Assembly (NCBI RefSeq): GCF_007827365.1
Contig: NZ_VISI01000002.1
Coordinates: forward strand, 129,001 to 193,000
DNA length: 64,000 nt
Direction: 5' to 3'
DNA from: Olleya sp. Hel_I_94
Lineage (GTDB): Bacteria; Bacteroidota; Bacteroidia; Flavobacteriales; Flavobacteriaceae
Each line of letters opens with the position of its first letter. Position 1 is the stretch's first letter. Under the pieces are notes generated by a model, which did not search any database, was not told the DNA's origin, and worked only from the letters and a program-made list of their open reading frames with translations. Shown in pieces: positions 1 through 64,000 of this stretch. The position numbers and the translations under genes are program-made.

Positions 1-791
1 GAGCAGGTATCATATACAATAATATTACCAACTTATTATTAAGTAATATGGGATGGTTGTCTTCAAATTCCGGTACTTATGAAACATTTACAGGGACCTT
101 TAATATTATTCAAAAACAAGGTGGTTTTTCAGAGGTTAATGGCTCTGCTATAGGGATTGATGTTTCTAGCAATCCTGCGGTAAGTAATGGTGTTTTAACA
201 GGAGTTAGTTTTAGTGGTACAAGTACTCAATATATTAAGCGTTATGGTACTGGATCGTATGCAGGATTTAATTTTAATAATGCATGGACAGTTGATTGTC
301 CTGGTATACCAGTGGAGTCAGATCAAGTAGCAACAGGTAACATTTATTATGATGGTACAATAACAACAGGATTTGTACAAAATATTACAGATAATAATCC
401 CTTAAATTTGACAGGTAATTCAGGATCAAATTCGACAACAGCAGTAAATTTATTAAGGATGAGTTCTAGTACGGATAACAGGCTAACGTACTTAGGGAAA
501 AAGACTAGAACTTTTCAGATTAGTGCCTCGTTGTCTGTTAGAGGTAATACAACTACCGGGAATTTTTATGGTTTTTTTATTAGAAAAAATGGGGTAACGG
601 TAACTGGAACTACCTTAGTAGAAACTAACTCTTTAATGCGTGTAAATAATACTTCAGACATTAACAGTTTGTCTATTTCTGGAACAGTAGAGCTGGCTCC
701 AAACGATTATATTGAGATTTGGGGACAACGACTTACAAGTTCTGGTACAACCTCGATAACAGTATTTTCTTTAAACCTTAATATCAAGTAA
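1..791 (+). CDS. C-terminal part of a surface/fibre-like protein (5' truncated)
   Basis: The reading frame is open to the left edge (frame beginning at base 3), so the first ATG at 48 is probably internal and the gene starts before the window. The visible ~260 residues are rich in Thr, Ser, Asn and Gly, have only one Cys, and show no membrane segment. The last ~130 residues alternate beta-strand-like stretches (LGKKTRTFQISASLSV, FYGFFIRKNGVTVTGT, PNDYIEIWGQRL) that end in a hydrophobic strand at the stop. This layout resembles the trimeric jelly-roll heads (C1q/BclA-like) at the ends of fibres and adhesins. The fold is an inference from pattern. A strong terminator follows at 828. Function is not recognised beyond 'probable exported or fibre-end protein'. 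Confidence 0.5.
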   Translation, partial: AGIIYNNITNLLLSNMGWLSSNSGTYETFTGTFNIIQKQGGFSEVNGSAIGIDVSSNPAVSNGVLTGVSFSGTSTQYIKRYGTGSYAGFNFNNAWTVDCPGIPVESDQVATGNIYYDGTITTGFVQNITDNNPLNLTGNSGSNSTTAVNLLRMSSSTDNRLTYLGKKTRTFQISASLSVRGNTTTGNFYGFFIRKNGVTVTGTTLVETNSLMRVNNTSDINSLSISGTVELAPNDYIEIWGQRLTSSGTTSITVFSLNLNIK

Positions 792-827
792 TTTATTAAT
801 AGTAGTTTTTTAGTTAAGTTAGTAAGG

Positions 828-855
828 CCTTCTGTTAGTTTTAACAGAAGGTTTT
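828..855 (+). terminator. Rho-independent terminator
   Basis: A perfect 10-bp stem (CCTTCTGTTA / TAACAGAAGG) with a 4-nt loop is followed by TTTT. It closes the transcript of the surface-protein gene. Confidence 0.85.
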
Positions 856-1026
856 ATGTTATTTGTAAATATAATAACCAGTAATTTTAAGTCTAATATC
901 ACTTAAGTAGTTGGTTTAAAAATTATTTTTTAATTAAATAATCAGGATAATTAATCCAAAAAAATATTGGCTTATCTTGCAGCGTTTTATTTGTAGTTAA
1001 TACAAGTAATATAAAAAGTTATAAAA

Positions 1027-1791
1027 ATGAATAATAATCGTAATAACGAGGATAAAGTCGCTCAAATTAATAAAGTAATAGATCATTACTTTGCGACTAA
1101 TACAGATAAAGATTGGATACCTGCAAAAGATATCATGTCTGATTTAATTAATGCAGGTGTTTTTGTAAAAGATCAAAAAAAGGGATTACCACTTAGAAAA
1201 ATCCTGAGAGTATTAGATAAAGAGGACAACCTAAAAGCAATACCAAGGGTACATCCAGAACGTGCCGAAGCAGCTACCTATTGGTACTTTTTAAGAGAAG
1301 GTGCTACATTTCCTGAAAACGAAAATATTAGTACAGTTTCAAAAAAAGATATGGCTAAAGCTAAACGCGAAAGTACAGACGAGTTTTACATAATTAATTT
1401 ATGTGATGAGGTTTTAAAGGAAGAAGCTTCACGCAAGCATACATTTGCTTGGTTGTTTGGAGATATGCATAAAAAAGGTAAAACAAGAACATTGTTACCT
1501 GTAGCTGCGTTTTATAAAGACGCTAATTTAGTAATTGAATTCGCTGAAAAGAAAAATAAAACCGAAGCGCAATTAGAAAAATTAGAAGCGTTAACCACAA
1601 GTGGTATCACTAGAGGTCAACAAATAGAAAAGTACAATCACAGAAGAAAAGAAATGATTTCTAAAAAGGATATCAATTTAGTGACCATGGACTACACTTT
1701 ATTTGAAACGGATAACAAAGGAAAATTAAAACGCAATACTACAGAGGATGTCGCATTACTTAAAAAAATCCTGAAAAATTATATTCAGTAA
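1027..1791 (+). CDS. Conserved hypothetical protein with possible nuclease-like C-terminal half
   Basis: A 254-residue soluble, Lys-rich protein without signal peptide or membrane segment. The N-terminal ~90 residues look like a helical winged-helix-type module (INKVIDHYF ... [13 protein letters not shown]). The C-terminal half (about 135-254) has the order [57 protein letters not shown] recall this arrangement from uncharacterised bacterial proteins that read like a minimal PD-(D/E)xK nuclease (acidic residue, then E-x-x-E-K on a central strand). The nuclease reading is a guess from pattern; the expected Asp in 'LPVDAFY' is Ala here, so the protein could be inactive. It is monocistronic, with a terminator just downstream at 1815. 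Confidence 0.6.
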
Positions 1792-1814
1792 AAGCGGTTT
1801 TAAATAATACATTT

Positions 1815-1854
1815 AAAAAGGTCTAATCTAATACTTATAGGTTAGACCTTTTTT
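1815..1854 (+). terminator. Rho-independent terminator
   Basis: A perfect 12-bp inverted repeat (AAAAAGGTCTAA / TTAGACCTTTTT) with a 15-nt loop ends in a T run, directly after the 1027-1791 gene. Confidence 0.85.
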
Positions 1855-1972
1855 GTTTTCTGTTATTAATAGTTTTAATTCAAATCAAGTTTAAAAGTTA
1901 AAGTAGTATGTTAAATAAACAGTTTATTATATTTTTAGATGGTTGTTGTAATAAATCAAAATTCACTACAAA

Positions 1973-2290
1973 ATGTCAAATAGTATAATTGAGATTAAAC
2001 GAATAAAGCAATATGCTAATAAAGCTAGAGCAATCGAAATTTATATAAATAACAAAAAAACAGATACTATTAGAGATGGAGAAACCAAATCTTTTCAAGT
2101 GGATCCTATTCAAAACGAAGTGTATGCAAAAATTGATTGGTGCAAAACAAAACCACTTAAAATTAACACAAAAGAAAACGCTATATCAAAACTAGAATTA
2201 GGCTCAAATCTAACTGGCTTTAAATTATTGTTTGCTTTTTATTACGTGATTTTTAAAACGTCAGAATATCTATATTTAAAAAAAATATAA
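1973..2290 (+). CDS. Small PEGA-like protein with hydrophobic C-terminus
   Basis: A 105-residue protein. Residues 1-80 read as a compact beta domain (IEIYINNKKTDTIRDGETKSF ... VYAKIDWCKTKPLKI), resembling small flavobacterial proteins that carry one PEGA/carboxypeptidase-regulatory-like unit around the motif 'G..K.F....G...YAKIDWC.S'. Residues ~84-102 (GFKLLFAFYYVIFKTSEYL) are hydrophobic and could anchor it in the membrane. There is no signal peptide. It lies 42 bp upstream of the sensor kinase on the same strand, but no shared promoter is evident. Function unknown; the family assignment is from memory of the pattern. Confidence 0.55.
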   Translation: MSNSIIEIKRIKQYANKARAIEIYINNKKTDTIRDGETKSFQVDPIQNEVYAKIDWCKTKPLKINTKENAISKLELGSNLTGFKLLFAFYYVIFKTSEYLYLKKI

Positions 2291-2332
2291 GTTGATACTC
2301 AAAACGTAAATTAAATAATTGCTTTAAAATTA

Positions 2333-3427
2333 ATGTCAATGAATACCACTGAAAAAGCATTAAAAGAACGTATTAAGGAGTTAACTTGTCTTTATGAGGT
2401 ATCTTCAATAATAGGAAACGCAAACGAAGAGCTAATCGAGGATACTTTGCAAGCCATAGTGTTTAGCATCAAAAAAGGATTTCAGTATCCTAAAAAAACA
2501 AATATTCAGATTCACACTGAAAATAATAGCATTTCAACCGCTAATGCTATAAAAAGTACCATTAGTATTCAATCTAAAATAAAATTATTTAATGAAGAAA
2601 AAGGGCAGTTAATAGCCTATTTAAATCAAGAAAAGTATTCTCAAAAGGATTTCTTAAACGAAGAGCAATTACTGTTAGATAATATAGCTTTAAAAATAGG
2701 AAGTTTTCTAGAACGTATCGAAATTCAGAAAAACGAAACATCCTTGAAACGTCAGATGGAACATGCCGACCGTTTAAGTATTTTAGGCGAAATAACTGCT
2801 GGAATAGCGCACGAGTTAAATACACCTTTGGCTAATATTTTAGGCTTTGCAGAGCTGCTAAAAGAGGATTTTAAAACAGATAAAAATGCCTCTTTGGATT
2901 TAGATAAGATTATTAAAAACGCCATATTTTCTAGAGAAGTAGTTAAAAAATTAATGTTTTTTGCTTGCGAAATGCCTCAGGAAATGAAAGAAGTAAATTT
3001 GGTGCCTAATATTAAAAGTGCCATAAATTTATTAGATGCCACTTTTAGAAAAGAAGAAGTCAAATATATTGTTAAAATAGAAGAAGAAAACTTGTTACTG
3101 CGTGCAGATCCAATACAATTAACCCAAATTATTTTTAATCTTCTAATTAATGCTATTTATTTTTCACCAAAACAAGGGTTGGTCACTATTGAGGCTAAAA
3201 CCAGTAAAAAAGCAATTGTTTTAAAAATTAAAGATGAAGGTAAAGGGGTTAATCAAGCAGATTTAGATAAAATTTTTCAACCCTTTTTTACTACCAAACC
3301 TATAGGTGACGGTTCTGGATTAGGATTAAGTGTCGTCCATGGTATTGTGGCATCGCATAAAGGAACTATTACTGCAAAAAATAATAAAAATAAAGGCGTT
3401 ACCTTTACCATAACACTCCCAAAATAA
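2333..3427 (+). CDS. Sensor histidine kinase, NtrB/GAF type
   Basis: A soluble 364-residue kinase with no membrane segment. Residues ~10-135 form a GAF-like sensor region (ELTCLYEVSSIIG is the usual GAF entry). The dimerisation/phosphoacceptor region follows, with H-box GIAHELNTPL (His160). The ATP-binding domain shows the N box (Asn273 in NLLINAIYFSP), G1 (DEGKGV, 301-306), F box (IFQPFFTTKP) and G2 (GDGSGLGLSVV, ~325-335). It phosphorylates a response regulator, almost certainly the NtrC-family protein encoded 9 bp downstream. Being cytosolic with a GAF domain, it probably senses an internal small molecule or redox state; the ligand cannot be told. Start 2333 is followed by an alternative ATG two codons later. 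Confidence 0.93.
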   Translation: MSMNTTEKALKERIKELTCLYEVSSIIGNANEELIEDTLQAIVFSIKKGFQYPKKTNIQIHTENNSISTANAIKSTISIQSKIKLFNEEKGQLIAYLNQEKYSQKDFLNEEQLLLDNIALKIGSFLERIEIQKNETSLKRQMEHADRLSILGEITAGIAHELNTPLANILGFAELLKEDFKTDKNASLDLDKIIKNAIFSREVVKKLMFFACEMPQEMKEVNLVPNIKSAINLLDATFRKEEVKYIVKIEEENLLLRADPIQLTQIIFNLLINAIYFSPKQGLVTIEAKTSKKAIVLKIKDEGKGVNQADLDKIFQPFFTTKPIGDGSGLGLSVVHGIVASHKGTITAKNNKNKGVTFTITLPK

Positions 3428-3436
3428 TATTTTCTA

Positions 3437-4765
3437 ATGCAATTACGTAAAGAAAACATACTTATAGTTGACGACGATATTAATATCCTTGAGCTATTAC
3501 AGCGTCATTTACAATCTTGGAATTATCATGTGTTTAAAGCGCTTTCTGTTAAAGAAGCGGTTAGTATTTTAAGGGATTCGACTATAGATTTATTAATAAC
3601 CGATTTAAAAATGCCGGAATTGGATGGCTCAGAGCTTATTAAATTTGTGTCAGAGCATTATCCTAAATTGCCTAAATTAGTGGTTACAGGTTATCCATCG
3701 GTTCAAGATTCGTTGGCTGCCATAAAATCAGGTGTAGTAGATTATTTAACCAAACCATTTACTAAAGACGAGCTTAAAATGGCGTTGGACAAATATTTGG
3801 TAAATGCAGATAATCTAGCGCAATCATCTAAAAATTTAGTAATTAATAATAATAAGCCTTACGGCGAAATTATAGGTCATTCCGACAAAATTAATGCTGT
3901 AATTCAAGTTATTGAACGTGTTAAAAATAACAAAGCAACAGTTTTTATTAAAGGTGAAAGCGGTACAGGTAAGGAGCTTGTCGCACGTGCCATCCATTAC
4001 CAAGGTAAGTTTTCTAAAGCGCCTTTTGTTGCAGTAAATTGTGGTGGAATACCAGAAAACTTACTTGAAGCAGAGCTATTTGGATATTTAAAAGGTGCGT
4101 TTACAGGAGCAGAAACTAATCGCGAAGGTTTTTTTCAAGCTGCAAATGGTGGTACTATTTTTCTAGACGAAATTGGTAACGCATCACTAACTGTGCAATC
4201 TAGATTACTACGTGTTTTACAAGAAAAAGAAGTGGTAAAAGTAGGATCTACAAAAGCTGAGAAAGTAGATTTACGAATAATTGCGGCAACCAATAGTGAC
4301 TTACGCGACATGATTCAAAAACAAACTTTTAGGGAAGATTTGTATTATAGATTAACAGTGGTAGAGATAGATGTGGTTCCTTTAAGACAGCGCAAAGACG
4401 ATATTAAATTATTGGTTGATAAGTTTTTATTTAAATATGGCGTCGAGTATAAAGATGGCTATGTAAAAATAACTCCAGATGCTTTAAAAATATTAGAGCG
4501 CTACGATTGGCCAGGAAATATTAGAGAACTTGAAAACATCATACAACGTGCAGTGATATTAAGTGATAAAACCGTTGACGTTAGTCATTTACCAGAGCAT
4601 TTAAAGTATACAATACAACACACTTCGGACACATTACAACCTTTAAAAGTTATTGAAAAGCAATACATAGAAAAAGTATTAAAAGCTACTGGAAACAATA
4701 AAACCAAAGCTGCCAAAATTCTTCAAATAGACAGAAAAACAATTCGTCAAAAATTATCTGAATAA
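3437..4765 (+). CDS. NtrC-family sigma-54 response regulator
   Basis: A 442-residue enhancer-binding protein with all three expected modules. The receiver domain (1-120) has the acidic pocket VDDD (11-14), phospho-acceptor Asp56 (TDLKMP), Thr84 and Lys106. The AAA+ domain (~140-375) has Walker A GESGTGKE (172-179), the sigma-54 contact loop GAFTGA (219-224) and Walker B TIFLDE (239-244). The Fis-type helix-turn-helix ends the protein (NNKTKAAKILQIDRKTIRQ). It activates RNA polymerase carrying sigma-54. Partner kinase lies 9 bp upstream. Its likely target is the sigma-54 promoter found 138 bp downstream of its stop (4903-4918), with a palindromic binding site at 4788-4803. Confidence 0.95.
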   Translation: MQLRKENILIVDDDINILELLQRHLQSWNYHVFKALSVKEAVSILRDSTIDLLITDLKMPELDGSELIKFVSEHYPKLPKLVVTGYPSVQDSLAAIKSGVVDYLTKPFTKDELKMALDKYLVNADNLAQSSKNLVINNNKPYGEIIGHSDKINAVIQVIERVKNNKATVFIKGESGTGKELVARAIHYQGKFSKAPFVAVNCGGIPENLLEAELFGYLKGAFTGAETNREGFFQAANGGTIFLDEIGNASLTVQSRLLRVLQEKEVVKVGSTKAEKVDLRIIAATNSDLRDMIQKQTFREDLYYRLTVVEIDVVPLRQRKDDIKLLVDKFLFKYGVEYKDGYVKITPDALKILERYDWPGNIRELENIIQRAVILSDKTVDVSHLPEHLKYTIQHTSDTLQPLKVIEKQYIEKVLKATGNNKTKAAKILQIDRKTIRQKLSE

Positions 4766-4787
4766 GCTATTTAAAACTGGTGCGTTT

Positions 4788-4803
4788 TTACCCAGTTGGG
4801 TAA
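4788..4803. promoter_or_regulatory. Candidate upstream activator site for the NtrC-type regulator
   Basis: A perfect 7-bp inverted repeat, TTACCCA-GT-TGGGTAA, lies about 110-120 bp upstream of the sigma-54 promoter at 4903, the normal distance for an enhancer site bound by an NtrC-family protein. An overlapping weaker repeat (AACTGG ... CCAGTT, from 4775) extends it. It sits immediately after the regulator gene. Binding is inferred. Confidence 0.6.
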
Positions 4804-4848
4804 TTATGTACCACTCGATATTTTGTATTTTATACTATATTATTCTAT

Positions 4849-4874
4849 AAACCCTTTATTTTAAAGGGTTTTTT
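4849..4874 (+). terminator. Rho-independent terminator
   Basis: An 8-bp stem (AAACCCTT / AAGGGTTT) with a 7-nt loop leads into a T run. It separates the kinase-regulator operon from the sigma-54-driven operon. Confidence 0.75.
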
Positions 4875-4902
4875 GCATTTGTAGCAGTGTGTGCATTTCC
4901 TT

Positions 4903-4918
4903 TGGCACAAGCATTGCA
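4903..4918 (+). promoter_or_regulatory. Sigma-54 (RpoN) -24/-12 promoter
   Basis: The sequence TGGCAC-AAGCA-TTGCA matches the sigma-54 consensus TGGCAC-N5-TTGCW at every defined position and has the exact spacing. It lies 34 bp upstream of the first gene of the 4953-8863 cluster and downstream of a sigma-54 activator gene, so position and sequence agree. No other match was seen in the intergenic regions of the window. Confidence 0.85.
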
Positions 4919-4952
4919 AATTGGAGTATAATCGATTATAAATTTTACACCT

Positions 4953-5117
4953 ATGAGTCATTTTAATATTTGCCCAGATTGTATCCATCGCAATTCTTGC
5001 GTATTGACAACCCAAAAAGATACCGTTTGGTCTTGTAGCGAGTTTGATGCCTTTAAACCAAACCAACCAACTTTACAACAAGTAAAACAACCAGATCAAG
5101 AGTTAGTTTTAGTTTAA
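4953..5117 (+). CDS. 54-residue cysteine-cluster protein
   Basis: A 54-codon frame begins MSHFNICPDCIHRNSCVLTT and carries four cysteines at 7, 10, 16 and 28 (C-x2-C-x5-C-x11-C), followed by a Gln/Pro-rich tail. The spacing suggests a small zinc ribbon or an iron-sulfur/redox site. I recall similar tiny proteins in flavobacteria ('CxxCxxxxxCVLTxQKxxVWSCSE') with no assigned role. It is the first gene after the sigma-54 promoter. Coding character is supported by the ordered Cys pattern and by clean spacing to the next small gene. Confidence 0.65.
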   Translation: MSHFNICPDCIHRNSCVLTTQKDTVWSCSEFDAFKPNQPTLQQVKQPDQELVLV

Positions 5118-5136
5118 TCATTTAATAATAAAAGCT

Positions 5137-5274
5137 ATGTTTTTTAACACAATAGTTTCAGTATTTGGCAGTAAAAATTCTTTAGAAAAAAAATCTAATA
5201 AAAGCCAATCTAGAGATAAGTATATCTCACAAAAATATCACGAAAGATCAATAATCAATCGCTATTTCAAATAA
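5137..5274 (+). CDS. 45-residue basic hypothetical protein
   Basis: A 45-codon frame starts MFFNTIVSVFGSK and continues with a strongly basic, polar segment (Lys/Arg/Ser-rich) to end RSIINRYFK. It sits 19 bp after the Cys-cluster gene and 18 bp before glutamate dehydrogenase, in the same direction, so it is probably co-transcribed. No domain is recognised; the short amphipathic start could associate with membrane. Confidence 0.45.
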   Translation: MFFNTIVSVFGSKNSLEKKSNKSQSRDKYISQKYHERSIINRYFK

Positions 5275-5292
5275 AATAATAAACACTTTACA

Positions 5293-6597
5293 ATGACAAC
5301 AGTAACAGCAGATTTGAAAAAAGTAACAAAAAAAGTACCTGTAAGAGGTATGATGGATAATGTTATGGAGCAGTTTAATAGTGCTGCCGACCATATCAAT
5401 TTACATCCAAATATTAGAAAAATATTAAGCATTACTAACAACGAGATTTTAGTCAACTTTCCGGTAAAAATGGATAATGGAGACGTCGAGATTTTTACAG
5501 GTTACAGAGTGCAACATAATAATGCGTTAGGACCATATAAAGGTGGTTTACGTTACCATCCAACAGTGGATATTGATGCTGCTAGAGCATTAGCGATGTG
5601 GATGACCTGGAAAACATCATTAGCAGGTTTGCCATATGGTGGAGGTAAAGGTGGTATTAAAATAGATCCTTCAAAATATTCGCAATCAGAGTTAGAGCGT
5701 ATTACAAGACGTTTTACGTTTGCGTTAGCGGATAATATTGGACCAGAGCATGATATTCCTGCTCCAGATGTTAACACTAGTAGTCAAACTATGGCATGGA
5801 TTGCAGATACTTACATGAGTACGCGTCCACCAGCAGAACGTACTGCAAATCAACATGTAGTAACAGGTAAGCCTGATGCAAGTGGCGGATTAGAAGGACG
5901 TGACAGAGCAACAGGTTATGGTGTGTATTTGTCCATTAAATTTTGGGCAGAAAAAAGCAATACTAGTTTAGTTGGTAAAAAGTTTATTGTTCAGGGATTT
6001 GGTAATGTTGGCTATTGGGCAGCTCATTTTTTAGAAAAAGATGGTGCAAAATTAGTAGCAGTACAAGATGCTTCTGGAAGTATTCAAAATCAAAATGGTA
6101 TCAAGGTTGAAGACTTATTTAAATACAGTCAAATTAACGATGGTAGTATTGTAAACTTTCCCGATTCTAAAACAGTAGATAGCAATACGTTTTTTGCTTT
6201 GGATTGTGATATCTGTATTCCTGCTGCCTTGGGAAACCAAATTACTAAAGAAAATGCACCAAAAATTAAAGCAAAATTAATTGCAGAAGGTGCTAATGGA
6301 CCAACAAATGTTGAAGGCGAAAAGATTTTATTAGAAAGAGGTATTACAATTATACCTGATATTTTATGTAATTCTGGTGGTGTTGTAGGCAGTTATTTTG
6401 AGTGGTTACAAAACCGAAATGGAGAGATTTGGCAATTGGACGAGGTGATGGCCAAATTGGATAAAAAAATGAATGAATCTTTTAATAAAGTGTTTGATTA
6501 TGCTATAAATGAAACTGTGGATTTACGTACAGCTGCATTTTGTATAGCCATACAACGCATAGAAAAAGCATACATACAAAGAGGGATTTTTCCTTGA
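5293..6597 (+). CDS. gdhA: Glutamate dehydrogenase (Glu/Leu/Phe/Val family)
   Basis: A 434-residue cytosolic enzyme that interconverts glutamate and 2-oxoglutarate plus ammonium with NAD(P). The substrate domain has PYKGGLRYHP (substrate-binding Lys83) and the catalytic Lys119 in PYGGGKGGI. The Rossmann domain has GFGNVG (235-240) and then VAVQDASG. Length matches the hexameric short class (GudB/RocG-like), not the ~1000+ residue enzymes. Cofactor preference is not certain; the Asp after the second strand hints at NAD. It is the third gene behind the sigma-54 promoter, consistent with nitrogen or carbon control through the NtrB/NtrC-like pair. The Rnk-like gene follows 16 bp later. Confidence 0.95.
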   Translation: MTTVTADLKKVTKKVPVRGMMDNVMEQFNSAADHINLHPNIRKILSITNNEILVNFPVKMDNGDVEIFTGYRVQHNNALGPYKGGLRYHPTVDIDAARALAMWMTWKTSLAGLPYGGGKGGIKIDPSKYSQSELERITRRFTFALADNIGPEHDIPAPDVNTSSQTMAWIADTYMSTRPPAERTANQHVVTGKPDASGGLEGRDRATGYGVYLSIKFWAEKSNTSLVGKKFIVQGFGNVGYWAAHFLEKDGAKLVAVQDASGSIQNQNGIKVEDLFKYSQINDGSIVNFPDSKTVDSNTFFALDCDICIPAALGNQITKENAPKIKAKLIAEGANGPTNVEGEKILLERGITIIPDILCNSGGVVGSYFEWLQNRNGEIWQLDEVMAKLDKKMNESFNKVFDYAINETVDLRTAAFCIAIQRIEKAYIQRGIFP

Positions 6598-6613
6598 TTT
6601 TAAAACAAAGAAG

Positions 6614-7033
6614 ATGAAGTACGGAAGTTTAATATTAGAAAAAAAAGAGTATGTGTACCTAAAACGCATACTCAATATTTCGGGTTATGGAGATGATACA
6701 AGCGTCACTAAATCTTTAGTAAAGTTATCAGAAGAGTTAAAGACTGCACAAATTGTAAATGACGACCAAGTACCAGAGGATATAGTACGTTTTAATAGTA
6801 TAGTGACTATAGCGTCGGATAATGGTTGGGAAAAAGAATTACAAGTGGTTATACCTATGGACAAAAACGTGGCACTTAACAAAGTGTCCGTTTTAGCTCC
6901 AATGGGAGCAGCGCTTTTAGGTTATTCTAAAAATGATACAATTGATTGGGATTTTCCTGGTGGAGCACAAAAAATTAAAATTATTGATGTCCAAAAGCAG
7001 GAGAATTTAAAAGGTGTTGATATAAATATTTAA
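6614..7033 (+). CDS. GreA/GreB C-terminal-domain protein, Rnk-like
   Basis: A 139-residue protein. The last ~80 residues contain the FKBP-like C-terminal domain of GreA/GreB/Rnk proteins: VRFNSIVTIAS followed by ELQVVIP and then VSVLAPMGAALLGYSKNDTI. The N-terminal ~50 residues are too short for the GreA coiled coil, which fits Rnk-like regulators of RNA polymerase better than a transcript-cleavage factor. Rnk proteins lack the acidic coiled-coil tip and act by binding polymerase. It follows glutamate dehydrogenase in the presumed sigma-54 operon, as part of a stress or energy-limitation set with the universal stress protein. Confidence 0.8.
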   Translation: MKYGSLILEKKEYVYLKRILNISGYGDDTSVTKSLVKLSEELKTAQIVNDDQVPEDIVRFNSIVTIASDNGWEKELQVVIPMDKNVALNKVSVLAPMGAALLGYSKNDTIDWDFPGGAQKIKIIDVQKQENLKGVDINI

Positions 7034-7044
7034 AATAGATTATT

Positions 7045-7464
7045 ATGAAAACAGAAAACACACAAATTTTTGATCATGATACTAATGTAGATGTGACACA
7101 TAAAATTAATACAATGGAGTTAGACAATTGGATTAATCATTTAAAATACATAAAAAAAGAACTGTCTAACCTTATCAATATTTGTAAAAACGAATTAAAA
7201 GATAGGTTAGATGACAAAAGTGTAGCACATAAATTTGAGAAAAAAGAGATAGAAAACGAAACGCTTTTAAACGCGTTAAACACCTATTCTAAATCAAGAC
7301 TAAATATCATCGAGTGTGAAGACACGCAATGTGATATGATATACATCACAGAGCATGAAAGTTATAGACGCAGCTACCTGTATCATTTAGATAAATACAG
7401 AAGACTTAAGGACGAGTTTTTTAATAAAGTACAAGGTAAATTCACGCTTTTAAAAGTTAATTAA
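7045..7464 (+). CDS. Helical hypothetical protein (small paralogous family)
   Basis: A 139-residue, almost wholly helical charged protein with no membrane segment. The core WINHLKYIKKELSNL is followed by a long Glu/Lys coiled coil and a Tyr/Arg-rich segment (YRRSYLYHLDKYRRLKDEFF). The same layout occurs in the next gene (7468-7854) and in 34537-34980: an aromatic-led 'W..L......E...L' helix, a central 'N.LL' helix, and a final helix pair. No function is known. It lies 11 bp after the Rnk-like gene. Confidence 0.6.
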   Translation: MKTENTQIFDHDTNVDVTHKINTMELDNWINHLKYIKKELSNLINICKNELKDRLDDKSVAHKFEKKEIENETLLNALNTYSKSRLNIIECEDTQCDMIYITEHESYRRSYLYHLDKYRRLKDEFFNKVQGKFTLLKVN

Positions 7465-7467
7465 TAA

Positions 7468-7854
7468 TTGAATACAGCTTCAGCCTATAAAATAGAGACA
7501 CACAGACGCGTGTGCTTAGTTAAAGATTGTAAGGAGGCCAATCATTGGATTTCTGTACTAGAATTAGCGGTTAAAGAGTTTGAACATTTTTATGTTATAG
7601 AAAAACAACTAATAAAAAATATAGAGACATCCAATAATATGTTGGCTTTACGCAGAAAATTCACCTTAAGCATGGCTGATTTTTGCAAATATGAACAAGA
7701 GATTATAAATGAAATAGAATACGGAAAGACAGAATATAATGATAGTCGTGCCAAGGTGCACGAATTAAAAAGGCAGCAGTATATCCAAATTTTAAACGAG
7801 CTTCATGACTTTAGAATTAGGTTTTATACTATGCTAGCAAGGTATAAAAGGTAG
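7468..7854 (+). CDS. Helical hypothetical protein with TTG start
   Basis: A 128-residue helical protein that resembles its upstream neighbour in layout (ANHWISVLELAVKEFEHF ... then KRQQYIQILNELHDFRIRF). No ATG lies before the conserved region. The best start is TTG at 7468, three bases after the previous stop; GTG at 7510 is a fallback. The tight spacing implies translational coupling with 7045-7464, and the two proteins may pair. Role unknown. Confidence 0.55.
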   Translation: MNTASAYKIETHRRVCLVKDCKEANHWISVLELAVKEFEHFYVIEKQLIKNIETSNNMLALRRKFTLSMADFCKYEQEIINEIEYGKTEYNDSRAKVHELKRQQYIQILNELHDFRIRFYTMLARYKR

Positions 7855-7929
7855 CTAAAGTGACCGTAGTTGTTTAAACGATAACTCAGTTAAAAGTATA
7901 GGCTAAATATTAATTTAAAAAGTAATAAG

Positions 7930-8760
7930 ATGAAAAAAATATTGATTCCAACAGATTTTACTTTAAATAGTTTTCAAACTATAGATTATGTGATAAAACT
8001 ATTTAAAAACGAAACCTGCGACTTTTATTTTTTAAATACTTATTCATACAATGTTAATGGTTTAGATGCCATACAAATGCTTCAAGCAGACGACGATTGG
8101 TTTGATAAGCCTAAACAGAATGCATTAAAGCAATTAGGAAAACTAGTTGAGCGCTACACTTTAAATTGTCCATCATTAAATCATCAGTTTTTTGCAATAT
8201 CTGACTGTTCTGATTTAGTATTAAGCATTCAAAAAAACATTAAACAGTTAAGCATAGATCTGGTTATTTTGACAAGTAAAAAGGAACAAAATTTAGGAAA
8301 AATAACACAAAATATAGTCGAAAAAATTAGATGTTGTCCAGTATTAATAGTGCCTCCACATGCTTCAGCAAGCAATAAGATTAATATAACTATCGCCTCA
8401 GATTTTAAACAGCAAATAAATACGCGTCAAATAGACAAGTTTTTAAATATTTTGGAAAACACCAATTTAGAAATTAGAGTTTTAATCTTAGCAAAACAAA
8501 ATGCTATAAGCGATTGCGCATCTAACAATTTAGAGACTATGCTAGGATATCTAAAAGAAATTTCAGGACATACAGCAACATTACACTACACAGCGTCTTC
8601 TTATAATTTAAAGGCTTATGCGCAATCGCATTTAGATGGTATTATGTGTGTAATTGATAAAAAACCGCATTTATTAAGAAAAATGGGAGTGTTTAAATCA
8701 GACATTTTTTCAACTTTAAAACAACTACATACTAACACAGTGTTAACTGTTCACCAATAA
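7930..8760 (+). CDS. Universal stress protein, tandem UspA domains, degenerate ATP site
   Basis: A 276-residue protein with two Usp-like domains. The first begins MKKILIPTDFTLNSFQTIDYV and ends near IRCCPVLIVPP (residue ~140). The nucleotide motif G-x2-G-x9-G-S/T expected before that strand is missing (LTSKKEQNLGKITQNIVEKI), so this copy probably does not bind ATP. The second domain (145-276) is also degenerate. It is the last sizeable gene of the sigma-54 cluster, 75 bp after the helical pair. Four Usp proteins occur in this window; this one is the most diverged. Confidence 0.85.
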   Translation: MKKILIPTDFTLNSFQTIDYVIKLFKNETCDFYFLNTYSYNVNGLDAIQMLQADDDWFDKPKQNALKQLGKLVERYTLNCPSLNHQFFAISDCSDLVLSIQKNIKQLSIDLVILTSKKEQNLGKITQNIVEKIRCCPVLIVPPHASASNKINITIASDFKQQINTRQIDKFLNILENTNLEIRVLILAKQNAISDCASNNLETMLGYLKEISGHTATLHYTASSYNLKAYAQSHLDGIMCVIDKKPHLLRKMGVFKSDIFSTLKQLHTNTVLTVHQ

Positions 8761-8770
8761 AAATTTTGTT

Positions 8771-8863
8771 ATGAGTAACCGGAAATTTAATGGTCTTATC
8801 ATTGTAATTACAATCATAATTATTACAATATTATCTTTAATGGTACCACCACCAATTATGTAA
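8771..8863 (+). CDS. 30-residue single-span membrane peptide
   Basis: A 30-codon frame begins MSNRKFNGLIIVITIIIITI and ends SLMVPPPIM, starting 10 bp after the Usp stop. A two-basic-residue start followed by ~18 hydrophobic residues makes one membrane span. It has the form of small regulatory membrane peptides, but coding is only suggested by position and composition. Confidence 0.4.
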   Translation: MSNRKFNGLIIVITIIIITILSLMVPPPIM

Positions 8864-8944
8864 AAGTAATTTTAATAGCACATAAGCAATAGTATAGTTT
8901 AATTACGTTGTATAATTTAACCATACAAAGTTGTATATTGCTTA

Positions 8945-11776
8945 ATGCTTAAATTTAATCCTAATAATTGGTGTGACTTTAGTAAACCCCTAGTTTTACT
9001 AAGTTTGTTAATGTTGTTTACAAAATCTGTAGCACAAGATTTACCTCCAATACAATATTTTTCTCCCAAACAATACAATGCCGAAAATCAAAATTGGGAA
9101 ATTTCCCAATGTAAGAGCAAACATATTTATGTCGCAAATTCTAAAGGATTATTAGAGTTTAATGGTTCAGAATGGATTTTATATCCATCACCAAATCAAA
9201 CCATTATAAGATCTGTTAATGTTGTTAGTGATAGGGTTTATACAGGTAGTTATATGGAGTTTGGTTATTGGACCAGAACAGATGTTGGCGATTTAAAATA
9301 CACCTCACTTTCTAAAAAAATTAGTAGCACTTTATTGGAGGACGAGCAATTTTGGAAAATAACTCATTTAGATGATTGGATACTGTTTCAATCGCTTAGT
9401 CGCATTTATATTTATAACACAAAAACCGATCAATTTAAAATTACAGAATCTAAAGCTGGTATAATCAAGATGTTTAAGGTTGATAATAGCATTTATTATC
9501 AGGATAGAATAGAAGGATTATTAAAATTAGAAAATGGACAACCTAAAGCTATATTACAATCTAATTATTTTAAAAATAAGATAATAGCTGGTGTTTATAC
9601 ATTAAAAAACAACTTGCTTGTTGTTACTCAAAATCATGGGATTGTAACAATAAAAAATAATGTAGTACAAGACTGGAATGCTAATTTAAACTCGCAATTA
9701 AAAGAGTATCGCATATATAGTAGCCTGCAATTAAATGACGATAGCTTAATTCTAGGGACTATCTCTAACGGAATTATACAAATTGATGTAAATGGTAATA
9801 TTTTTCAAAAAATTAGCCAAGCCAATGGATTAGGCAACAATACTGTGTTGTCAATATTTCAAGATATAGAAAGTAATATTTGGCTAGCTTTAGACAATGG
9901 TATAAACTGTGTAAATATTAACTCTCCTTTCAGAATATTTAACGATGATCATGGCGTTTTGGGTACTGTTTACACCTCTTTAATTTATGACAACACGTTG
10001 TACTTAGGGACTAATCAAGGATTGTTTTATAAAAAAACAGGTCAAACAGCGTTTAAACCTGTAGTCAATACTAACGGTCAAGTATGGAGTCTTAAAATTA
10101 TTGATAATCAATTGTTTTGCGGTCATAATTCAGGCACATTTATAATTAATAACAATGTAGCAAATCGTATTGCATCAGTAGAAGGTACTTGGGATATTAA
10201 AACAATTAGTGATAATCCAAACTTATTGATACAGGGTAACTATAATGGTCTTAATATTTTAGAAAAAAAAGCAGGTCTTTGGCAATTTAGAAACAAGATT
10301 GAAGGATTTAATAATTCGTCTAGATTTTTTGTGTTTTCTAAAAAGGATGAAATATTAGTAAATCATGAGTATAAAGGTGTTTTTAAAATTAAAATAGATT
10401 CGGATTACACAACTACAACACAAATTTCTAAAATTGAAACTTTAGAAAAAGGCTTGTTTTCTTCATTAACAACTAATAATAACACGTTGTATTATGCAAC
10501 AGATAAAGGTGTTTTTAAAAAGCACTTAGAGGATAATACATTTGTTAAAGACACTGTTTTAAGTAATATTTATAAAACGCAAGGCTATTCTTCAGGTAAA
10601 ATTATTACAGATCAGGCAAATAATGCACTATGGTTAATTACTAAAAAAGGGATTAATTACGTAAGTCCAGGTAAATTAAGCACAACGCCAGATATTTCCT
10701 TCATAGCGTTGCCAAGTTCGCTTAGGGAAGGTTTATCAGGTTACGAAAGCATCTTTAACCTAAAACCTAATTTATATCTATTTGGGACTTCTAAAGGTTA
10801 TATAACTTTAAATCTTTCTAAGATAAAACCTAAAACGTATCAAGTTGAAATTAATACAATAAATAAAACACCGCTTCAAAAGTCGAAACGGTTAATTAGC
10901 TTAAAAGATGAAAATGCTTTTAAAAATAATGAGAATAACATCGAAATTAAATACAGTGTTGCAGAGTATGATAAATATTTAGAAGCAGAATATTCGCATA
11001 AACTAGAAGGTTTGTATGAGGATTGGAGTACATGGAGTACAAATGCAGAAGTATTGTATAAAAACTTACCCTATGGTGAATATACCTTTATTGTTAAGGC
11101 TAGAGTAGGAGGTGTAGAGGTGACTAATCAAGACAGTTTTACATTTACAATAGACAAGCCTTGGTTTTTATCCAACATTATGATAATGGTCTATTGTGTG
11201 ATGGGTTTCATTATTATTCTTTTAATAAATTATTTTTATAAACTGTATTATAGAAAGCAAAAAGAAAAACTAGTCCTAAAATCAAAACGTGAGTTAGAGC
11301 TTAAAGATTTAGAAACTAAACAACAATTAATGGCTTTAAATAATGATAAATTAAGACAAGAAATTGACAATAAAAACCGAGAATTAGCAATTTCTACCAT
11401 GAGCTTGATTAAAAAGAATGAATTTTTAAATACCATCAAAAGCGAGCTAAATGAAAAGGTAGAAAGTACTAATCTAAAATCCGTAATTAGGATTATTGAT
11501 AAAAATATTAATAATAAAGATGACTGGAATTTGTTTGAAGAAGCATTTAATAATGCAGATAAAGACTTTCTGAAAAAGGTAAAAACCAAACATCCAGCCT
11601 TGACATCTAACGATTTAAGATTGTGTGCTTATTTAAGACTAAATTTATCTTCAAAAGAGATTGCTCCTTTACTTAATATATCTCCAAGAAGTGTAGAGGT
11701 CAAACGATATCGTTTGCGTAAAAAGATGGAATTAGAGCATGATGTTAATTTAACAGACTACATCTTAAGTATATAA
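8945..11776 (+). CDS. Propeller/Y_Y_Y membrane regulator with LuxR-type HTH (PUL activator)
   Basis: A 943-residue one-protein sensor. An N-terminal signal segment ends near VAQ (residue 31). A long periplasmic region (to ~735) consists of two-component-regulator propeller repeats (for example NIWLALDNGI, TLYLGTNQGLFY), then a Y_Y_Y domain (YSHKLEGLYEDWSTWS). One membrane span (~738-762), a coiled coil (~770-840) and a C-terminal LuxR/GerE-like helix-turn-helix (~875-930: LTSNDLRLCAYLRLNLSSKEIAPLLNIS in two stretches, then SVEVKRYRLRKK) follow. It lacks kinase and receiver domains, so the glycan signal must pass straight to the DNA-binding tail at the membrane. It lies just upstream of susC in the same direction and most likely activates this locus. 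Confidence 0.88.
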   Translation: MLKFNPNNWCDFSKPLVLLSLLMLFTKSVAQDLPPIQYFSPKQYNAENQNWEISQCKSKHIYVANSKGLLEFNGSEWILYPSPNQTIIRSVNVVSDRVYTGSYMEFGYWTRTDVGDLKYTSLSKKISSTLLEDEQFWKITHLDDWILFQSLSRIYIYNTKTDQFKITESKAGIIKMFKVDNSIYYQDRIEGLLKLENGQPKAILQSNYFKNKIIAGVYTLKNNLLVVTQNHGIVTIKNNVVQDWNANLNSQLKEYRIYSSLQLNDDSLILGTISNGIIQIDVNGNIFQKISQANGLGNNTVLSIFQDIESNIWLALDNGINCVNINSPFRIFNDDHGVLGTVYTSLIYDNTLYLGTNQGLFYKKTGQTAFKPVVNTNGQVWSLKIIDNQLFCGHNSGTFIINNNVANRIASVEGTWDIKTISDNPNLLIQGNYNGLNILEKKAGLWQFRNKIEGFNNSSRFFVFSKKDEILVNHEYKGVFKIKIDSDYTTTTQISKIETLEKGLFSSLTTNNNTLYYATDKGVFKKHLEDNTFVKDTVLSNIYKTQGYSSGKIITDQANNALWLITKKGINYVSPGKLSTTPDISFIALPSSLREGLSGYESIFNLKPNLYLFGTSKGYITLNLSKIKPKTYQVEINTINKTPLQKSKRLISLKDENAFKNNENNIEIKYSVAEYDKYLEAEYSHKLEGLYEDWSTWSTNAEVLYKNLPYGEYTFIVKARVGGVEVTNQDSFTFTIDKPWFLSNIMIMVYCVMGFIIILLINYFYKLYYRKQKEKLVLKSKRELELKDLETKQQLMALNNDKLRQEIDNKNRELAISTMSLIKKNEFLNTIKSELNEKVESTNLKSVIRIIDKNINNKDDWNLFEEAFNNADKDFLKKVKTKHPALTSNDLRLCAYLRLNLSSKEIAPLLNISPRSVEVKRYRLRKKMELEHDVNLTDYILSI

Positions 11777-12007
11777 TAACACTACAATTAGTTAAAACAC
11801 CTATACATTACCTCAACAAATCTAATTTTACTAGTAATAATGTGCTTTCTTTATATAAATGTTAAAATAAGGTTAATGCTTGTTTTTAATGAGATTTAGA
11901 TAATTAAACCAACTTTTTTTTGTGATGTATGTTTTTTGTTGCGGTTAAAATTATCAAATCAGCATTATATCTGCTTAAATTTGATAAAAGCACAAAAACT
12001 TTTAAAC

Positions 12008-15000
12008 ATGAAAAAAACTTTTTTCTCCTTTTTGTTATTCTTAATGACTTTCTCTGCTTTTGCTCAGGAGTATATAATAACAGGAAATGTAACTAGTCAA
12101 CAGGATGGATTACCTATTCCTATGGTTAATATACTAGTTAAAAATACATCTAATGGTGTAACCACAGATTTTGATGGTAATTATACTATTAATAACGTAT
12201 CTAAAAATTCAACTTTAGTTTTTTCCTATATAGGTTATAAAACAAAAGAGGTAGTAGTAACTAATGGTAATCCAGTTAATGTGCAACTAACTGAAGATGT
12301 TGAGGCACTAGAGGAAGTGGTTATTATAGGTTATGGTTCTCAAAAACGTAAAGAAGTAACAGGAGCAGTATCAACGGTTTCTAGTGAAACTATTGAAGCG
12401 CTTAAACCTACACGTATAGAACAAGCCTTACAAGGTCAAGTAGCTGGAGTTAATATTACATCACAATCTGGTGCTCCAGGTAGTGCATCTAATATTAGAA
12501 TTAGAGGTGTATCCACTAATGGTGACAATAGACCACTTATCTTAGTAGATGGTAATGTTATTGAAGATTTAAGTGTTGTAAATCCAGGTGATATAGAAAG
12601 TTATACAGTACTTAAGGATGCTACAGCAGGTATCTATGGTGTAAGAGCTGCCAACGGAGTTATTTTAATTACGACTAAAACTGGTCGCAAAAATAAACCA
12701 ATGACATTTCAGTATGATTCGTATGTTGGTTTTCAACAAACGACTAGAAAAATACCATTACTAAATGCTACAGAGTATGCTTTAATTAAAAACGAAGCTG
12801 CTGCAGCTAGCGGAAGTACTTTACCTTTTCCTGATACATTTGGATTAAATAAAGGAACAGATTGGCAAGACGAGGTGTTTGAAACTGCACCAATATTTAA
12901 TAATGCTATTACTGCAAGTGGTGGTACTGAAAAATCTACCTACTCTTTTGGAGCGTCTTTATTAACTCAAGATGGTATTATAGGAGGTAGTAAAGCTAAT
13001 TTTACGCGTTACACAACACGTGCTAATTATGGATTAGAGATTATTAAAGGTTTAAACTTAAAGGCTAATCTTATATATACTGGGACATTAAGAAAAGCGT
13101 TACCAGAAGGTGGCTTAGGGTCTGTTTTATTTAATGCAGTTAACTTTGCACCAACAGATGCGCCAAGAGACGAAAATGGAGAGTATACTTCTTCTGCTAA
13201 TTATCCAATAGAGGTTGTAAACCCATTAAAGCAAATCGAAAATACATTTAATAGAACAAAAGTTGATAAACTAAGTGGTGTTTTTGGGTTAAACTATAAG
13301 TTTTTAAAAGGCTTTAGTGCAGAAGCTAACTACCAATGGAATTACTCAGAAGTTAGAACAAGAGGTCTTAACCCTATAGTAGAATATGGAAATGGTTCTG
13401 TATTTGATAATACCGAAAATTTACAATTCACAGAAGGCATAAACTTTTTTAGAGATTATACGTTTGATGCTTTTGTTAATTATGAAACATCTTTAAATGA
13501 TGATACTCATAATATTAAAGCAACTTTAGGGACGTCAGTTTTTAAATCAACAGGAGATTATTACTTATCTGTTGGAGACGGTATGCCTGAAAATACAACG
13601 TTCAGTGATGCAGATATTAATGATGCAACTACCATTACAGATCCTTATGCTCAAATAAGTAATCGTTTTTTCGATTCTAGATTATTATCTTATTTTGGAA
13701 GATTGCAATATAACTATAAAGGAAAATACCTATTCTCTGCAGTAGTTAGACGTGATGGTTCGACAGCTTTTGGTCCAGAAAATAAATTCGGAATTTTCCC
13801 TTCAGGTTCAATTGGTTGGGTTGTCTCTGACGAAGACTTTTTATCAAGTAGTAATACCATAGATTTCTTAAAACTTAGAAGCTCTTATGGAGTTTTAGGT
13901 AATGATAGAATTCCTGGTTTTAGATTTGAATCATTATTAGATGGTGAAGGTGTTTACGTTTTAGATGATGCATTAGCACTTGGTACAGCAGTTGGTGCGA
14001 TATCTAATCCAGAAATTAAATGGGAAGAGCAAAAAGCATTTGATATAGGGTTTGAAACAAGATTATTTAACAACAAAGTAGATATTACAGCAGATTATTT
14101 TAAACGTACCACAGAAAATTTATTACTTCCTGTTGAAAGTTCGTTAATATTAGGAGGTGCTGCTCCAGGATCAGGAAATCCTATTGTAAACGCTGGAACG
14201 GTAGAAAATAGTGGGTTAGAGTTTGCGGTATCTTATAAAGATCAATTATCTGATAATTTTAAGTTTAATGTAAGCTATAATATTTCAACTTTAAATAATA
14301 ATGTAGTTGAAGTTAACAATAGCATAGGTTATGAAGTTGGAGGAAGCTTTGGTATTGGTCAAGCAAATCCACCTTCTAGAATGCAAGTAGGACAACCAAT
14401 AGGTGTGTTTTATGGAATGCAAACCAATGGAATTTTTCAAAACCAAGCCGAAGTTGATGCGCATCCATCACAATTAGACTTAGGTGCTAACGCACAACCT
14501 GGAGATATAAGATTTGTGGATGTTAACCAAGATGGAGTTATTGATGCAGATGACAGAACATTTATAGGTAACCCAATTCCGGATGTTACAATGGGTTTAA
14601 ATTTATCATTTGATTATAAAAATTTCGATTTTCAAACCTATTTCTTTGCGTCAGTAGGTAATGATATTGTTAGAAACTATGATAGAAACAGTGCCAAAAC
14701 TAATCTTACGAGTTATGTTTTAGATAGGTGGACTGGTCCAGGAACATCAAACACAGATCCAAGAGTAACAAATAGCGCAACTTCTAATAGTGTATTTTCA
14801 GATTATTTTGTTGAAGACGGTTCATTCATCAGAGCTCAAAATGTACAATTAGGTTATACATTTAATCAAGATAAATTACAAAATATAGGGTTAGATAATA
14901 TCAGGGTTTATGCGTCTGTAAGTAATGCTTTTACATTAACAAAATACAGAGGTTTTGACCCAACGACATCAAATGGAGCTCCAATAGGAGACGGAATTGA

Positions 15001-15058
15001 TAGTGGTTTTTATCCAAACCCAAGAACATTTTTAATCGGAACAAACGTAAAATTTTAA
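12008..15058 (+). CDS. SusC/RagA-type TonB-dependent glycan transporter
   Basis: The reading frame extends up to a TTG at 11936, but the signal peptide MKKTFFSFLLFLMTFSAFAQ starts at ATG 12008, which I take as the start (1016 residues). After the signal come a carboxypeptidase-like domain (ITGNVTSQQDGLPIPMVNI), a plug domain (IRIRGVSTNGDNRPLILVDG, then DIESYTVLKDATAGIYG) and a 22-strand barrel ending in the aromatic-type terminus GTNVKF. It imports oligosaccharides across the outer membrane with TonB energy, capped by the SusD protein encoded three bases downstream. The GH16 and GH3 neighbours indicate beta-1,3-glucan (laminarin) as substrate. Confidence 0.96.
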   Translation: MKKTFFSFLLFLMTFSAFAQEYIITGNVTSQQDGLPIPMVNILVKNTSNGVTTDFDGNYTINNVSKNSTLVFSYIGYKTKEVVVTNGNPVNVQLTEDVEALEEVVIIGYGSQKRKEVTGAVSTVSSETIEALKPTRIEQALQGQVAGVNITSQSGAPGSASNIRIRGVSTNGDNRPLILVDGNVIEDLSVVNPGDIESYTVLKDATAGIYGVRAANGVILITTKTGRKNKPMTFQYDSYVGFQQTTRKIPLLNATEYALIKNEAAAASGSTLPFPDTFGLNKGTDWQDEVFETAPIFNNAITASGGTEKSTYSFGASLLTQDGIIGGSKANFTRYTTRANYGLEIIKGLNLKANLIYTGTLRKALPEGGLGSVLFNAVNFAPTDAPRDENGEYTSSANYPIEVVNPLKQIENTFNRTKVDKLSGVFGLNYKFLKGFSAEANYQWNYSEVRTRGLNPIVEYGNGSVFDNTENLQFTEGINFFRDYTFDAFVNYETSLNDDTHNIKATLGTSVFKSTGDYYLSVGDGMPENTTFSDADINDATTITDPYAQISNRFFDSRLLSYFGRLQYNYKGKYLFSAVVRRDGSTAFGPENKFGIFPSGSIGWVVSDEDFLSSSNTIDFLKLRSSYGVLGNDRIPGFRFESLLDGEGVYVLDDALALGTAVGAISNPEIKWEEQKAFDIGFETRLFNNKVDITADYFKRTTENLLLPVESSLILGGAAPGSGNPIVNAGTVENSGLEFAVSYKDQLSDNFKFNVSYNISTLNNNVVEVNNSIGYEVGGSFGIGQANPPSRMQVGQPIGVFYGMQTNGIFQNQAEVDAHPSQLDLGANAQPGDIRFVDVNQDGVIDADDRTFIGNPIPDVTMGLNLSFDYKNFDFQTYFFASVGNDIVRNYDRNSAKTNLTSYVLDRWTGPGTSNTDPRVTNSATSNSVFSDYFVEDGSFIRAQNVQLGYTFNQDKLQNIGLDNIRVYASVSNAFTLTKYRGFDPTTSNGAPIGDGIDSGFYPNPRTFLIGTNVKF

Positions 15059-15061
15059 ACA

Positions 15062-16528
15062 ATGAAAAAAATAAAATATATAATCGTCTTTTTAGTTTCG
15101 ACTTTTACAGTAATATCGTGTAGTGATGATTTTGTGGATGTCGCTTCTCAAAATGAAAGTTCAGAAAACTACTTTAATTCAGAGCAAGATTACCAAGATG
15201 CTTTAATTGGGGCATACGATTTATTACAATCAACCTATTTAAATGTTATGTTAGGCGAAATCGCTTCAGATAATACTTTAGCTGGAGGTGAAAGTGCTAC
15301 AGATGTGCCAGGAATACAGCAAATTGATGATATGATTCATACTGCTAATAACGAACAGTTACGCTCAATTTGGGGCTGGATGTTTGCAGGTGTTAATCGT
15401 GCGAATTACATCTTAGAATTTCAGGACAAAATAGACTTTAGCGGAAAAGAAAATGTTTTAGCACAAGCTAGATTTTTAAGAGCCTATTACTATTTTGAAT
15501 TAGTAAAATGGTTTGGAGATGTGCCTTTAGTAGTTGATCAACGTTTCTTATTTGGAGATCAATTTGAAGTGGACCGTACACCTAAAGCATTAGTTTACGC
15601 GCAAATTGAATTAGATTTAATGTATGCAGCAGATAATTTACCATATACGCAAACACAATTAGGACGCGTAACTAAAGGAGCTGCTGAAGCATTATTAGGT
15701 AAAGTCTACTTGTATCAAAATAAATTTGGAGCTGCTGCTCTTGTTTTAGAAGACTTAATAAATTTTGGACCTCATGATTTAGTAGCAGATTACACAACCA
15801 TTTTTGAAAACGATAATGAGAATAGTATCGAGTCTGTGTTTGAAGTGCAATATGCAGATTTAGAAGGTGCAGGGTTTGGTTGTCTACAGTGTAGTGAAGG
15901 TAACGTGGCTGTTGGTTTTAACGGAATCCGTAATTATAATGGACCATTGTTTGATTCCGGTTTTAGTTTTAATGTACCAACTCAAGAAGCTGTGGATGCT
16001 TTTGAGAGTGATGATCCAAGAATAGATACTGCAATCTTAGATATTAATGCTTGGGCTACAGCAACAGGTGCAACTTTTGGAACAGGTAATGAGCACACAG
16101 GGTATTATAACAGAAAATATATAGCGCGTCAAGGCGATTCTAATATTGGTGATCAAAACTTGACCAACCCTAATAATTACAGAGCTATTAGGTATGCAGA
16201 CGTCTTATTAATGGCTGCAGAAGCTTTAAATAGAGGATCTATAGCAGATGACAGAGCTCAAAATTATTTAAATCAAGTTAGACAACGCGCATTTGGAGAT
16301 ATGGATCACAACATTACAGCTACAGGTAGTGCCTTAACAGATGCTATTTATCAAGAACGTCGTGTGGAATTAGTAGGTGAAGGACATCGTTTTTTCGATT
16401 TAGTTAGAACAGGTCGTGCAGCTTCAGAAATTGATGGTTTTACGACAGGTAAACATGAGGTTTTTCCTATACCACAAATAGAAATAGAGTTAACAGGTAA
16501 TCGTTGGACACAAAATTCTGGTTATTAA
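15062..16528 (+). CDS. SusD/RagB-type glycan-binding lipoprotein
   Basis: A 488-residue lipoprotein (MKKIKYIIVFLVSTFTVISC, lipid Cys20, followed by acidic SDDF as in surface-exposed flavobacterial lipoproteins). The SusD helical scaffold is shown by the N-terminal ENYFNSEQDYQDALIGAYD, the tetratricopeptide region (AQARFLRAYYYFELVKWFGDVPL in parts) and the C-terminal YRAIRYADVLLMAAEALN and ERRVELVGEGHRFFDLVR motifs. It forms the lid of the SusC barrel at 12008-15058, three bases upstream, and binds the glycan. Laminarin specificity is inferred from neighbours. Confidence 0.96.
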   Translation: MKKIKYIIVFLVSTFTVISCSDDFVDVASQNESSENYFNSEQDYQDALIGAYDLLQSTYLNVMLGEIASDNTLAGGESATDVPGIQQIDDMIHTANNEQLRSIWGWMFAGVNRANYILEFQDKIDFSGKENVLAQARFLRAYYYFELVKWFGDVPLVVDQRFLFGDQFEVDRTPKALVYAQIELDLMYAADNLPYTQTQLGRVTKGAAEALLGKVYLYQNKFGAAALVLEDLINFGPHDLVADYTTIFENDNENSIESVFEVQYADLEGAGFGCLQCSEGNVAVGFNGIRNYNGPLFDSGFSFNVPTQEAVDAFESDDPRIDTAILDINAWATATGATFGTGNEHTGYYNRKYIARQGDSNIGDQNLTNPNNYRAIRYADVLLMAAEALNRGSIADDRAQNYLNQVRQRAFGDMDHNITATGSALTDAIYQERRVELVGEGHRFFDLVRTGRAASEIDGFTTGKHEVFPIPQIEIELTGNRWTQNSGY

Positions 16529-16562
16529 AAAAATAAATATGAAAATTAAAACACAACATAGC

Positions 16563-18551
16563 ATGAAAAATTTTAAGTACATCCTTAGTTTATTCATAGT
16601 AGTAGCTTCAGTAATTGGTTGCTCTCAAGATGATGATTTACCAGATGTTAGTGCATTACCAGCACCAACTAATGTTGCAGCAGTAATTAGTATTGCTCAA
16701 GATAATTCTGGTTTAGTTACCATTACTCCAACAGGAGAAAATGTAGCTAATTTTAGAGTTAATTATGGTGATGACTCAGGTGCAGATTCAGGACTTTTAA
16801 ATCCTGGACAAAGTACTCAAAACACGTATCTAGAAGGAACTTACGACATCGTAATTGCTGCTTCAGGTATAAATGGTAAAACAACTACTGTTGCACAAAC
16901 TATCGTAGTGTCATTTCAAGCTCCAGAAAACTTAGTAGTTACAATAGAGAATGACCCAACAGTGTCTAGACAAGTAAATGTAACTGCTACAGCGGATTTT
17001 GCAGTGTCTTATCAAGTAGAATTTGGAGATGCAGCAGCAACGGTTTTAACATCTAATATTGGTGACGTAACATCATTTGTATATGATGCAGCTGGAACTT
17101 ACACAATTACAGTAACAGCTAATAGTGGGTCTGTAGATACTATTTCGTACACAGAAGAATTTGAAGTAACAGAAATATTAGCTCCTTTAACTCCAGCTCC
17201 AACGCCTCCTAACAGAGACGCTAGTGATGTAGTTTCTATTTTTAGTGATGCGTATGCTAATATTACTTTAAACGAATTACCTACGGATTGGTCTGCTTCT
17301 GGATTTGAGGCTACTACTGTAGATAGTGATAATGTTTGGAGATTAACCAATTTAGACTTTATTGGTATGGTAAGTAACTATGATAACGGAGTAGATGTTT
17401 CAGCTATGGAAATGTTACATATTGATTATTGGGTACCCTCAGGAACAGAAAACGAATTATTAGTTAAAATTGTTAATACCATTGATGGTGGTGAGGATGT
17501 CGAATCTTTAGGAGCAACAGTAGGTGGTTCTTGGCAAAGTATTGATATTGACATGACAGGTTTTGATGGCGGAAATTTAGCCAACACGCAAAAAATTACA
17601 CAAATCTTAATTGATGCAGATGTTGTTGCAGATATAGTTTATATAGACAACTTTTACTTTTATAAGCAAAGTGCTTCTACTGGAACATTTGATGATGGAT
17701 TGTTAATTAATGGTGATTTTGAAAATGGAAGCGAGGCTTGGATAATTGGTGTAGATGATGCAGCTCTTGCTCCTGTGGTAACTAATAGTGGTAATACTTA
17801 CTACTCTGTAGATGTTACTTCTGCAGGAAATTCATACGATGTCAACTTAAGTCAAAAAGTAGAAATTATTCAAGGTAATACTTACACTCTTACTTTTAAT
17901 GCATGGTCAGATGTAAACAGAGCTATTGTTGCAGGAATTGGTTTAAGTGCAGACCCTTGGTCTAATGATTCACAATCAGTAGACATTACAACAACTAGTA
18001 CGACATATTCTTTAACACTTAGTGCAGCAGATTTTGGAGCTATTGATGCTCGTGTAATTTTTGATTTAGGTGCAGAAGTAGGTATGGTTAATATTGATAA
18101 TGTATCATTAATTATAGGCACAGGTAACACTGTCGTTAATGGTGATTTTGAAAATGGAAGTGATTCTTGGATAATAGGTGTTGATGATGCGTCAGTAATA
18201 CCTGTGGTTACAGTAGCAGGTAATACATATTATTCAGTAGATGTTGCAACAGCAGGAAATTCTTATGACGTAAATCTTAGTCAAAAGCTAGAAATTATTC
18301 AGGGTAATACTTACACATTAACTTTTGATGCTTGGTCAGATGTAGATAGAGCAATTGTTGCTGGTATTGGTTTAAGTGCAGACCCTTGGTCTAATGCTAC
18401 ACAAACCGTTGATATTACTACAACTAAAACAACTTATACATTGACTTTGGTAGCTACGGATTTTGGAGCACCAGATGCTCGTGTTCTTTTTGATTTAGGA
18501 GCACAAATAGGTATGGTTAATATTGACGATGTTTCTTTATCAAGCAACTAG
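16563..18551 (+). CDS. Surface glycan-binding lipoprotein, PKD plus tandem CBM-like repeats
   Basis: An ATG at 16539 is possible, but the lipoprotein signal MKNFKYILSLFIVVASVIGC starts at 16563 (662 residues). Residues ~30-215 hold two PKD-like modules. About 220-370 is a beta domain ending YIDNFYFYK. Then come two ~143-residue copies that begin NGDFENGS and end MVNIDNVSL or MVNIDDVSL, in the style of CBM4/9/22-type modules. The two copies are nearly identical in protein and DNA (17709 and 18138). The position after susD matches SusE/SusF-type surface binding proteins. The modules probably bind beta-1,3-glucan; which residues do so cannot be told. Confidence 0.85.
   Translation: MKNFKYILSLFIVVASVIGCSQDDDLPDVSALPAPTNVAAVISIAQDNSGLVTITPTGENVANFRVNYGDDSGADSGLLNPGQSTQNTYLEGTYDIVIAASGINGKTTTVAQTIVVSFQAPENLVVTIENDPTVSRQVNVTATADFAVSYQVEFGDAAATVLTSNIGDVTSFVYDAAGTYTITVTANSGSVDTISYTEEFEVTEILAPLTPAPTPPNRDASDVVSIFSDAYANITLNELPTDWSASGFEATTVDSDNVWRLTNLDFIGMVSNYDNGVDVSAMEMLHIDYWVPSGTENELLVKIVNTIDGGEDVESLGATVGGSWQSIDIDMTGFDGGNLANTQKITQILIDADVVADIVYIDNFYFYKQSASTGTFDDGLLINGDFENGSEAWIIGVDDAALAPVVTNSGNTYYSVDVTSAGNSYDVNLSQKVEIIQGNTYTLTFNAWSDVNRAIVAGIGLSADPWSNDSQSVDITTTSTTYSLTLSAADFGAIDARVIFDLGAEVGMVNIDNVSLIIGTGNTVVNGDFENGSDSWIIGVDDASVIPVVTVAGNTYYSVDVATAGNSYDVNLSQKLEIIQGNTYTLTFDAWSDVDRAIVAGIGLSADPWSNATQTVDITTTKTTYTLTLVATDFGAPDARVLFDLGAQIGMVNIDDVSLSSN
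17709..18545 (+). repeat. In-gene tandem duplication, period 429 bp
   Basis: The DNA AATGGTGATTTTGAAAATGG recurs at 17709 and 18138, a 429-bp (143-codon) period, and similarity continues through the whole unit to the stop codon. The high nucleotide identity points to a recent duplication or to homogenisation of a carbohydrate-binding module. Confidence 0.85.
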
Positions 18552-18599
18552 TTAATGATCTATGCTTTATTTATAGCAGTTAATATTAAAAAATAGAAG

Positions 18600-20231
18600 A
18601 TGAAAAATAAATTTAAAATAATAGCATTCATTCTTGTAACAGCCTTATTTATAGGTTGCCAAGAAGAAGATCAGACTTTCGGAAACATCGTCGCACCATC
18701 TAATATTGTTATTGTACCAGAAATAGTTGGTCAAGATGCAACTAATCCAAATGGAGATGGTAGTGGTGTGGTTAACTTTACAGCAACAGCAGATAATGCA
18801 TTAAGTTATAAATTTAGTTTTGGTAATGCAGAGCAAAATGCTCCTTCAGGAGTAACGTCGTATACCTATTCAAATTTAGGAGTTAATACGTACACAGTAG
18901 TAGTGGTAGCATATGGTACAGGTGGTGTTTCTTCAACAGCTACTATAGATATTGATGTTTTAGCAACTTACGCTCCTCCAGCAGATTTATTAAATGCATT
19001 GGTTGGTGATGGTTCTAAAACGTGGCGAATTACGTCAGAAAAGCAAGCGCATTTTGGTCTTGGACCAGTTGGAGGTGAGGTTGCTGCAGAGTGGTATGCA
19101 GCTGGTCCTGGAGAGAAAGCAACGACAGGAATGTATGATGATCGTTATGTTTTTAATGCAGATGGTACATTTACACACATCGTAAATAGCACTAATGACG
19201 ATCCTTCAGTGGATGTAACAGGTACTGTTTTTGGAAGAGAACCTTTAATTACAGAATTAGGTCCACACAGCGAGACACCTATTGGAGCAGATATAGAAAA
19301 CTATCCATATCAAGATTATTCAGAAAACTGGGTAATTACAGCACCTGGAGGAGCAGAAACAATAAACATTACAGGCTTAGGTTTTATTGGATACTATACA
19401 GGTGGTAATCATAAATATGAAATCTTTAGTCGTGATATACCTAACGAGTTTACTATTAGAACAACAGATGGTAACAGCGAGTTTGATTGGTGGTTTATAA
19501 TAACTTCTGAAGAGGAAGGAGCCACCACAGGATTCGAAACTATTTATACAGATTTAGTTTGGTCAGACGAGTTTGACACCAATGGAGCACCAAACCCAGC
19601 AAATTGGACTTACGATTTAGGTAATGGTACTGATGGTTGGGGTAACCAAGAGGCGCAAAGCTATACCAACAATTTAGAAAACGCAGAAGTAGCAGATGGT
19701 ATGTTAAAAATTACAGCAATCTCAACAGGAAGTGGTTATACATCTGCAAGATTAAAATCAGAAGGTCTTTATGATTTTACTTATGGTCGTGTAGAGGTTA
19801 GAGCAAAGCTTCCAACAGGAGGAGGAACTTGGCCTGCAATTTGGATGCTAGGTGCTAATTATCAGACAAATGTATGGCCAGCTTGTGGAGAAATTGATAT
19901 TATGGAACATAAAGGTAACGAGCAAAACACAATACATGGTACGTTACATTATCCAGAAGCGTTTGCAGGTAGTGCAGATGGTAGTACAACGGTTGTAGAT
20001 GCTGTTGCTGATCAATTTCACAATTATACAGTAGAGTGGACTCCAGATGTAATAAAAATATTGGTAGATGATACAGTATATCATACCTATACAAATACTA
20101 GTGCTTCACCTTTTAATAGTGAATTTTTCCTAATATTAAATGTAGCAATGGGAGGAACCTTTGGTGGAGACATAGATCCAGCATTTACACAATCGTCTAT
20201 GGAAATTGAATATGTTAGAGTTTATCAATAA
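18600..20231 (+). CDS. GH16 endo-beta-1,3-glucanase (laminarinase) lipoprotein, multidomain
   Basis: A 543-residue lipoprotein with lipobox LFIGC (Cys20). Residues ~30-120 form a PKD-like domain and ~125-300 an uncharacterised beta domain common in flavobacterial laminarinases (SKTWRITSEKQAHFG...). The GH16 catalytic domain spans ~315-543. The catalytic signature EIDIMEH gives nucleophile Glu431, Asp433 and acid/base Glu436. The flanking WPAIWMLG and VWPACGEID are typical of beta-1,3-glucanases without the extra Met-loop differences of agarases and carrageenases. It cleaves laminarin at the cell surface to oligomers for SusCD. It follows the binding protein by 48 bp. Confidence 0.93.
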   Translation: MKNKFKIIAFILVTALFIGCQEEDQTFGNIVAPSNIVIVPEIVGQDATNPNGDGSGVVNFTATADNALSYKFSFGNAEQNAPSGVTSYTYSNLGVNTYTVVVVAYGTGGVSSTATIDIDVLATYAPPADLLNALVGDGSKTWRITSEKQAHFGLGPVGGEVAAEWYAAGPGEKATTGMYDDRYVFNADGTFTHIVNSTNDDPSVDVTGTVFGREPLITELGPHSETPIGADIENYPYQDYSENWVITAPGGAETINITGLGFIGYYTGGNHKYEIFSRDIPNEFTIRTTDGNSEFDWWFIITSEEEGATTGFETIYTDLVWSDEFDTNGAPNPANWTYDLGNGTDGWGNQEAQSYTNNLENAEVADGMLKITAISTGSGYTSARLKSEGLYDFTYGRVEVRAKLPTGGGTWPAIWMLGANYQTNVWPACGEIDIMEHKGNEQNTIHGTLHYPEAFAGSADGSTTVVDAVADQFHNYTVEWTPDVIKILVDDTVYHTYTNTSASPFNSEFFLILNVAMGGTFGGDIDPAFTQSSMEIEYVRVYQ

Positions 20232-20233
20232 AT

Positions 20234-22534
20234 ATGAAAAAAATAAAGTATTATGTATTAGTCTTAGCTAGTTTTCTCATTATATCATGTAATAATGATA
20301 ATGAGAAAAACTTAGCTTTAAAAACCAATACGACCTCTAAAAATTCGGATATCGAAACTAAAGTATCAGATTTGCTAGCCAAAATGACTTTAGAAGAAAA
20401 AATAGGTCAAATGAACCAGTATAATGGGTTTTGGGATGTAACAGGTCCTGTTCCTGAAAATGGAGACCAAGCTAAAAAATACGAACATTTAAGAAAAGGA
20501 TATGTTGGTTCCATGCTTAATGTTAGAGGTGTAAAGGACGTAAGAGCTGTGCAAAAAATAGCAGTAGAAGAAACGCGTCTAGGGATTCCTTTAATCATTG
20601 GTTTTGATGTAATTCATGGTTACGAAACATTAAGTCCTATTCCATTAGCAGAATCAGCAAGTTGGGATTTAGAAGCGATTAAAAAATCTTCAGAAGTTGC
20701 AGCTAAGGAAGCGTCTGCTGCAGGTATAAACTGGACATTTGCACCAATGGTAGACATTTCTAGAGATGCACGTTGGGGACGCGTTATGGAAGGTGCAGGA
20801 GAGGATACTTATTTAGGGTCTAAAATTGCAATTGCTAGGGTAAATGGGTTTCAAAGTGACGACCTATCTTCTCATTTTTCAATTGCAGCATGTGCTAAAC
20901 ACTTTGCAGCTTATGGGTTTGCAGAGGCTGGACGTGATTACAATACAGCAGACATAGGGACTTCCACGTTAAACAATATTATTTTACCGCCTTTTAAAGC
21001 AGCCAAAGATGCAGGTGTGAGAACGTTTATGAATTCGTTTAACGAGCTTAATGGTATTCCTGCAACTGGAGACAAATATTTACAACGCGATATTTTAAAA
21101 GGAAAATGGGGTTTTGATGGTTTTATGGTTTCAGATTGGGGATCAATTACAGAAATGATTGCTCATGGTTATGCTAAAGATGGCAAACAAGCTGCCCAAT
21201 TAGCAGTTAATGCAGGTTCTGATATGGACATGGAATCTTATTTGTATGTAGAAGAACTTGCAGGTTTAGTTAACGAAGGTAAAGTGGATATCAAGCTTAT
21301 TGATGATGCTGTAAGCCGAATTTTACGCGTGAAATTTGAGTTGGGTCTATTTGATGATCCTTATAAATATTTGGATGAAACCAGAGAGAAACAAGTCATT
21401 GGAAGCCAGGAAATTCAGGATGCAGTTTTAGATATGGCTAAAAAGTCCATTGTATTACTTAAAAATGAAAATAACCTTTTACCATTAAAAAAAGAAGGTC
21501 AAAAAATAGCAGTTATTGGTGCTTTGGCTTCAGATAAAACAAGTCCATTAGGAAGTTGGCGTATAGCTGCTAAGGATAGCACAGCTGTTTCTGTATTAGA
21601 GGGATTAAATCAATATTCAGGAAACACAATTACCTATTCCAAAGGTGCAGATGTCGCTTTAGGTAAAACCGAATTTGCGATTGAAGTAAATATAAACACC
21701 ACTGATAAAAGTGAGTTTGATGCAGCTATTAAAAACGCAAAGCAAGCAGATGTAGTTATTATGGTTTTAGGAGAACATGGTTATCAAAGTGGTGAAGGTA
21801 GAAGTCGTACAGACTTAGGCTTACCAGGTGTCCAACAACAGTTACTTGAAGCGGTTTATAAAGTTAACAAAAACATAGTTTTAGTTTTAAACAATGGAAG
21901 ACCTTTAACTATTACTTGGGCAGATGATAATATTCCTGCAATTGTAGAGGCTTGGCAATTAGGCACACAAAGTGGTAACGCTATTGCTCAAGTATTATAT
22001 GGCGATTATAATCCAAGTGGTAAATTACCAATGACTTTTCCTAGACACGTTGGTCAAGTTCCAATTTATTACAATTACAAAAGTACAGGTAGGCCTACTT
22101 TACCAGGTAAGGACGTGGTGTTTTGGTCACATTATCAAGACGAAACAAATGATCCATTATATGTTTTTGGACATGGTTTAAGTTATACGACGTTTAAGTA
22201 TAGTAACTTAAAAATTAGTAATACCTTTTCTGATGATGAAACCATAAAAGTTTCTGTAGACTTAACTAATACAGGTAAATTTAAGGGTAAAGAGGTCGTA
22301 CAGCTATATTTAAAGGATTTATTTGCTAGTGTAACAAGACCAATTAAAGAATTAAAAGGGTTTGAATTAGTTGAATTAAATCCAAATGAAACCAAAACTA
22401 TTCAATTAATTTTGACTAAAGCAGAACTTGGTTTTTACAATAATCAAGGTGAGTTTAACGTCGAAACTGGAGATTTTGAAGTCTATATTGGAGGAAGCTC
22501 TAAAACTGTTTTAACAGACACATTTAAATTATGA
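20234..22534 (+). CDS. GH3 beta-glucosidase lipoprotein (BglX-like)
   Basis: A 766-residue lipoprotein (FLIISC, Cys19) with the three-part GH3 layout. An N-terminal TIM barrel contains FAPMVDISRDARWGR and the nucleophile Asp301 in GFMVSDWGS. The alpha/beta sandwich carries the acid/base loop (GEHGYQSGEGRSRTDLGLPG). A C-terminal fibronectin-III-like domain ends the protein (~650-766, VSVDLTNTGKFKGKEVVQLY). It removes terminal glucose from the oligosaccharides made by the GH16 enzymes, probably in the periplasm or at the surface. The start is two bases after the GH16 stop, and its own stop overlaps the next start (ATGA), so the three are translationally linked. Confidence 0.94.
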   Translation: MKKIKYYVLVLASFLIISCNNDNEKNLALKTNTTSKNSDIETKVSDLLAKMTLEEKIGQMNQYNGFWDVTGPVPENGDQAKKYEHLRKGYVGSMLNVRGVKDVRAVQKIAVEETRLGIPLIIGFDVIHGYETLSPIPLAESASWDLEAIKKSSEVAAKEASAAGINWTFAPMVDISRDARWGRVMEGAGEDTYLGSKIAIARVNGFQSDDLSSHFSIAACAKHFAAYGFAEAGRDYNTADIGTSTLNNIILPPFKAAKDAGVRTFMNSFNELNGIPATGDKYLQRDILKGKWGFDGFMVSDWGSITEMIAHGYAKDGKQAAQLAVNAGSDMDMESYLYVEELAGLVNEGKVDIKLIDDAVSRILRVKFELGLFDDPYKYLDETREKQVIGSQEIQDAVLDMAKKSIVLLKNENNLLPLKKEGQKIAVIGALASDKTSPLGSWRIAAKDSTAVSVLEGLNQYSGNTITYSKGADVALGKTEFAIEVNINTTDKSEFDAAIKNAKQADVVIMVLGEHGYQSGEGRSRTDLGLPGVQQQLLEAVYKVNKNIVLVLNNGRPLTITWADDNIPAIVEAWQLGTQSGNAIAQVLYGDYNPSGKLPMTFPRHVGQVPIYYNYKSTGRPTLPGKDVVFWSHYQDETNDPLYVFGHGLSYTTFKYSNLKISNTFSDDETIKVSVDLTNTGKFKGKEVVQLYLKDLFASVTRPIKELKGFELVELNPNETKTIQLILTKAELGFYNNQGEFNVETGDFEVYIGGSSKTVLTDTFKL

Positions 22535-23340
22535 TAAAAGTATTTAAATTAGTAGTAGTCGCATTGCTATGTTTGGCTTGTAAAGAAGAAAACAAGGAAG
22601 TAGTTAAGCTTGACACAAAGTTAGACAACAATAATCAAGTGTTTAACTTTATAGATCAATTTGATGGGACGCAATTAAACGATGCTAATTGGAATTACGA
22701 TTTAGGAGATGGTTGTCCAAATTTATGTGGTTGGGGTAATAATGAAAGACAAATTTATACTAAAGAAAATGTATCTGTAAAAGACGGTAATTTAATAATA
22801 ACAGCTACTAAAGATTCGACTGGATATTATTCAGGAAAAATCACAACTAAAGACAAAATTGAATTTCAATATGGTACAGTAGAGGTTAGCGCTAAATTGC
22901 CAAAAGGATCAGGATTATGGCCTGCATTTTGGATGTTAGGTAATGATATTGATACTAATACTTGGCCTGCTTGCGGTGAAATTGATATTTTAGAATATGT
23001 AGGTAAGGCTCCACATCAAATTCATACGACGTTACATACGCCTGATAGTTATGGTAAATCTGTTAATACAAAAATTACAACTATAAAGGATATAGAGGAA
23101 GGGTTTCATAATTATAAAACAAAGTGGACTAAAGACTCTATTTCATTTTATATAGATGATAATTTAGTGTACACCTTTTCACCAGAAATTAAAAACGAAA
23201 AAACTTGGCCTTTTGATAAACCTTTTTACTTAATAATAAACCTTGCAATTGGAGGTAACTTTGGAGGTCCAGAAGTGGATGATTCTATTTTTCCGCAAGA
23301 ATTTATTATTGATTATGTAAAGGTTTCAGGTTTAAATTAA
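22531..23340 (+). CDS. GH16 endo-beta-1,3-glucanase lipoprotein, single domain
   Basis: A 269-residue lipoprotein (LVVVALLCLAC, Cys17) made up almost entirely of a GH16 domain. Catalytic motif EIDILEY: Glu150, Asp152, Glu155. WPAFWMLG and TWPACGEID match the laminarinase subgroup, as in the larger enzyme at 18600. A small insert with two Cys (GDGCPNLCGWGNNE) could form a disulfide near the active-site cleft and distinguishes it from its paralogue. ATG overlaps the GH3 stop by four bases. It ends the locus before a strong terminator. Two GH16 enzymes in one locus suggest different chain-length or branching preferences. Confidence 0.93.
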   Translation: MIKVFKLVVVALLCLACKEENKEVVKLDTKLDNNNQVFNFIDQFDGTQLNDANWNYDLGDGCPNLCGWGNNERQIYTKENVSVKDGNLIITATKDSTGYYSGKITTKDKIEFQYGTVEVSAKLPKGSGLWPAFWMLGNDIDTNTWPACGEIDILEYVGKAPHQIHTTLHTPDSYGKSVNTKITTIKDIEEGFHNYKTKWTKDSISFYIDDNLVYTFSPEIKNEKTWPFDKPFYLIINLAIGGNFGGPEVDDSIFPQEFIIDYVKVSGLN

Positions 23341-23376
23341 AATAATAATGGATTGATAGTTTAAATTACCTTAAAC

Positions 23377-23411
23377 AAAAAAAGGATATCATTATTGATA
23401 TCCTTTTTTTT
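23377..23411. terminator. Bidirectional Rho-independent terminator
   Basis: A 15-bp perfect stem (AAAAAAAGGATATCA / TGATATCCTTTTTTT) with a 4-nt loop is flanked by A and T runs. It can end both the glucan locus from the left and the regulator gene from the right. Confidence 0.9.
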
Positions 23412-23428
23412 ATAAATTAATTTTTATT

Positions 23429-24106
23429 TTACTCCACACGTTTTAAAGCCTGCTCATCTTCAATTTTTATTTGCTTTCCTTTGGTACTAATAATGCCTTC
23501 CTTTTTAAATTGAGATAAAATTCTAATAGCACTTTCTGTTGCTGTACCAACAATGCTAGCATAGTCATCTCTAGATAATGTTAAAGCTAAATAACCATCT
23601 GCATCATTATCAAATTTGTTTTTAACGTACAATAAAGTTTCTGCTAAACGTTGCTTTACTGTTTTTTGAGCCATATCCACAAGACTATCATCTGCATCTC
23701 TTAAATCTTGAGCCATTCGTTTTAAAAGATCCATAGAAAAGTTTACATTTTTCTGTAAATCATCTAATATTTCTTGTTTGGGTATAAAACAAATTTGCAT
23801 ATCATTTAAGGCTACAGCAGTTAAATTAGAACATTCATTACTAACCAAAGAGCGTTGTCCCATCATACCACCTTTTACAGATAATTTGACGACTTGATCT
23901 TTACCGTTTTCGCTTAATTTAGTCAGTTTACAAACGCCTTCTCTAATGCAATAAATACCATTTAATGCTTCACCTTCTCTAAAAATTATGTCACCTTTTT
24001 TGACTACTCGTCCAGTTTTACATGCAGACACGCGCACTAATTCCTCTCTTGTCAAGGTGTTTAAACTATTAAATTGCCTGACAATACAATGTTCACATTT
24101 ACTCAT
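23429..24106 (-). CDS. fnr: FNR-type oxygen-responsive Crp/Fnr regulator
   Basis: The frame extends to 24163, but the motif start MSKCEHCIVR at 24106 is preferred because the gene's own -7 box (24129-24136) lies upstream of it and downstream of 24163. The 225-residue protein has a cyclic-nucleotide-binding fold and a Crp-type HTH (SRDDYASIVGTATESAIRIL). Cysteines at 4, 7 and 29, plus others at 53, 59, 92 and 106, could supply the four ligands of an oxygen-labile [4Fe-4S] cluster, in the style of FNR. The recognition helix keeps the Glu and Arg that read a TGA half-site. It is divergent from the cbb3 copper ATPase, and TGA-N6-TCA sites occur before cco and hemN genes. Cluster binding is inferred. 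Confidence 0.88.
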   Translation of the reverse strand: MSKCEHCIVRQFNSLNTLTREELVRVSACKTGRVVKKGDIIFREGEALNGIYCIREGVCKLTKLSENGKDQVVKLSVKGGMMGQRSLVSNECSNLTAVALNDMQICFIPKQEILDDLQKNVNFSMDLLKRMAQDLRDADDSLVDMAQKTVKQRLAETLLYVKNKFDNDADGYLALTLSRDDYASIVGTATESAIRILSQFKKEGIISTKGKQIKIEDEQALKRVE

Positions 24107-24128
24107 ACCTAATTTTGTTGCAGTATAC

Positions 24129-24136
24129 CAAAAGTA
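24129..24136 (-). promoter_or_regulatory. -7 promoter box of the FNR gene
   Basis: TACTTTTG on the minus strand matches TAnnTTTG exactly. It lies 23 bp before the ATG at 24106. The FNR-like site at 24151-24162 is centred 20.5 bp before this box, nine bases closer than at the activated promoters, so it would overlap the -33 region. That placement suggests self-repression. Confidence 0.55.
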
Positions 24137-24150
24137 TACAATACCTGATA

Positions 24151-24162
24151 TGACAAATATCA
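24151..24162. promoter_or_regulatory. FNR-like operator between fnr and ccoI
   Basis: TGACAAATATCA fits TGA-N6-TCA. Toward ccoI, the expected -7 position (35 bases from the first operator base) holds AACCTTTG at 24186-24193, one mismatch from TAnnTTTG. So the operator sits at an activating distance for ccoI and at a repressing distance for fnr. Confidence 0.7.
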
Positions 24163-24182
24163 TATATTAATTAATCACAAAA

Positions 24183-24198
24183 TGTAACCTTTGTTACA
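24183..24198. promoter_or_regulatory. Perfect TGTAAC-N4-GTTACA palindrome over the ccoI -7 region
   Basis: TGTAACCTTTGTTACA is a perfect 6-bp inverted repeat with a 4-nt centre, the same operator found upstream of eight sulfur/thiol/bd-oxidase promoters in this window. Here it covers the presumed -7 box (24186-24193) of ccoI instead of lying upstream, which predicts steric repression. Confidence 0.65.
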
Positions 24199-24214
24199 GG
24201 TAAATGAGCAAATT

Positions 24215-26587
24215 ATGGAATCAAAAGTATGTTATCATTGTGGCGATAATTGTACAGATACAACAATACTAATAAAGGATAAACCCTTTTGTTGTCAAGG
24301 TTGTAAAACAGTTTATGAAATCTTGTCTGAAAGTGACTTAACATGTTACTACGACTTACAATCGTCTCCTGGAGCAATACCAAAGGAGATAGAAGGTAAG
24401 TATGATTTTTTATCGCAAGATAAAATTATAGAGAAGTTAGTCGAGTTTGACGACGGTAAAACTCAAATAGCTACACTTTATATTCCGCATATTCATTGTA
24501 GTTCTTGTATATGGATTTTAGAAAATCTTAATAAATTAAATCCAGCAGTTTCTTTATCTCAAGTCAATTTTGGTAAAAAAACAGTACGAGTTTCTTATAA
24601 CACCGAAGCTTTTTCGCTTAAACAACTAGTCCTTCTATTAAGCTCTGTTGGATATGAACCCTACATTAGTTTAGACGATTATAAAACAGGACAAGAAAAT
24701 GTCAACCGTAGTTTAATTTATAAATTAGGCGTTGCAGGTTTTGCTTTTGGTAATGTGATGTTTTTATCATTTCCAGAATATTTTGAGGTAAATGAGTTTT
24801 GGTTAGAGCAATACAAGCATGTCTTTAGGTGGATTATGTTTGCGTTTTCATTACCTGTTGTGTTTTATGCAGCTCAAGATTATTTTATTTCGGCTTTTAA
24901 AGCTATAAAAACTAAAATATTAAACATAGATATTCCAATAGCTTTAGGCGTTGTTGTTTTGTTTTTAAGAAGTACTGCCGAAATTGTTTTTGACATAGGC
25001 TCTGGTTTTTTTGATAGTTTAACAGGTTTAGTTTTCTTTTTATTATTAGGAAAGTTTTTTCAGCAAAAAACCTATTCGTTCTTGTCTTTTGAGCGCGATT
25101 ACAAGTCGTATTTCCCCATAGCAGTAACTAAAATTTTTAATAACGAAGAAGTGCCAGTTCAAGTATATGACATTAAAAAAGGAGATCGATTATTAATAAG
25201 AAATCAAGAATTAATTCCGGTTGATGGTATATTAATTAACGGAAACGCAAGAATCGATTACAGCTTTGTAACAGGTGAGTCCGAAACGGTTAAGAAAAGT
25301 TCTGGAGACAAGTTATTTGCAGGCGGTAAACAAACCTCTGGTGTTATAGAAATGGAGGCCATAAAATCTGTAGAACAAAGTTACCTGACACAATTATGGA
25401 GTAACGATGTTTTTAGTAAAAATAAAGAGGATGGTTTTACAACCCTAACCAATGCGATTAGTAAACGTTTTACAATTGCTGTTTTAAGTATTGCCTTTAT
25501 AGCTACAGCATATTGGATGTTTGCGGATAGCAGTAAAGCTTTAAATGTCTTTACAGCAGTATTAATTATCGCTTGTCCATGCGCAATTGCTTTAGCAGCT
25601 CCTTTTACTTTTGGTAATTTGTTACGCATTTTTGGAAAAAAGAAATTTTACCTTAAAAACGCTTCTGTTTTAGAACAATTAGCACATATCGATACTGTTA
25701 TTTTTGATAAAACAGGAACCATTACGTCTAATAAAAAAAGTGATGCAAAATATGAAGGTGTGCCATTAAGTTTGGATGAGGAAGTATTATTAAAAAATAC
25801 CTTAAGAGGCTCAAACCATCCTTTAAGTAGAGGGTTGTATGATATTTTAAAAGATAATGATATTGTAACCTTAGATTATTTTGAAGAACATTTAGGGCAA
25901 GGTATTGAGGCGTCTCATGCGACCCAAAATATAAAAATTGGTTCGGCTAAATTTGTAGGTTTTAACAACGATAGTACAGTTTTAAATACTGCAGTACATA
26001 TTAGTACAAATAAAGGTTACAAAGGAAAATATACATTTTATAATAGTTACCGTAAAGGCTTGTCTAAGTTGTTTAACAAACTTAAAAAGCACTTTGACTT
26101 AGTGATTTTGTCTGGAGATAATGAAGGTGAATTAGAAAACCTTAAAAAGCTTCTGCCTGCTAAAACAAAAATGCTATTCAATCAGAAGCCAGATGATAAG
26201 TTAGAGTATATTAAATACCATCAATCAGAAGGTGCAAAAGTATTGATGGTTGGAGACGGTTTAAACGATGCTGGTGCTTTGGCACAAAGTAATGTTGGAA
26301 TAGCAATTTCAGAAAATGTTAATGTATTTTCTCCTGCTTGTGATGCTATATTGGATGCTACAAAGTTTAACCAATTGTATCAATATATAAAGGCTTCTAA
26401 AAGCGCTATAAAGATTATAAAATGGAGTTTTTTATTATCATTATTCTACAATGTTATTGGTTTGTATTTTGCAGTAACAGGACAGCTAGCTCCTGTAATT
26501 GCAGCTATTTTAATGCCTTTAAGCTCGATTAGTATAGTCATATTTACAACACTTGCAACCAATTGGATTGGACGTAAAATAAAGTAA
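24215..26587 (+). CDS. ccoI: cbb3 oxidase copper-transporting P1B ATPase CcoI/FixI
   Basis: The frame runs back to a TTG at 24191, but that codon lies inside an operator. ATG 24215 gives 790 residues beginning MESKVCYHCG. Order of parts: a Cys-rich N-terminal ferredoxin-like region with FCCQGC, a metal-binding domain with HIHCSSCIW, eight membrane segments including the CPC metal site (IIACPCAIALAAPF), actuator loop TGES, phosphorylation motif DKTGTIT and hinge GDGLNDAGAL. This layout (FCCQGC plus HxHCSSC) is that of CcoI/FixI, which exports copper to the periplasm for assembly of the cbb3 haem-copper centre. It is transcribed divergently from fnr. Confidence 0.95.
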   Translation: MESKVCYHCGDNCTDTTILIKDKPFCCQGCKTVYEILSESDLTCYYDLQSSPGAIPKEIEGKYDFLSQDKIIEKLVEFDDGKTQIATLYIPHIHCSSCIWILENLNKLNPAVSLSQVNFGKKTVRVSYNTEAFSLKQLVLLLSSVGYEPYISLDDYKTGQENVNRSLIYKLGVAGFAFGNVMFLSFPEYFEVNEFWLEQYKHVFRWIMFAFSLPVVFYAAQDYFISAFKAIKTKILNIDIPIALGVVVLFLRSTAEIVFDIGSGFFDSLTGLVFFLLLGKFFQQKTYSFLSFERDYKSYFPIAVTKIFNNEEVPVQVYDIKKGDRLLIRNQELIPVDGILINGNARIDYSFVTGESETVKKSSGDKLFAGGKQTSGVIEMEAIKSVEQSYLTQLWSNDVFSKNKEDGFTTLTNAISKRFTIAVLSIAFIATAYWMFADSSKALNVFTAVLIIACPCAIALAAPFTFGNLLRIFGKKKFYLKNASVLEQLAHIDTVIFDKTGTITSNKKSDAKYEGVPLSLDEEVLLKNTLRGSNHPLSRGLYDILKDNDIVTLDYFEEHLGQGIEASHATQNIKIGSAKFVGFNNDSTVLNTAVHISTNKGYKGKYTFYNSYRKGLSKLFNKLKKHFDLVILSGDNEGELENLKKLLPAKTKMLFNQKPDDKLEYIKYHQSEGAKVLMVGDGLNDAGALAQSNVGIAISENVNVFSPACDAILDATKFNQLYQYIKASKSAIKIIKWSFLLSLFYNVIGLYFAVTGQLAPVIAAILMPLSSISIVIFTTLATNWIGRKIK

Positions 26588-26630
26588 AGTTTATTTCAAT
26601 TTTTTGCTTAGTGTTTTTACGTGTTGCAAG

Positions 26631-26652
26631 TTTTCCGCGAAAGCGAAAAAAA
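26631..26652 (+). repeat. Short palindromic repeat, copy 1 (after ccoI)
   Basis: TTTTCCGCGAAAGCGAAAAA forms a hairpin with a GAAA tetraloop closed by CGC/GCG and T/A arms. The 15-mer TTTCCGCGAAAGCGA recurs inverted at 32941-32955. This string is a widespread intergenic repeat in Flavobacteriaceae as I recall. It lies about 45 bp after the ccoI stop and may help end that transcript. Confidence 0.6.
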
Positions 26653-26706
26653 TCTTAATAAAATCTTAAAATTTTTTTAAATTTAAGTTCAAAACTTGGT
26701 TAAACA

Positions 26707-26749
26707 TGATAAATGTCATCTTTTAAACAAGCCTACTAAATTACTTTTG
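26707..26749 (+). promoter_or_regulatory. FNR-activated promoter of the ccoS-NO-Q-P-G-H operon
   Basis: The operator TGATAAATGTCA (26707-26718) is followed, 35 bases from its first base, by the perfect -7 box TACTTTTG (26742-26749). The ATG of ccoS lies 21 bp downstream. The spacing equals that of the promoters at 40746, 35185, 38324 and 47942 and corresponds to a class II activator centred near -41. Confidence 0.8.
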
Positions 26750-26769
26750 TAGCATAACTTCTAATAGGT

Positions 26770-26973
26770 ATGAGTGTTATATATATTTTACTAACAGTAA
26801 GCATAATTATCGCGATTGTGTTTTTTACAGCGTTTATAATGGCTGTTAAAAATGGACAATTTGATGATGGTTACACACCATCTGTAAGAATGCTTTTTGA
26901 AGACGAATTGGTTAAAACGCCAGTTAAAACAATAAAAAAAACTAAAATCAAAAATAAGACTAATCACAATTAA
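26770..26973 (+). CDS. ccoS: cbb3 oxidase maturation protein CcoS
   Basis: A 67-residue protein. One membrane span (MSVIYILLTVSIIIAIVFFTAF, given here as its start and end) is followed by the CcoS signature GQFDDGYTPSVRMLFED and a Lys-rich tail. CcoS is needed for cofactor insertion into the cbb3 oxidase. First gene of the oxidase operon, two bases before ccoNO. Confidence 0.9.
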   Translation: MSVIYILLTVSIIIAIVFFTAFIMAVKNGQFDDGYTPSVRMLFEDELVKTPVKTIKKTKIKNKTNHN

Positions 26974-26975
26974 TT

Positions 26976-29171
26976 ATGGAAATGCAGCAATTTTATTACG
27001 ATAACAAAATCGTTAAAAAGTTTCTTTACGCTACCATCCTCTGGGGAGTTGTTGGTATGCTTGTAGGGCTACTTTTAGCTTACATGTTTTTATTCCCAAA
27101 TATGACAGATGGGATTTCATGGCTTAGCTTTGGTCGTTTAAGACCATTACACACCAATGCGGTGATTTTCGCGTTTGTGGGTAACGCTATATTTGCAGGA
27201 GTGTATTACTCGACACAACGTTTACTTAAAGCTAGAATGTTTAGCGACTTGTTAAGTAATATTAATTTTTGGGGATGGCAATTAATAATTGTTGGAGCAG
27301 CCATTACGTTACCTTTAGGTTACTCGACATCTAAAGAATATGCCGAGTTAGAATGGCCTTTTGATATTGCTATTGCCTTAATTTGGGTTGCTTTTGGTGC
27401 AAACCTTATTGGTACAATGTTAAAGCGTCGTCAACGTCACTTATATGTTGCTATCTGGTTTTACATCGCTACGTTTGTAACTGTTGCAGTACTACATATT
27501 TTTAATAGTTTAGAGTTACCTGTTAGTTTAACTGGTATGAAAAGTTACTCGGTTTACGCAGGTGTACAAGATGCTTTAGTACAATGGTGGTATGGACATA
27601 ATGCGGTTGCCTTTTTCTTAACAACACCTTTTTTAGGTTTGATGTATTACTTTGTACCTAAAGCTGCTAATAGACCTGTGTATTCATACAGACTATCCAT
27701 TGTACACTTTTGGTCGTTAATCTTTATTTATATTTGGGCTGGACCACACCATTTATTATACACTGCTTTACCAGAATGGGCTCAAAATTTAGGAGTTGCA
27801 TTTTCTGTAATGTTATTAATGCCTTCTTGGGGAGGAATGATAAATGGATTATTAACCCTTCGTGGTGCTTGGGATAAAGTACGTGTTGATCCAGTACTTA
27901 AATTTATGGTTGTTGCAATTACTGGTTATGGTATGGCAACATTTGAAGGACCAATGTTATCGCTTAAAAATGTAAATGCAATTGCACACTTTACAGATTG
28001 GATTATTGCACACGTGCACGTTGGTGCATTAGCGTGGAATGGGTTTTTAACATTTGGTATGATTTACTATTTAGTACCAAAATTATTTAAAACAAAATTA
28101 TACTCATTAGCATTAGCAAATCTACATTTTTGGATAGGTACTTTAGGTATTATTATGTATGCCTTACCAATGTATGTAGCAGGTTTTACACAAGCTAGTA
28201 TGTGGAAGCAGTTTAATCCTGATGGAAATTTAAAATATGGTAACTTTTTAGAAACTGTATCAGAGATTATACCAATGTATTGGATGCGTGCAATAGGTGG
28301 TACGCTATACTTAACAGGAATGTTAATCTTAGTATTTAACGTTATTGCAACTATTAGAAAAGGTAGTGTTGTTGAGGATGAATTAGCAGAAGCTGCTGCG
28401 TTACAACGTGTATCTAAAAAACGTGTATCTGGAGAAGGATGGCACACATGGTTAGAGCGTAAGCCAATAAGATTAACTATTGGAGCAACTATCGCTATTT
28501 TAATTGGAGGGATTGTGCAAATTGTACCAACAATTATGGTTAAATCTAATATACCAACTATTAGTAGTGTTAAACCATACTCTCCATTAGAGTTAGAAGG
28601 TCGTGATATATATATACGTGAAGGTTGTGTTGGATGCCACTCACAAATGGTTAGACCATTTAGAAGTGAAGTAGAGCGATACGGAGAATATAGTAAAGCA
28701 GGAGAGTTTGTATATGACCATCCATTTTTATGGGGAAGTAAGCGTACAGGTCCAGATTTACATCGAGTAGGTGGTAAGTATAACGATAACTGGCACTTTA
28801 ACCATATGTATGATCCACAAAGTACCTCTTCAGGTTCTATTATGCCAGCTTACAAATGGCTAATTGATAATACTTTAGATAAATCTCAAATTGAGGCTAA
28901 GATGGAAGTTATGGTAAAACTAGGTGTACCATATACAGAAGAAGATATTGCAAATGCACAAGCGCAAATGTTAGAACAAGGAACGCAAATTGAAAAAAAT
29001 CTTTATAGTGATCCTGATTTTGCAAAAGCTTATGAAGATAGCAAGAAAAACGGAGGAGCAGATTTTGTTGAAATGCGTAATCGTGAAATTGTAGCTGTTA
29101 TAGCTTACTTACAACGTTTAGGTACAGATATAAAAGTAGACACAGTAGAAGAAACAACAGTACAAAAATAG
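26976..29171 (+). CDS. ccoNO: Fused cbb3 cytochrome oxidase subunits CcoN-CcoO
   Basis: A 731-residue fusion, normal for Bacteroidetes. The CcoN part (~1-475) is the haem-copper oxidase core, with about 12 membrane segments and conserved His ligands in RPLHTNAVIF, WYGHNAVAFF, AGPHHLLY and IAHVHVGALAWNG. The CcoO part (~495-731) has one anchor span and a c-type haem site CVGCH (Cys551, Cys554, His555) plus a distal Met region (GSIMPAYKW). The complex reduces oxygen to water with high affinity and pumps protons. The operon order ccoS-NO-Q-P-G-H is standard. Confidence 0.96.
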   Translation: MEMQQFYYDNKIVKKFLYATILWGVVGMLVGLLLAYMFLFPNMTDGISWLSFGRLRPLHTNAVIFAFVGNAIFAGVYYSTQRLLKARMFSDLLSNINFWGWQLIIVGAAITLPLGYSTSKEYAELEWPFDIAIALIWVAFGANLIGTMLKRRQRHLYVAIWFYIATFVTVAVLHIFNSLELPVSLTGMKSYSVYAGVQDALVQWWYGHNAVAFFLTTPFLGLMYYFVPKAANRPVYSYRLSIVHFWSLIFIYIWAGPHHLLYTALPEWAQNLGVAFSVMLLMPSWGGMINGLLTLRGAWDKVRVDPVLKFMVVAITGYGMATFEGPMLSLKNVNAIAHFTDWIIAHVHVGALAWNGFLTFGMIYYLVPKLFKTKLYSLALANLHFWIGTLGIIMYALPMYVAGFTQASMWKQFNPDGNLKYGNFLETVSEIIPMYWMRAIGGTLYLTGMLILVFNVIATIRKGSVVEDELAEAAALQRVSKKRVSGEGWHTWLERKPIRLTIGATIAILIGGIVQIVPTIMVKSNIPTISSVKPYSPLELEGRDIYIREGCVGCHSQMVRPFRSEVERYGEYSKAGEFVYDHPFLWGSKRTGPDLHRVGGKYNDNWHFNHMYDPQSTSSGSIMPAYKWLIDNTLDKSQIEAKMEVMVKLGVPYTEEDIANAQAQMLEQGTQIEKNLYSDPDFAKAYEDSKKNGGADFVEMRNREIVAVIAYLQRLGTDIKVDTVEETTVQK

Positions 29172-29177
29172 AACGCC

Positions 29178-29369
29178 ATGTTAAAATTTGTAAAAAATCA
29201 TTTAGACAGTATTGCAGGTGTAGAGATATATCCAATATTTTCATTACTTATATTCTTTGGTTTTTTTGTAGTCCTTTTTTGGTGGGTAATTACCGCTAAA
29301 AAAGACTACATCACCACTGTAAGTAATTTACCATTAGACTTAGATAACCAAAACGAAACCGAATTATGA
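29178..29369 (+). CDS. ccoQ: cbb3 oxidase small subunit CcoQ
   Basis: A 63-residue protein with one membrane span (IYPIFSLLIFFGFFVVLFWW) and the typical 'W...AKKDYI' after it. It stabilises the cbb3 complex in other species. Its stop overlaps the ccoP start by four bases (ATGA). Confidence 0.85.
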   Translation: MLKFVKNHLDSIAGVEIYPIFSLLIFFGFFVVLFWWVITAKKDYITTVSNLPLDLDNQNETEL

Positions 29370-30328
29370 GACATTTAATTCCATCATACGTCAGAGTACC
29401 AGCTGTATTCTTTATTATTTTTGGATTAGTAGAGTTTTTTGTAGACTCAGGAGACAAACCAGCTTTTTTAGAGTATCCAATAATCATGTTATTTTTATTA
29501 CTAGTATTAGTGATACTAATTGCAATAGAAGGGATTGTAGGCTCTATTGAAAACGTACTATTTCAAAGTTTAGATGAAGCAGGTAAACAACGCTATTTAG
29601 CTAGTCAAACTAAAGTCCATCAATTTACTAAGTTAAAGGCTGTTTATGCTAAACTTAAAGGTGGTGAAAAACCAATCGAGGAAGAGCACGAAATTATTTT
29701 AGACCATAACTACGATGGTATTAAAGAGCTAGATAATAACTTACCACCATGGTGGTTATACTCATGGTACGCATCTATGGTATTTGCTGTAATCTACTTG
29801 TTTAATTTTCATGTTACAGGATCATCAGACACACAATATGAAGAGTTGGATAATGAGTATGCACAAGCAAAAATTGAAATTGAAGCATACAAAAAAACTG
29901 CTAAAAACCTAGTGGATGTTAATTCAGTAGTACTATTAACAGATGCTTTAGACTTACAAAACGGTAAAAAAATATTTACAGAAAACTGTATCGCTTGTCA
30001 CATGGCAGATGGTGGAGGAGGAATTGGACCAAATCTAACAGATAAGCATTGGATTTTGGGTGGAAGCATAAAAAATGTATTCCAGACAATCTCTGAAGGT
30101 GGACGTTCTGGTAAAGGTATGGTGTCTTGGAAAAAAGATTTAAAACCATTAGAAATGGCACAAGTAGCAAGTTATGTGTTGTCTTTACAAGGTACAACTC
30201 CTGCTAATCCTAAAGAGGCAGAAGGTGATCTTTGGCAACCACAAGGTGCAGAAGATTTACAAATACCAGCAGAAATAAAAGATACAGACGTTTTAGAAGT
30301 AGAGAAATCTGTTTCAATGAACAATTAA
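29366..30328 (+). CDS. ccoP: cbb3 oxidase subunit CcoP, single haem
   Basis: A 320-residue membrane cytochrome. Two hydrophobic stretches (12-28 and ~38-58), a hinge with NNLPPWWLYSWYASMVF (124-140) that contains the conserved CcoP anchor, and then one haem c domain with CIACH (Cys208, Cys211, His212) and MVSW as sixth-ligand region. Proteobacterial CcoP usually has two haems; the single site fits Bacteroidetes CcoP. It carries electrons to CcoO/CcoN. Confidence 0.94.
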   Translation: MRHLIPSYVRVPAVFFIIFGLVEFFVDSGDKPAFLEYPIIMLFLLLVLVILIAIEGIVGSIENVLFQSLDEAGKQRYLASQTKVHQFTKLKAVYAKLKGGEKPIEEEHEIILDHNYDGIKELDNNLPPWWLYSWYASMVFAVIYLFNFHVTGSSDTQYEELDNEYAQAKIEIEAYKKTAKNLVDVNSVVLLTDALDLQNGKKIFTENCIACHMADGGGGIGPNLTDKHWILGGSIKNVFQTISEGGRSGKGMVSWKKDLKPLEMAQVASYVLSLQGTTPANPKEAEGDLWQPQGAEDLQIPAEIKDTDVLEVEKSVSMNN

Positions 30329-30338
30329 TACATATACA

Positions 30339-31763
30339 ATGGAAGCTCCAGATAACGAGAGTTTTAGAGACTCAATAGCAACTATAAACGAAGACGGTAA
30401 ACGTGCTTGGGTATTTCCAAAAAAGCCAAGCGGAAAGTTTTACGATTATAGGAAAATAGTAAGTTATATTCTTTTAGCCTTTTTATTTGCAGCTCCATTT
30501 GTTAAAATTAATGGTAACCAGTTTTTACTATTTAATGTATTAGAAAGACGTTTTAATATTTTTGGTTTTCCGTTTTGGCCTCAAGATTTTCACCTATTTG
30601 TAATCTCAATGATTATTGGTGTTATCTTCATTACTGTATTTACAGTTGCATTTGGTCGTATATTTTGTGGATGGATTTGTCCACAAACCATTTTTTTAGA
30701 AATGGTGTTTAGACGTATCGAATACTGGATTGATGGTGATAGAGGTGCTCAAATGAAATTAAAAAGAACCAAATGGACACCAGAAAAAATCAGAAAACGT
30801 ATTTTAAAACATACCATTTTTGTTATCATTTCCTTTTTAATAGCTAATGTCTTTTTAGCTTATTTAATAGGTAGTGATAAGCTGTTAAATTACATAACAG
30901 AAGGACCATTTAAGCATTTAAGTACTTTATTTCCGTTGCTAATTTTTACAGGATTATTTTACTTTGTATTTTCTTGGTTTAGAGAGCAAGTTTGTATAAT
31001 CGCTTGTCCTTATGGACGTTTACAAGGTGTATTATTAGACAATCAATCTATTATTGTTGCCTATGACCATAAACGTGGAGAAGGTGAGAATGGACGTAAA
31101 AAGTTTAGAAAAAACGAAGATAGAGAAGCGCTTGGTCATGGAGATTGTATCGATTGTATGCAATGTGTACATGTGTGTCCAACAGGAATTGATATTAGAA
31201 ACGGTACACAATTAGAGTGTGTAAATTGTACAGCTTGTATAGACGAGTGTGATGATATAATGGAAAAAGTAGGCTTGCCTAAAGGACTTATACGTTATGC
31301 AAGTGAAAATAATATTGAAAAGAAAGAACCCTTTAAATTTACATTAAGACTTAAAGCCTATGTTGTTGTCTTATTTATATTAACAGGTGTTTTAATTGCA
31401 ATGTTACAGTTACGAAACGATGTAGAAGCACGTGTTTTAAGGCTGCCAGGTCAATTATTCGAGCATAAAGCTGATAATATAATAAGTAATGTTTTTACTT
31501 ATAAACTTGTAAATAAAACAACTCAGGCTATTGATAATGTAAACTTTAAACTTAAAAAGTATAAAGGAACCATTAAGTTAGTCTCTACGGATAATAGCTT
31601 TTTAGTACCAGCACAAGGTTTGGCTGAAGGAACTTTATTTATAGAGCTTGATCAAAGTGCTTTAAAAGAGGATAAAACTAAGCTAACCATTGAGGTGTAT
31701 AGTGATACAAAATTAATCGAAACTACAACAGTTAACTTCTTAGGACCTAGAAGCTATAATTAA
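30339..31763 (+). CDS. ccoG: cbb3 oxidase accessory protein CcoG/FixG, polyferredoxin
   Basis: A 474-residue membrane iron-sulfur protein. About five spans, a CGWICPQTIFLE segment, and two ferredoxin-type Cys clusters (CIDCMQCVHVCP and CVNCTACIDECD, ~268-305). A C-terminal Ig-like periplasmic domain (~370-474) closes the protein. CcoG is proposed to reduce copper for cbb3 assembly. It starts 10 bp after ccoP. Confidence 0.94.
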   Translation: MEAPDNESFRDSIATINEDGKRAWVFPKKPSGKFYDYRKIVSYILLAFLFAAPFVKINGNQFLLFNVLERRFNIFGFPFWPQDFHLFVISMIIGVIFITVFTVAFGRIFCGWICPQTIFLEMVFRRIEYWIDGDRGAQMKLKRTKWTPEKIRKRILKHTIFVIISFLIANVFLAYLIGSDKLLNYITEGPFKHLSTLFPLLIFTGLFYFVFSWFREQVCIIACPYGRLQGVLLDNQSIIVAYDHKRGEGENGRKKFRKNEDREALGHGDCIDCMQCVHVCPTGIDIRNGTQLECVNCTACIDECDDIMEKVGLPKGLIRYASENNIEKKEPFKFTLRLKAYVVVLFILTGVLIAMLQLRNDVEARVLRLPGQLFEHKADNIISNVFTYKLVNKTTQAIDNVNFKLKKYKGTIKLVSTDNSFLVPAQGLAEGTLFIELDQSALKEDKTKLTIEVYSDTKLIETTTVNFLGPRSYN

Positions 31764-31775
31764 ACAGATTAGAAA

Positions 31776-32222
31776 ATGAAATTAAATTGGGGAACAGGAG
31801 TAGTTATAGCATTTATACTATTTATAAGCTTTATAATGTATTTTGTTATAGCCATGAATACAGATAAAAATCTGGATCATGATTTGGTTAATGATAATTA
31901 CTACAAACAAGAGTTAGAGTATCAAAATGATATTAATAAAGAGAAAAAATCTAAAGAGCTTGACTCTAAAATAACCTGGAAAAAAACACCAGAAGGTATG
32001 CTAATTAGTTTTCCTTCAGAGTTAGACTTCAGTAATATTAAAGGTAAAGTGTTCCTATATAGACCATCTAACAAACAACTAGACTTCGAAACCACAATTT
32101 TGTTGTCTAATCACAATTTGCTCATACCTGACAAACGTATGTTAGATGGTCGTTGGAACATTAAAATAGATTGGAATTACAAAGGTACAAATTACATGTA
32201 CAAACAAGACGTCTTGTATTAA
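31776..32222 (+). CDS. ccoH: FixH/CcoH family assembly protein
   Basis: A 148-residue protein with one N-terminal span (GTGVVIAFILFISFIMYFVI) and the FixH signature VNDNYYKQELEYQNDINKEK, then a periplasmic beta domain. CcoH associates with cbb3 assembly intermediates. Its stop overlaps the next start by one base (TAATG). Confidence 0.9.
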   Translation: MKLNWGTGVVIAFILFISFIMYFVIAMNTDKNLDHDLVNDNYYKQELEYQNDINKEKKSKELDSKITWKKTPEGMLISFPSELDFSNIKGKVFLYRPSNKQLDFETTILLSNHNLLIPDKRMLDGRWNIKIDWNYKGTNYMYKQDVLY

Positions 32223-32923
32223 TGTTAATTACAGCGCTCATATTTGGTTTATTAGGAAGTTTTCACTGCGTTGGTATGTGTGGTCCTATTGCTTTTATGC
32301 TGCCTGTAGATAGAAGTAATTCTTTTAAAAAAATAACTCAAATTACGGCTTATCATTTTGGACGTATATTAGCTTATAGCATCATTGGTTTAATATTTGG
32401 TGTCATTGGTAAAAGCTTATATATTTTTGGATTACAACAAAAATTATCTATCCTAATAGGAGTTTTAATGATAGTGGTAATCCTTTTTCCGTATAAAAAA
32501 TTAGGACGAAATTATATAGTTAAGCCTATTTATAAAGCAGTTGGCTTTGTAAAAAAACAAATGGGTCAAGCCTTAAAAAAGAAAACAGCAGACACCTTTT
32601 TAACCATAGGATTTTTAAATGGTTTTTTACCATGTGGTTTAGTATATATGGCAGTTTTTGGAGCCATAGCTGCAGGTAATGCTTGGCAAGGCAGTTTGTA
32701 TATGGCTTTTTTTGGTTTAGGTACCATCCCATTAATGACTACAGCAATTTATTTGGGTAAATTTTTAAACGCACAAGTAAAACAACGCATTCAAAAAGCA
32801 ATTCCAGTATTTGTAATAGTAATTGGCGCTTTATTTATTTTGCGTGGACTAGGATTAGGTATTCCATATATCTCTCCAAGTCCAGTGGTACAGATGGTTA
32901 ATAGTGCAATTGATTGCCATTAA
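32222..32923 (+). CDS. TauE/SafE-like membrane protein of the cbb3 cluster
   Basis: The frame opens at 32171, but ATG 32222 overlaps the ccoH stop and gives the correct N-terminus (MLITALIFGLLGSFHCVGMC, 233 residues). The protein has about six spans and two conserved Cys motifs, HCVGMCGP near the start and GFLPCGLVY in the second half. These mark the DsbD-like 'sulfite exporter TauE/SafE family' members found at the end of Bacteroidetes cco operons. They are thought to help copper or electron delivery to the oxidase, not sulfite export. The role is inferred from position and motifs. Confidence 0.85.
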   Translation: MLITALIFGLLGSFHCVGMCGPIAFMLPVDRSNSFKKITQITAYHFGRILAYSIIGLIFGVIGKSLYIFGLQQKLSILIGVLMIVVILFPYKKLGRNYIVKPIYKAVGFVKKQMGQALKKKTADTFLTIGFLNGFLPCGLVYMAVFGAIAAGNAWQGSLYMAFFGLGTIPLMTTAIYLGKFLNAQVKQRIQKAIPVFVIVIGALFILRGLGLGIPYISPSPVVQMVNSAIDCH

Positions 32924-32940
32924 TAAAACGTTTAAATTTA

Positions 32941-32955
32941 TCGCTTTCGCGGAAA
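32941..32955 (-). repeat. Short palindromic repeat, copy 2 (after the cco operon)
   Basis: TCGCTTTCGCGGAAA is the exact reverse complement of the 15-mer at 26632-26646. The two copies stand in opposite directions on either side of the ccoS-to-tauE operon, just after its last gene. Confidence 0.6.
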
Positions 32956-33049
32956 TAAAGCCAAGCCAACTTAAACTTAAATTCATAAATAATATTTACT
33001 ATTATTTTGTAAATTACAATACGCTAATTAATTTAAAATCAGTTTTATA

Positions 33050-33874
33050 ATGCAGAATGTTTTATTACTTACGGACTTTTCAGAAAGCTCAAAAAATGCT
33101 ATAGATTATACATTACAATTACTAAAATCTAAAACTGTACAGTTTCATTTAGTATATATACATAAAGCATCAGCATTTACATCTGCAGATTTAATGACTA
33201 CTGGTAATGCCAACTTATATGCTTCCATAGTAAAGTCACCTAAAGAAGATTTAGAGGATTTAGCTACAGCACTTCATTTAAAATATAAAAACGATAGACA
33301 TGCATTTTTAACTCATATAGATTATGATGTGTTTACAGATGCAGTCAATCAAATAATCACACAAAACGCTATAGATTTAGTCGTAATGGGAACAAATGGT
33401 GTGACTGGAGCAGATGAGGTTGTTTTTGGAAGTCATACATTACATGTTATACGTAATGTATCTTGTCCAACATTAGTTGTGCCTAAACATTTCAAGTTTA
33501 CTAAACCAGAAACAGTTTTACTTCCGTTAGATGATAAGGATATTTTAAACGAAAAAAGAGTACAACAAATCTTGAACCTAGTGGACAAGAGTACAAGTAA
33601 ATATCATATTTTAAGAATAACCGAAACTGCAACTTCAGACCAAGAAGATTTAAAATTATTAAACGAACTATTACACACAAGTAATTTTATTTACCATCAA
33701 GTTGTTAGTGTACCTATGCATCATGTAGTGGATACTTATTTGCAAACTAACACCATAGACTTTGAAGTGTTTATAATACAAAAAACTAGCTTTTTAGAAC
33801 GTTTGTTTATGGGATCTCCAATAACAAAACATAGTAAAATAGCTAGTGTTCCTTTATTTGTACTACACGATTAA
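33050..33874 (+). CDS. Universal stress protein, tandem UspA domains
   Basis: A 274-residue two-domain Usp. Domain 1 begins MQNVLLLTDFSESSKNAIDY and has the ATP loop MGTNGVTGADEVVFGSHTLHVI, matching G-x2-G-x9-G-S, before CPTLVVPKH. Domain 2 (~148-274) is degenerate and lacks the glycine motif. Such proteins bind ATP and adjust to energy or oxygen limitation. It stands alone downstream of the cbb3 operon; a -7-like TTATTTTG lies at 33002-33009, but no operator of either type is at the usual distance. Confidence 0.9.
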   Translation: MQNVLLLTDFSESSKNAIDYTLQLLKSKTVQFHLVYIHKASAFTSADLMTTGNANLYASIVKSPKEDLEDLATALHLKYKNDRHAFLTHIDYDVFTDAVNQIITQNAIDLVVMGTNGVTGADEVVFGSHTLHVIRNVSCPTLVVPKHFKFTKPETVLLPLDDKDILNEKRVQQILNLVDKSTSKYHILRITETATSDQEDLKLLNELLHTSNFIYHQVVSVPMHHVVDTYLQTNTIDFEVFIIQKTSFLERLFMGSPITKHSKIASVPLFVLHD

Positions 33875-33899
33875 TAATAGGCGTGTGTTTAAAAAGTAT

Positions 33900-34535
33900 T
33901 TATTCTATTTCAGGAATAATACCATCGTTTTCTAAGACTAATGTTAATAGTTTAGAGTAATCATTTACTGTTTGATCAATGTTTTCTGGATCTACAATGT
34001 CTATATATCCTTTCCATATTAGTGTGCGGTCTTTTGTAGGACATAGGCAATACACGGACGTTTCGGCATTATAAACCTGATATTCTTTATAAGCATCCGG
34101 ATTAAAAACCTGATCTTGATACATTAAAAAATCGTCATTAAATTTTTTGTGATTTTTATCAAAATTAGAATAGTCTTTCTTGTATTGAATTTTGTTTTTT
34201 ATTCCAGCTACTTTAGTAAAAATTACAGCATCAAAACCTTCCTCAATTAATTGATTTTCTAACACTTTTAATTCTGCGTCAGTTTTTTCTGATTCTAAAA
34301 AATCTGCGTCAAACTTATCTAAGCTAACAGAAGCATCAATCCCTCTAGCGACTAATTGTTTTTGTAGTTTTTTTTCAAATTGTGATTTAGCTGTTTGATT
34401 ATTTGATAATGCCACAATAAAAACTTTTTGTAATGTGTAATCGCTGGCGTCTGGACTAATCCAACGCTCTCTTAATTGCGTGCTATCACATGCATATAGC
34501 GATATAAGTAATAATATAAGTAGTGTTTTTTTCAT
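33900..34535 (-). CDS. Hypothetical lipoprotein
   Basis: A 211-residue lipoprotein (MKKTLLILLLISLYAC, lipid Cys16) with the start pattern RERWISPDASDYTLQKVFIVALS ... QTAKSQFEKKL. This is typical of small flavobacterial lipoproteins of about 200 residues with a Rossmann-like alternation (a strand 'KVFIVALS', a helix, then 'RGIDASVS'). A Tyr/Asp-rich middle (~115-165) may be a loop. Function unknown. It follows the helical-protein gene by one base and is presumably co-transcribed. Confidence 0.65.
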   Translation of the reverse strand: MKKTLLILLLISLYACDSTQLRERWISPDASDYTLQKVFIVALSNNQTAKSQFEKKLQKQLVARGIDASVSLDKFDADFLESEKTDAELKVLENQLIEEGFDAVIFTKVAGIKNKIQYKKDYSNFDKNHKKFNDDFLMYQDQVFNPDAYKEYQVYNAETSVYCLCPTKDRTLIWKGYIDIVDPENIDQTVNDYSKLLTLVLENDGIIPEIE

Positions 34536-34536
34536 A

Positions 34537-34980
34537 TTATTTATTTAATAAGTGTTCGTCTTTGTCTGTTTTCATTAGTCTTTTTACCAATTCAAAAACC
34601 TCAAATTTAACCGCTTTATAGTCGTAAAAAAAAGAACTCAATGTCTTAGTTAACGTTCTATGGTCTTCTTTATATTGTTCTTCTTTTTCAATTTCATCCT
34701 TACCGTCCACCATTAAACTTAGTTCTTTTTCGTGCTTTGTTAAGTCATTAATAAGTAGTTGATTACCTCTAGTGGTTCTTAGTAAAGCAGTGGTTACTAT
34801 TTTGGCTCTATCTAATATTTCTGCCTCAATTATTTTATGTGTATAATCGGTTAGTAATTCTTCTAAAAAGATTTGTTCATCCTTTATAAAGTTAAGCTCT
34901 GATAACCATGTTTTGGACATGTTATGCATTCTTTCAGCACTATACCATTCTACAATTTTGGTTTTCTTTTCTGATTTCAT
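34537..34980 (-). CDS. Helical hypothetical protein (third paralogue)
   Basis: A 147-residue charged helical protein: WYSAERMHNMSKTWLSEL, then FIKDEQIFLEELL, a central coiled coil, and SFFYDYKAVKFEVFELVKRL. The 'W..EL.FIK.E..FLE.LL' helix resembles those of 7045-7464 and 7468-7854. As at those loci it is near a universal stress protein gene. It has no obvious promoter of its own; a terminator hairpin (34998-35037) lies 18 bp before its ATG and an FNR-type promoter lies 200 bp upstream. Confidence 0.6.
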   Translation of the reverse strand: MKSEKKTKIVEWYSAERMHNMSKTWLSELNFIKDEQIFLEELLTDYTHKIIEAEILDRAKIVTTALLRTTRGNQLLINDLTKHEKELSLMVDGKDEIEKEEQYKEDHRTLTKTLSSFFYDYKAVKFEVFELVKRLMKTDKDEHLLNK

Positions 34981-34997
34981 AATTTAATTATTGTTTT

Positions 34998-35037
34998 AAA
35001 AAAAAACAGGAAGTATAACATTGTCAACTTCCTGTTT
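34998..35037 (-). terminator. Rho-independent terminator or attenuator (minus strand)
   Basis: Read on the minus strand, an 11-bp stem (AAACAGGAAGT / ACTTCCTGTTT, 35027-35037 with 35004-35014) is followed by a run of at least nine T. It precedes the gene at 34980 by 18 bp, so it either ends a short RNA or attenuates the operon. Confidence 0.75.
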
Positions 35038-35180
35038 ATTGATTACAACTTTATGTACCACTTTTTGGTATTACTTTGACTTAGTAAACCGTTTAACAAA
35101 AAAATAATTTTTGTTGTTGATTAATAGCGTGTCGTGGTATTAATTATTGCAATCTCTTACTACTCAGTTATTATTTTCTA
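34998..35180 (-). ncRNA. Candidate FNR-activated small RNA or attenuated leader (~180 nt)
   Basis: An FNR-type promoter (35185-35227) points into this stretch and a strong terminator closes it. Between them no reading frame longer than a few codons exists on the minus strand, and there is no ATG until the terminator itself. The interior has a short hairpin (TACCA-AAAAG-TGGTA near 35065-35080) and A/U-rich single-stranded stretches. If most transcripts stop at 34998 this is a free small RNA made at low oxygen; if polymerase reads through, it is the leader of the 34980-33900 operon. Start site is estimated from the -7 box. Confidence 0.5.
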
Positions 35181-35184
35181 TAAT

Positions 35185-35227
35185 TAAAGGTACTTATATT
35201 GTTAGTCTTAAACTATGATATTTATCA
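35185..35227 (-). promoter_or_regulatory. FNR-type promoter, minus strand
   Basis: On the minus strand the operator TGATAAATATCA (35227-35216) is followed, 35 bases from its first base, by TACCTTTA (35192-35185), a one-mismatch -7 box. The spacing equals that of the ccoS and hemN promoters. Confidence 0.65.
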
Positions 35228-35240
35228 TGTAACTAACAGC

Positions 35241-36614
35241 TTACAATTTAATTTTAATCACTTCATTTAACGCTGGACAATAGCTGTCCCATCCATAAAC
35301 AGTTTTTAATTTAACATGAAAGGCTTGTTGTGCAGTAGCCTCTCCATGGACTAAATAAATGGCTTTTGGTGTATTTTTAATAGCACTTAGCCAATCCAAT
35401 AAACCTGATTGATCTGCATGAGCAGACAAACTATCAATATGTTTTACTTTTGCTTTAACAGGGTAGTATTTACCATAAAATTTAACCTCATGTGTGCCTT
35501 CTTTTAATAAGCGTCCTCTGGTACCTTCTGCTTGGTAACCTACCAGTAAAATGGTTGTGTTATCATGATCTATTAATTGTTGCAAATAAGTTAATACACG
35601 TCCTCCAGTTACCATACCACTTCCTGCTATAATTATTTTAGAGCGTGGATCATCTATGGTTTTCCAGGTATCTGCATAAGAGGTAATAATATTAATATGG
35701 TTACACATAGCCTCATAATCTGATGCTGACAATTTATGCCATTTTGGAAATTTTTTAAAAACCTCTAACACATTGTTTCCCATTGGGCTATCTACAAATA
35801 TCGGAATGTTTGGAATTTTATTTTTTTGATATAATTTAAATAAAATAAACATTAGCATCTGTAAACGTTCTACCGCAAAACTTGGGATAATTAAATTGCC
35901 TCTATCGTTTATGGTTTGTTTGATTATGTCAGTTAGTTTTTCTTCAATAGCCTCTTTAGGATGTAGTTTATCTCCATAAGTACTTTCTATAAATAAATAG
36001 TCTGCATTATCAGGACGTTTTGGGTCGCTAAGTAAATAATCATTTGTTCTACCAATGTCTCCAGAAAATACAAAACGTTTTCCATCAATATCTAATTCTA
36101 TAAATGTTGAACCTATTATATGACCATTATAATTAAATCTATAGGATATGTGATTATTAATATTAATCCATTTGTCTTGGGTTTGTACTTCAAATTTGGC
36201 CACAATTTGTTCTACTTCTTTTTGCGTATAAAAAGGTAATGCTGGATTATGTTTAGTGTAGTTTTCTGCATTAGCCTTTTTGGCTTCTTCTTCGTTTATT
36301 TTTGCGCTATCTTTTAAAATAATTTCGGCTATAGCCAAAGTTGGAGCAGTACCAATTATAGTGCCTTTAAACCCTTGTTTTATTAGTCTAGGTAAATAAC
36401 CAACATGGTCTAGATGTCCATGAGTTAATAATATAGTTTGTATGGAAGCTACATCTATTGGAAGTGGTTGCCAATTTAAAAGGCGTAAATCTTTTAAGCC
36501 TTGAAACAATCCACAATCTATTAATATTGAAGTATTAAAAGCTTCAATTAAATATTTGGATCCAGTTACTGTTTTTGCTCCTCCTAAAAAGGTAATGTTA
36601 ACGTGATTATTCAT
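35241..36614 (-). CDS. Metallo-beta-lactamase/beta-CASP RNase-like protein
   Basis: A 457-residue protein with the MBL core (motif 2 LTHGHLDHVGYLPRL, then GHIIGSTFIELDIDGKRFVFSGDIG), the beta-CASP insertion (~190-370, with FIESTYGD and PNIPIFVDSPMG), and the C-terminal HIDSLSAHADQSGLLDWL and LVHGEATAQQAF motifs that complete the zinc site. These features define the CPSF73/RNase J-like 'RNA-specificity' family. It probably processes RNA. It follows the ATP-cone nuclease by four bases in an operon headed by a Usp gene. Confidence 0.9.
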   Translation of the reverse strand: MNNHVNITFLGGAKTVTGSKYLIEAFNTSILIDCGLFQGLKDLRLLNWQPLPIDVASIQTILLTHGHLDHVGYLPRLIKQGFKGTIIGTAPTLAIAEIILKDSAKINEEEAKKANAENYTKHNPALPFYTQKEVEQIVAKFEVQTQDKWININNHISYRFNYNGHIIGSTFIELDIDGKRFVFSGDIGRTNDYLLSDPKRPDNADYLFIESTYGDKLHPKEAIEEKLTDIIKQTINDRGNLIIPSFAVERLQMLMFILFKLYQKNKIPNIPIFVDSPMGNNVLEVFKKFPKWHKLSASDYEAMCNHINIITSYADTWKTIDDPRSKIIIAGSGMVTGGRVLTYLQQLIDHDNTTILLVGYQAEGTRGRLLKEGTHEVKFYGKYYPVKAKVKHIDSLSAHADQSGLLDWLSAIKNTPKAIYLVHGEATAQQAFHVKLKTVYGWDSYCPALNEVIKIKL

Positions 36615-36618
36615 AGCT

Positions 36619-37464
36619 TTATTTGGTATTACATAGTAACTTAATTTCGTTTAAAATTCTTTTTTTACGAATTTCAGAGACGCCTAAATGATCTAAATAA
36701 AAGGCGTCATTTAATAAATCTTTGCAAAGGACAACCTCTCTGTTTAATAAAAATTGTTTTTCTCTTTTAGTTAGTAATGTGGATGTTGTAATAGGGTAAA
36801 GTTTTAATTGATCGATACGCTCTTTTAACCCATTATTTAAAGGGTAATCCCAACTTAATAAGTGTAACCCAATACAATTACCATATGTTTTTGCATCCTC
36901 TGTAAATCTTGTGTTTGTGACTACCCAACCTTGTGTCATAGTTGTGTTTGAGTGATATTTGATATTCCAGTTAAGCTGAATATCCTGAAATCTAGAATAG
37001 ATATACAACGGTATTTTGACATTGCAATTTAATCCAGCCTCACCATGAAATTTGCACTCGACAAGTACAGTATTATTGGCTTTTGTTGCCAAAATATCGA
37101 CCTCATGCTTCACACATTTTCCATTAATAATCTCGCCAACTTTAGTTGTATAACCTGAGGCTTCTAAAATGGCTGCTACATAACGTTCAAACGGAAATCC
37201 CGTAGGGCCTAACTCATAAATAGCTTTTTTTAATTTGTATTTAGAGGCCAAGTGACTTTTGGTCGCCTTAAGCATAGCAAAAGCACGATTGTAAATTTCT
37301 TTAGTAGAAATCCCTTGGTATAACTCATCTCTAACATTTGATGTGATTTTTTGGGCTAATGCTTTATCTGCTCCAGATTTTATTAAAGAATTTTTAAGTT
37401 TATCTATAGAAAACTTAACGTGTTCTCCGGATGATTTTTTTATGTAAAGGTCCTGTGTTGTCAT
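36619..37464 (-). CDS. ATP-cone domain fused to restriction-endonuclease-like domain
   Basis: A 281-residue fusion. Residues 3-90 are an ATP-cone (LYIKKSSGEHVKFSIDKLKNS in part; the nucleotide-sensing domain of NrdR and ribonucleotide reductases). Residues ~90-200 are a PD-(D/E)xK nuclease core (FERYVAAILEASGYTTKVG, then HEVDILATKANNTVLVECKF, where Asp, Glu and Lys line the active site). A helical tail (~225-281, LTKREKQFLLNREVVLCKDLL) follows, ending in a possible helix-hairpin-helix (LGVSEIRKKRILNEI). It could be a nuclease gated by (d)ATP level. Spacing of 3-4 bp on both sides shows co-transcription with a Usp and a beta-CASP RNase. Confidence 0.8.
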   Translation of the reverse strand: MTTQDLYIKKSSGEHVKFSIDKLKNSLIKSGADKALAQKITSNVRDELYQGISTKEIYNRAFAMLKATKSHLASKYKLKKAIYELGPTGFPFERYVAAILEASGYTTKVGEIINGKCVKHEVDILATKANNTVLVECKFHGEAGLNCNVKIPLYIYSRFQDIQLNWNIKYHSNTTMTQGWVVTNTRFTEDAKTYGNCIGLHLLSWDYPLNNGLKERIDQLKLYPITTSTLLTKREKQFLLNREVVLCKDLLNDAFYLDHLGVSEIRKKRILNEIKLLCNTK

Positions 37465-37467
37465 ATT

Positions 37468-38301
37468 TTATTGGTTATCTGGAATAACTAAAAAAGGGAT
37501 AGAGGGATTAAAACCTATTTTTTTTATAACAGGTTCGTTTAAAAACCGTTCCATTATACTGTGCTTATAATTGACCATAATAAGTAAGTCGATATTTAAA
37601 TCTTGTATAAATGTATTTATGATCTCAGCTTTTTTGTTGTAATTGGGTACTGAATGGTAATGCGTTTTAAAGCCTTGAAGTCCTTTTTGTAATATGGATA
37701 AATTATATTGTTGTATAGGTGCCAAGTTATCATTAACCTGAATGTTGACAACCCTTAAGGTGGCATTGTTGTCGTAAGTAAAATCATTGATAGTTTTAAT
37801 TTCTAAATCGGTATAAAACCTATTTAAATCTGTAGAGAAAACGATTTGTTTTAAAGGTTTATAATCATATTGATCAGGTATAATTAAAATTGGGCATATT
37901 TTAATAGTGTTAACTAATCGCGTTGTATTACTACCAAAAAACAGTTGTTTGTTTCTTGAAGTACCTTTTGTACCCATAATAATTAAGTCTATTGGGTTTT
38001 CTGCAATATGTGCTTTTACTGCAACTTGTAAATCAATTAATTTTAGAACAGTCTCAAAGCTGTGATTAGCATTTGCATCACTAGATTCTATTTGGTCTTT
38101 AACTTCTTCTAATTGTCGTTTACACTGCTGTATGGTGTTTTTTAAATATACATCTGACAAATTGGATAGGGAAGAGGCAGTTAACGGATTAGCATGTAAT
38201 AAGTAAAATGTACAAACTTCGTATTTATACAATTTTACAGCGTAAACTATAGCACTCCATGCATTATCAGAAAAATCAGTAGGTAGTAAGATATGTTTCA
38301 T
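37468..38301 (-). CDS. Universal stress protein, tandem UspA domains
   Basis: A 277-residue protein. Domain 1 starts MKHILLPTDFSDNAWSAIVY and carries the ATP loop MGTKGTSRNKQLFFGSNTTRLV (G-x2-G-x9-G-S) before CPILIIPDQ. Domain 2 (~150-277) lacks the loop. First gene of a three-gene operon with the ATP-cone nuclease and the beta-CASP protein. A promoter with an FNR-like site lies just upstream at 38324-38366. Confidence 0.9.
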   Translation of the reverse strand: MKHILLPTDFSDNAWSAIVYAVKLYKYEVCTFYLLHANPLTASSLSNLSDVYLKNTIQQCKRQLEEVKDQIESSDANANHSFETVLKLIDLQVAVKAHIAENPIDLIIMGTKGTSRNKQLFFGSNTTRLVNTIKICPILIIPDQYDYKPLKQIVFSTDLNRFYTDLEIKTINDFTYDNNATLRVVNIQVNDNLAPIQQYNLSILQKGLQGFKTHYHSVPNYNKKAEIINTFIQDLNIDLLIMVNYKHSIMERFLNEPVIKKIGFNPSIPFLVIPDNQ

Positions 38302-38323
38302 ATCCTTAAGTTTTAGGTTTACT

Positions 38324-38366
38324 TAAAGATATTTGATATAAATCTTATAGGATATGATATATATTA
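38324..38366 (-). promoter_or_regulatory. Probable FNR-type promoter of the usp-nuclease-RNase operon
   Basis: Minus strand: TAATATATATCA (38366-38355, one mismatch to TGA-N6-TCA) is followed at the standard 35-base step by TATCTTTA (38331-38324), a one-mismatch -7 box. The ATG lies 22 bp downstream. The operator half-site is degenerate, so confidence is moderate. Confidence 0.5.
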
Positions 38367-38373
38367 GTTTTAC

Positions 38374-38414
38374 AAAAAAAGGGTATTAAAATGATAATTC
38401 ATTTTAATACCCTT
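38374..38414 (-). terminator. Rho-independent terminator (minus strand)
   Basis: A 14-bp perfect stem (GGGTATTAAAATGA / TCATTTTAATACCC) with a 4-nt loop. On the minus strand it is followed by seven T, so it ends the 38438-39274 gene. Confidence 0.85.
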
Positions 38415-38437
38415 AATATAACTAACTAAAAAAACAG

Positions 38438-39274
38438 TTATTTAATACGGAAAGTGACTACAGGCAATGCAGCATGATTTGCAATGTCTTCAGAGATACT
38501 TCCTGATAAAAAGTGTGTAAATCCAGTACGACCATGTGTAGCAACAGCTATAGCGTCTGCACCAGAAACATTTGCATAATTTAAGACTCCTTTTTCTACT
38601 GAGTAATCAGATATAAACTGTACTTCTGATAATTTATCTAAATTACCATCTGCTTTTTGTAAAAAGTTAGCAACCGTTTTTTCCATTTCAGAGGTGCTAC
38701 TAAAGTTATCTCCTGGAGTATTGATATATACTAAATGTAAGTTTGAACCTAATGTTTCAAATAACTTAGAAGCATTTAAATATGGAGTGACTGTTCCGTC
38801 AGAAAAATCTGAAGCAAATACTACATTATCAAAACTTAAAGTTGTTGGTTTGTTTTTAACAACCAGTACAGGTATTTCTGCGTGACGTACTACTTTTTCT
38901 GTATTTGAGCCCACAAAAATTTCTTTTAAACCACTACTACCATGAGAACCCATAACTATTAAGTCTGCATTATGCTCTTTAGCAACATCGTTTACTTCAC
39001 TAAAAACTTTAAAGTGTTTAACTACAGGTGTTACTTTTACATCTTTTAAAAAGTCTTGATCTAAAAATTCTGTAAATCTATTTTCGGCTAATTTTAAAAA
39101 GAAAATAGTTTCTGATTGGATATCAGCTTCACCTTGGGTTAAGATGGTTTCAGAAATTTCTAACATGTGTAATGCAAATATTTCTGCATTATATTTTTTT
39201 GCCAATATAGCTGCTGATTCTAAAGCATATTTTGAATGTTCAGAGAAGTCTACTGGTACTATTATTTTTTTCAT
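38438..39274 (-). CDS. Universal stress protein with two conserved ATP loops
   Basis: A 278-residue protein with the best-preserved Usp domains of the window. Domain 1 (MKKIIVPVDFSEHSKYALES) has MGSHGSSGLKEIFVGSNTEKVV. Domain 2 (from ~145) has ATHGRTGFTHFLSGSISEDIA. Both match G-x2-G-x9-G-S/T, so both should bind ATP. It is monocistronic, with its own terminator, 86 bp from hemN. A -7-like TAACTTTA lies at 39314-39307, without an operator at the usual step. Confidence 0.92.
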   Translation of the reverse strand: MKKIIVPVDFSEHSKYALESAAILAKKYNAEIFALHMLEISETILTQGEADIQSETIFFLKLAENRFTEFLDQDFLKDVKVTPVVKHFKVFSEVNDVAKEHNADLIVMGSHGSSGLKEIFVGSNTEKVVRHAEIPVLVVKNKPTTLSFDNVVFASDFSDGTVTPYLNASKLFETLGSNLHLVYINTPGDNFSSTSEMEKTVANFLQKADGNLDKLSEVQFISDYSVEKGVLNYANVSGADAIAVATHGRTGFTHFLSGSISEDIANHAALPVVTFRIK

Positions 39275-39360
39275 ATTGATAGTTTTAAAGGTTGTGTTTT
39301 ATGTTTTAAAGTTATCGATTGTGTTGGTAATTATCGAGCTTTTATAAATTAATTAACAGT

Positions 39361-40725
39361 CTAAATGGTCATGGAAAATAATTGCGTTTCTGGTTTGTTT
39401 CGCTGTAAAAGCAAATCAAAAGCCATACATATATTTCTAACAAACGGTTTTCCTTTTTCTGTAATAAAAATTTGATTTAATTCTATGTTTAATAAACCAT
39501 CGTCTTGCATTTCTTTAAGCTTTAATAGGACTTCTGGTATGTCTTCAAAATATAAATTATTAGCCATCCAATTGGTTTTAAAGTGGCACATTAAATTTAA
39601 AATGTGCTGTCTAATAATTAAATCTTCAGATGATAAGATGTGTCCTCTAAAAACAGGAATACTGTTGTTTTCAATTAAATGATAATATTCTTCAATACCT
39701 TTTACGTTTTGTGCAAAAGCATACCAACTGTCACTAATAGATGAGACACCTAAACCTATCATCACTTTAGTTTTTGAGGCTGTATAACCCATAAAATTGC
39801 GATGCATAGTTTCGGTTTGACTTGCTTGATACAAACCATCTGTTTTAAGTGCAAAATGATCCATTCCAATATCATGATATCCTGCTTGTGCTAATAGTTT
39901 TTTACCTAATTGATATTGGTTTTGTTTTATACTTGGTGTTGGTAAATCACTGTCTTTATAGCCTCTTTGTCCATTTCCTTTTATCCAAGGGACATGTGCG
40001 TAACTATAAAAAGCAATACGATCTGGCAATAATTGTTTTGTTTTTTTAATGGTGTCTTCTACATGTGCTTCCGTTTGAAAAGGTAAACCAAATATAATGT
40101 CATGGCCAATAGAGGTGTAACCTATTGTTCTTGCTAACTCTGTAACTTTTTTTACATTTTCAAAGGGTTGAAATCTGTGTATGGCTTTTTGTACAATAGG
40201 GTTATAATCTTGCACTCCAAAACTGACACGTCTAAATCCTAAATCAAATAGCGTTTGTAAATGTGTTTTTGTGGTATTGTTAGGGTGACCTTCAAAACTA
40301 AACTCATAATCATCTGCTAGTTTAGCTTTGTATTTAATACCATTGATTAAAATTTTTAAATTTTCAGAATCAAAAAAAGTAGGTGTTCCACCACCAAGGT
40401 GCAACTCTTTAATTACAGGTTTATCGCCTAATAAATCACAGTATAATTGCCATTCTTTTAAAACTGCATTTATATAAGGTAACTCTACATCATGACGTTT
40501 AGTGATACGTTTATTACAACCGCAAAACGTACAAAGACTTTCGCAAAAAGGTAAGTGTATGTATAAGCTAATACCTTCAGTACTGTTGCTTTCGTCAAAA
40601 GCTTTTTTAAGGCTTAGTTTCCATTCTTTTAATGAAAAAGTATCTAAATCCCAATAAGGAACAGTAGGATAACTAGTATATCTAGGTCCAGCAACATTAT
40701 ATTTATTAACTAAAGACAAGCACAT
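39361..40725 (-). CDS. hemN: Oxygen-independent coproporphyrinogen III dehydrogenase HemN
   Basis: A 454-residue radical-SAM enzyme that converts coproporphyrinogen III to protoporphyrinogen IX without oxygen. The radical-SAM cluster motif is YIHLPFCESLCTFCGC (Cys61, Cys65, Cys68). The N-terminal NKYNVAGPRYTSYPTVPYW and GGGTPTFF match HemN proper and not the HemW chaperone. It supplies haem for the cbb3 oxidase at low oxygen. The promoter has a perfect FNR-like palindrome (40746-40788). Confidence 0.95.
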   Translation of the reverse strand: MCLSLVNKYNVAGPRYTSYPTVPYWDLDTFSLKEWKLSLKKAFDESNSTEGISLYIHLPFCESLCTFCGCNKRITKRHDVELPYINAVLKEWQLYCDLLGDKPVIKELHLGGGTPTFFDSENLKILINGIKYKAKLADDYEFSFEGHPNNTTKTHLQTLFDLGFRRVSFGVQDYNPIVQKAIHRFQPFENVKKVTELARTIGYTSIGHDIIFGLPFQTEAHVEDTIKKTKQLLPDRIAFYSYAHVPWIKGNGQRGYKDSDLPTPSIKQNQYQLGKKLLAQAGYHDIGMDHFALKTDGLYQASQTETMHRNFMGYTASKTKVMIGLGVSSISDSWYAFAQNVKGIEEYYHLIENNSIPVFRGHILSSEDLIIRQHILNLMCHFKTNWMANNLYFEDIPEVLLKLKEMQDDGLLNIELNQIFITEKGKPFVRNICMAFDLLLQRNKPETQLFSMTI

Positions 40726-40745
40726 ATTTTAACTATTTGATAAGT

Positions 40746-40788
40746 CAAAGTTAATGGGCTTGTGCCTTTTAAAATATGACATATGTCA
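40746..40788 (-). promoter_or_regulatory. FNR-activated promoter of hemN
   Basis: The 16-bp perfect palindrome TATGACATATGTCATA (40775-40790) contains TGACATATGTCA. On the minus strand the exact -7 box TAACTTTG (40753-40746) follows at the 35-base step. The ATG of hemN is 21 bp further. Confidence 0.85.
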
Positions 40789-40810
40789 TACAGGTCGTAA
40801 AGCTTTAGTT

Positions 40811-41470
40811 TTAGTTTAGAATATTGTATATTTTGTTATACTGTATGTCCTTAAAGTGAGAAACAACTAAATCTGCTTGTGTATAATCTTGGTTTTTAGA
40901 ATGAAAACTATCATAACCAATACAATAGCTTCCCGCAGCTTTTGCAGCTTTAATACCATTGGTAGAGTCTTCAATAACTATACAGTGTTGTTGTAAATGA
41001 CCAGCTAATTGTGCTGCTTTTTCAAATATTTCGGGATGTGGTTTTGAGGCTTTTAAATCTGCACCACTTATTTTAGCTTTAAAATATTGGTCTAAATCAA
41101 AACGTTTAAAAACATTATTTATAGTTAGCATAGATGCCGAAGAAGCTAAAACTAAGGTTAATCCATTACTATGATAGTCTTGTATTATATCCAACACACC
41201 ATCAATAAGTTGTAAACTTGGATCACTATGAAAAAGATTTACAAATATATCACGTTTATATTGCACTAACTCCTCAGGCGCATTGTCTAGTTTAAATAGG
41301 TCACACATACGTTTACAAACATTAATTGTAGATTGTCCTGTAGTAGACTCATACAACGTCTCTGACACTTCAATTTTAAAATGATCAAACATTTTAAAGT
41401 AGGCTTTTTTATGTAAAGGTTCAGTGTCAACAATAACACCATCCATATCAAATAACACAGCTTTTAACAT
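40811..41470 (-). CDS. HAD-superfamily phosphatase, beta-phosphoglucomutase-like
   Basis: A 219-residue HAD hydrolase of the cap-C1 type. Motif I FDMDGVIVDTEPLH (Asp8, Asp10), motif II LASSAS, motif III Lys in KASKPHPEIF, motif IV VIEDSTNGIKAAKAAG. The subgroup contains beta-phosphoglucomutases and sugar-phosphate or 2-deoxyglucose-6-phosphate phosphatases; the substrate cannot be told. It is transcribed toward hemN but has no sign of belonging to its operon (about 85 bp, with the hemN promoter in between). Confidence 0.88.
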   Translation of the reverse strand: MLKAVLFDMDGVIVDTEPLHKKAYFKMFDHFKIEVSETLYESTTGQSTINVCKRMCDLFKLDNAPEELVQYKRDIFVNLFHSDPSLQLIDGVLDIIQDYHSNGLTLVLASSASMLTINNVFKRFDLDQYFKAKISGADLKASKPHPEIFEKAAQLAGHLQQHCIVIEDSTNGIKAAKAAGSYCIGYDSFHSKNQDYTQADLVVSHFKDIQYNKIYNILN

Positions 41471-41572
41471 ACATTTTGTTTTTTGCGAAGATACTTAATA
41501 TGTGGTTTTTTACCATAGATATATTTTTTAGTCTATTATAATTACAATATTTTGCGATAACACTTTTAAAAT

Positions 41573-42346
41573 ATGATTTACACCATTGTTTTTATAATTT
41601 TTATTGGCTTTATAGTTTACGCTTTTGTGCTAATGAGGCCAAGGACAGTAAAACAAATTCCGCTACATTGGCACGCCATACTATTAGATAAGGTTTTATT
41701 TTATAAAAAGTTATCTAAAGCAAATCAAGACGTGTTTAAAAAACGGATAGCGCTTTTTTTAACCGAAATAAATATTGATGGTGTAAATACTACAATTGAT
41801 GAAACTGATAAGTTACTAATCGCGTCTAGTGCTATTATTCCTGTTTTTGGATTTAAAGAATGGAGTTATAATAATCTATCAGGTATTATAGTCTATCCAG
41901 ACAGTTTTAATGAAGATTTGCAATTTTCTGATATCGATAAAAACAGAAAAATTTTAGGGATGGTAGGTACAGGTAGGTATGAAAAACAAATGATTTTATC
42001 CAAAAAAGCAATTCGTTTAGCCTTTAATAATAAAACAGATAAGCATAATACACCTGTCCATGAATTTGTCCATTTACTGGATAAAATGGATGGAGAAACG
42101 GATGGTGTACCTGAGTATTTTTTAGGCAAAGAATATATACAACCTTGGTTAGAGTTAATGCATACCGAAATGGAAAACATTAATAACGATACTTCTGATA
42201 TTAGAAAGTATGGAGGTACAAGTCAAGCCGAGCTTTTTGCTGTAGCTTCCGAGTATTTTTTTGAACGTCCTAAGTTATTCAAACAAAAGCATCCTGAGTT
42301 ATATAAGATGTTGTCGTTATGTTTTCAACAACCAAAACAAAGTTAA
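41573..42346 (+). CDS. mtfA: MtfA-family zinc metallopeptidase, membrane-anchored
   Basis: A 257-residue protein. One N-terminal span (TIVFIIFIGFIVYAFVLM) precedes the MtfA domain with the gluzincin motif HEFVHLLD (His163, Glu164, His167) and the third zinc ligand in AELFAVASEYFFE. E. coli MtfA is a soluble aminopeptidase that controls the glucose PTS regulator Mlc; flavobacterial homologues often have the extra anchor. The regulator gene at 42390 follows 43 bp later with its own -7-like TAACTTTA (42363-42370). Confidence 0.85.
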   Translation: MIYTIVFIIFIGFIVYAFVLMRPRTVKQIPLHWHAILLDKVLFYKKLSKANQDVFKKRIALFLTEINIDGVNTTIDETDKLLIASSAIIPVFGFKEWSYNNLSGIIVYPDSFNEDLQFSDIDKNRKILGMVGTGRYEKQMILSKKAIRLAFNNKTDKHNTPVHEFVHLLDKMDGETDGVPEYFLGKEYIQPWLELMHTEMENINNDTSDIRKYGGTSQAELFAVASEYFFERPKLFKQKHPELYKMLSLCFQQPKQS

Positions 42347-42389
42347 ATTAATTCAAATTAGTTAACTTTACAATTGAAAAAAACAAACC

Positions 42390-43022
42390 ATGTTAGAAGA
42401 GTTACAACAGCATTACGGATATTTATTTGAAGATGAATTAATTCAAGAAATTAATAATGTTGGTACTTATAAAGATATTCCTGAAGGATTTAAATTAATT
42501 GAAATTGGTGACTATATAAAAACAATGCCACTTTTAGTTAGTGGAGCGATTAAAATTTTAAGAGAAGATGAAGATGGCGATGAGTTAATCCTTTATTTTA
42601 TCGAGCAAGGAGATACGTGTGCAATGACATTATCTTGTTGTTTAGGAAATTCTAAAAGCGAAATCAGAGCCATAGCAGAAACAGATACCAAGTTAATTAT
42701 GATACCTGTTGCTAAAATGGAAGAGTGGTTAGGTAAATATAAGACTTGGCAAAAATTTGTCTTACAAAGTTATCATAATCGTATGTCAGAGTTGCTAGAA
42801 GCTATAGACACTATTGCTTTTTTAAAAATGGACGAGCGTTTATTTAAATACCTAAAAGACAAAGCAATGGTTAATCATAACGAGTTAATCCATGTGACAC
42901 ATCAACAAATTGCTAGAGATTTGCATACGTCGCGTGTAGTAATTTCAAGATTACTAAAAACACTTGAAATTGATGGTAAAATTGAATTGCACAGAAACAA
43001 CATTAAGGTTTTAGATTTATAA
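42390..43022 (+). CDS. Crp/Fnr regulator with Cys77/Cys83/Cys84, putative thiol/sulfide sensor
   Basis: A 210-residue Crp/Fnr protein. The cyclic-nucleotide-binding-like fold (~20-115) carries three cysteines in the loop DTCAMTLSCC (77, 83, 84) instead of FNR's N-terminal cluster. The HTH is VTHQQIARDLHTSRVVISRL (~169-188). Where FNR has Glu in E-T-I-S-R, this protein has Val (V-V-I-S-R), so it should read a half-site other than TGA. The gene heads the sulfur gene set; the first promoter with the GTAAC palindrome lies one base after its stop. I infer that it binds GTAAC-N4-GTTAC and that its thiols sense persulfide, sulfide or NO. No site lies at its own promoter. Confidence 0.85.
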   Translation: MLEELQQHYGYLFEDELIQEINNVGTYKDIPEGFKLIEIGDYIKTMPLLVSGAIKILREDEDGDELILYFIEQGDTCAMTLSCCLGNSKSEIRAIAETDTKLIMIPVAKMEEWLGKYKTWQKFVLQSYHNRMSELLEAIDTIAFLKMDERLFKYLKDKAMVNHNELIHVTHQQIARDLHTSRVVISRLLKTLEIDGKIELHRNNIKVLDL

Positions 43023-43023
43023 G

Positions 43024-43068
43024 CGTAACAACTGTTACAAACCATCTCCTATATAAACTTTAAGTTTG
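43024..43068 (+). promoter_or_regulatory. GTAAC-palindrome promoter of tauE
   Basis: The operator CGTAACAACTGTTACA (43024-43039, centre 43031.5) is followed by the exact -7 box TAAGTTTG at 43061-43068. Centre to first -7 base is 29.5 bp, as at the other promoters of this set. Confidence 0.85.
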
Positions 43069-43085
43069 TATAAGATTATTAAATT

Positions 43086-43880
43086 ATGGATTTTATACAA
43101 GTAATAACATATTTAGCAGCTTTTTTAATTGGAGCAGTATTAGGACTAATTGGAGGAGGTGGATCTATTTTAACTGTTCCATTATTAGTTTATTTTTTGG
43201 CTTATAATCCAGTTATTGCTACAGCATATTCCTTGTTTGTCGTTGGCTCGTCGTCATTAGTTGGTGTTTTTCAAAAACATCGCGAGGGATTAGTAGATTT
43301 TAAAACAGGTTTGGCGTTTTCATTTCCATCATTTATTGCTGTTTATATTTCTAGACGTTTTGTAGTACCAGCAATACCAGAAACTATACTATCTATTGGC
43401 ACATTTAGTTTGACCAAGGATATGGCCATCATGATATTTTTTGCAATAATCATGTTTTTGGCAGCTTTTTCAATGATTAAAACTAAACAAAACACAAAAT
43501 CTACAGCGACCTCACAACCTTATTATAAGACATTTATGCAAGGTGTGATAATTGGTGTTATTACAGGATTAATTGGTGCAGGAGGAGGATTTTTATATGT
43601 TCCAGCACTAGTATTGTGGGCTGGATTAGACATGAAAAAAGCAGTAGGTACATCCCTAATTATAGTCGCAATAAACTCGCTAATAGGTTTTTCTGGAGAT
43701 ATGCAAACCCTAGATATTGATTGGGTATTTCTATTATCATTTACCGCTTTAACAATAATTGGTATTTTAGTAGGAGGCTATTTTTCTAAATATATTTCTA
43801 GTAAAAAACTTAAAAAAAGTTTTGGATGGTTTGTATTGGTAATGTCCATTTATATTATATTAAAAGAGCTAGTTTTTTAA
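43086..43880 (+). CDS. TauE/SafE-family anion (sulfite/thiosulfate) transporter
   Basis: A 264-residue membrane protein of about eight spans with the two inverted TauE halves: LIGAVLGLIGGGGSILTVP near the start and GVITGLIGAGGGFLYVPAL at ~155. The family exports sulfite, sulfoacetate or similar organosulfur anions, or takes up thiosulfate. Between a Crp/Fnr regulator and persulfide dioxygenase-rhodanese genes, export of sulfite made by persulfide oxidation is the likely job. Confidence 0.9.
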   Translation: MDFIQVITYLAAFLIGAVLGLIGGGGSILTVPLLVYFLAYNPVIATAYSLFVVGSSSLVGVFQKHREGLVDFKTGLAFSFPSFIAVYISRRFVVPAIPETILSIGTFSLTKDMAIMIFFAIIMFLAAFSMIKTKQNTKSTATSQPYYKTFMQGVIIGVITGLIGAGGGFLYVPALVLWAGLDMKKAVGTSLIIVAINSLIGFSGDMQTLDIDWVFLLSFTALTIIGILVGGYFSKYISSKKLKKSFGWFVLVMSIYIILKELVF

Positions 43881-43883
43881 TTA

Positions 43884-43928
43884 TGTAACTTAAGTTGCTA
43901 TAAAAATTTAAAAACATTAGTAAATTTG
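43884..43928 (+). promoter_or_regulatory. GTAAC-palindrome promoter of MBL-rhodanese 1
   Basis: TGTAACTTAAGTTGCT (43884-43899; one half-site degenerate) is followed at the 29.5-bp step by the exact -7 box TAAATTTG (43921-43928). The leader to the ATG at 44107 is about 175 nt and contains the repeats described next. Confidence 0.85.
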
Positions 43929-43950
43929 AATAATTAAATAAGATTTTTTA

Positions 43951-44110
43951 GCCTTACGGCGAATTTCGTTTAGTAAAAAAAAATAGAATTGAAAATGAAC
44001 CGAGCCATCAAGGCGAACACATTTTACCAAAATATAAAATAGAATTGAAAATGAACCGAGCCATCAAGGCGAACACATTTTACCAAAATATAAAATAGAA
44101 TTGAAAATGA
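43951..44110 (+). repeat. Structured leader with two and a partial third 56-bp direct repeats
   Basis: A hairpin GCC-TTAC-GGC followed by GAA (43951-43963) opens the leader. Then a 56-bp unit occurs twice without change (43983-44038, 44039-44094), with a third start at 44095 that runs into the gene's own ATG at 44107. Each full unit contains GCC-ATCAA-GGC-GAA and a 15-codon frame MNRAIKANTFYQNIK ending TAG (43995-44042, 44051-44098). A related element lies before the 45750 gene. Confidence 0.85.
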
Positions 44111-45522
44111 AGATAGAGCAGATTTATACAGGTTGCTTAGCACATGCAGCATATTATATAGAAAGTAATGGAGAAGCAGCAATTATCGATCCATTAAGGG
44201 AAGTGCAACCATACATTAAAAGAGCACAAAAAGACAACGCAAAAATAAAGTACATTTTTGAAACGCATTTTCATGCAGATTTTGTGTCTGGACATTTGGA
44301 TTTAAAAGAAAAAACAGGTGCTCAAATCGTATTTGGACCTACTGCTAAACCTTCTTATGATGCATTAATTGCAACAGATGGTCAAGTATTTGAAGTTGGA
44401 GACTACAAGATTAAAGCTATCCACACTCCAGGACATACAATGGAGAGTACAACATACCTTGTTATTGATCAAAATGGTAAAGAACATGGTATAGTTACAG
44501 GAGATACGCTTTTTATAGGCGATGTTGGTCGTCCTGATTTGGCACAAAAAATAGCTTCGGATTTAACACAAGAAAAACTGGCAGGTTATTTATTCGATTC
44601 ACTTCGTAATAAGATAATGCCATTAAGTGACGACTTAATAGTGTATCCTAATCATGGTGCAGGTTCTGCTTGTGGAAAAAACATGAGTAAAGAAACTACA
44701 GATACTTTAGGAAATCAGAAAAAAGTCAATTACGCTTTACGTGCAGACATGACTAAAGACGAATTTATTGCTGAATTATTAGAGGGTTTATCAGAGCCAC
44801 CAGCGTACTTTCCTCAAAACGTTATGATGAATATTAAAGGTTATGAAAGCTTTGATAAAGTAATGACTAAATCTCAAAAACCATTAACACCAAAGGCTTT
44901 TGAAGCAGCAGCTAACGAGACTGAAGCTATTGTTTTAGACGTACGTAATCAATCAGAATTTGTAAAAGGACATATTCCACGTTCTATATTTATTGGTATT
45001 GATGGTGGATTTGCTCCTTGGGTTGGTGCATTAATTGCAGATGTTAGTCAACCAATTTTATTGGTCATTCCAGAAGGAAGAGAAGAAGAGGTAATCACAC
45101 GTTTGTCACGTGTTGGATTTGATAATGTAATTGGGTATTTAGACGGTAGTTTTGAGGCTTGGAAAAGCGCAGGAATGGACTACGACACCTTAACATCAAT
45201 CTCTGCAGAAGAGTTTGCAAAACGATACGAAGACAATAAAGACGTGATTTTTGATGTTAGAAAAGATGGTGAATTTACTGCCGAACATGTCGATGGAGCT
45301 AAACATACTGCGTTAGATAATATTAATAGTCATTTAAGCGAGTTTCCAGAAGATAAACCGTTTTATATTCATTGTGCTGGTGGTTACAGATCTGTAATTG
45401 CAGCATCAATATTAAAAAGCAGAGGTATCCACAATTTAATAGATGTAGCAGGTGGTTATGGTGCCATTAAAAAAACAGATATACCAAGAACAGATTTTGT
45501 TTGTCCTACAACATTAAAATAA
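44107..45522 (+). CDS. Metallo-beta-lactamase/rhodanese fusion, persulfide dioxygenase-like (copy 1)
   Basis: The frame opens with TTG at 44101, but ATG 44107 (MKIEQIYTG) is the natural start; 471 residues. The ETHE1-like MBL domain (~1-245) has ETHFHADFVSGH (His54, His56, Asp58), HTPGHTMEST, GDTLFIGDVGRPDL and YPNHGAGSACGK, which bind a single iron in persulfide dioxygenases. Rhodanese domain 1 (~265-365) lacks the active Cys (LLVIPEGREEE where HCxxGxR is expected). Domain 2 (~372-471) has the active IHCAGGYRS. It should oxidise glutathione- or other low-molecular-weight persulfide to sulfite and move sulfane sulfur. A paralogue is at 51773. Confidence 0.93.
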   Translation: MKIEQIYTGCLAHAAYYIESNGEAAIIDPLREVQPYIKRAQKDNAKIKYIFETHFHADFVSGHLDLKEKTGAQIVFGPTAKPSYDALIATDGQVFEVGDYKIKAIHTPGHTMESTTYLVIDQNGKEHGIVTGDTLFIGDVGRPDLAQKIASDLTQEKLAGYLFDSLRNKIMPLSDDLIVYPNHGAGSACGKNMSKETTDTLGNQKKVNYALRADMTKDEFIAELLEGLSEPPAYFPQNVMMNIKGYESFDKVMTKSQKPLTPKAFEAAANETEAIVLDVRNQSEFVKGHIPRSIFIGIDGGFAPWVGALIADVSQPILLVIPEGREEEVITRLSRVGFDNVIGYLDGSFEAWKSAGMDYDTLTSISAEEFAKRYEDNKDVIFDVRKDGEFTAEHVDGAKHTALDNINSHLSEFPEDKPFYIHCAGGYRSVIAASILKSRGIHNLIDVAGGYGAIKKTDIPRTDFVCPTTLK

Positions 45523-45544
45523 TATTATAATTAATTTTATTGGT

Positions 45545-45583
45545 AAAAGCGCGTATTGCATTATTGTAATACGCGCTTTTTTT
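45545..45583 (+). terminator. Rho-independent terminator
   Basis: A 13-bp stem (AAAAGCGCGTATT / AATACGCGCTTTT) with a 10-nt loop continues into further T. It ends the MBL-rhodanese transcript; the next operator starts two bases later. Confidence 0.9.
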
Positions 45584-45584
45584 G

Positions 45585-45629
45585 TGTAACATTAGTTACC
45601 GTTTAGGTATATATATTGTGGTAACTTTA
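45585..45629 (+). promoter_or_regulatory. GTAAC-palindrome promoter of the HMA-cytochrome-trx-TPMT operon
   Basis: TGTAACATTAGTTACC (45585-45600) is followed at the 29.5-bp step by TAACTTTA (45622-45629), a one-mismatch -7 box. Confidence 0.85.
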
Positions 45630-45648
45630 TCTATTAATATAAAAGTTT

Positions 45649-45739
45649 GCCTTACGGCGAAATAGTTTTACAAAACCTCAAACTTATATTAAAAATGAAC
45701 CCAGCATTTTAGCGAACATATTTTACCAAAATTTAAAAC
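45649..45739 (+). repeat. Structured leader related to that of MBL-rhodanese 1
   Basis: GCCTTACGGCGAA (45649-45661) is identical to the hairpin at 43951. An element at 45695-45736 is a diverged copy of the 56-bp unit: it keeps ATGAACC, GCGAACA and ATTTTACCAAAAT. Its small frame is cut to five codons (MNPAF, 45695-45712). The ATG of the gene is at 45750. Confidence 0.75.
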
Positions 45740-45749
45740 AATATTATAA

Positions 45750-46019
45750 ATGAACACTTCAATAACAGTACAAAATTTAAAATGTGGTGGTTGTGCAAAC
45801 ACCATAACTACAAAATTAGCAGAACTAGAAAATATCTCAGAGATTTCAATAGATGTTGACAATAGTGTAGTAGCATTTAGTCATAATAATCAAGCGGAAG
45901 CTATAGCAGTAAAAGAACGCCTTAAAACATTAGGTTATCCATCAGTAGATGATGATAATAACTTGGTGTCCAAAGCTAAATCTTTTGTAAGTTGTGCTAC
46001 TGGCAAGCTTTCACAATAA
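45750..46019 (+). CDS. HMA-domain copper-chaperone-like protein
   Basis: An 89-residue soluble protein with the heavy-metal-associated fold. The metal loop LKCGGCANTI has both cysteines (13 and 16), in CxxC form without the usual Met before it. The tail has one more Cys (SFVSCATGKL). Proteins of this kind carry Cu(I) or other soft metals and, in sulfur gene clusters, may act as sulfur- or thiol-related carriers. First gene of a four-gene operon; the dihaem lipoprotein follows 11 bp later. Confidence 0.85.
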   Translation: MNTSITVQNLKCGGCANTITTKLAELENISEISIDVDNSVVAFSHNNQAEAIAVKERLKTLGYPSVDDDNNLVSKAKSFVSCATGKLSQ

Positions 46020-46030
46020 AAAAATAGATT

Positions 46031-47029
46031 ATGAAAAAATCCTATCTACTTATTGCTTTAAGCTTGCTTATATTGAGCTGTAATAATACCAACAATAAAA
46101 AGCTTTCTGCTTTTGATTTACAAATGGAAGCCAATAAGCATCCAGGAAAAAAGTTAATGGAAATTAACTGCTATACGTGTCATAGTCCATCTGCAAGTCA
46201 GTCGGATAGGATTGGACCACCAATGGTTGCTATTAAAAGGCATTACATTGATGAAAACACTACAAAAGCACAATTTGTAGAAAATATGCAAGCATGGATT
46301 AAAAATCCAAATGCACAAGATGCAAAAATGTTTGGAGCAGTAAAACGTTTTGGTGTTATGCCAAAACAATCATTTCCAGAAGAGACAATTGCTAAAATAG
46401 CAGATTATATGTTTGATTATAATATTGATCAACCTGACTGGTTTGAAAAGCATTATAATGAAGAAAAAGGACATGGTAAAGGGTTTGGAAAAAGCCAACA
46501 AGAAGAGACTAAGCAACAACAAACAGAAATAAACTATCATGATTTACCTTATGCGGAACGTGGCCTAAAGTATGCATTAGCAACAAAAGCGGTATTAGGA
46601 AAAAATCTAATGGGTTCTATCCAAAAAAAAGGAACTTTGGGTGCTTTAGCGTTTTGTAATGAAAAGGCCTATCCGTTAACAGATAGTATGTCAGTGGTAC
46701 ATAATGCATCTATTAAAAGGGTATCTGATAAACCAAGAAATCAAAATAATTTAGCAAATAATAAAGAATTGACGTATATTAATTCTTTTAAAAACGATAT
46801 TAAAAATAATAAAGAACCTCAACCAATAGTTGATTTATTAGACGATAAAGTACAAGTATATTATCCAATTACAACCAATGCAATGTGCTTGCAATGTCAT
46901 GGTAAACCTAATCAGGATATTGAAAAACCTACGTTAACTAGGCTTGCTAAACTATATCCTGAAGATAAAGCTACAGGTTACAATATAAATCAAGTTAGAG
47001 GTATTTGGACTGTTGTTTTTGATAATTAA
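46031..47029 (+). CDS. Dihaem c-type cytochrome lipoprotein, DUF3365-like
   Basis: A 332-residue lipoprotein (SLLILSC, Cys17). Residues ~38-125 form a cytochrome c domain with haem site CYTCH (Cys47, Cys50, His51) and GVMP as Met-ligand region. Residues ~165-330 are a Tll0287/DUF3365-type domain: AYPLTDSM, IKRVSDKPRNQNN, and a second haem site CLQCHG near the end. Such domains often serve redox sensing. Placed with thioredoxin and a thiol methyltransferase under the sulfur operator, it could move electrons in periplasmic sulfur or thiol chemistry. The exact partner is not known. Confidence 0.85.
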   Translation: MKKSYLLIALSLLILSCNNTNNKKLSAFDLQMEANKHPGKKLMEINCYTCHSPSASQSDRIGPPMVAIKRHYIDENTTKAQFVENMQAWIKNPNAQDAKMFGAVKRFGVMPKQSFPEETIAKIADYMFDYNIDQPDWFEKHYNEEKGHGKGFGKSQQEETKQQQTEINYHDLPYAERGLKYALATKAVLGKNLMGSIQKKGTLGALAFCNEKAYPLTDSMSVVHNASIKRVSDKPRNQNNLANNKELTYINSFKNDIKNNKEPQPIVDLLDDKVQVYYPITTNAMCLQCHGKPNQDIEKPTLTRLAKLYPEDKATGYNINQVRGIWTVVFDN

Positions 47030-47040
47030 ATAAAAATAAA

Positions 47041-47337
47041 ATGAGTAAATTTTCAGAAATAATTAATCAAGATTCACCTGTTTTGGTGGATTTTTATGCA
47101 GAGTGGTGTGGACCTTGTAAAACTATGAGTCCTATTTTAAAAGACGTAAAAGATAATTTAAAAGACCGTGTGTCTATTATTAAAATTGACGTAGATAAAA
47201 ATCAAGAACTAGCATCTAAATATCAAGTTAGAGGTGTGCCAACGTTATTGTTATTCAAAAAAGGTAAACAAGTTTGGAGACAATCAGGAGTGCTTCAAAA
47301 AAACGAATTAATTGATGTTATTACTGCAACGTACTAA
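47041..47337 (+). CDS. Thioredoxin
   Basis: A 98-residue thioredoxin with active site WCGPC (residues 22-26), VRGVPTLLLF (cis-Pro) and no signal peptide, so cytosolic. It reduces protein disulfides and, in sulfide-defence clusters, releases H2S from protein persulfides. Its stop overlaps the next ATG (TAATG). The chromosome probably has another main trx gene, so this one is likely specialised. Confidence 0.93.
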   Translation: MSKFSEIINQDSPVLVDFYAEWCGPCKTMSPILKDVKDNLKDRVSIIKIDVDKNQELASKYQVRGVPTLLLFKKGKQVWRQSGVLQKNELIDVITATY

Positions 47338-47918
47338 TGGACTTAAGCGCAAATTTTTGGGATAATAGATACCAATCTAATGATATTGGTTGGGATTTAG
47401 GTACTATTTCTCCACCATTAAAAGCTTATTTTGATCAGTTAACCAATTTGGATTTAAAAATTTTAATTCCTGGTGGTGGTAATAGTTATGAGGCAGAATA
47501 CCTTTTTGATAAAGGTTTTAAAAATGTATATGTAGTCGATTTATCTCAAACCGCTTTAGATAATTTAAAAAATAGAGTGCCCGATTTTCCGTCATCAAAT
47601 TTAATTTTAAATAATTTTTTTGATTTAGATCAGACGTTTGATCTAATTATAGAGCAAACTTTTTTTTGCGCAATTAATCCTAGTTTGAGAGCTGATTATG
47701 CTAAAAAAGTTTCAGAGATTTTAAATGTAGATGGTAAAGTTGCAGGGCTATTATTTGATGCAGTTTTAAATACAACACATCCTCCTTTTGGAGGCAGTAA
47801 GACAGAGTATTTAGGCTATTTTACACCCTATTTTGATATTAAGATAATGGATGCTTCGTATAACTCCATAAAGCCAAGAGCCGGAAGAGAATTGTTTTTT
47901 ATTATCCAAAAAATATAA
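47337..47918 (+). CDS. TPMT-family SAM-dependent thiol methyltransferase
   Basis: A 193-residue methyltransferase. FWDNRYQSNDIGWDLGTISP is the TPMT-family entry motif; the SAM site is ILIPGGGNSYEAEYL, then VYVVDLS. Members methylate thiols, H2S, methanethiol, selenium or thiopurines (TPMT, TmtA, MddA). With a sulfide-related operator, methylation of H2S or methanethiol as detoxification is the best guess. Last gene of the operon, translationally coupled to thioredoxin. Confidence 0.88.
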   Translation: MDLSANFWDNRYQSNDIGWDLGTISPPLKAYFDQLTNLDLKILIPGGGNSYEAEYLFDKGFKNVYVVDLSQTALDNLKNRVPDFPSSNLILNNFFDLDQTFDLIIEQTFFCAINPSLRADYAKKVSEILNVDGKVAGLLFDAVLNTTHPPFGGSKTEYLGYFTPYFDIKIMDASYNSIKPRAGRELFFIIQKI

Positions 47919-47941
47919 AAATTAGAAAGCTTATTTAAAAC

Positions 47942-47984
47942 TGATAATTGTCATATTAAATATTAACCAACAACAGTAAATTTG
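47942..47984 (+). promoter_or_regulatory. FNR-activated promoter of the 49-residue membrane protein
   Basis: The operator TGATAATTGTCA (47942-47953) is followed at the 35-base step by the exact -7 box TAAATTTG (47977-47984). The ATG lies 33 bp downstream. Confidence 0.8.
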
Positions 47985-48016
47985 TGTTTTACGATAAACA
48001 CTAAAATTTTAAAATT

Positions 48017-48166
48017 ATGATTTCTCAAAACATCGCATTATATAGTTGGAGTAACGGAGTAGTAATGATTGCTATTTTTGCAGTAATTTGTTTACTGCTT
48101 ATTGGTTTTTTAGTAAAATCAATGTCTAGTAGTGACAGAAAAGATGACGAAGCAAAAGAAAGATAA
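48017..48166 (+). CDS. 49-residue single-span membrane protein under FNR-type control
   Basis: A 49-codon frame begins MISQNIALYSWSNGVVMIAI. One membrane span (residues ~15-33) is followed by a short charged cytosolic tail (SSSDRKDDEAKER). It has its own FNR-type promoter and its own terminator, so it is a free-standing gene. Size and topology recall small oxidase-associated subunits (CcoQ or CydX type), but no family motif is recognised. Confidence 0.7.
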   Translation: MISQNIALYSWSNGVVMIAIFAVICLLLIGFLVKSMSSSDRKDDEAKER

Positions 48167-48185
48167 GGTCTAGTTATATTTAAAT

Positions 48186-48225
48186 AAAAAGAAGGAGCAC
48201 ATATTAAATGGGCTCCTTCTTTTTT
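48186..48225. terminator. Bidirectional Rho-independent terminator
   Basis: A 13-bp stem (AAAAAGAAGGAGC / GCTCCTTCTTTTT) with a 13-nt loop has A and T runs on both sides. It separates the 49-residue gene from the convergent receptor gene. Confidence 0.9.
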
Positions 48226-48243
48226 ATCTACACTTTTTTAGTT

Positions 48244-50346
48244 TTAAAACTTATACTGTAAAAATACTGAAAAGTTACGTCCAGATTCTGTAATAGGTGT
48301 ACGTCCAAAATCTTCTTGATTAGTAAAAGAGAAGTTTAAATGGTTATTATAAGCTTCATCTAAAGCATTAATTACAGCAACACCTAAAGTAATATTCTTA
48401 ACGGGTTTAACGCCAAAACGGATGTCTAAAGTTTGATAACCATCCGTTTCGGTTTCTCCAAAACTTCTAGAAATATTATCCTGTTTAGATACGATGTTAT
48501 ATTGTGCATTTCCCCAAAATTTTTCTTTCTGAAATCCTAAAACTAATTTGGTATTAAAAGGAGGCGTTAAAGGCAATGACTCTGCTAAATCTTTGTTTTT
48601 AGCATAGACATAAGCAAATTCAGTTTTGAAGTAATAATAGTCTAAAAAATCGATTTCAGCCATAGCTTCAAACCCCGTTTTATAAGCTTCATTTATATTT
48701 TGAAATACTTTTACATTAGTTGGGTCCGAAGTAGGATTAAACTTTCTTGTTAATGTTGGATCTATAACACCAACAATATAGTTTTCAAAAAACGAATAAT
48801 AAAAAGATGTTTCGTATTTAAAGCTATTAAATCCATTTTTTAATGGTTTTTTTCCTTTAAATCCAATTTCAAATTGATTATTTACTTCAGATTTTAAATT
48901 AGGATTTCCTACATATTCATAAGGGTCTTGACCAACAGTAAAATGGTTAATAAAACGCTCAATCATATTAGCAGATCGCACACCACGTCCATAAGCAGCT
49001 TCCAGTGTAAAATTATTGGTTACTCTTTTTTTAATTGAAATGGTTCCGCTAACATTGTGTTCCGTTCGTCTTTTTAAGTCGTATAAAGCTTCAAAATCGG
49101 CTTCTGGATCTTGTATGTCTGAAGTTACATTGTCATAACGTAAACCTGCTGTAATAATGGTTTTAGGATTAATAGAATACTTAGCTTCTGTAAAAACACC
49201 CAAATCTGTAATGTATGAATCTTGCCAAACCTTATCGTTAAACGTTATTGGAGTAGCTAACATATTCCCATTCATAATTTTAATAATTCTAGTTCTGCCA
49301 CCATCTCTAGCAACATGCATAGCATCTAAACCAGAAAATATATTTAGTTTTTCAAGCGGTTTCCAATTTAATTCTAATTTACCACCAATAGTTGTTGCAT
49401 CTACCGCAGACGACGCTTCCATCATCATAAACGACGGTCTGTTATTGTTTGTCATTAAGTGATCAACATAGCTATAATATCCTTTTGCAGTCAAAGATTT
49501 AAGGACGTTACCAATGTTATCCAATTTATAGTCTAAAGATAAAATACTGCTGTTATCAAATTCAGTATCCATTGGTAAAGCTGTATGTAGGACATCACGA
49601 CCAAAAGATTGTCTCCAATGTGCTTGTAAACGTTGGTCTTCAGTAAAATTATACCCTAATTTGATGCCGTAATCGGTACTTCTAAAGGACGAAGGGATTT
49701 CTGTTCCATTACCGTCTTCATAATTTCCAAAATCTCTGTAACCAGCATTAGCTACAATATCATATTTTTCTTGAATGTATTGTAATTGCGCTAAATTGAC
49801 TAATGACCTTCCGTTGCTTTCATAACCACCAGATACTTTTCCGTGTATGCCATAATCTTCATAATCTGGTTTTTGTGTTACTAGATTAACAACACCTCCA
49901 AATGTCGCACCATAACGCACAGTATAAGGTCCTTTTATAATTTCAATTTTAGAAATTTCTTCAGGAATAATATGTGTTGTAATGGGATCCATTCTATTTG
50001 GACAGGCATGCATCGCTTTGGTGCCACCATCATATTGGATGTTTAATTGCTCATATTGAGATGCTCTAAAAGATGGGTCTATAGCATAGTTCCCTCTTTT
50101 AATTACCGAAAACCCATTGATGTTGTTAAACAAATCAGCAACGTTTTTAGGTTGTACAATGTCTTTTTCATAATTATTAGAAACAATTGTTAATACAGGA
50201 TCTGTGTTTAATTTTCCAGTAACAATAACTTCGTCTAATTTGTGTACTTTTTGATTTGTAGTGTCTTTTTTAGTTTCGTTTTGATCTTGACTAAAAGACA
50301 TAGCTGTAATTAGCATGCATAAAAGCACGCTATATATTTTTTTCAT
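48244..50346 (-). CDS. OprC/NosA-like TonB-dependent copper receptor
   Basis: A 700-residue outer-membrane receptor with a signal peptide (ending SFSQ, ~20), a TonB-box-like KLDEVIVTG, a plug domain and a barrel ending in FLQYKF. The plug contains MHACPNRMDP (Met112, Cys115, Met119), the C-x3-M motif that binds copper in OprC of Pseudomonas; a Met-rich loop (NNNRPSFMMME) follows in the barrel. No carboxypeptidase-like SusC domain is present. I infer uptake of copper across the outer membrane. It lies 65 bp after the small Cys protein on the same strand, presumably in one operon under the GTAAC operator at 50795-50839. Confidence 0.85.
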   Translation of the reverse strand: MKKIYSVLLCMLITAMSFSQDQNETKKDTTNQKVHKLDEVIVTGKLNTDPVLTIVSNNYEKDIVQPKNVADLFNNINGFSVIKRGNYAIDPSFRASQYEQLNIQYDGGTKAMHACPNRMDPITTHIIPEEISKIEIIKGPYTVRYGATFGGVVNLVTQKPDYEDYGIHGKVSGGYESNGRSLVNLAQLQYIQEKYDIVANAGYRDFGNYEDGNGTEIPSSFRSTDYGIKLGYNFTEDQRLQAHWRQSFGRDVLHTALPMDTEFDNSSILSLDYKLDNIGNVLKSLTAKGYYSYVDHLMTNNNRPSFMMMEASSAVDATTIGGKLELNWKPLEKLNIFSGLDAMHVARDGGRTRIIKIMNGNMLATPITFNDKVWQDSYITDLGVFTEAKYSINPKTIITAGLRYDNVTSDIQDPEADFEALYDLKRRTEHNVSGTISIKKRVTNNFTLEAAYGRGVRSANMIERFINHFTVGQDPYEYVGNPNLKSEVNNQFEIGFKGKKPLKNGFNSFKYETSFYYSFFENYIVGVIDPTLTRKFNPTSDPTNVKVFQNINEAYKTGFEAMAEIDFLDYYYFKTEFAYVYAKNKDLAESLPLTPPFNTKLVLGFQKEKFWGNAQYNIVSKQDNISRSFGETETDGYQTLDIRFGVKPVKNITLGVAVINALDEAYNNHLNFSFTNQEDFGRTPITESGRNFSVFLQYKF

Positions 50347-50411
50347 TTATAGTAGTATTATATTTAACTTCTGTGTTTGGGGTAGATCAACTACCTATAC
50401 TAAAAGATAAA

Positions 50412-50789
50412 TTATACCTGTGGAGGATGGAAACAATCGTTAATACTGCTAAACGAATACAGGTTTTGGTAAATCGTAAGGTTTTGTCTTTTAATGTAGT
50501 CCTTATGATGGAAAACTATGGCGTCTAACGTTGTTGTAAATAATAAAAGCTCTTTAAAATCCACAATGTTTTCTGGTGTGTTTTGCTCTTTATCTTGCGA
50601 TTTAAAGACCTTATTTAAATGACATTTACCATTACATTGCAACTCTGGTTTGTCCTGATTGACACATAAAGCTTCTATAAAACCAATTGGGTCCAATTTA
50701 TAATACGCATAAGTTAACGATACCCTTGTGCTATTAAATAGAATAAGGCATGTTAAACATAAACTGAAAATATGTGTCATTACTTTCAT
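50412..50789 (-). CDS. Small exported Cys-motif protein paired with the copper receptor
   Basis: A frame up to 50831 exists, but the -7 box of its promoter (50802-50795) excludes that start. ATG 50789 (MKVMTHIF) is used; ATG 50780 is equally possible. About 125 residues with a signal-like hydrophobic start, then the motif ALCVNQDKPELQCNGKCHL, whose three Cys are spaced C-x10-C-x3-C, and a Phe/Tyr/His-rich tail. Small flavobacterial proteins with 'LC.N...PE..CNGKC.L' next to TonB receptors are familiar to me, but their function is unknown. Periplasmic copper binding would fit. Confidence 0.7.
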   Translation of the reverse strand: MKVMTHIFSLCLTCLILFNSTRVSLTYAYYKLDPIGFIEALCVNQDKPELQCNGKCHLNKVFKSQDKEQNTPENIVDFKELLLFTTTLDAIVFHHKDYIKRQNLTIYQNLYSFSSINDCFHPPQV

Positions 50790-50794
50790 AATAA

Positions 50795-50839
50795 CAAAGA
50801 TATCTAACCTCTTTTTTTCTGAAAGTAACATTGGTCACC
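50795..50839 (-). promoter_or_regulatory. GTAAC-palindrome promoter of the copper-receptor operon (minus)
   Basis: The operator at 50824-50839 (plus strand AGTAACATTGGTCACC, one mismatch per outer half) is centred 29.5 bp before the minus-strand -7 box TATCTTTG (50802-50795), an exact match to TAnnTTTG. Confidence 0.75.
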
Positions 50840-50902
50840 TTCACACATTAATTTTTAGGTATTGAAAACCTTTATTCTTATATAGGTTTTACAGATGGTT
50901 TA

Positions 50903-50947
50903 AGTGACAAATGTTACAAACCACTTTTGTGTTGTTCAGTAATTTTA
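50903..50947 (+). promoter_or_regulatory. GTAAC-palindrome promoter of the peroxiredoxin gene
   Basis: AGTGACAAATGTTACA (50903-50918) is followed at the 29.5-bp step by TAATTTTA (50940-50947), a one-mismatch -7 box. The divergent operator at 50824 is 79 bp away. Confidence 0.75.
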
Positions 50948-50977
50948 CACTATAAATAATTTAAAACATTACATCTT

Positions 50978-51700
50978 ATGAATACTTTAGAAACAACACA
51001 ACAAGAGGTTTTTGCAATGCCAAGAATTGGTGACAAAGCACCAGAATTTAAAGCAGTAACAACTCAAGGAGATATTAATTATCCATCGGATTATAAAGGA
51101 AAATGGTCTATACTATTTAGTCATCCAGCGGATTTCACACCAGTTTGCACATCTGAGTTTATGACATTTGCGCATTTAGAAGAAAAATTTGAAAAAGCAA
51201 ATTGTAGTCTTATTGGTTTGTCAATTGATGGTTTATACAGTCATATTGCTTGGTTAAGAACCATTAAAGATAAAATTGAATTTAACGGAATGAAAAACAT
51301 TGAAGTTAAGTTTCCTTTAATAGAAGACATCTCCATGGAAGTTGCTAAAAAATACGGAATGATTCAACCAGGAGAAAGTAAAACGCAAGCGGTTAGAGCA
51401 GTCTTTTTTGTAGATCCAAATGAAACTGTTAGAGCTATCATTTATTATCCATTAAGCTTAGGACGTAACTTTGATGAGCTTTACAGAGCATTAATAGCTA
51501 TGCAAACCTCAGACAAGTTTAATGTAGCTACTCCTGCAGATTGGAATCCTGGAGATGATGTTATTGTATCACCAGCAGGTTCTTGTGGTGTTGCTGAAGA
51601 AAGAATGACTTCAACAGAAGATCTAGATTGTAAAGACTGGTTTTTCTGTACTAAAAAATTAGATAAAGATTTAGTATTGGATTCAATCTTAAAAAAGTAA
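50978..51700 (+). CDS. Peroxiredoxin (Prx6-type)
   Basis: A 240-residue peroxiredoxin. The peroxidatic Cys57 lies in HPADFTPVCTSEF, the PxxxT/SxxC motif. Extra cysteines near the C-terminus (GSCGV, and CKDWFFC at about 215-222) match the long-tailed Prx6 forms in which a C-terminal Cys resolves the oxidised enzyme. It reduces H2O2, organic peroxides or peroxynitrite, and may act on persulfides. A short hairpin (51718) separates it from the second MBL-rhodanese. Confidence 0.93.
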   Translation: MNTLETTQQEVFAMPRIGDKAPEFKAVTTQGDINYPSDYKGKWSILFSHPADFTPVCTSEFMTFAHLEEKFEKANCSLIGLSIDGLYSHIAWLRTIKDKIEFNGMKNIEVKFPLIEDISMEVAKKYGMIQPGESKTQAVRAVFFVDPNETVRAIIYYPLSLGRNFDELYRALIAMQTSDKFNVATPADWNPGDDVIVSPAGSCGVAEERMTSTEDLDCKDWFFCTKKLDKDLVLDSILKK

Positions 51701-51717
51701 GTCAATTACATTTAAAA

Positions 51718-51742
51718 AGAGCCTTTTATTAAGGCTCTATTT
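51718..51742 (+). terminator. Rho-independent terminator or attenuator
   Basis: An 8-bp stem (AGAGCCTT / AAGGCTCT) with a 5-nt loop is followed by ATTTTG. No clear promoter lies between it and the MBL-rhodanese at 51773, so partial read-through is likely. Confidence 0.65.
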
Positions 51743-51772
51743 TGTATTTTAATTTCTAAATAAAAAAAAATC

Positions 51773-53119
51773 ATGATTATTAAACAATTTGAAGATAAGC
51801 CATTAGCTCACTATTCTTATGCAATAATTAGTGATGGTAAAATGGCACTTGTAGATCCATCAAGAGATGTAAAACTGTATTACGATTTTGCAGAACAACA
51901 TGATGCTAAAATTATTGCTGTTTTTGAAACGCATCCACATGCCGATTTTGTGAGTAGTCATTTGCAAATACATAAGGAAACTGATGCAAAAATTTATGTA
52001 AGTAAATTGGTTGGCGCTAATTATCCGCATCAAGCATTTGATGATGGAGATACTCTTAATTTAGGAACGGTAACTTTCTCGGCTATTAACTCGCCAGGTC
52101 ACTCACCAGATAGTATAACAGTGATTGCTGTAGATGAAGAAAATAATCATGCTATGTTCTCTGGAGACACCTTATTTATTGGAGATGTCGGAAGACCAGA
52201 TTTAAGAGAAAAAGCGGGTAATATGAAAGCTAAAAGAGAAGAATTAGCAAAAAGTATGTATCATACCATACATCATAAATTCAATCATTTACCAGACGCT
52301 ACCATAGTTTATCCAGCACATGGTGCAGGATCGTTATGTGGTAAAAATATGAGTACAGATTCATCAAGCACTTTAGGAAGAGAACGTAATGAAAATTGGG
52401 CGTTTAAAAATTTAACTGAAGATCAATTTGTGAATCATATTTTAAAGGATCAACCCTTTATACCTTCTTATTTTGGATTTAATGTGGATATAAACAAAAT
52501 AGGTGCTGATAATTTTGAATCTACATTTTGTGGTATACCTTTTTCATTTGGGATAACCAATTTTATTAAAGATGACAGATTAATTATTGATGTAAGAAGC
52601 GCAAAACAGTTTAAAAATAATCACTTAAAAGGAAGTATTAATATTATTGCAGAAACGGAAGATGATAAAGTAGAAACTTGGTTAGGATCTATTGTTACAC
52701 CTAATGAAGCGTTTCATTTAGTAATTAACTCAATTAATGACAGAAAAACAATCCTAAGTCGTATTGCTAAAATAGGTTATGAAAAGCAAATCAAATCGAT
52801 TATTACACTAGGTGCTAATACCTTTGAGGCATTTAAAGTATTAGATATTGAAGACTTCAAAAAACACCCAAATCAATATACCATTATTGATATTAGAAAC
52901 GCTAGTGAGGTTGCAGAAGGTAAAATTTTTGAAACTGCGATTTCAATTCCTTTAAATCAATTAAGAGCTTCTAGAAGTCAAATCCCAACGGATAAACCTA
53001 TTGTAGTACATTGTGCAGGAGGTTATAGAAGTGCAGCTGGAAGTAGTATTATTTCAAATATAATAAAAACAGTCCCTGTATATGATTTAAGTGATGCTGT
53101 TAAAGCATTTACAGCTTAA
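51773..53119 (+). CDS. Metallo-beta-lactamase/rhodanese fusion (copy 2)
   Basis: A 448-residue paralogue of 44107-45522 with the same layout. The MBL metal site is ETHPHADFVSSH (His54, His56, Asp58), with SPGHSPDS, GDTLFIGDVGRPDL and YPAHGAGSLCGK. Rhodanese 1 (~262-345) again lacks a catalytic Cys. Rhodanese 2 (~350-445) has the active VHCAGGYRSAAGS. It follows peroxiredoxin and precedes cydA. Having two copies with separate control suggests different sulfur donors or conditions. Confidence 0.93.
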   Translation: MIIKQFEDKPLAHYSYAIISDGKMALVDPSRDVKLYYDFAEQHDAKIIAVFETHPHADFVSSHLQIHKETDAKIYVSKLVGANYPHQAFDDGDTLNLGTVTFSAINSPGHSPDSITVIAVDEENNHAMFSGDTLFIGDVGRPDLREKAGNMKAKREELAKSMYHTIHHKFNHLPDATIVYPAHGAGSLCGKNMSTDSSSTLGRERNENWAFKNLTEDQFVNHILKDQPFIPSYFGFNVDINKIGADNFESTFCGIPFSFGITNFIKDDRLIIDVRSAKQFKNNHLKGSINIIAETEDDKVETWLGSIVTPNEAFHLVINSINDRKTILSRIAKIGYEKQIKSIITLGANTFEAFKVLDIEDFKKHPNQYTIIDIRNASEVAEGKIFETAISIPLNQLRASRSQIPTDKPIVVHCAGGYRSAAGSSIISNIIKTVPVYDLSDAVKAFTA

Positions 53120-53144
53120 AAATAAATAACACATATTGATTTTG

Positions 53145-53170
53145 AAAAGCCACTTTTTTGAGGCTTTTTT
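53145..53170 (+). terminator. Rho-independent terminator
   Basis: A 7-bp stem (AAAAGCC / GGCTTTT) with a 10-nt loop and T run; its last T is also the first base of the cydA operator. Confidence 0.7.
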
Positions 53171-53214
53171 GTAATATAAGTTACACAACGTTTAAGCCTT
53201 GTGTCGTATTTTTG
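53170..53214 (+). promoter_or_regulatory. GTAAC-palindrome promoter of cydAB
   Basis: TGTAATATAAGTTACA (53170-53185) is followed at the 29.5-bp step by the exact -7 box TATTTTTG (53207-53214). The cydA ATG lies 18 bp further. Confidence 0.85.
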
Positions 53215-53232
53215 TATTAAAATAAATAAGCT

Positions 53233-54579
53233 ATGGATACCGAAATTTTAGCCAGAATTCAATTTGCCTTCACCATTGCCTTTCATTATATCTATCCTCC
53301 ATTAAGTATTGGTATAGGTTTGATCATGGTTATTATGGAAGGACTATATCTTAAAACAGGAAATAAGCATTATGAAGTATTAACTCGCTTTTGGTTAAAA
53401 ATCTTTGCTATAACTTTTGGTATTGGTGTCGCAACTGGTATTATTATGGAGTTTGAGTTTGGTACCAATTGGGCAGTATATTCAAGATATGTTGGTGATA
53501 TTTTTGGAAGCGCTTTAGCAGCCGAAGGTTTATTTGCATTTGGGTTAGAAAGTGCCTTTTTAGGAGTTTTAATTTTTGGATGGAATCGTGTATCTCCTAG
53601 AGTACATTTTATATCTACAATTGGTGTTTTTCTTGGTTCCATGTTTTCTGCAGTTTGGATTGTAGTAGCTAACAGTTGGCAACAAACACCAGCTGGTTAT
53701 CATATAGTTGGCGAAGGATTTAATGCTAGAGCAGAAGTGACAGACTTTTGGGCAATGGTTTTTAATCCATCTAGTGTAGATAGGATTATTCATGTTTGGC
53801 AAGGCGCATTTTTAGCAGGTGCGTTTTTAGTTTTAAGTGTGCATGCTTACTATTTACTTAAAGGTCGATATGTTGAGATTTCAAAAAAAGCATTTAAAAT
53901 TGCTTTAGGTTTGGCAACTATTATATCATTAACTCAATTACTTTCAGGGCATAGTTCGGCAGATGGTGTGGCTGTAAATCAGCCAGCAAAATTAGCAGCT
54001 ATGGAAGGGCATTATGACAAATCTGCACCTGCTGATTTATACTTGTTTGGTTGGGTAAATGATAAAACGCAAGAAGTGACAGGTATTGGTATACCAGGAG
54101 GTTTGTCTTTTTTGGTACATCAAGATTTTGAAGCTCCAATTACTGGATTAAATGCTTTTCCAGAAGAGGATAGACCAGGTCAAGTAAATGCAGTGTTTCA
54201 ATTTTATCATATTATGATTTCTATAGGTATGTTTTTAATTGGATTAACATTATATGCTTCGTTTTTATGGTGGAAAGGAACATTATTTGAAAAACGATGG
54301 TTATTAAAAATCTTTGCATTTTCAGTGTTACTACCACAAATTGCAAATCAAGTCGGATGGTTTGCTGCAGAGATGGGACGACAACCATGGATTGTTTATG
54401 GGCATTTAAGAACTAATGAAGGGTTTTCGCAAGAAGTATCTTCTAATCAAATTTTATTCTCTTTAATATTATTTTTAGTAGTCTATGCTATATTGTTTTT
54501 ATTATTTATCTATTCTTTAAATAAAAAGATAAAACACGGACCATATGATGAAGCTAATAATACACTAGACATTATTTAA
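53233..54579 (+). CDS. cydA: Cytochrome bd oxidase subunit I (short Q-loop)
   Basis: A 448-residue quinol oxidase subunit with nine spans. ARIQFAFTIAFHYIYPPLSI holds haem ligand His18; FGTNWAVYSRYVGDIFGSAL and GRQPWIVYGHLRT are family signatures. The Q-loop is short, as in Bacillus-type and most Bacteroidetes enzymes. The bd oxidase has no copper, resists sulfide and NO, and so can replace cbb3 when copper is bound by sulfide. cydB follows 10 bp later. The promoter carries the GTAAC operator, not an FNR-type site. Confidence 0.96.
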   Translation: MDTEILARIQFAFTIAFHYIYPPLSIGIGLIMVIMEGLYLKTGNKHYEVLTRFWLKIFAITFGIGVATGIIMEFEFGTNWAVYSRYVGDIFGSALAAEGLFAFGLESAFLGVLIFGWNRVSPRVHFISTIGVFLGSMFSAVWIVVANSWQQTPAGYHIVGEGFNARAEVTDFWAMVFNPSSVDRIIHVWQGAFLAGAFLVLSVHAYYLLKGRYVEISKKAFKIALGLATIISLTQLLSGHSSADGVAVNQPAKLAAMEGHYDKSAPADLYLFGWVNDKTQEVTGIGIPGGLSFLVHQDFEAPITGLNAFPEEDRPGQVNAVFQFYHIMISIGMFLIGLTLYASFLWWKGTLFEKRWLLKIFAFSVLLPQIANQVGWFAAEMGRQPWIVYGHLRTNEGFSQEVSSNQILFSLILFLVVYAILFLLFIYSLNKKIKHGPYDEANNTLDII

Positions 54580-54589
54580 ACAAACACTT

Positions 54590-55627
54590 ATGGAAACAAT
54601 ATTAGGTATAGATTATCCAACACTTTGGTATTTAGTTGTCGGCTTATTATTTTCGGGTTATGCTATTTTAGAAGGGTTTGATTATGGTGCTGGTGCTTGG
54701 CACTTATTTTTAAAAAAAGACTTAAGTCGTCGTATTGCAATTAATGCTATTGGTCCATTGTGGGACGCAAATCAAGTGTGGTTAATTATTGGTGGAGGCG
54801 CCTTATTTGCAGGATTTCCTGTTATGTATGCTACTATGTTGTCGGCAATGTATATACCTTTTATGTTGTTTTTAATGCTTTTAGTGTTAAGATCTTCTGC
54901 TATAAAATTTAGAAGTGCTGAAGACATGACTTGGTGGCGAAAAACATGGGATATTATTTATTTTGTTTCCAACACGTTAATAGCTTTTTTATTAGGTGTT
55001 GTCTTAGGTAATGTTTTGCAAGGTTTTGAATTAGGAGAAAACTTGACCTATCAAGGTGGTATTTTCTTCTCATTTTTAAGTCCTTATGCTATTATGGTTG
55101 GTTTTACAACATTATCTATTTTTATGACACAAGGTGCAATTTTTTTATTACTAAAAACGGAAGGTCGTTTGCATGCTAGATTAACGTTTTTGCTAAAAAA
55201 AGGAATGATTTTCTTTATTATAAGTTTTGCAGTAACATCATTATATACTTTGACTTTTTTACACGGAGTTACAGATAAATTTAAAGAAAACCCTGTGTTT
55301 TTTGCATTACCTATTCTAGCTTTTTTAGCGGTAGCTAATGTACCTAGATTAGTGTCTCAGAAAAAATATGCTAATGCTTTAGTTTTTTCATCTTTAACTA
55401 TGGCTTTTTTATTAATGTTAGTTGCTTTTCAATTATATCCAGTATTATTACCTTCGACTATAGACCCTAAATACAGCGTAACTATATACAATGCAGCGTC
55501 TTCGCAAAAGTCACTTGGTATTATGTTAACTATTGTTGCTATTGGAGCACCATTATTAGCTGGTTATTTCTTGTTTTTATATAAAACATTTCATGGTAAA
55601 GTAAAATTGGACGATACTAGTTACTAG
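54590..55627 (+). CDS. cydB: Cytochrome bd oxidase subunit II
   Basis: A 345-residue membrane protein with about eight spans: DYPTLWYLVVGLLFSGYAIL, EGFDYGAG and GPLWDANQVWLI are conserved in CydB. Partner of CydA. The next gene has its own GTAAC promoter starting four bases after the cydB stop. Confidence 0.95.
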   Translation: METILGIDYPTLWYLVVGLLFSGYAILEGFDYGAGAWHLFLKKDLSRRIAINAIGPLWDANQVWLIIGGGALFAGFPVMYATMLSAMYIPFMLFLMLLVLRSSAIKFRSAEDMTWWRKTWDIIYFVSNTLIAFLLGVVLGNVLQGFELGENLTYQGGIFFSFLSPYAIMVGFTTLSIFMTQGAIFLLLKTEGRLHARLTFLLKKGMIFFIISFAVTSLYTLTFLHGVTDKFKENPVFFALPILAFLAVANVPRLVSQKKYANALVFSSLTMAFLLMLVAFQLYPVLLPSTIDPKYSVTIYNAASSQKSLGIMLTIVAIGAPLLAGYFLFLYKTFHGKVKLDDTSY

Positions 55628-55630
55628 TTA

Positions 55631-55675
55631 TGTAACATAAGTAGCTGTGCAGGTTTTAAGTATATAATATCTTTA
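55631..55675 (+). promoter_or_regulatory. GTAAC-palindrome promoter of the SQR-like gene
   Basis: TGTAACATAAGTAGCT (55631-55646; one half-site degenerate) is followed at the 29.5-bp step by TATCTTTA (55668-55675), a one-mismatch -7 box. Confidence 0.75.
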
Positions 55676-55692
55676 TTTAAAATTCACAGATT

Positions 55693-57150
55693 ATGTCTAA
55701 AATCGTCATTTTAGGAGCCGGAATTTCTGGTCATGTAGCAGCTTCTCATTTAAGAAGAAAACTATCTAAAGATCACGAAGTTATTGTGGTATCTCCTAAC
55801 AGTAATTACCAATGGATTCCTTCCAATATTTGGGTTGGAATTGGTAGAATGAAATCAAAAAAAATCTTATTCCCATTAGCACCTTTATACAAAAAGAAAG
55901 GAATAGGTTATAAACAAGCTAAAGCAATTTCGTTTTTTCCTGAAGGCGATAAAAATGAGGATAAACCATATGTTTTATCAGAGTATGTCGCAGGAGCTAA
56001 TAAAGGTCAACAAGAAAAAATAACTTACGATTATTTAATTAATGCTACTGGACCAAAATTAAATTTTGAAGCGACAGAAGGCTTAATTCCTGGACAAAAT
56101 AAAACCTATTCTGTTTGTACTTATACACATGCTGACCATGCTTGGGAAGGTTTAAATGAAGTTATTCAGCAAATGAAAGCTGGTAAAAAAGCTAAAATAT
56201 TGATTGGTACAGGACACGCCAAATCAACTTGCCAAGGTGCTGCGTTTGAGTATATTTTAAATGTAGAACAGGAGTTGCGTAAGCACAATGTACGCGATAT
56301 GGCAGAAGTCACTTGGATTTCTAACGAATACCAATTAGGCGATTTTGGGATGGATGGTATGTTGTTAAGCTACGGAAGCATGACCATGAAATCTCATGAA
56401 ATGGTCGAAATGATTTTTGAAGATAGAGACATCAAGTGGATATTAGGAGCAGGTGTTAATAAAATTGAAGATGGTATTGCCCATTATGAAAACTTGGAAG
56501 GAGAATATAAGACTGAAACTTATGATTTTGCAATGTTAATTCCATCATTTTCTGGTCATGGTTTTAAAGCTTTTGATAAAAATGAAAATGACATCACAGA
56601 AAAACTATTTAAAGGGTTTATGATTGTAGATGCCGATTATACAACAAAACCATACGAAGAATGGTCTGTAAAAGATTGGCCAGAAACGTATCAAAACCCA
56701 AGTTATAAAAATATTTTTGCTCCAGGAATTGCATTTGCGCCTCCACACGCCATTTCTAAGCCAAGAACTAGCAAAAACGGAACGGTTATTTCGCCAGCAC
56801 CTCCACGTACAGGTATGCCCTCTGGTATTACTGCCAAATTGGTCGCAGATAATATTATTGACTCTATTAAAAGTGGATCAGAGTCATTACATCACAAGGG
56901 AAGTTTAGGTAATATGGGAGCAGCATGTATTGCTTCTGCTGGTTACGGGATGACAAAGGGAAGTGGTGTTAGTATTACCACGTTTCCTATTGTTCCTGAC
57001 TACGAAAAATATCCAAAAACACAAGGTAGGCAATTAGGTAAAACTTTTGGAGAAATTGGGTTAGCAGGACATTGGTTAAAACTAGCATTGCACTATGCGT
57101 TTATCTATAAAGCAAAAATGAAACCTTTTTGGTGGTTGATTCCAGAATAA
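55693..57150 (+). CDS. Sulfide:quinone oxidoreductase-like flavoprotein
   Basis: A 485-residue FAD enzyme. The N-terminal dinucleotide motif is VILGAGISGHVAASHL (5-20); TGPKLNFEATEG marks the FAD contact. The SQR-type catalytic Cys180 lies in STCQGAAFEY, with further Cys142 and Cys412 (MGAACIASAG), so the three-cysteine set of SQR is possible. The C-terminal ~60 residues are amphipathic, giving membrane association. It oxidises sulfide to sulfane sulfur and feeds electrons to the quinone pool, from which CydAB can draw. It follows cydAB but has a separate promoter. The exact SQR type was not determined. Confidence 0.9.
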   Translation: MSKIVILGAGISGHVAASHLRRKLSKDHEVIVVSPNSNYQWIPSNIWVGIGRMKSKKILFPLAPLYKKKGIGYKQAKAISFFPEGDKNEDKPYVLSEYVAGANKGQQEKITYDYLINATGPKLNFEATEGLIPGQNKTYSVCTYTHADHAWEGLNEVIQQMKAGKKAKILIGTGHAKSTCQGAAFEYILNVEQELRKHNVRDMAEVTWISNEYQLGDFGMDGMLLSYGSMTMKSHEMVEMIFEDRDIKWILGAGVNKIEDGIAHYENLEGEYKTETYDFAMLIPSFSGHGFKAFDKNENDITEKLFKGFMIVDADYTTKPYEEWSVKDWPETYQNPSYKNIFAPGIAFAPPHAISKPRTSKNGTVISPAPPRTGMPSGITAKLVADNIIDSIKSGSESLHHKGSLGNMGAACIASAGYGMTKGSGVSITTFPIVPDYEKYPKTQGRQLGKTFGEIGLAGHWLKLALHYAFIYKAKMKPFWWLIPE

Positions 57151-57252
57151 ATATACTACGCGTTTTTATTTACTATTTATCACTTATCCTGAAAAATCAA
57201 GTAGATATTTAGGTTTGCTTCAAAATTTTACAAGAATTTAATAAGTATCAAA

Positions 57253-57384
57253 ATGACAGAAAGAATATCAAAATATCAAAGATTTAAAATGATGAATCCA
57301 ATCATTCAGTTTTTTAAATTCATTTATTTAAGCATAAAAATAATGGTTGTTGTAGCAGGAGGACATGGTGGTACCAGAAGCTAA
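57253..57384 (+). CDS. 43-residue membrane-associated peptide after the SQR gene
   Basis: A 43-codon frame begins MTERISKYQRFKMMNPIIQF, continues with a hydrophobic stretch (FFKFIYLSIKIMVVVAGG) and ends HGGTRS. It lies 102 bp after the SQR-like stop, same strand. I recall small flavobacterial proteins ending in 'AGGHGGTR' next to such genes. It could be an oxidase- or SQR-associated peptide; the coding call rests on form and position. Confidence 0.5.
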   Translation: MTERISKYQRFKMMNPIIQFFKFIYLSIKIMVVVAGGHGGTRS

Positions 57385-57407
57385 TCAGAAGTAATAGCTG
57401 GTCTCTT

Positions 57408-58013
57408 TTAAATAGATTCTGAAGTTATAATATGCACACCCATAGCAACCATATTAATTTTAATATTTTCAAATGCTTCTAGATCTAAAGGTTTAGAAGC
57501 ATCTTCAATAAAATAGCATTCAAAACCTTCTTGAATAGCATCGCGGATAGAAAAGTAAACACAAATATCAGATGCTAGACCACAAAAATAGAGTTTTGTG
57601 ACCTCCTTTTCTTTTAGATAACCTGTTAATCCTGTTGCTTTTAAATGGTTGTTGTCATAAAAGGCGCTATAACTATCAATGTTAATATCGGTTCCTTTTC
57701 TAAAAATAGCTTCGTATTTTGTAATGTCTAATTTTGGATGTAATTCAGCACCTTTACTGCCTTGTACACAATGTTCTGGCCACAAGGTTTGCATTTGTCC
57801 ACGCCAATCAATACTCTCAAAATCAGATTTCCCTTCGTGATTTACAGCAAAGCTAGAATGCGCTTTTGGGTGCCAATCTTGTGTGGCTACAATCAAGTCG
57901 AATTTATCTTGTATGCTATTTATTAGAGGTACAATATTATTACCGTTGGGAACAGGAAGTGATCCTCCAGGAATAAAATCGTTTTGTACATCAATGACTA
58001 AAAGTGTTTTCAT
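57408..58013 (-). CDS. pncA: Nicotinamidase PncA
   Basis: A 201-residue isochorismatase-fold amidase that turns nicotinamide into nicotinate. The catalytic triad region is visible: Asp8 in LLVIDVQNDF, a Lys in FRKGTD, and the nucleophile Cys in CGLASDICVYFS. The metal site His residues lie in QDWHPKAHSSF. It follows pncB on the same strand with a 59-bp gap, forming a nicotinamide salvage pair. Confidence 0.93.
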   Translation of the reverse strand: MKTLLVIDVQNDFIPGGSLPVPNGNNIVPLINSIQDKFDLIVATQDWHPKAHSSFAVNHEGKSDFESIDWRGQMQTLWPEHCVQGSKGAELHPKLDITKYEAIFRKGTDINIDSYSAFYDNNHLKATGLTGYLKEKEVTKLYFCGLASDICVYFSIRDAIQEGFECYFIEDASKPLDLEAFENIKINMVAMGVHIITSESI

Positions 58014-58072
58014 AGTTGGACTATTTTTTAATAAATTAGACTTCGATTTATCTAACCATCTGCAGTATTACT

Positions 58073-59470
58073 TTAGTTTTTATGTTTGTTAATTAGATCA
58101 TTTCGTTCCTTTTTAAGTTGACTACTTAATCCAATTTTATAGGTATGCGGATTTTGAAAACGTTTATATTCATCCGGGAGTTGAGCTAAACGCGATTGCG
58201 AATATTTAGCAATTTCGTTAACCGTTCTTACAGGTATTACACGCTTACCATCCTCCATTACTAGCTCTAATAATGGCTCTTTTTTTAACGCCTTAATATT
58301 TATTTGTTTGGTTACATCAAAAGGGTGTTCCATTTGATCAATCTCACCTTCGGTATAAATCGCGACAGCATCTGCGCCATAAAATTGTCCATCGTTATCA
58401 ATCATGCGATACACTTGTTTTTTAAACGGTAGTGATACTTTTATAATGTTTTCAGAGAGTTTAATTCTTGGATCACCATTGTATTCAGATAATTTATATA
58501 CACCATCTAACGCAGCGTCTGGTCGTCCTGTAACCAAATTAGTACCTACACCAAAAACGTCAATAGGTGCCTGTTGTTCTTTTAAACTTTTTATAACAAA
58601 TTCGTCTAACTGATTAGAGACTACAATTTTTACATAACTTAAATTTGCAGCGTCTAAAATGGCTCTCGCTTTTTTAGATAAATAGGCTAAATCACCACTG
58701 TCCAATCGGATTCCAAAAAGTTTCTCACCTTTTTCTTCCATTTCTTTGGCAACTGTAATCGCATTTGGAAGTCCTAATTTTAGAGTATTATAAGTATCAA
58801 TTAAAAGCACACAGTTTTTAGGTCGTACTTGCGCAAAATCACGAAATGCGTCTAATTCATTATCATAACTTTGGATAAACGAATGTGCCATTGTTCCTGT
58901 AGATGCGATGTTGTAATCTTCCGCAGCTTTCACATTACTAGTACTATCAAAACCACCAATAGCCGCAGCTCTAGACGCATAATAACCACCTGTAGCATGT
59001 GCACGACGTAATCCCATATCTAATAAAATGGCATCTTTTGCACTATAGCGTATTCTGCTAGCTTTGGTTGCAATTAAGGTTTGAAAATTAAGAATATTTA
59101 GTAAAAGGGTTTCTATAATTTGTGCTTCTATAATATTTGCTTCAACTTGTAAAATGGGACGATTAGGAAAAACAACATCGCCTTCTTTACTAGAACGAAT
59201 ACTTCCTTTAAAGCTAAAGTTTTTTAAATACTCTAAAAATTCGTTCTCAAATCCTTTTTGCTTTAAATAAGAAATATCAGACTCTGAGAATTTAAGCGAC
59301 TCCAATATATCTAAAACATCTTCCAATCCTGCAAATATGGCATACCCATTATCAAAAGGATTACGACGGTAATAATAGTCAAATACAGCTTTACCATTTG
59401 GTTTAGTAACAAAATAGACTTGCGCCATTGTAATTTGATATAGATCCGTATATGCTGCAGTAATGTCCAT
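58073..59470 (-). CDS. pncB: Nicotinate phosphoribosyltransferase PncB
   Basis: A 465-residue enzyme that makes nicotinate mononucleotide from nicotinate and PRPP. DLYQITMAQVYF and YYRRNPFDNGYAIFAGL mark the N-terminus, GLRRAHATGGYYASRAA and FGIRLDSGDLAYLSKKAR the phosphate and PRPP sites, and FGVGTNLVT the base site. It acts just after PncA in NAD salvage. Presumably one transcript with pncA. Confidence 0.94.
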   Translation of the reverse strand: MDITAAYTDLYQITMAQVYFVTKPNGKAVFDYYYRRNPFDNGYAIFAGLEDVLDILESLKFSESDISYLKQKGFENEFLEYLKNFSFKGSIRSSKEGDVVFPNRPILQVEANIIEAQIIETLLLNILNFQTLIATKASRIRYSAKDAILLDMGLRRAHATGGYYASRAAAIGGFDSTSNVKAAEDYNIASTGTMAHSFIQSYDNELDAFRDFAQVRPKNCVLLIDTYNTLKLGLPNAITVAKEMEEKGEKLFGIRLDSGDLAYLSKKARAILDAANLSYVKIVVSNQLDEFVIKSLKEQQAPIDVFGVGTNLVTGRPDAALDGVYKLSEYNGDPRIKLSENIIKVSLPFKKQVYRMIDNDGQFYGADAVAIYTEGEIDQMEHPFDVTKQINIKALKKEPLLELVMEDGKRVIPVRTVNEIAKYSQSRLAQLPDEYKRFQNPHTYKIGLSSQLKKERNDLINKHKN

Positions 59471-59594
59471 AAATTTATAAGTTTAGTTTACAAGATATTC
59501 AAAATTTGAAAGATTTCCATTCTCAAATTCTAAAGAAATTAATAGTATTTAATAATTAGTCTAGTTGAAATTAAATAGTGGTTTTAAACCGAAA

Positions 59595-60593
59595 TTAATT
59601 CCCTTTCACACGTTGCCAAAGTTCTGATAACAGCTTTTTACCGTCATTAGAATCTTTTGGAGCTTCAATAAATGAAACTTTACCAGAAGGATCAACGTCT
59701 AATTTGTATTTAAAAACAAAACTGTCTGATTTTGGTTTTAAACTTAATAATCCAAAACGTAAATCGTTAAAATAAAGGGTGTTTTCTGTTTTAGTAATTG
59801 TGTACCAACCTTCCGTAATGGTAATCATTTGCTTTACACTTTTATCTTCAACAAGACTACCTAGTAAGTCGTGGTTTTTTGGATAGCTTTCAAAAGTGAT
59901 AGGTTGGCTGTCAAAAAACGAATAATTCCCCAATAAATAAGCATCATCAGTTTGCACATTAGCACTCCAAAGTATCGTGTTTAATGCAGATGGTCTAGTG
60001 TCAATATCTAAATAAGCAATGTTTTGTTCTTTTAAAGCAGATTCAAATTTTGTGTAAGCTGCCCATTTTAAAAGTAGCGTAATGGCTAAGTACGATGTAC
60101 TTATAATCAAACCCATGTTATTATAAAAACGTCGTTTTGCAGTGGTCCGTTTTTGACGCATCGCTAAAATTAAAAATATCAGAAAAGGGACTGTGTACAA
60201 AGGGTCAACTACAAATATGTTTTTAAAAGCTAACCGTAAATCAAAAGGCCAAAACAGTTGTGTTCCCCAAGTGGTGTGTGCATCTAATATAGGATGAGTT
60301 ACAAAAGCTAAAAAGAATAGCCAAGTCCAGTTTTTAAAGTTTTTATAGGTTTCGTAACGCGTGACAATCCAAGCTAAAATAGGTGCAAAAAGTACTGAAA
60401 ACACAATAGAATGCGTAAACCCACGATGTACATAAAGTGCTGTAACATTGTCCGTGAAAAAAGAGGCTAAAACATCTAAATCAGGAATTGTACCTGCGAT
60501 AGCACCATAAAGCATGGCCTTGTTTCCAACTTTTCTTCCTAAAACAGCTTCTCCTACAGCTGCTCCTAATACTATTTGTGTTAATGAATCCAT
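59595..60593 (-). CDS. Membrane metal-dependent hydrolase, YdjM/DUF457 family
   Basis: A 332-residue membrane protein with four to five spans and the family histidines: MDSLTQIVLGAAVGEA, GTIPDLDVL, HRGFTHS and THPILDAHTTWG. The C-terminal ~130 residues form a soluble domain. The family is annotated as inner-membrane metal-dependent hydrolases with no known substrate. It is divergent from the efflux operon at 60724. Confidence 0.85.
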   Translation of the reverse strand: MDSLTQIVLGAAVGEAVLGRKVGNKAMLYGAIAGTIPDLDVLASFFTDNVTALYVHRGFTHSIVFSVLFAPILAWIVTRYETYKNFKNWTWLFFLAFVTHPILDAHTTWGTQLFWPFDLRLAFKNIFVVDPLYTVPFLIFLILAMRQKRTTAKRRFYNNMGLIISTSYLAITLLLKWAAYTKFESALKEQNIAYLDIDTRPSALNTILWSANVQTDDAYLLGNYSFFDSQPITFESYPKNHDLLGSLVEDKSVKQMITITEGWYTITKTENTLYFNDLRFGLLSLKPKSDSFVFKYKLDVDPSGKVSFIEAPKDSNDGKKLLSELWQRVKGN

Positions 60594-60662
60594 ATAACAT
60601 GCAAAAGTAAGAGATACTAATTTATTTATAACAAGACTTCGGTTTTATGTTGTTTTTTACTT

Positions 60663-60707
60663 GGTAACTTATGTTACCGACCAAGCTATTTATGTAATGT
60701 ACATTTG
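60663..60707 (+). promoter_or_regulatory. GTAAC-palindrome promoter of the RND efflux operon
   Basis: GGTAACTTATGTTACC (60663-60678), a perfect 6-bp inverted repeat, is followed at the 29.5-bp step by the exact -7 box TACATTTG (60700-60707). The ATG is 17 bp further. Confidence 0.85.
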
Positions 60708-60723
60708 TATTGTAAATTAATTA

Positions 60724-62034
60724 TTGATGAAAAAACACATTTATATACCATTATTACTGTTAGGATTAACACTTTCGGTTCATGCGCAACAAGTGGTACC
60801 CATTGCAAAATCTGATGTTTTGTCAAAAGTATCTGAGAATAATACTAGTATAAAAATTTCTGAACAAGATTTTAATGCAGCCAAAGCAGATTACAGGCAA
60901 ACCAATGCAGTGTTTTTGCCAAACATTACAGCAAGTCACACTGCAATGGCGACGACTAACCCTTTAATGGCTTTTGGTTCTAAATTAAATCAGGAGATTT
61001 TAAGCTCAAACGATTTTAATCCTGCATTATTAAACGATCCTTCGCAGATTGAAAACTACGCAACCAAATTCGAAATTCAGCAACCATTAATTAATTTAGA
61101 TGGTATTTACCAACGTAAAGCTGCTAAGTCAAAAATGGAAGCCATGTCTTTAAAGACAGAACGTACACAAGAGTATTTGGTGTTTGAAGTGGATAAAGCC
61201 TACATGCAATTACAATTAGCCTATAAAGCGGTAGACGTGTTAGTAAAAGCATTAGAAGCTGCAAATGCTAATAAAAAATTAGCAGAGGACAGTTTTAAAC
61301 AAGGGTATTTACAACGTGCAGATGTGCTAAATGTTGAAGTACGTGTGACTGAAGTTCAAAATCAATTACAAACAGCTAAAAGTAATGTGCAAAATGCCTC
61401 TAATTATTTGTCTTTTTTAATGAATGATGATACTTATGTTGTGTATATGCCAAGTGATGAATTGTCCATTGCAACGTTTACTTTAGACGATAAAAAGGTT
61501 TCAGAAAATCGTTCTGACATTAAAGCTATGCAATTAGCAACCAATGCTTATGAAGCGATGAATAAAGCGGATAAGATGGCGTTTTTACCACGTTTAAATG
61601 CGTTTGGGAGTTATGAGTTGTATGACGATCAAATTTTCCAAGGAAGTGCTAATGGGTACCTTTTCGGAGCACAATTAAGTTGGGATATATTTCAAGGGTC
61701 TAAACGTATTGGTAAAGCTCAAAAAAGTAAATCAGAATTCGAAAAGTCTAAATTAGAGTATCAGCAATATGTATCTAAAAGTAATTTAGAATTAAACAAA
61801 GCTAAACGCGCCTTTATAGATGCTGATAATAAGTTGAAATTAACAACTTTAGCATTGCAACAGTCAGAAGAATCTTTACGTATTAGAACTAACAGATTTA
61901 AAGAAGGTCTAGAAAAAACATCTGATTTATTAATTGCCGAAACGCAATATGCACAAAAGCAATTGGAATATTACCAAACCATTTTTGAATACAATTACAC
62001 ACAAGCATATTTACAATTTTTAACTAAAGAATAA
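60724..62034 (+). CDS. TolC-family outer membrane efflux protein
   Basis: A 436-residue protein with a signal peptide (ending SVHAQ, ~21) and two TolC-type helical halves (long coiled coils at ~150-230 and ~345-425). FEVDKAYMQLQLAYKAV and ELNKAKRAFIDADNKLKLT are the usual helix repeats. It forms the exit duct of an RND pump with the adaptor and pump genes downstream. It has the GTAAC operator, so it belongs to the sulfur/thiol regulon. Confidence 0.92.
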   Translation: MMKKHIYIPLLLLGLTLSVHAQQVVPIAKSDVLSKVSENNTSIKISEQDFNAAKADYRQTNAVFLPNITASHTAMATTNPLMAFGSKLNQEILSSNDFNPALLNDPSQIENYATKFEIQQPLINLDGIYQRKAAKSKMEAMSLKTERTQEYLVFEVDKAYMQLQLAYKAVDVLVKALEAANANKKLAEDSFKQGYLQRADVLNVEVRVTEVQNQLQTAKSNVQNASNYLSFLMNDDTYVVYMPSDELSIATFTLDDKKVSENRSDIKAMQLATNAYEAMNKADKMAFLPRLNAFGSYELYDDQIFQGSANGYLFGAQLSWDIFQGSKRIGKAQKSKSEFEKSKLEYQQYVSKSNLELNKAKRAFIDADNKLKLTTLALQQSEESLRIRTNRFKEGLEKTSDLLIAETQYAQKQLEYYQTIFEYNYTQAYLQFLTKE

Positions 62035-62098
62035 AAAAGATACAAGAATATAGAAGCAAGAATCAAGATTGATTTCCAAGAGTTCTTAATTATAAAAA

Positions 62099-62128
62099 TG
62101 TCACACTAAGCGCAGTCGAAGTGTCTTA
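62099..62128 (+). repeat. Interspersed imperfect-palindrome repeat
   Basis: TGTCACACTAAGCGCAGTCG followed by AAGTGTC matches a short repeat very common between flavobacterial genes as I recall (forms like CACTGAGCGCAGTCGAAGTG). It can fold through CACACT/AAGTGT(G). It lies between the tolC-like and adaptor genes. Confidence 0.6.
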
Positions 62129-62145
62129 AATAAAAAATAATAACC

Positions 62146-63222
62146 ATGAAAAAAATATATACAATCCTTACACTTTCTATAGCGCTATTTGTAGCCAGTT
62201 GTGGTAGCGAAGACAAAAAACCAGTGGTAGATAATTCGCCAGCAATTAGTGTAAAAACTAGTCAAGTTGCAGCAAATAGTAACAGTCCTTTTTTATCGGT
62301 AAGCGGAAAAATTCAAGCTACAAATAGTGCAGATTTAAGCACTAGAATGATGGGTTATGTTAATAAAGTATATGTCAACGTTGGCGATAAAGTACGTAAA
62401 GGACAATTATTAGTATCAATTAATAATAGCGATTTACAAGCTAAAAGAGCTCAGGTTAATGCAGGAATTACAGAAGCTAACGCAGCTTTAAATATTGCGC
62501 AAAAAGATTACAACCGTTTTAAAAACTTATTTGCAGACAATAGTGCGTCTCAAAAAGAGATGGATGATATGACTGCAAATTACGAAATGGCTAAGGCTAG
62601 AGTAGAAGGTGCCAATCAAATGAAAAACGAGATTAACGCACAGTTTGCTTACAGTAATATTACTGCACCTTTTAGCGGAACCGTAACTAGTAAAAATGTA
62701 GAAGCTGGTAATATGGCAAATCCTGGTGTGCCATTAATAAGTATAGAAACACCTGGAAATTTTGAAGTGATGGCAATGGTACCTGAAACTGAAATTTCAG
62801 AGATTAAATCAGGAACTACAGTAGATGTTTTGGTTAAATCGATTAATAAAACTTTAAAAGGAAAAGTAAAAGAAGTAAGTATATCAGCCAAAAACACCGG
62901 AGGACAGTATTTAGTAAAAATTGATTTAGATAAAACAGAGGCTAATATTTTATCAGGCATGTTTACAACAGTGCAATTTCCTGTAGAGAGAAAAGCAACG
63001 TCATCAATGGTTTTAATACCTACTGAAGCTATTGTCACAACCGGACAATTATCTGGAGTTTATACAGTAAGCCAAAGCAATACAGCATTATTACGATGGT
63101 TACGTTTAGGTAGAACTTTTGGAGATCAAGTGGAAGTGTTATCTGGTTTAAATGCAGACGAAGCATACATTGTTTCTGCTGAAGGGAAATTATTTAATGG
63201 CGCTAAAATTTCAATTCAATAA
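62146..63222 (+). CDS. RND efflux membrane-fusion (adaptor) lipoprotein
   Basis: A 358-residue adaptor with lipobox ALFVASC (Cys19). Lipoyl-like half-motifs GYVNKVYVNVGDKVRKGQLL and FSGTVTSKNVEAGNMANPG flank a helical hairpin (~95-165); a beta-barrel and membrane-proximal domain end the protein. It links the inner-membrane pump (from 63395) and the TolC-like duct. It stands 111 bp after the tolC-like gene, the gap holding a repeat. Confidence 0.93.
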   Translation: MKKIYTILTLSIALFVASCGSEDKKPVVDNSPAISVKTSQVAANSNSPFLSVSGKIQATNSADLSTRMMGYVNKVYVNVGDKVRKGQLLVSINNSDLQAKRAQVNAGITEANAALNIAQKDYNRFKNLFADNSASQKEMDDMTANYEMAKARVEGANQMKNEINAQFAYSNITAPFSGTVTSKNVEAGNMANPGVPLISIETPGNFEVMAMVPETEISEIKSGTTVDVLVKSINKTLKGKVKEVSISAKNTGGQYLVKIDLDKTEANILSGMFTTVQFPVERKATSSMVLIPTEAIVTTGQLSGVYTVSQSNTALLRWLRLGRTFGDQVEVLSGLNADEAYIVSAEGKLFNGAKISIQ

Positions 63223-63229
63223 CTAATAA

Positions 63230-63383
63230 GTCGCGTTAAGGATAGAAGTGGAAATCCTTTTTACGTCAGTCCGAGTGAATTTGCCTAAGCAAATTTGTAT
63301 CGAGAACAAGTAAAAAGATTGCAACGGATAGCCTGTTAAAACGCCCAAAATATAAAGATTTCCATTGTCATGGGAATGAAAAA
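63230..63383 (+). repeat. Nested inverted-repeat intergenic element
   Basis: Three nested inverted repeats are visible: TGGAAATC (63249-63256) with GATTTCCA (63357-63364), CTTTTTAC (63257-63264) with GTAAAAAG (63310-63317), and AATTTGC (63278-63284) with GCAAATT (63289-63295). The text AAAAAGATTGCAACGGATAG is, from memory, a recurring flavobacterial intergenic element. It lies inside the RND operon, between adaptor and pump. Confidence 0.65.
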
Positions 63384-63394
63384 AAGTAATAATT

Positions 63395-64000
63395 ATGAAA
63401 GAAGGAATCGCAGGTAAAATTGCCAAAGTCTTTATGCAGTCGAAGCTTACAGTGCTTTTAATGATTGTATTTATGGTAGTTGGTGTGTACAGTTCGTTTT
63501 TAATTCCGCGTGAAGAAGAACCGCAAATTGATGTGCCTATGGCAGACATTTTTGTGGGTTATCCTGGAGCAAGTCCTACCGAAGTGGAGTCGCGTGTGAT
63601 TAAGCCTTTAGAGCAATTAATTTCGAATATTAAAGGTGTAGAATATGTGTATTCTACGTCTATGAAAGAGCAAGGAATGGTCATCGTACAGTTTTATGTT
63701 GGCGAAGATATTGAGCGTAGTTTCGTGAAATTATACAACGAAATTAACAAGCATATGGACCAAATGCCTGAAGGTGTTACGTTTCCGTTAGTAAAAACGC
63801 GTGCGATTGATGATGTGCCAATGTTAGGGTTAACGTTGTGGAGTGAAAATTATGACGATTACCAGTTAAACCAGATGGCTCAAGAGTTGGAAGCTGAAAT
63901 TAAGAAGATAAACGATGTGGCTATTACGCATAAAATTGGTGGTAGAGATCGTCAATTACGTGTGGTTTTAGATAAAGATAAATTGGCTGCAAGTGGTTTG
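63395..64000 (+). CDS. RND efflux pump, AcrB/HAE-type (3' truncated by window end)
   Basis: ATG 63395 opens a frame of 202 codons that runs off the window. It begins MKEGIAGKIAKVFMQSKLTV, with the first membrane span (~18-38) and the usual periplasmic start: EEEPQIDVPMADIFVGYPGA, ESRVIKPLEQLI, KGVEYVYSTSMKEQG. This is an inner-membrane RND transporter. Genes of this type are ~1050-1150 residues, so about four fifths lies outside. Substrate is unknown; the operator suggests a thiol-, sulfur- or metal-linked stress. Confidence 0.93.
   Translation, partial: MKEGIAGKIAKVFMQSKLTVLLMIVFMVVGVYSSFLIPREEEPQIDVPMADIFVGYPGASPTEVESRVIKPLEQLISNIKGVEYVYSTSMKEQGMVIVQFYVGEDIERSFVKLYNEINKHMDQMPEGVTFPLVKTRAIDDVPMLGLTLWSENYDDYQLNQMAQELEAEIKKINDVAITHKIGGRDRQLRVVLDKDKLAASGL

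Follow-up and report, generated by a model that had tools for sequence, protein, structure and literature searches.

In the marine flavobacterium Olleya sp. Hel_I_94, one regulator, one DNA mark and one distance appear to turn on sulfide-oxidising and related genes, and both the mark and the distance are kept in relatives. The reading we favour, with a probability of about 0.7, is that a Crp/Fnr activator encoded next to the first site (P0001) drives a sulfur-disposal regulon by class II activation and is most likely a reactive-sulfur switch. The sites, their geometry and conservation, the covariation of operator and regulator and the target families can be read directly from the sequence.

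In the mechanism that we infer, P0001 would bind GTAAC-N4-GTTAC centred at -41.5 and recruit sigma-A RNA polymerase to promoters with a TAnnTTTG -7 box and a spacer without a conserved -33 element. This would switch on the oxidation and disposal of sulfide, persulfide and sulfite (by the metallo-beta-lactamase (MBL)-rhodanese, the SQR-like protein and TauE) as well as thiol repair. YeeE, SulP and sulfite-oxidase-type enzymes would join the sulfur-disposal targets in relatives, and bd oxidase and a metal receptor would have been added in this species. The trigger would most likely be reactive sulfur; Cys77 would respond to it together with Cys83/Cys84, which lie in the loop that in CRP holds cAMP.

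Table 1. Regulator, sites and genes in the window (the whole stretch of 64,000 nucleotides analysed)
Feature	Position	Strand	Remarks
Weak ninth site	24184-24197	-	before FNR-like gene 23429-24163 (minus); box GATATTTG, one mismatch
P0001, Crp/Fnr-family regulator	42390-43022	+	210 aa; PF00027, PF13545
Operator 1, GTAACAACTGTTAC	43025-43038	+	-7 box TAAGTTTG 43061-43068; upstream of TauE
TauE/SafE sulfite-exporter family	43086-43880	+	PF01925, 1.8e-44
Operator 2, GTAACTTAAGTTGC	43885-43898	+	-7 box TAAATTTG 43921-43928
56-nt tandem leader repeat of MBL-rhodanese gene	43995-44106	+	each unit can encode MNRAIKANTFYQNIK*
MBL-rhodanese protein	44107-45522	+	PF00753, PF00581; ATG at 44107
Operator 3, GTAACATTAGTTAC	45586-45599	+	-7 box TAACTTTA 45622-45629
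Presumed operon from HMA protein	45750-47918	+	Pfam matches; thioredoxin by sequence reading
c-type cytochrome/Tll0287-like	46031-47029	+	in presumed HMA operon
Thioredoxin	47041-47337	+	in presumed HMA operon, by reading
TPMT-family methyltransferase	47337-47918	+	in presumed HMA operon
Small protein and TonB-dependent receptor	48244-50789	-	behind operator 4
TonB-dependent receptor	48244-50346	-	248 bits, below TIGR01778 copper-receptor cut-off of 472
Operator 4, GTGACCAATGTTAC	50825-50838	-	-7 box TATCTTTG 50802-50795, minus strand
Operator 5, GTGACAAATGTTAC	50904-50917	+	-7 box TAATTTTA 50940-50947
Peroxiredoxin	50978-51700	+	behind operator 5
Second MBL-rhodanese	51773-53119	+	3' of peroxiredoxin
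Operator 6, GTAATATAAGTTAC	53171-53184	+	-7 box TATTTTTG 53207-53214
Cytochrome bd oxidase CydA, CydB	53233-55627	+	PF01654, PF02322
Operator 7, GTAACATAAGTAGC	55632-55645	+	2 mismatches; -7 box TATCTTTA 55668-55675
SQR-like flavoprotein	55693-57150	+	matches solved SQRs 3hyv (1.3e-32), 3sz0
Operator 8, GTAACTTATGTTAC	60664-60677	+	-7 box TACATTTG 60700-60707
TolC-type outer membrane protein	60727-62034	+	PF02321/PF16576 scan; first gene behind operator 8
Membrane-fusion protein	62146-63222	+	PF02321/PF16576 scan
RND-pump-like frame	63395-64000	+	by sequence reading; runs past window end

An earlier note on this DNA had listed eight operators with their centre 29.5 bp before the first base of a TAnnTTTG/A box. 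Sequence reading and a scan of the whole genome with GTAACNNNNGTTAC-N22-TANNTTTR bear this out: a 14-bp operator, a gap of 22 bp and the box form the layout of all eight sites, and the distance of 29.5 bp is found in 8/8. Three of them match the composite exactly (43025, 45586, 60664), four have one mismatch (43885, 50838 on the minus strand, 50904, 53171), and the site at 55632 before the SQR-like gene has two, both within the operator. At up to one mismatch the window holds eight composites, now including the ninth site; by class there are 3 exact, 5 with one mismatch and 2 with two. Forty dinucleotide shuffles of the window together gave 0, 2 and 18, i. e. a mean of 0.05 composites with at most one mismatch per shuffled window against 8 observed. 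The operator without the box is only about 3.6 times as frequent as in shuffles (9 against a mean of 2.5, at up to one mismatch), which taken alone would favour a chance resemblance. The operator by itself is the weaker evidence and the case rests on the spacing; with the composite at 8 against 0.05 and the same spacing recurring in relatives, the probability of a chance resemblance is negligible, as the earlier note had argued from the identical spacings. Across the whole genome 11 composites have at most one mismatch, and 8 of these lie inside 36.6 kb. One exact site elsewhere (G000:C2:1997206) has a 21-bp gap, thus the spacing is nearly constant without being invariable. The ninth site (24184-24197) had been absent from the earlier list.

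The pair of operator and box recurs in related flavobacteria with the same spacing. Among 146 exact operators from 80 flavobacterial loci centred on orthologs, the box lies at 22 bp in 118 and at 21 bp in 13, with 0-5 for any other gap. In 166 non-redundant operators, a set partly fetched with the box, TAnTTTTG at the box position is the sole other strong signal. In F. psychrophilum the -7 box was mapped at -12 to -5 (PMC9723704). Together with the gap of 22 bp, this would place the operator centre at -41.5, the class II position of a Crp/Fnr activator, with start sites taken from that other flavobacterium. The fixed activator geometry is thus supported both here and in the operators of relatives.

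The targets point to sulfur. We looked at the first gene after 155+89 = 244 composites in relatives. MBL-rhodanese and TauE recur most often, followed by TolC, SQR-like proteins, YeeE, SulP and rhodaneses; thioredoxins, DUF983 and sulfite-oxidase-type enzymes are also found. CydA (2+1 of 155+89) and peroxiredoxin (4+1) are rare as first genes, and the copper-receptor-like protein or the small gene preceding it was the first gene in 0/244 and matched only here. The idea of one regulon behind these promoters is supported; its programme has a recurring sulfur-oxidation core, and the copper receptor, CydA and peroxiredoxin are better seen as species-level additions. With regulator and geometry unchanged, the signal could instead be copper or the respiratory redox state: CydAB, the copper-receptor-like protein, the HMA protein and efflux genes stand behind sites here, and DUF983 makes up 6/47 target proteins. 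However, the most recurrent targets are of the sulfur type and the receptor is missing from the composites of relatives, and we consider such a signal unlikely.

Some gene names are to be taken with care. Both the copper receptor and SQR fall below their family cut-offs (TIGR01778; NCBIfam SQR, 54.8 bits against 525), and these names hold by similarity only, with solved SQRs speaking for the latter. The first MBL-rhodanese resembles 3tp9 (9e-73), 3r2u (5e-55) and ETHE1 4chl (2e-10) and is a probable persulfide dioxygenase-rhodanese, its activity being predicted from these matches. A Pfam search with the small protein upstream of the TonB-dependent receptor gave no match; its start is probably 50789 or 50780, not 50831. 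Between peroxiredoxin and the second MBL-rhodanese lies a terminator-like hairpin (51718-51738), hence the latter may not share the peroxiredoxin transcript.

P0001 exceeds the cut-offs for PF00027 (cNMP-binding, 37.9 bits) and PF13545 (Crp-type HTH, 34.9 bits), and its Crp/Fnr architecture fits the predicted secondary structure. The recognition helix reads TSRVVISRLL. The position of CRP 181 is Val in P0001 and Glu in the other four of the five Crp/Fnr proteins found in the genome; among 81 aligned rows it is Val in 80 and a gap in the remaining one. Being the sole one of these five with Val at 181, with operators that covary with its orthologs, P0001 is the likely regulator of these sites, as proposed earlier. 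Its only cysteines are 77, 83 and 84, around which the predicted structure has its lowest certainty. Cys77 is present in 69/69 regulators, Cys83 in 53/69 and Cys84 in 33/69, and 3/27 regulators of the S-R-V type are without Cys83 and Cys84. The signal would probably be reactive sulfur read by Cys77/83/84.

FNR commonly targets bd and cbb3 oxidases, and the weak ninth site precedes the FNR-like gene 23429-24163. Another Crp/Fnr protein, above all this one, could thus bind the sites, with oxygen as the signal. In the FNR-like protein the specificity residue is Glu (TE..IR), and therefore another base is expected at the variable position of the operator (PMC1274295). Moreover, the operator covaries with P0001 orthologs, and we regard this reading as very unlikely. 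None of the composites in relatives gave a match to the FNR-like gene as its first gene.

The covariation was read in 69 genomes with a P0001-like protein, as composites at up to one mismatch against a reversed-pattern control. The 27 S-R-V genomes hold 113 composites against 21 and at least one in 27/27, meaning that about one fifth of these composites are expected by chance. In the 34 x-R-E genomes there are 36 against 27, with at least one in 24/34. The presence of Val is not enough to predict GTAAC sites, since the seven A-R-V genomes have 2 (both in G127) against 6 and the single V-R-V genome 1 against 1. A code in which R-V gives GTAAC is thus too simple; in A-R-V genomes composites are few and 4/11 MBL promoters carry a degenerate GTAAC-N4-GTAGC with a one-off box at unchanged gap. 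At orthologous MBL-rhodanese promoters, A..T sites are found in 10/14 S-R-V and 0/20 S-R-E cases (Fisher 7.6e-6, uncorrected for relatedness); allowing at most one mismatch outside the scored bases, the figures are 10/14 and 0/15. The sites in the other 4/14 S-R-V cases are not A..T. Glu-type genomes mostly have GTAAC-N4-GTCAC at orthologous promoters with the spacing unchanged. Their 20 MBL sites are 12 A..C hybrids, 7 G..C and 1 G..T, and a symmetric GTGAC composite is only partly right as the Glu-type operator. Within one genus, the Val genomes G052 and G144 have GTTAC, which occurs in 0/13 sites of the Glu genomes. No site lies just upstream of 17/31 MBL-rhodanese genes in S-R-V and 10/30 in S-R-E genomes; perhaps these genes are not first in their operons.

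The earlier note named an HcpR-type regulon answering nitrosative stress as the main rival. The operator here matches the published HcpR2 consensus GTAACnnnnGTTAC, and HcpR2, a Crp/Fnr regulator of hcp, shares the fold and a non-Glu residue at CRP 181 (Rodionov 2005, PMC1274295). That residue is Pro in HcpR2, according to the same source, and in the three hcp-adjacent regulators that we read (RPSLAR), but Val in P0001. A PF03063 search found no hcp in the genome itself; hcp exceeded the cut-off in 4/197 genomes, with an adjacent regulator for three and none found for the fourth. In the tree P0001 stands apart from these regulators (50-row clade 100/99, 9-row clade 100/98, long branches flagged), which also lack its three loop cysteines. 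NO-related genes were found neither as first genes after composites nor in the Pfam families listed (25 of 46), and the regulon is centred on sulfur. The rival is testable and fails on hcp, residue 181, clade and cysteines; we reject the HcpR identity and give the nitrosative-stress reading very little probability.

If the sulfur-switch reading is true, flavobacteria, which are major marine heterotrophs, would gain a master switch that governs how they dispose of sulfide and persulfide. Targets in related genomes could be predicted from a readable promoter code, a TAnnTTTG box with the operator at -41.5, and one residue and one base pair changing together at the same promoter would be a natural test of protein-DNA recognition. 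Tentatively, and with somewhat less than even confidence, the clade may be a Crp/Fnr lineage whose cyclic-nucleotide pocket turned into a direct Cys77-Cys83/84 persulfide sensor, activator-type in Flavobacteriales; exchange of a single residue, Val or Glu, would have switched its specificity and moved operators at the same promoters. For Bacteroidota, a search that covered mainly open-access literature turned up no paper linking sulfide or persulfide genes with any Crp/Fnr protein, which is weak evidence of novelty.

Compared with known systems, P0001 lacks the FNR features: the N-terminal Cys cluster for 4Fe-4S and the equivalent of Glu 181 are both absent. NtcA, the cyanobacterial Crp/Fnr activator, binds GTA-N8-TAC in class II geometry. 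The operator and geometry here fit this, and in the alignment R-V stands at the same helix positions; yet with 48.8 bits P0001 falls far short of the 244.95 bits set as the NCBIfam cut-off for NtcA, and its targets are sulfur, not nitrogen, genes. The closest solved sequence is the Crp/Fnr protein 3dv8 (E 8e-21), presumably from Eubacterium rectale, which aligns cysteines with Cys77 and Cys83 of P0001 but has an H-R-E type helix. CstR, SqrR/BigR and FisR target SQR, persulfide dioxygenase, rhodanese and TauE, a set that overlaps with this regulon. CstR is of the CsoR type and FisR is sigma-54-dependent; to our knowledge neither these nor the other reactive-sulfur regulators named in the literature consulted are Crp/Fnr proteins, whereas P0001 is one. 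CstR and SqrR/BigR are described as reactive-sulfur regulators in PMC9774590, with SqrR an ArsR-family protein that senses by two cysteines.

All eight pairs of operator (the 14-bp palindrome GTAAC-N4-GTTAC) and -7 box (TAnnTTTG/A) that the earlier note had placed at one fixed spacing were recovered at that spacing, both by reading the sequence and in a genome scan with GTAACNNNNGTTAC-N22-TANNTTTR. Three were exact, four had one mismatch and one, at the SQR-like gene, had two. The spacing exceeds chance, as had been claimed: the window held three exact and five one-mismatch composites (operator plus box at a 22-bp gap), whereas 40 dinucleotide shuffles of the window together gave none and two. 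In the whole genome (3.56 Mb, two contigs), which the earlier note had proposed to scan, 11 composites were found at up to one mismatch, eight of them inside the window; the reversed control pattern gave two. The three others lie upstream of genes for a DUF983, a fatty-acid-hydroxylase-family and a Thioredoxin_9 protein. One more exact operator, with its box at a gap of 21 bp, stands before genes for a small protein that matched no Pfam family and for an AcrB-family RND protein. Because, of the 15 exact operators inspected in this genome (17 in total), five lie within open frames and several lack a box, the operator by itself is insufficient to define the regulon. A candidate ninth site (Table) possibly links the two Crp/Fnr circuits.

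Table. Coordinates of the proposed regulator and of further features (window numbering unless a locus is named)
Feature	Position	Strand	Remarks
P0001, proposed regulator	42390-43022	+	cNMP and Crp-HTH domains
Candidate ninth operator	24184-24197		Weak -7 box toward FNR-like regulator gene (minus); between this gene and CcoI-type ATPase/cbb3 oxidase cluster
56-nt tandem leader repeat	43995-44106		Upstream of MBL-rhodanese gene; each unit can encode MNRAIKANTFYQNIK*
Degenerate copy of leader repeat	45695-45749		Upstream of HMA gene
16-nt inverted repeat, then T-run	45545-45580		Between MBL-rhodanese gene and operator 3 (before HMA gene)
ORF	50412-50831		Listed start 50831 falls within operator 4 (before copper-receptor operon)
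Perfect GTGAC-N4-GTCAC operator	L039 (ortholog locus):1501-1544		TATTTTTG box at 22 bp; upstream of c-type cytochrome gene of the same genome

The geometry recurs in related flavobacteria, the second scan proposed. The best 80 of 113 confirmed ortholog loci of P0001 (968,637 bp in all) contained 292 exact operators on both strands, i.e. 146 palindromes. The box followed at 22 bp in 118 of these 146 and at 21 bp in 13, with zero to five cases at every other gap from 5 to 59 bp; the cases are not independent, since the genomes are related. After a 75%-identity filter 166 of 198 operators remained, 122 of them with a gap of 22, a biased rate, as for some regions the query had included the box. 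Besides the operator itself, this set of 166 showed one strong signal, TAnTTTTG where the box lies, and no -33 element in the spacers. Activators of the CRP/FNR type bind class II promoters at sites centred on -41.5. The sigma-A box TAnnTTTG of F. psychrophilum occupies -12 to -5 (PMC9723704), and with the box so placed the operator centre would fall at -41.5.

P0001 is a Crp/Fnr protein, with its nearest ortholog in Olleya marilimosa (97% identity). Its recognition helix, SRVVISR, has Val where CRP has Glu181. Among the five Crp/Fnr HTH matches in the genome (three above the Pfam cut-off, two below) it alone lacks Glu there. Rodionov and colleagues tied CRP positions 180/181 to operator bases (PMC1274295).

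Relatives of P0001 were found in 92 of 146 Flavobacteriales genomes and composites in 55. On comparison of the lists, 53 of the genomes with a composite also have a relative, although small genomes make up many of the 54 that lack one. In 69 genomes the best relative was read and typed by its recognition-helix residues, the last letter denoting the CRP-181 position. At up to one mismatch, the 27 S-R-V genomes carried 113 composites versus 21 for the reversed control, the 34 x-R-E genomes 36 versus 27 and the one V-R-V genome one versus one. S-R-V and x-R-E genomes differ (Mann-Whitney p = 2e-7, with no correction for relatedness). The seven A-R-V genomes, with two versus six, speak against a simple one-residue (Val) rule.

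MBL-rhodanese is present in 97 of the 146 genomes, and 80 of its promoters, a subset of all copies, came from genomes with a read regulator. At each, the best-matching gap-22 site, allowing up to two mismatches, was chosen, operator bases 3 and 12 being disregarded. S-R-V promoters had A..T at these bases in 10 cases, other pairs in four (A..C 2, G..A 1, G..C 1) and no site in 17, versus none, 20 (A..C 12, G..C 7, G..T 1) and 10 for S-R-E promoters. T-R-E promoters had G..C twice and no site three times; A-R-V promoters A..A four times, A..G once, G..C once and no site five times; both A-R-E promoters lacked a site, and the V-R-V promoter had A..C. The difference in A..T between S-R-V and S-R-E sites (Fisher p = 7.6e-6, relatedness not corrected) also appears at up to one mismatch (10/14 versus 0/15 sites) and among genera with a site (7/10 versus 0/5). 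Within a single genus, GTTAC stands at MBL-rhodanese promoters of the Val genomes G052 and G144, and the 13 sites of its Glu genomes end in GTCAC (11) or ATCAC (2), never in GTTAC; the promoters of Val genome G114 and of the second G144 copy have no site. This residue-linked base, at an orthologous gene and constant spacing, is our best evidence, drawn from sequence, for the predicted binding of the P0001 family to these operators. The L039 operator is perhaps a site for one of the Glu-type Crp/Fnr proteins, with equal class II spacing.

The 155 composites of the 80 ortholog loci were followed first by MBL-rhodanese (56), TauE (35), cytochrome c/Tll0287 (10), TolC (7), SQR-like (5), peroxiredoxin (4), HMA (3), CydA (2) and the regulator (1), with 28 unmatched and four without ORF; neighbours of the regulator are favoured, since these loci lie near it. 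A second survey (89 composites, 80 stretches, 20 genomes with an S-R-V ortholog) gave MBL-rhodanese or rhodanese matches (19), TolC (10), SQR-like (4), TauE (3), HMA (2), cytochrome c (2), CydA (1) and peroxiredoxin (1), with 40 unmatched and seven without ORF. A Pfam run on 47 unmatched proteins (39 of the 40, and 8 of the 28 from the first survey) returned, among the 25 of 46 families listed, DUF983 (6), SulP (5), Thioredoxin_9 (4), YeeE-type Sulf_transp (4), rhodanese (3), sulfite-oxidase-type molybdoenzymes (2) and NrfD (2); part of the unmatched genes will be chance sites. The single programme proposed earlier thus holds in relatives for MBL-rhodanese, TauE and the SQR-like gene, but the copper-receptor operon had no match after composites outside the Olleya genome. 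CydAB and metal uptake among the targets would be accounted for by a response to sulfide, because bd oxidases tolerate sulfide and sulfide precipitates copper.

The core 21-mer of the leader repeat has only three sites in the genome at up to two mismatches, namely the two tandem units and the HMA copy. At up to three mismatches it occurs in six of the 80 ortholog loci (L041, L042, L043, L051, L052, L060), and the L042 copies differ from those of the window at three positions, all third-codon and synonymous. The repeat may add a further level of control, a post-transcriptional one, to the operator regulon. The inverted repeat before operator 3 resembles an intrinsic terminator. The true start of the ORF overlapping operator 4 is probably ATG 50789, 5 nt past the -7 box, or 50780, which would leave its transcript with no leader or almost none.

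The only cysteines of P0001 are residues 77, 83 and 84, in a loop aligning with the ligand-binding region of CRP. Its predicted structure (22-sequence alignment; pLDDT 82.4, pTM 0.61) has the element order of Crp proteins and is weakest at residues 71-90. An alignment of 81 orthologs has all three cysteines in 80 rows and a gap in the other. In the wider set of 69 regulators Cys77 is found in 69, Cys83 in 53 and Cys84 in 33; three of the 27 S-R-V proteins have Cys77 only. Our hypothesis is that these cysteines sense persulfide directly.

A GTAAC motif would also suit HcpR2, for which Rodionov and colleagues tied it to Pro181 (PMC1274295); P0001 has Val at the equivalent position. hcp is absent from the Olleya genome. 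Three regulators encoded next to hcp were read; all carry RPSLAR and, unlike P0001, lack loop cysteines. The tree, in which several long branches were flagged, places the P0001 clade apart from them. HcpR2 is ruled out on these features (hcp, residue 181, loop cysteines, tree). FNR was rejected as the N-terminal cysteines are missing, and NtcA, which has the R-V helix residues in common with P0001, by score. Our literature search found no paper that connects reactive sulfur in Bacteroidota with a Crp/Fnr protein; SqrR and CstR, described in the review PMC9774590, are regulators of other kinds than P0001.
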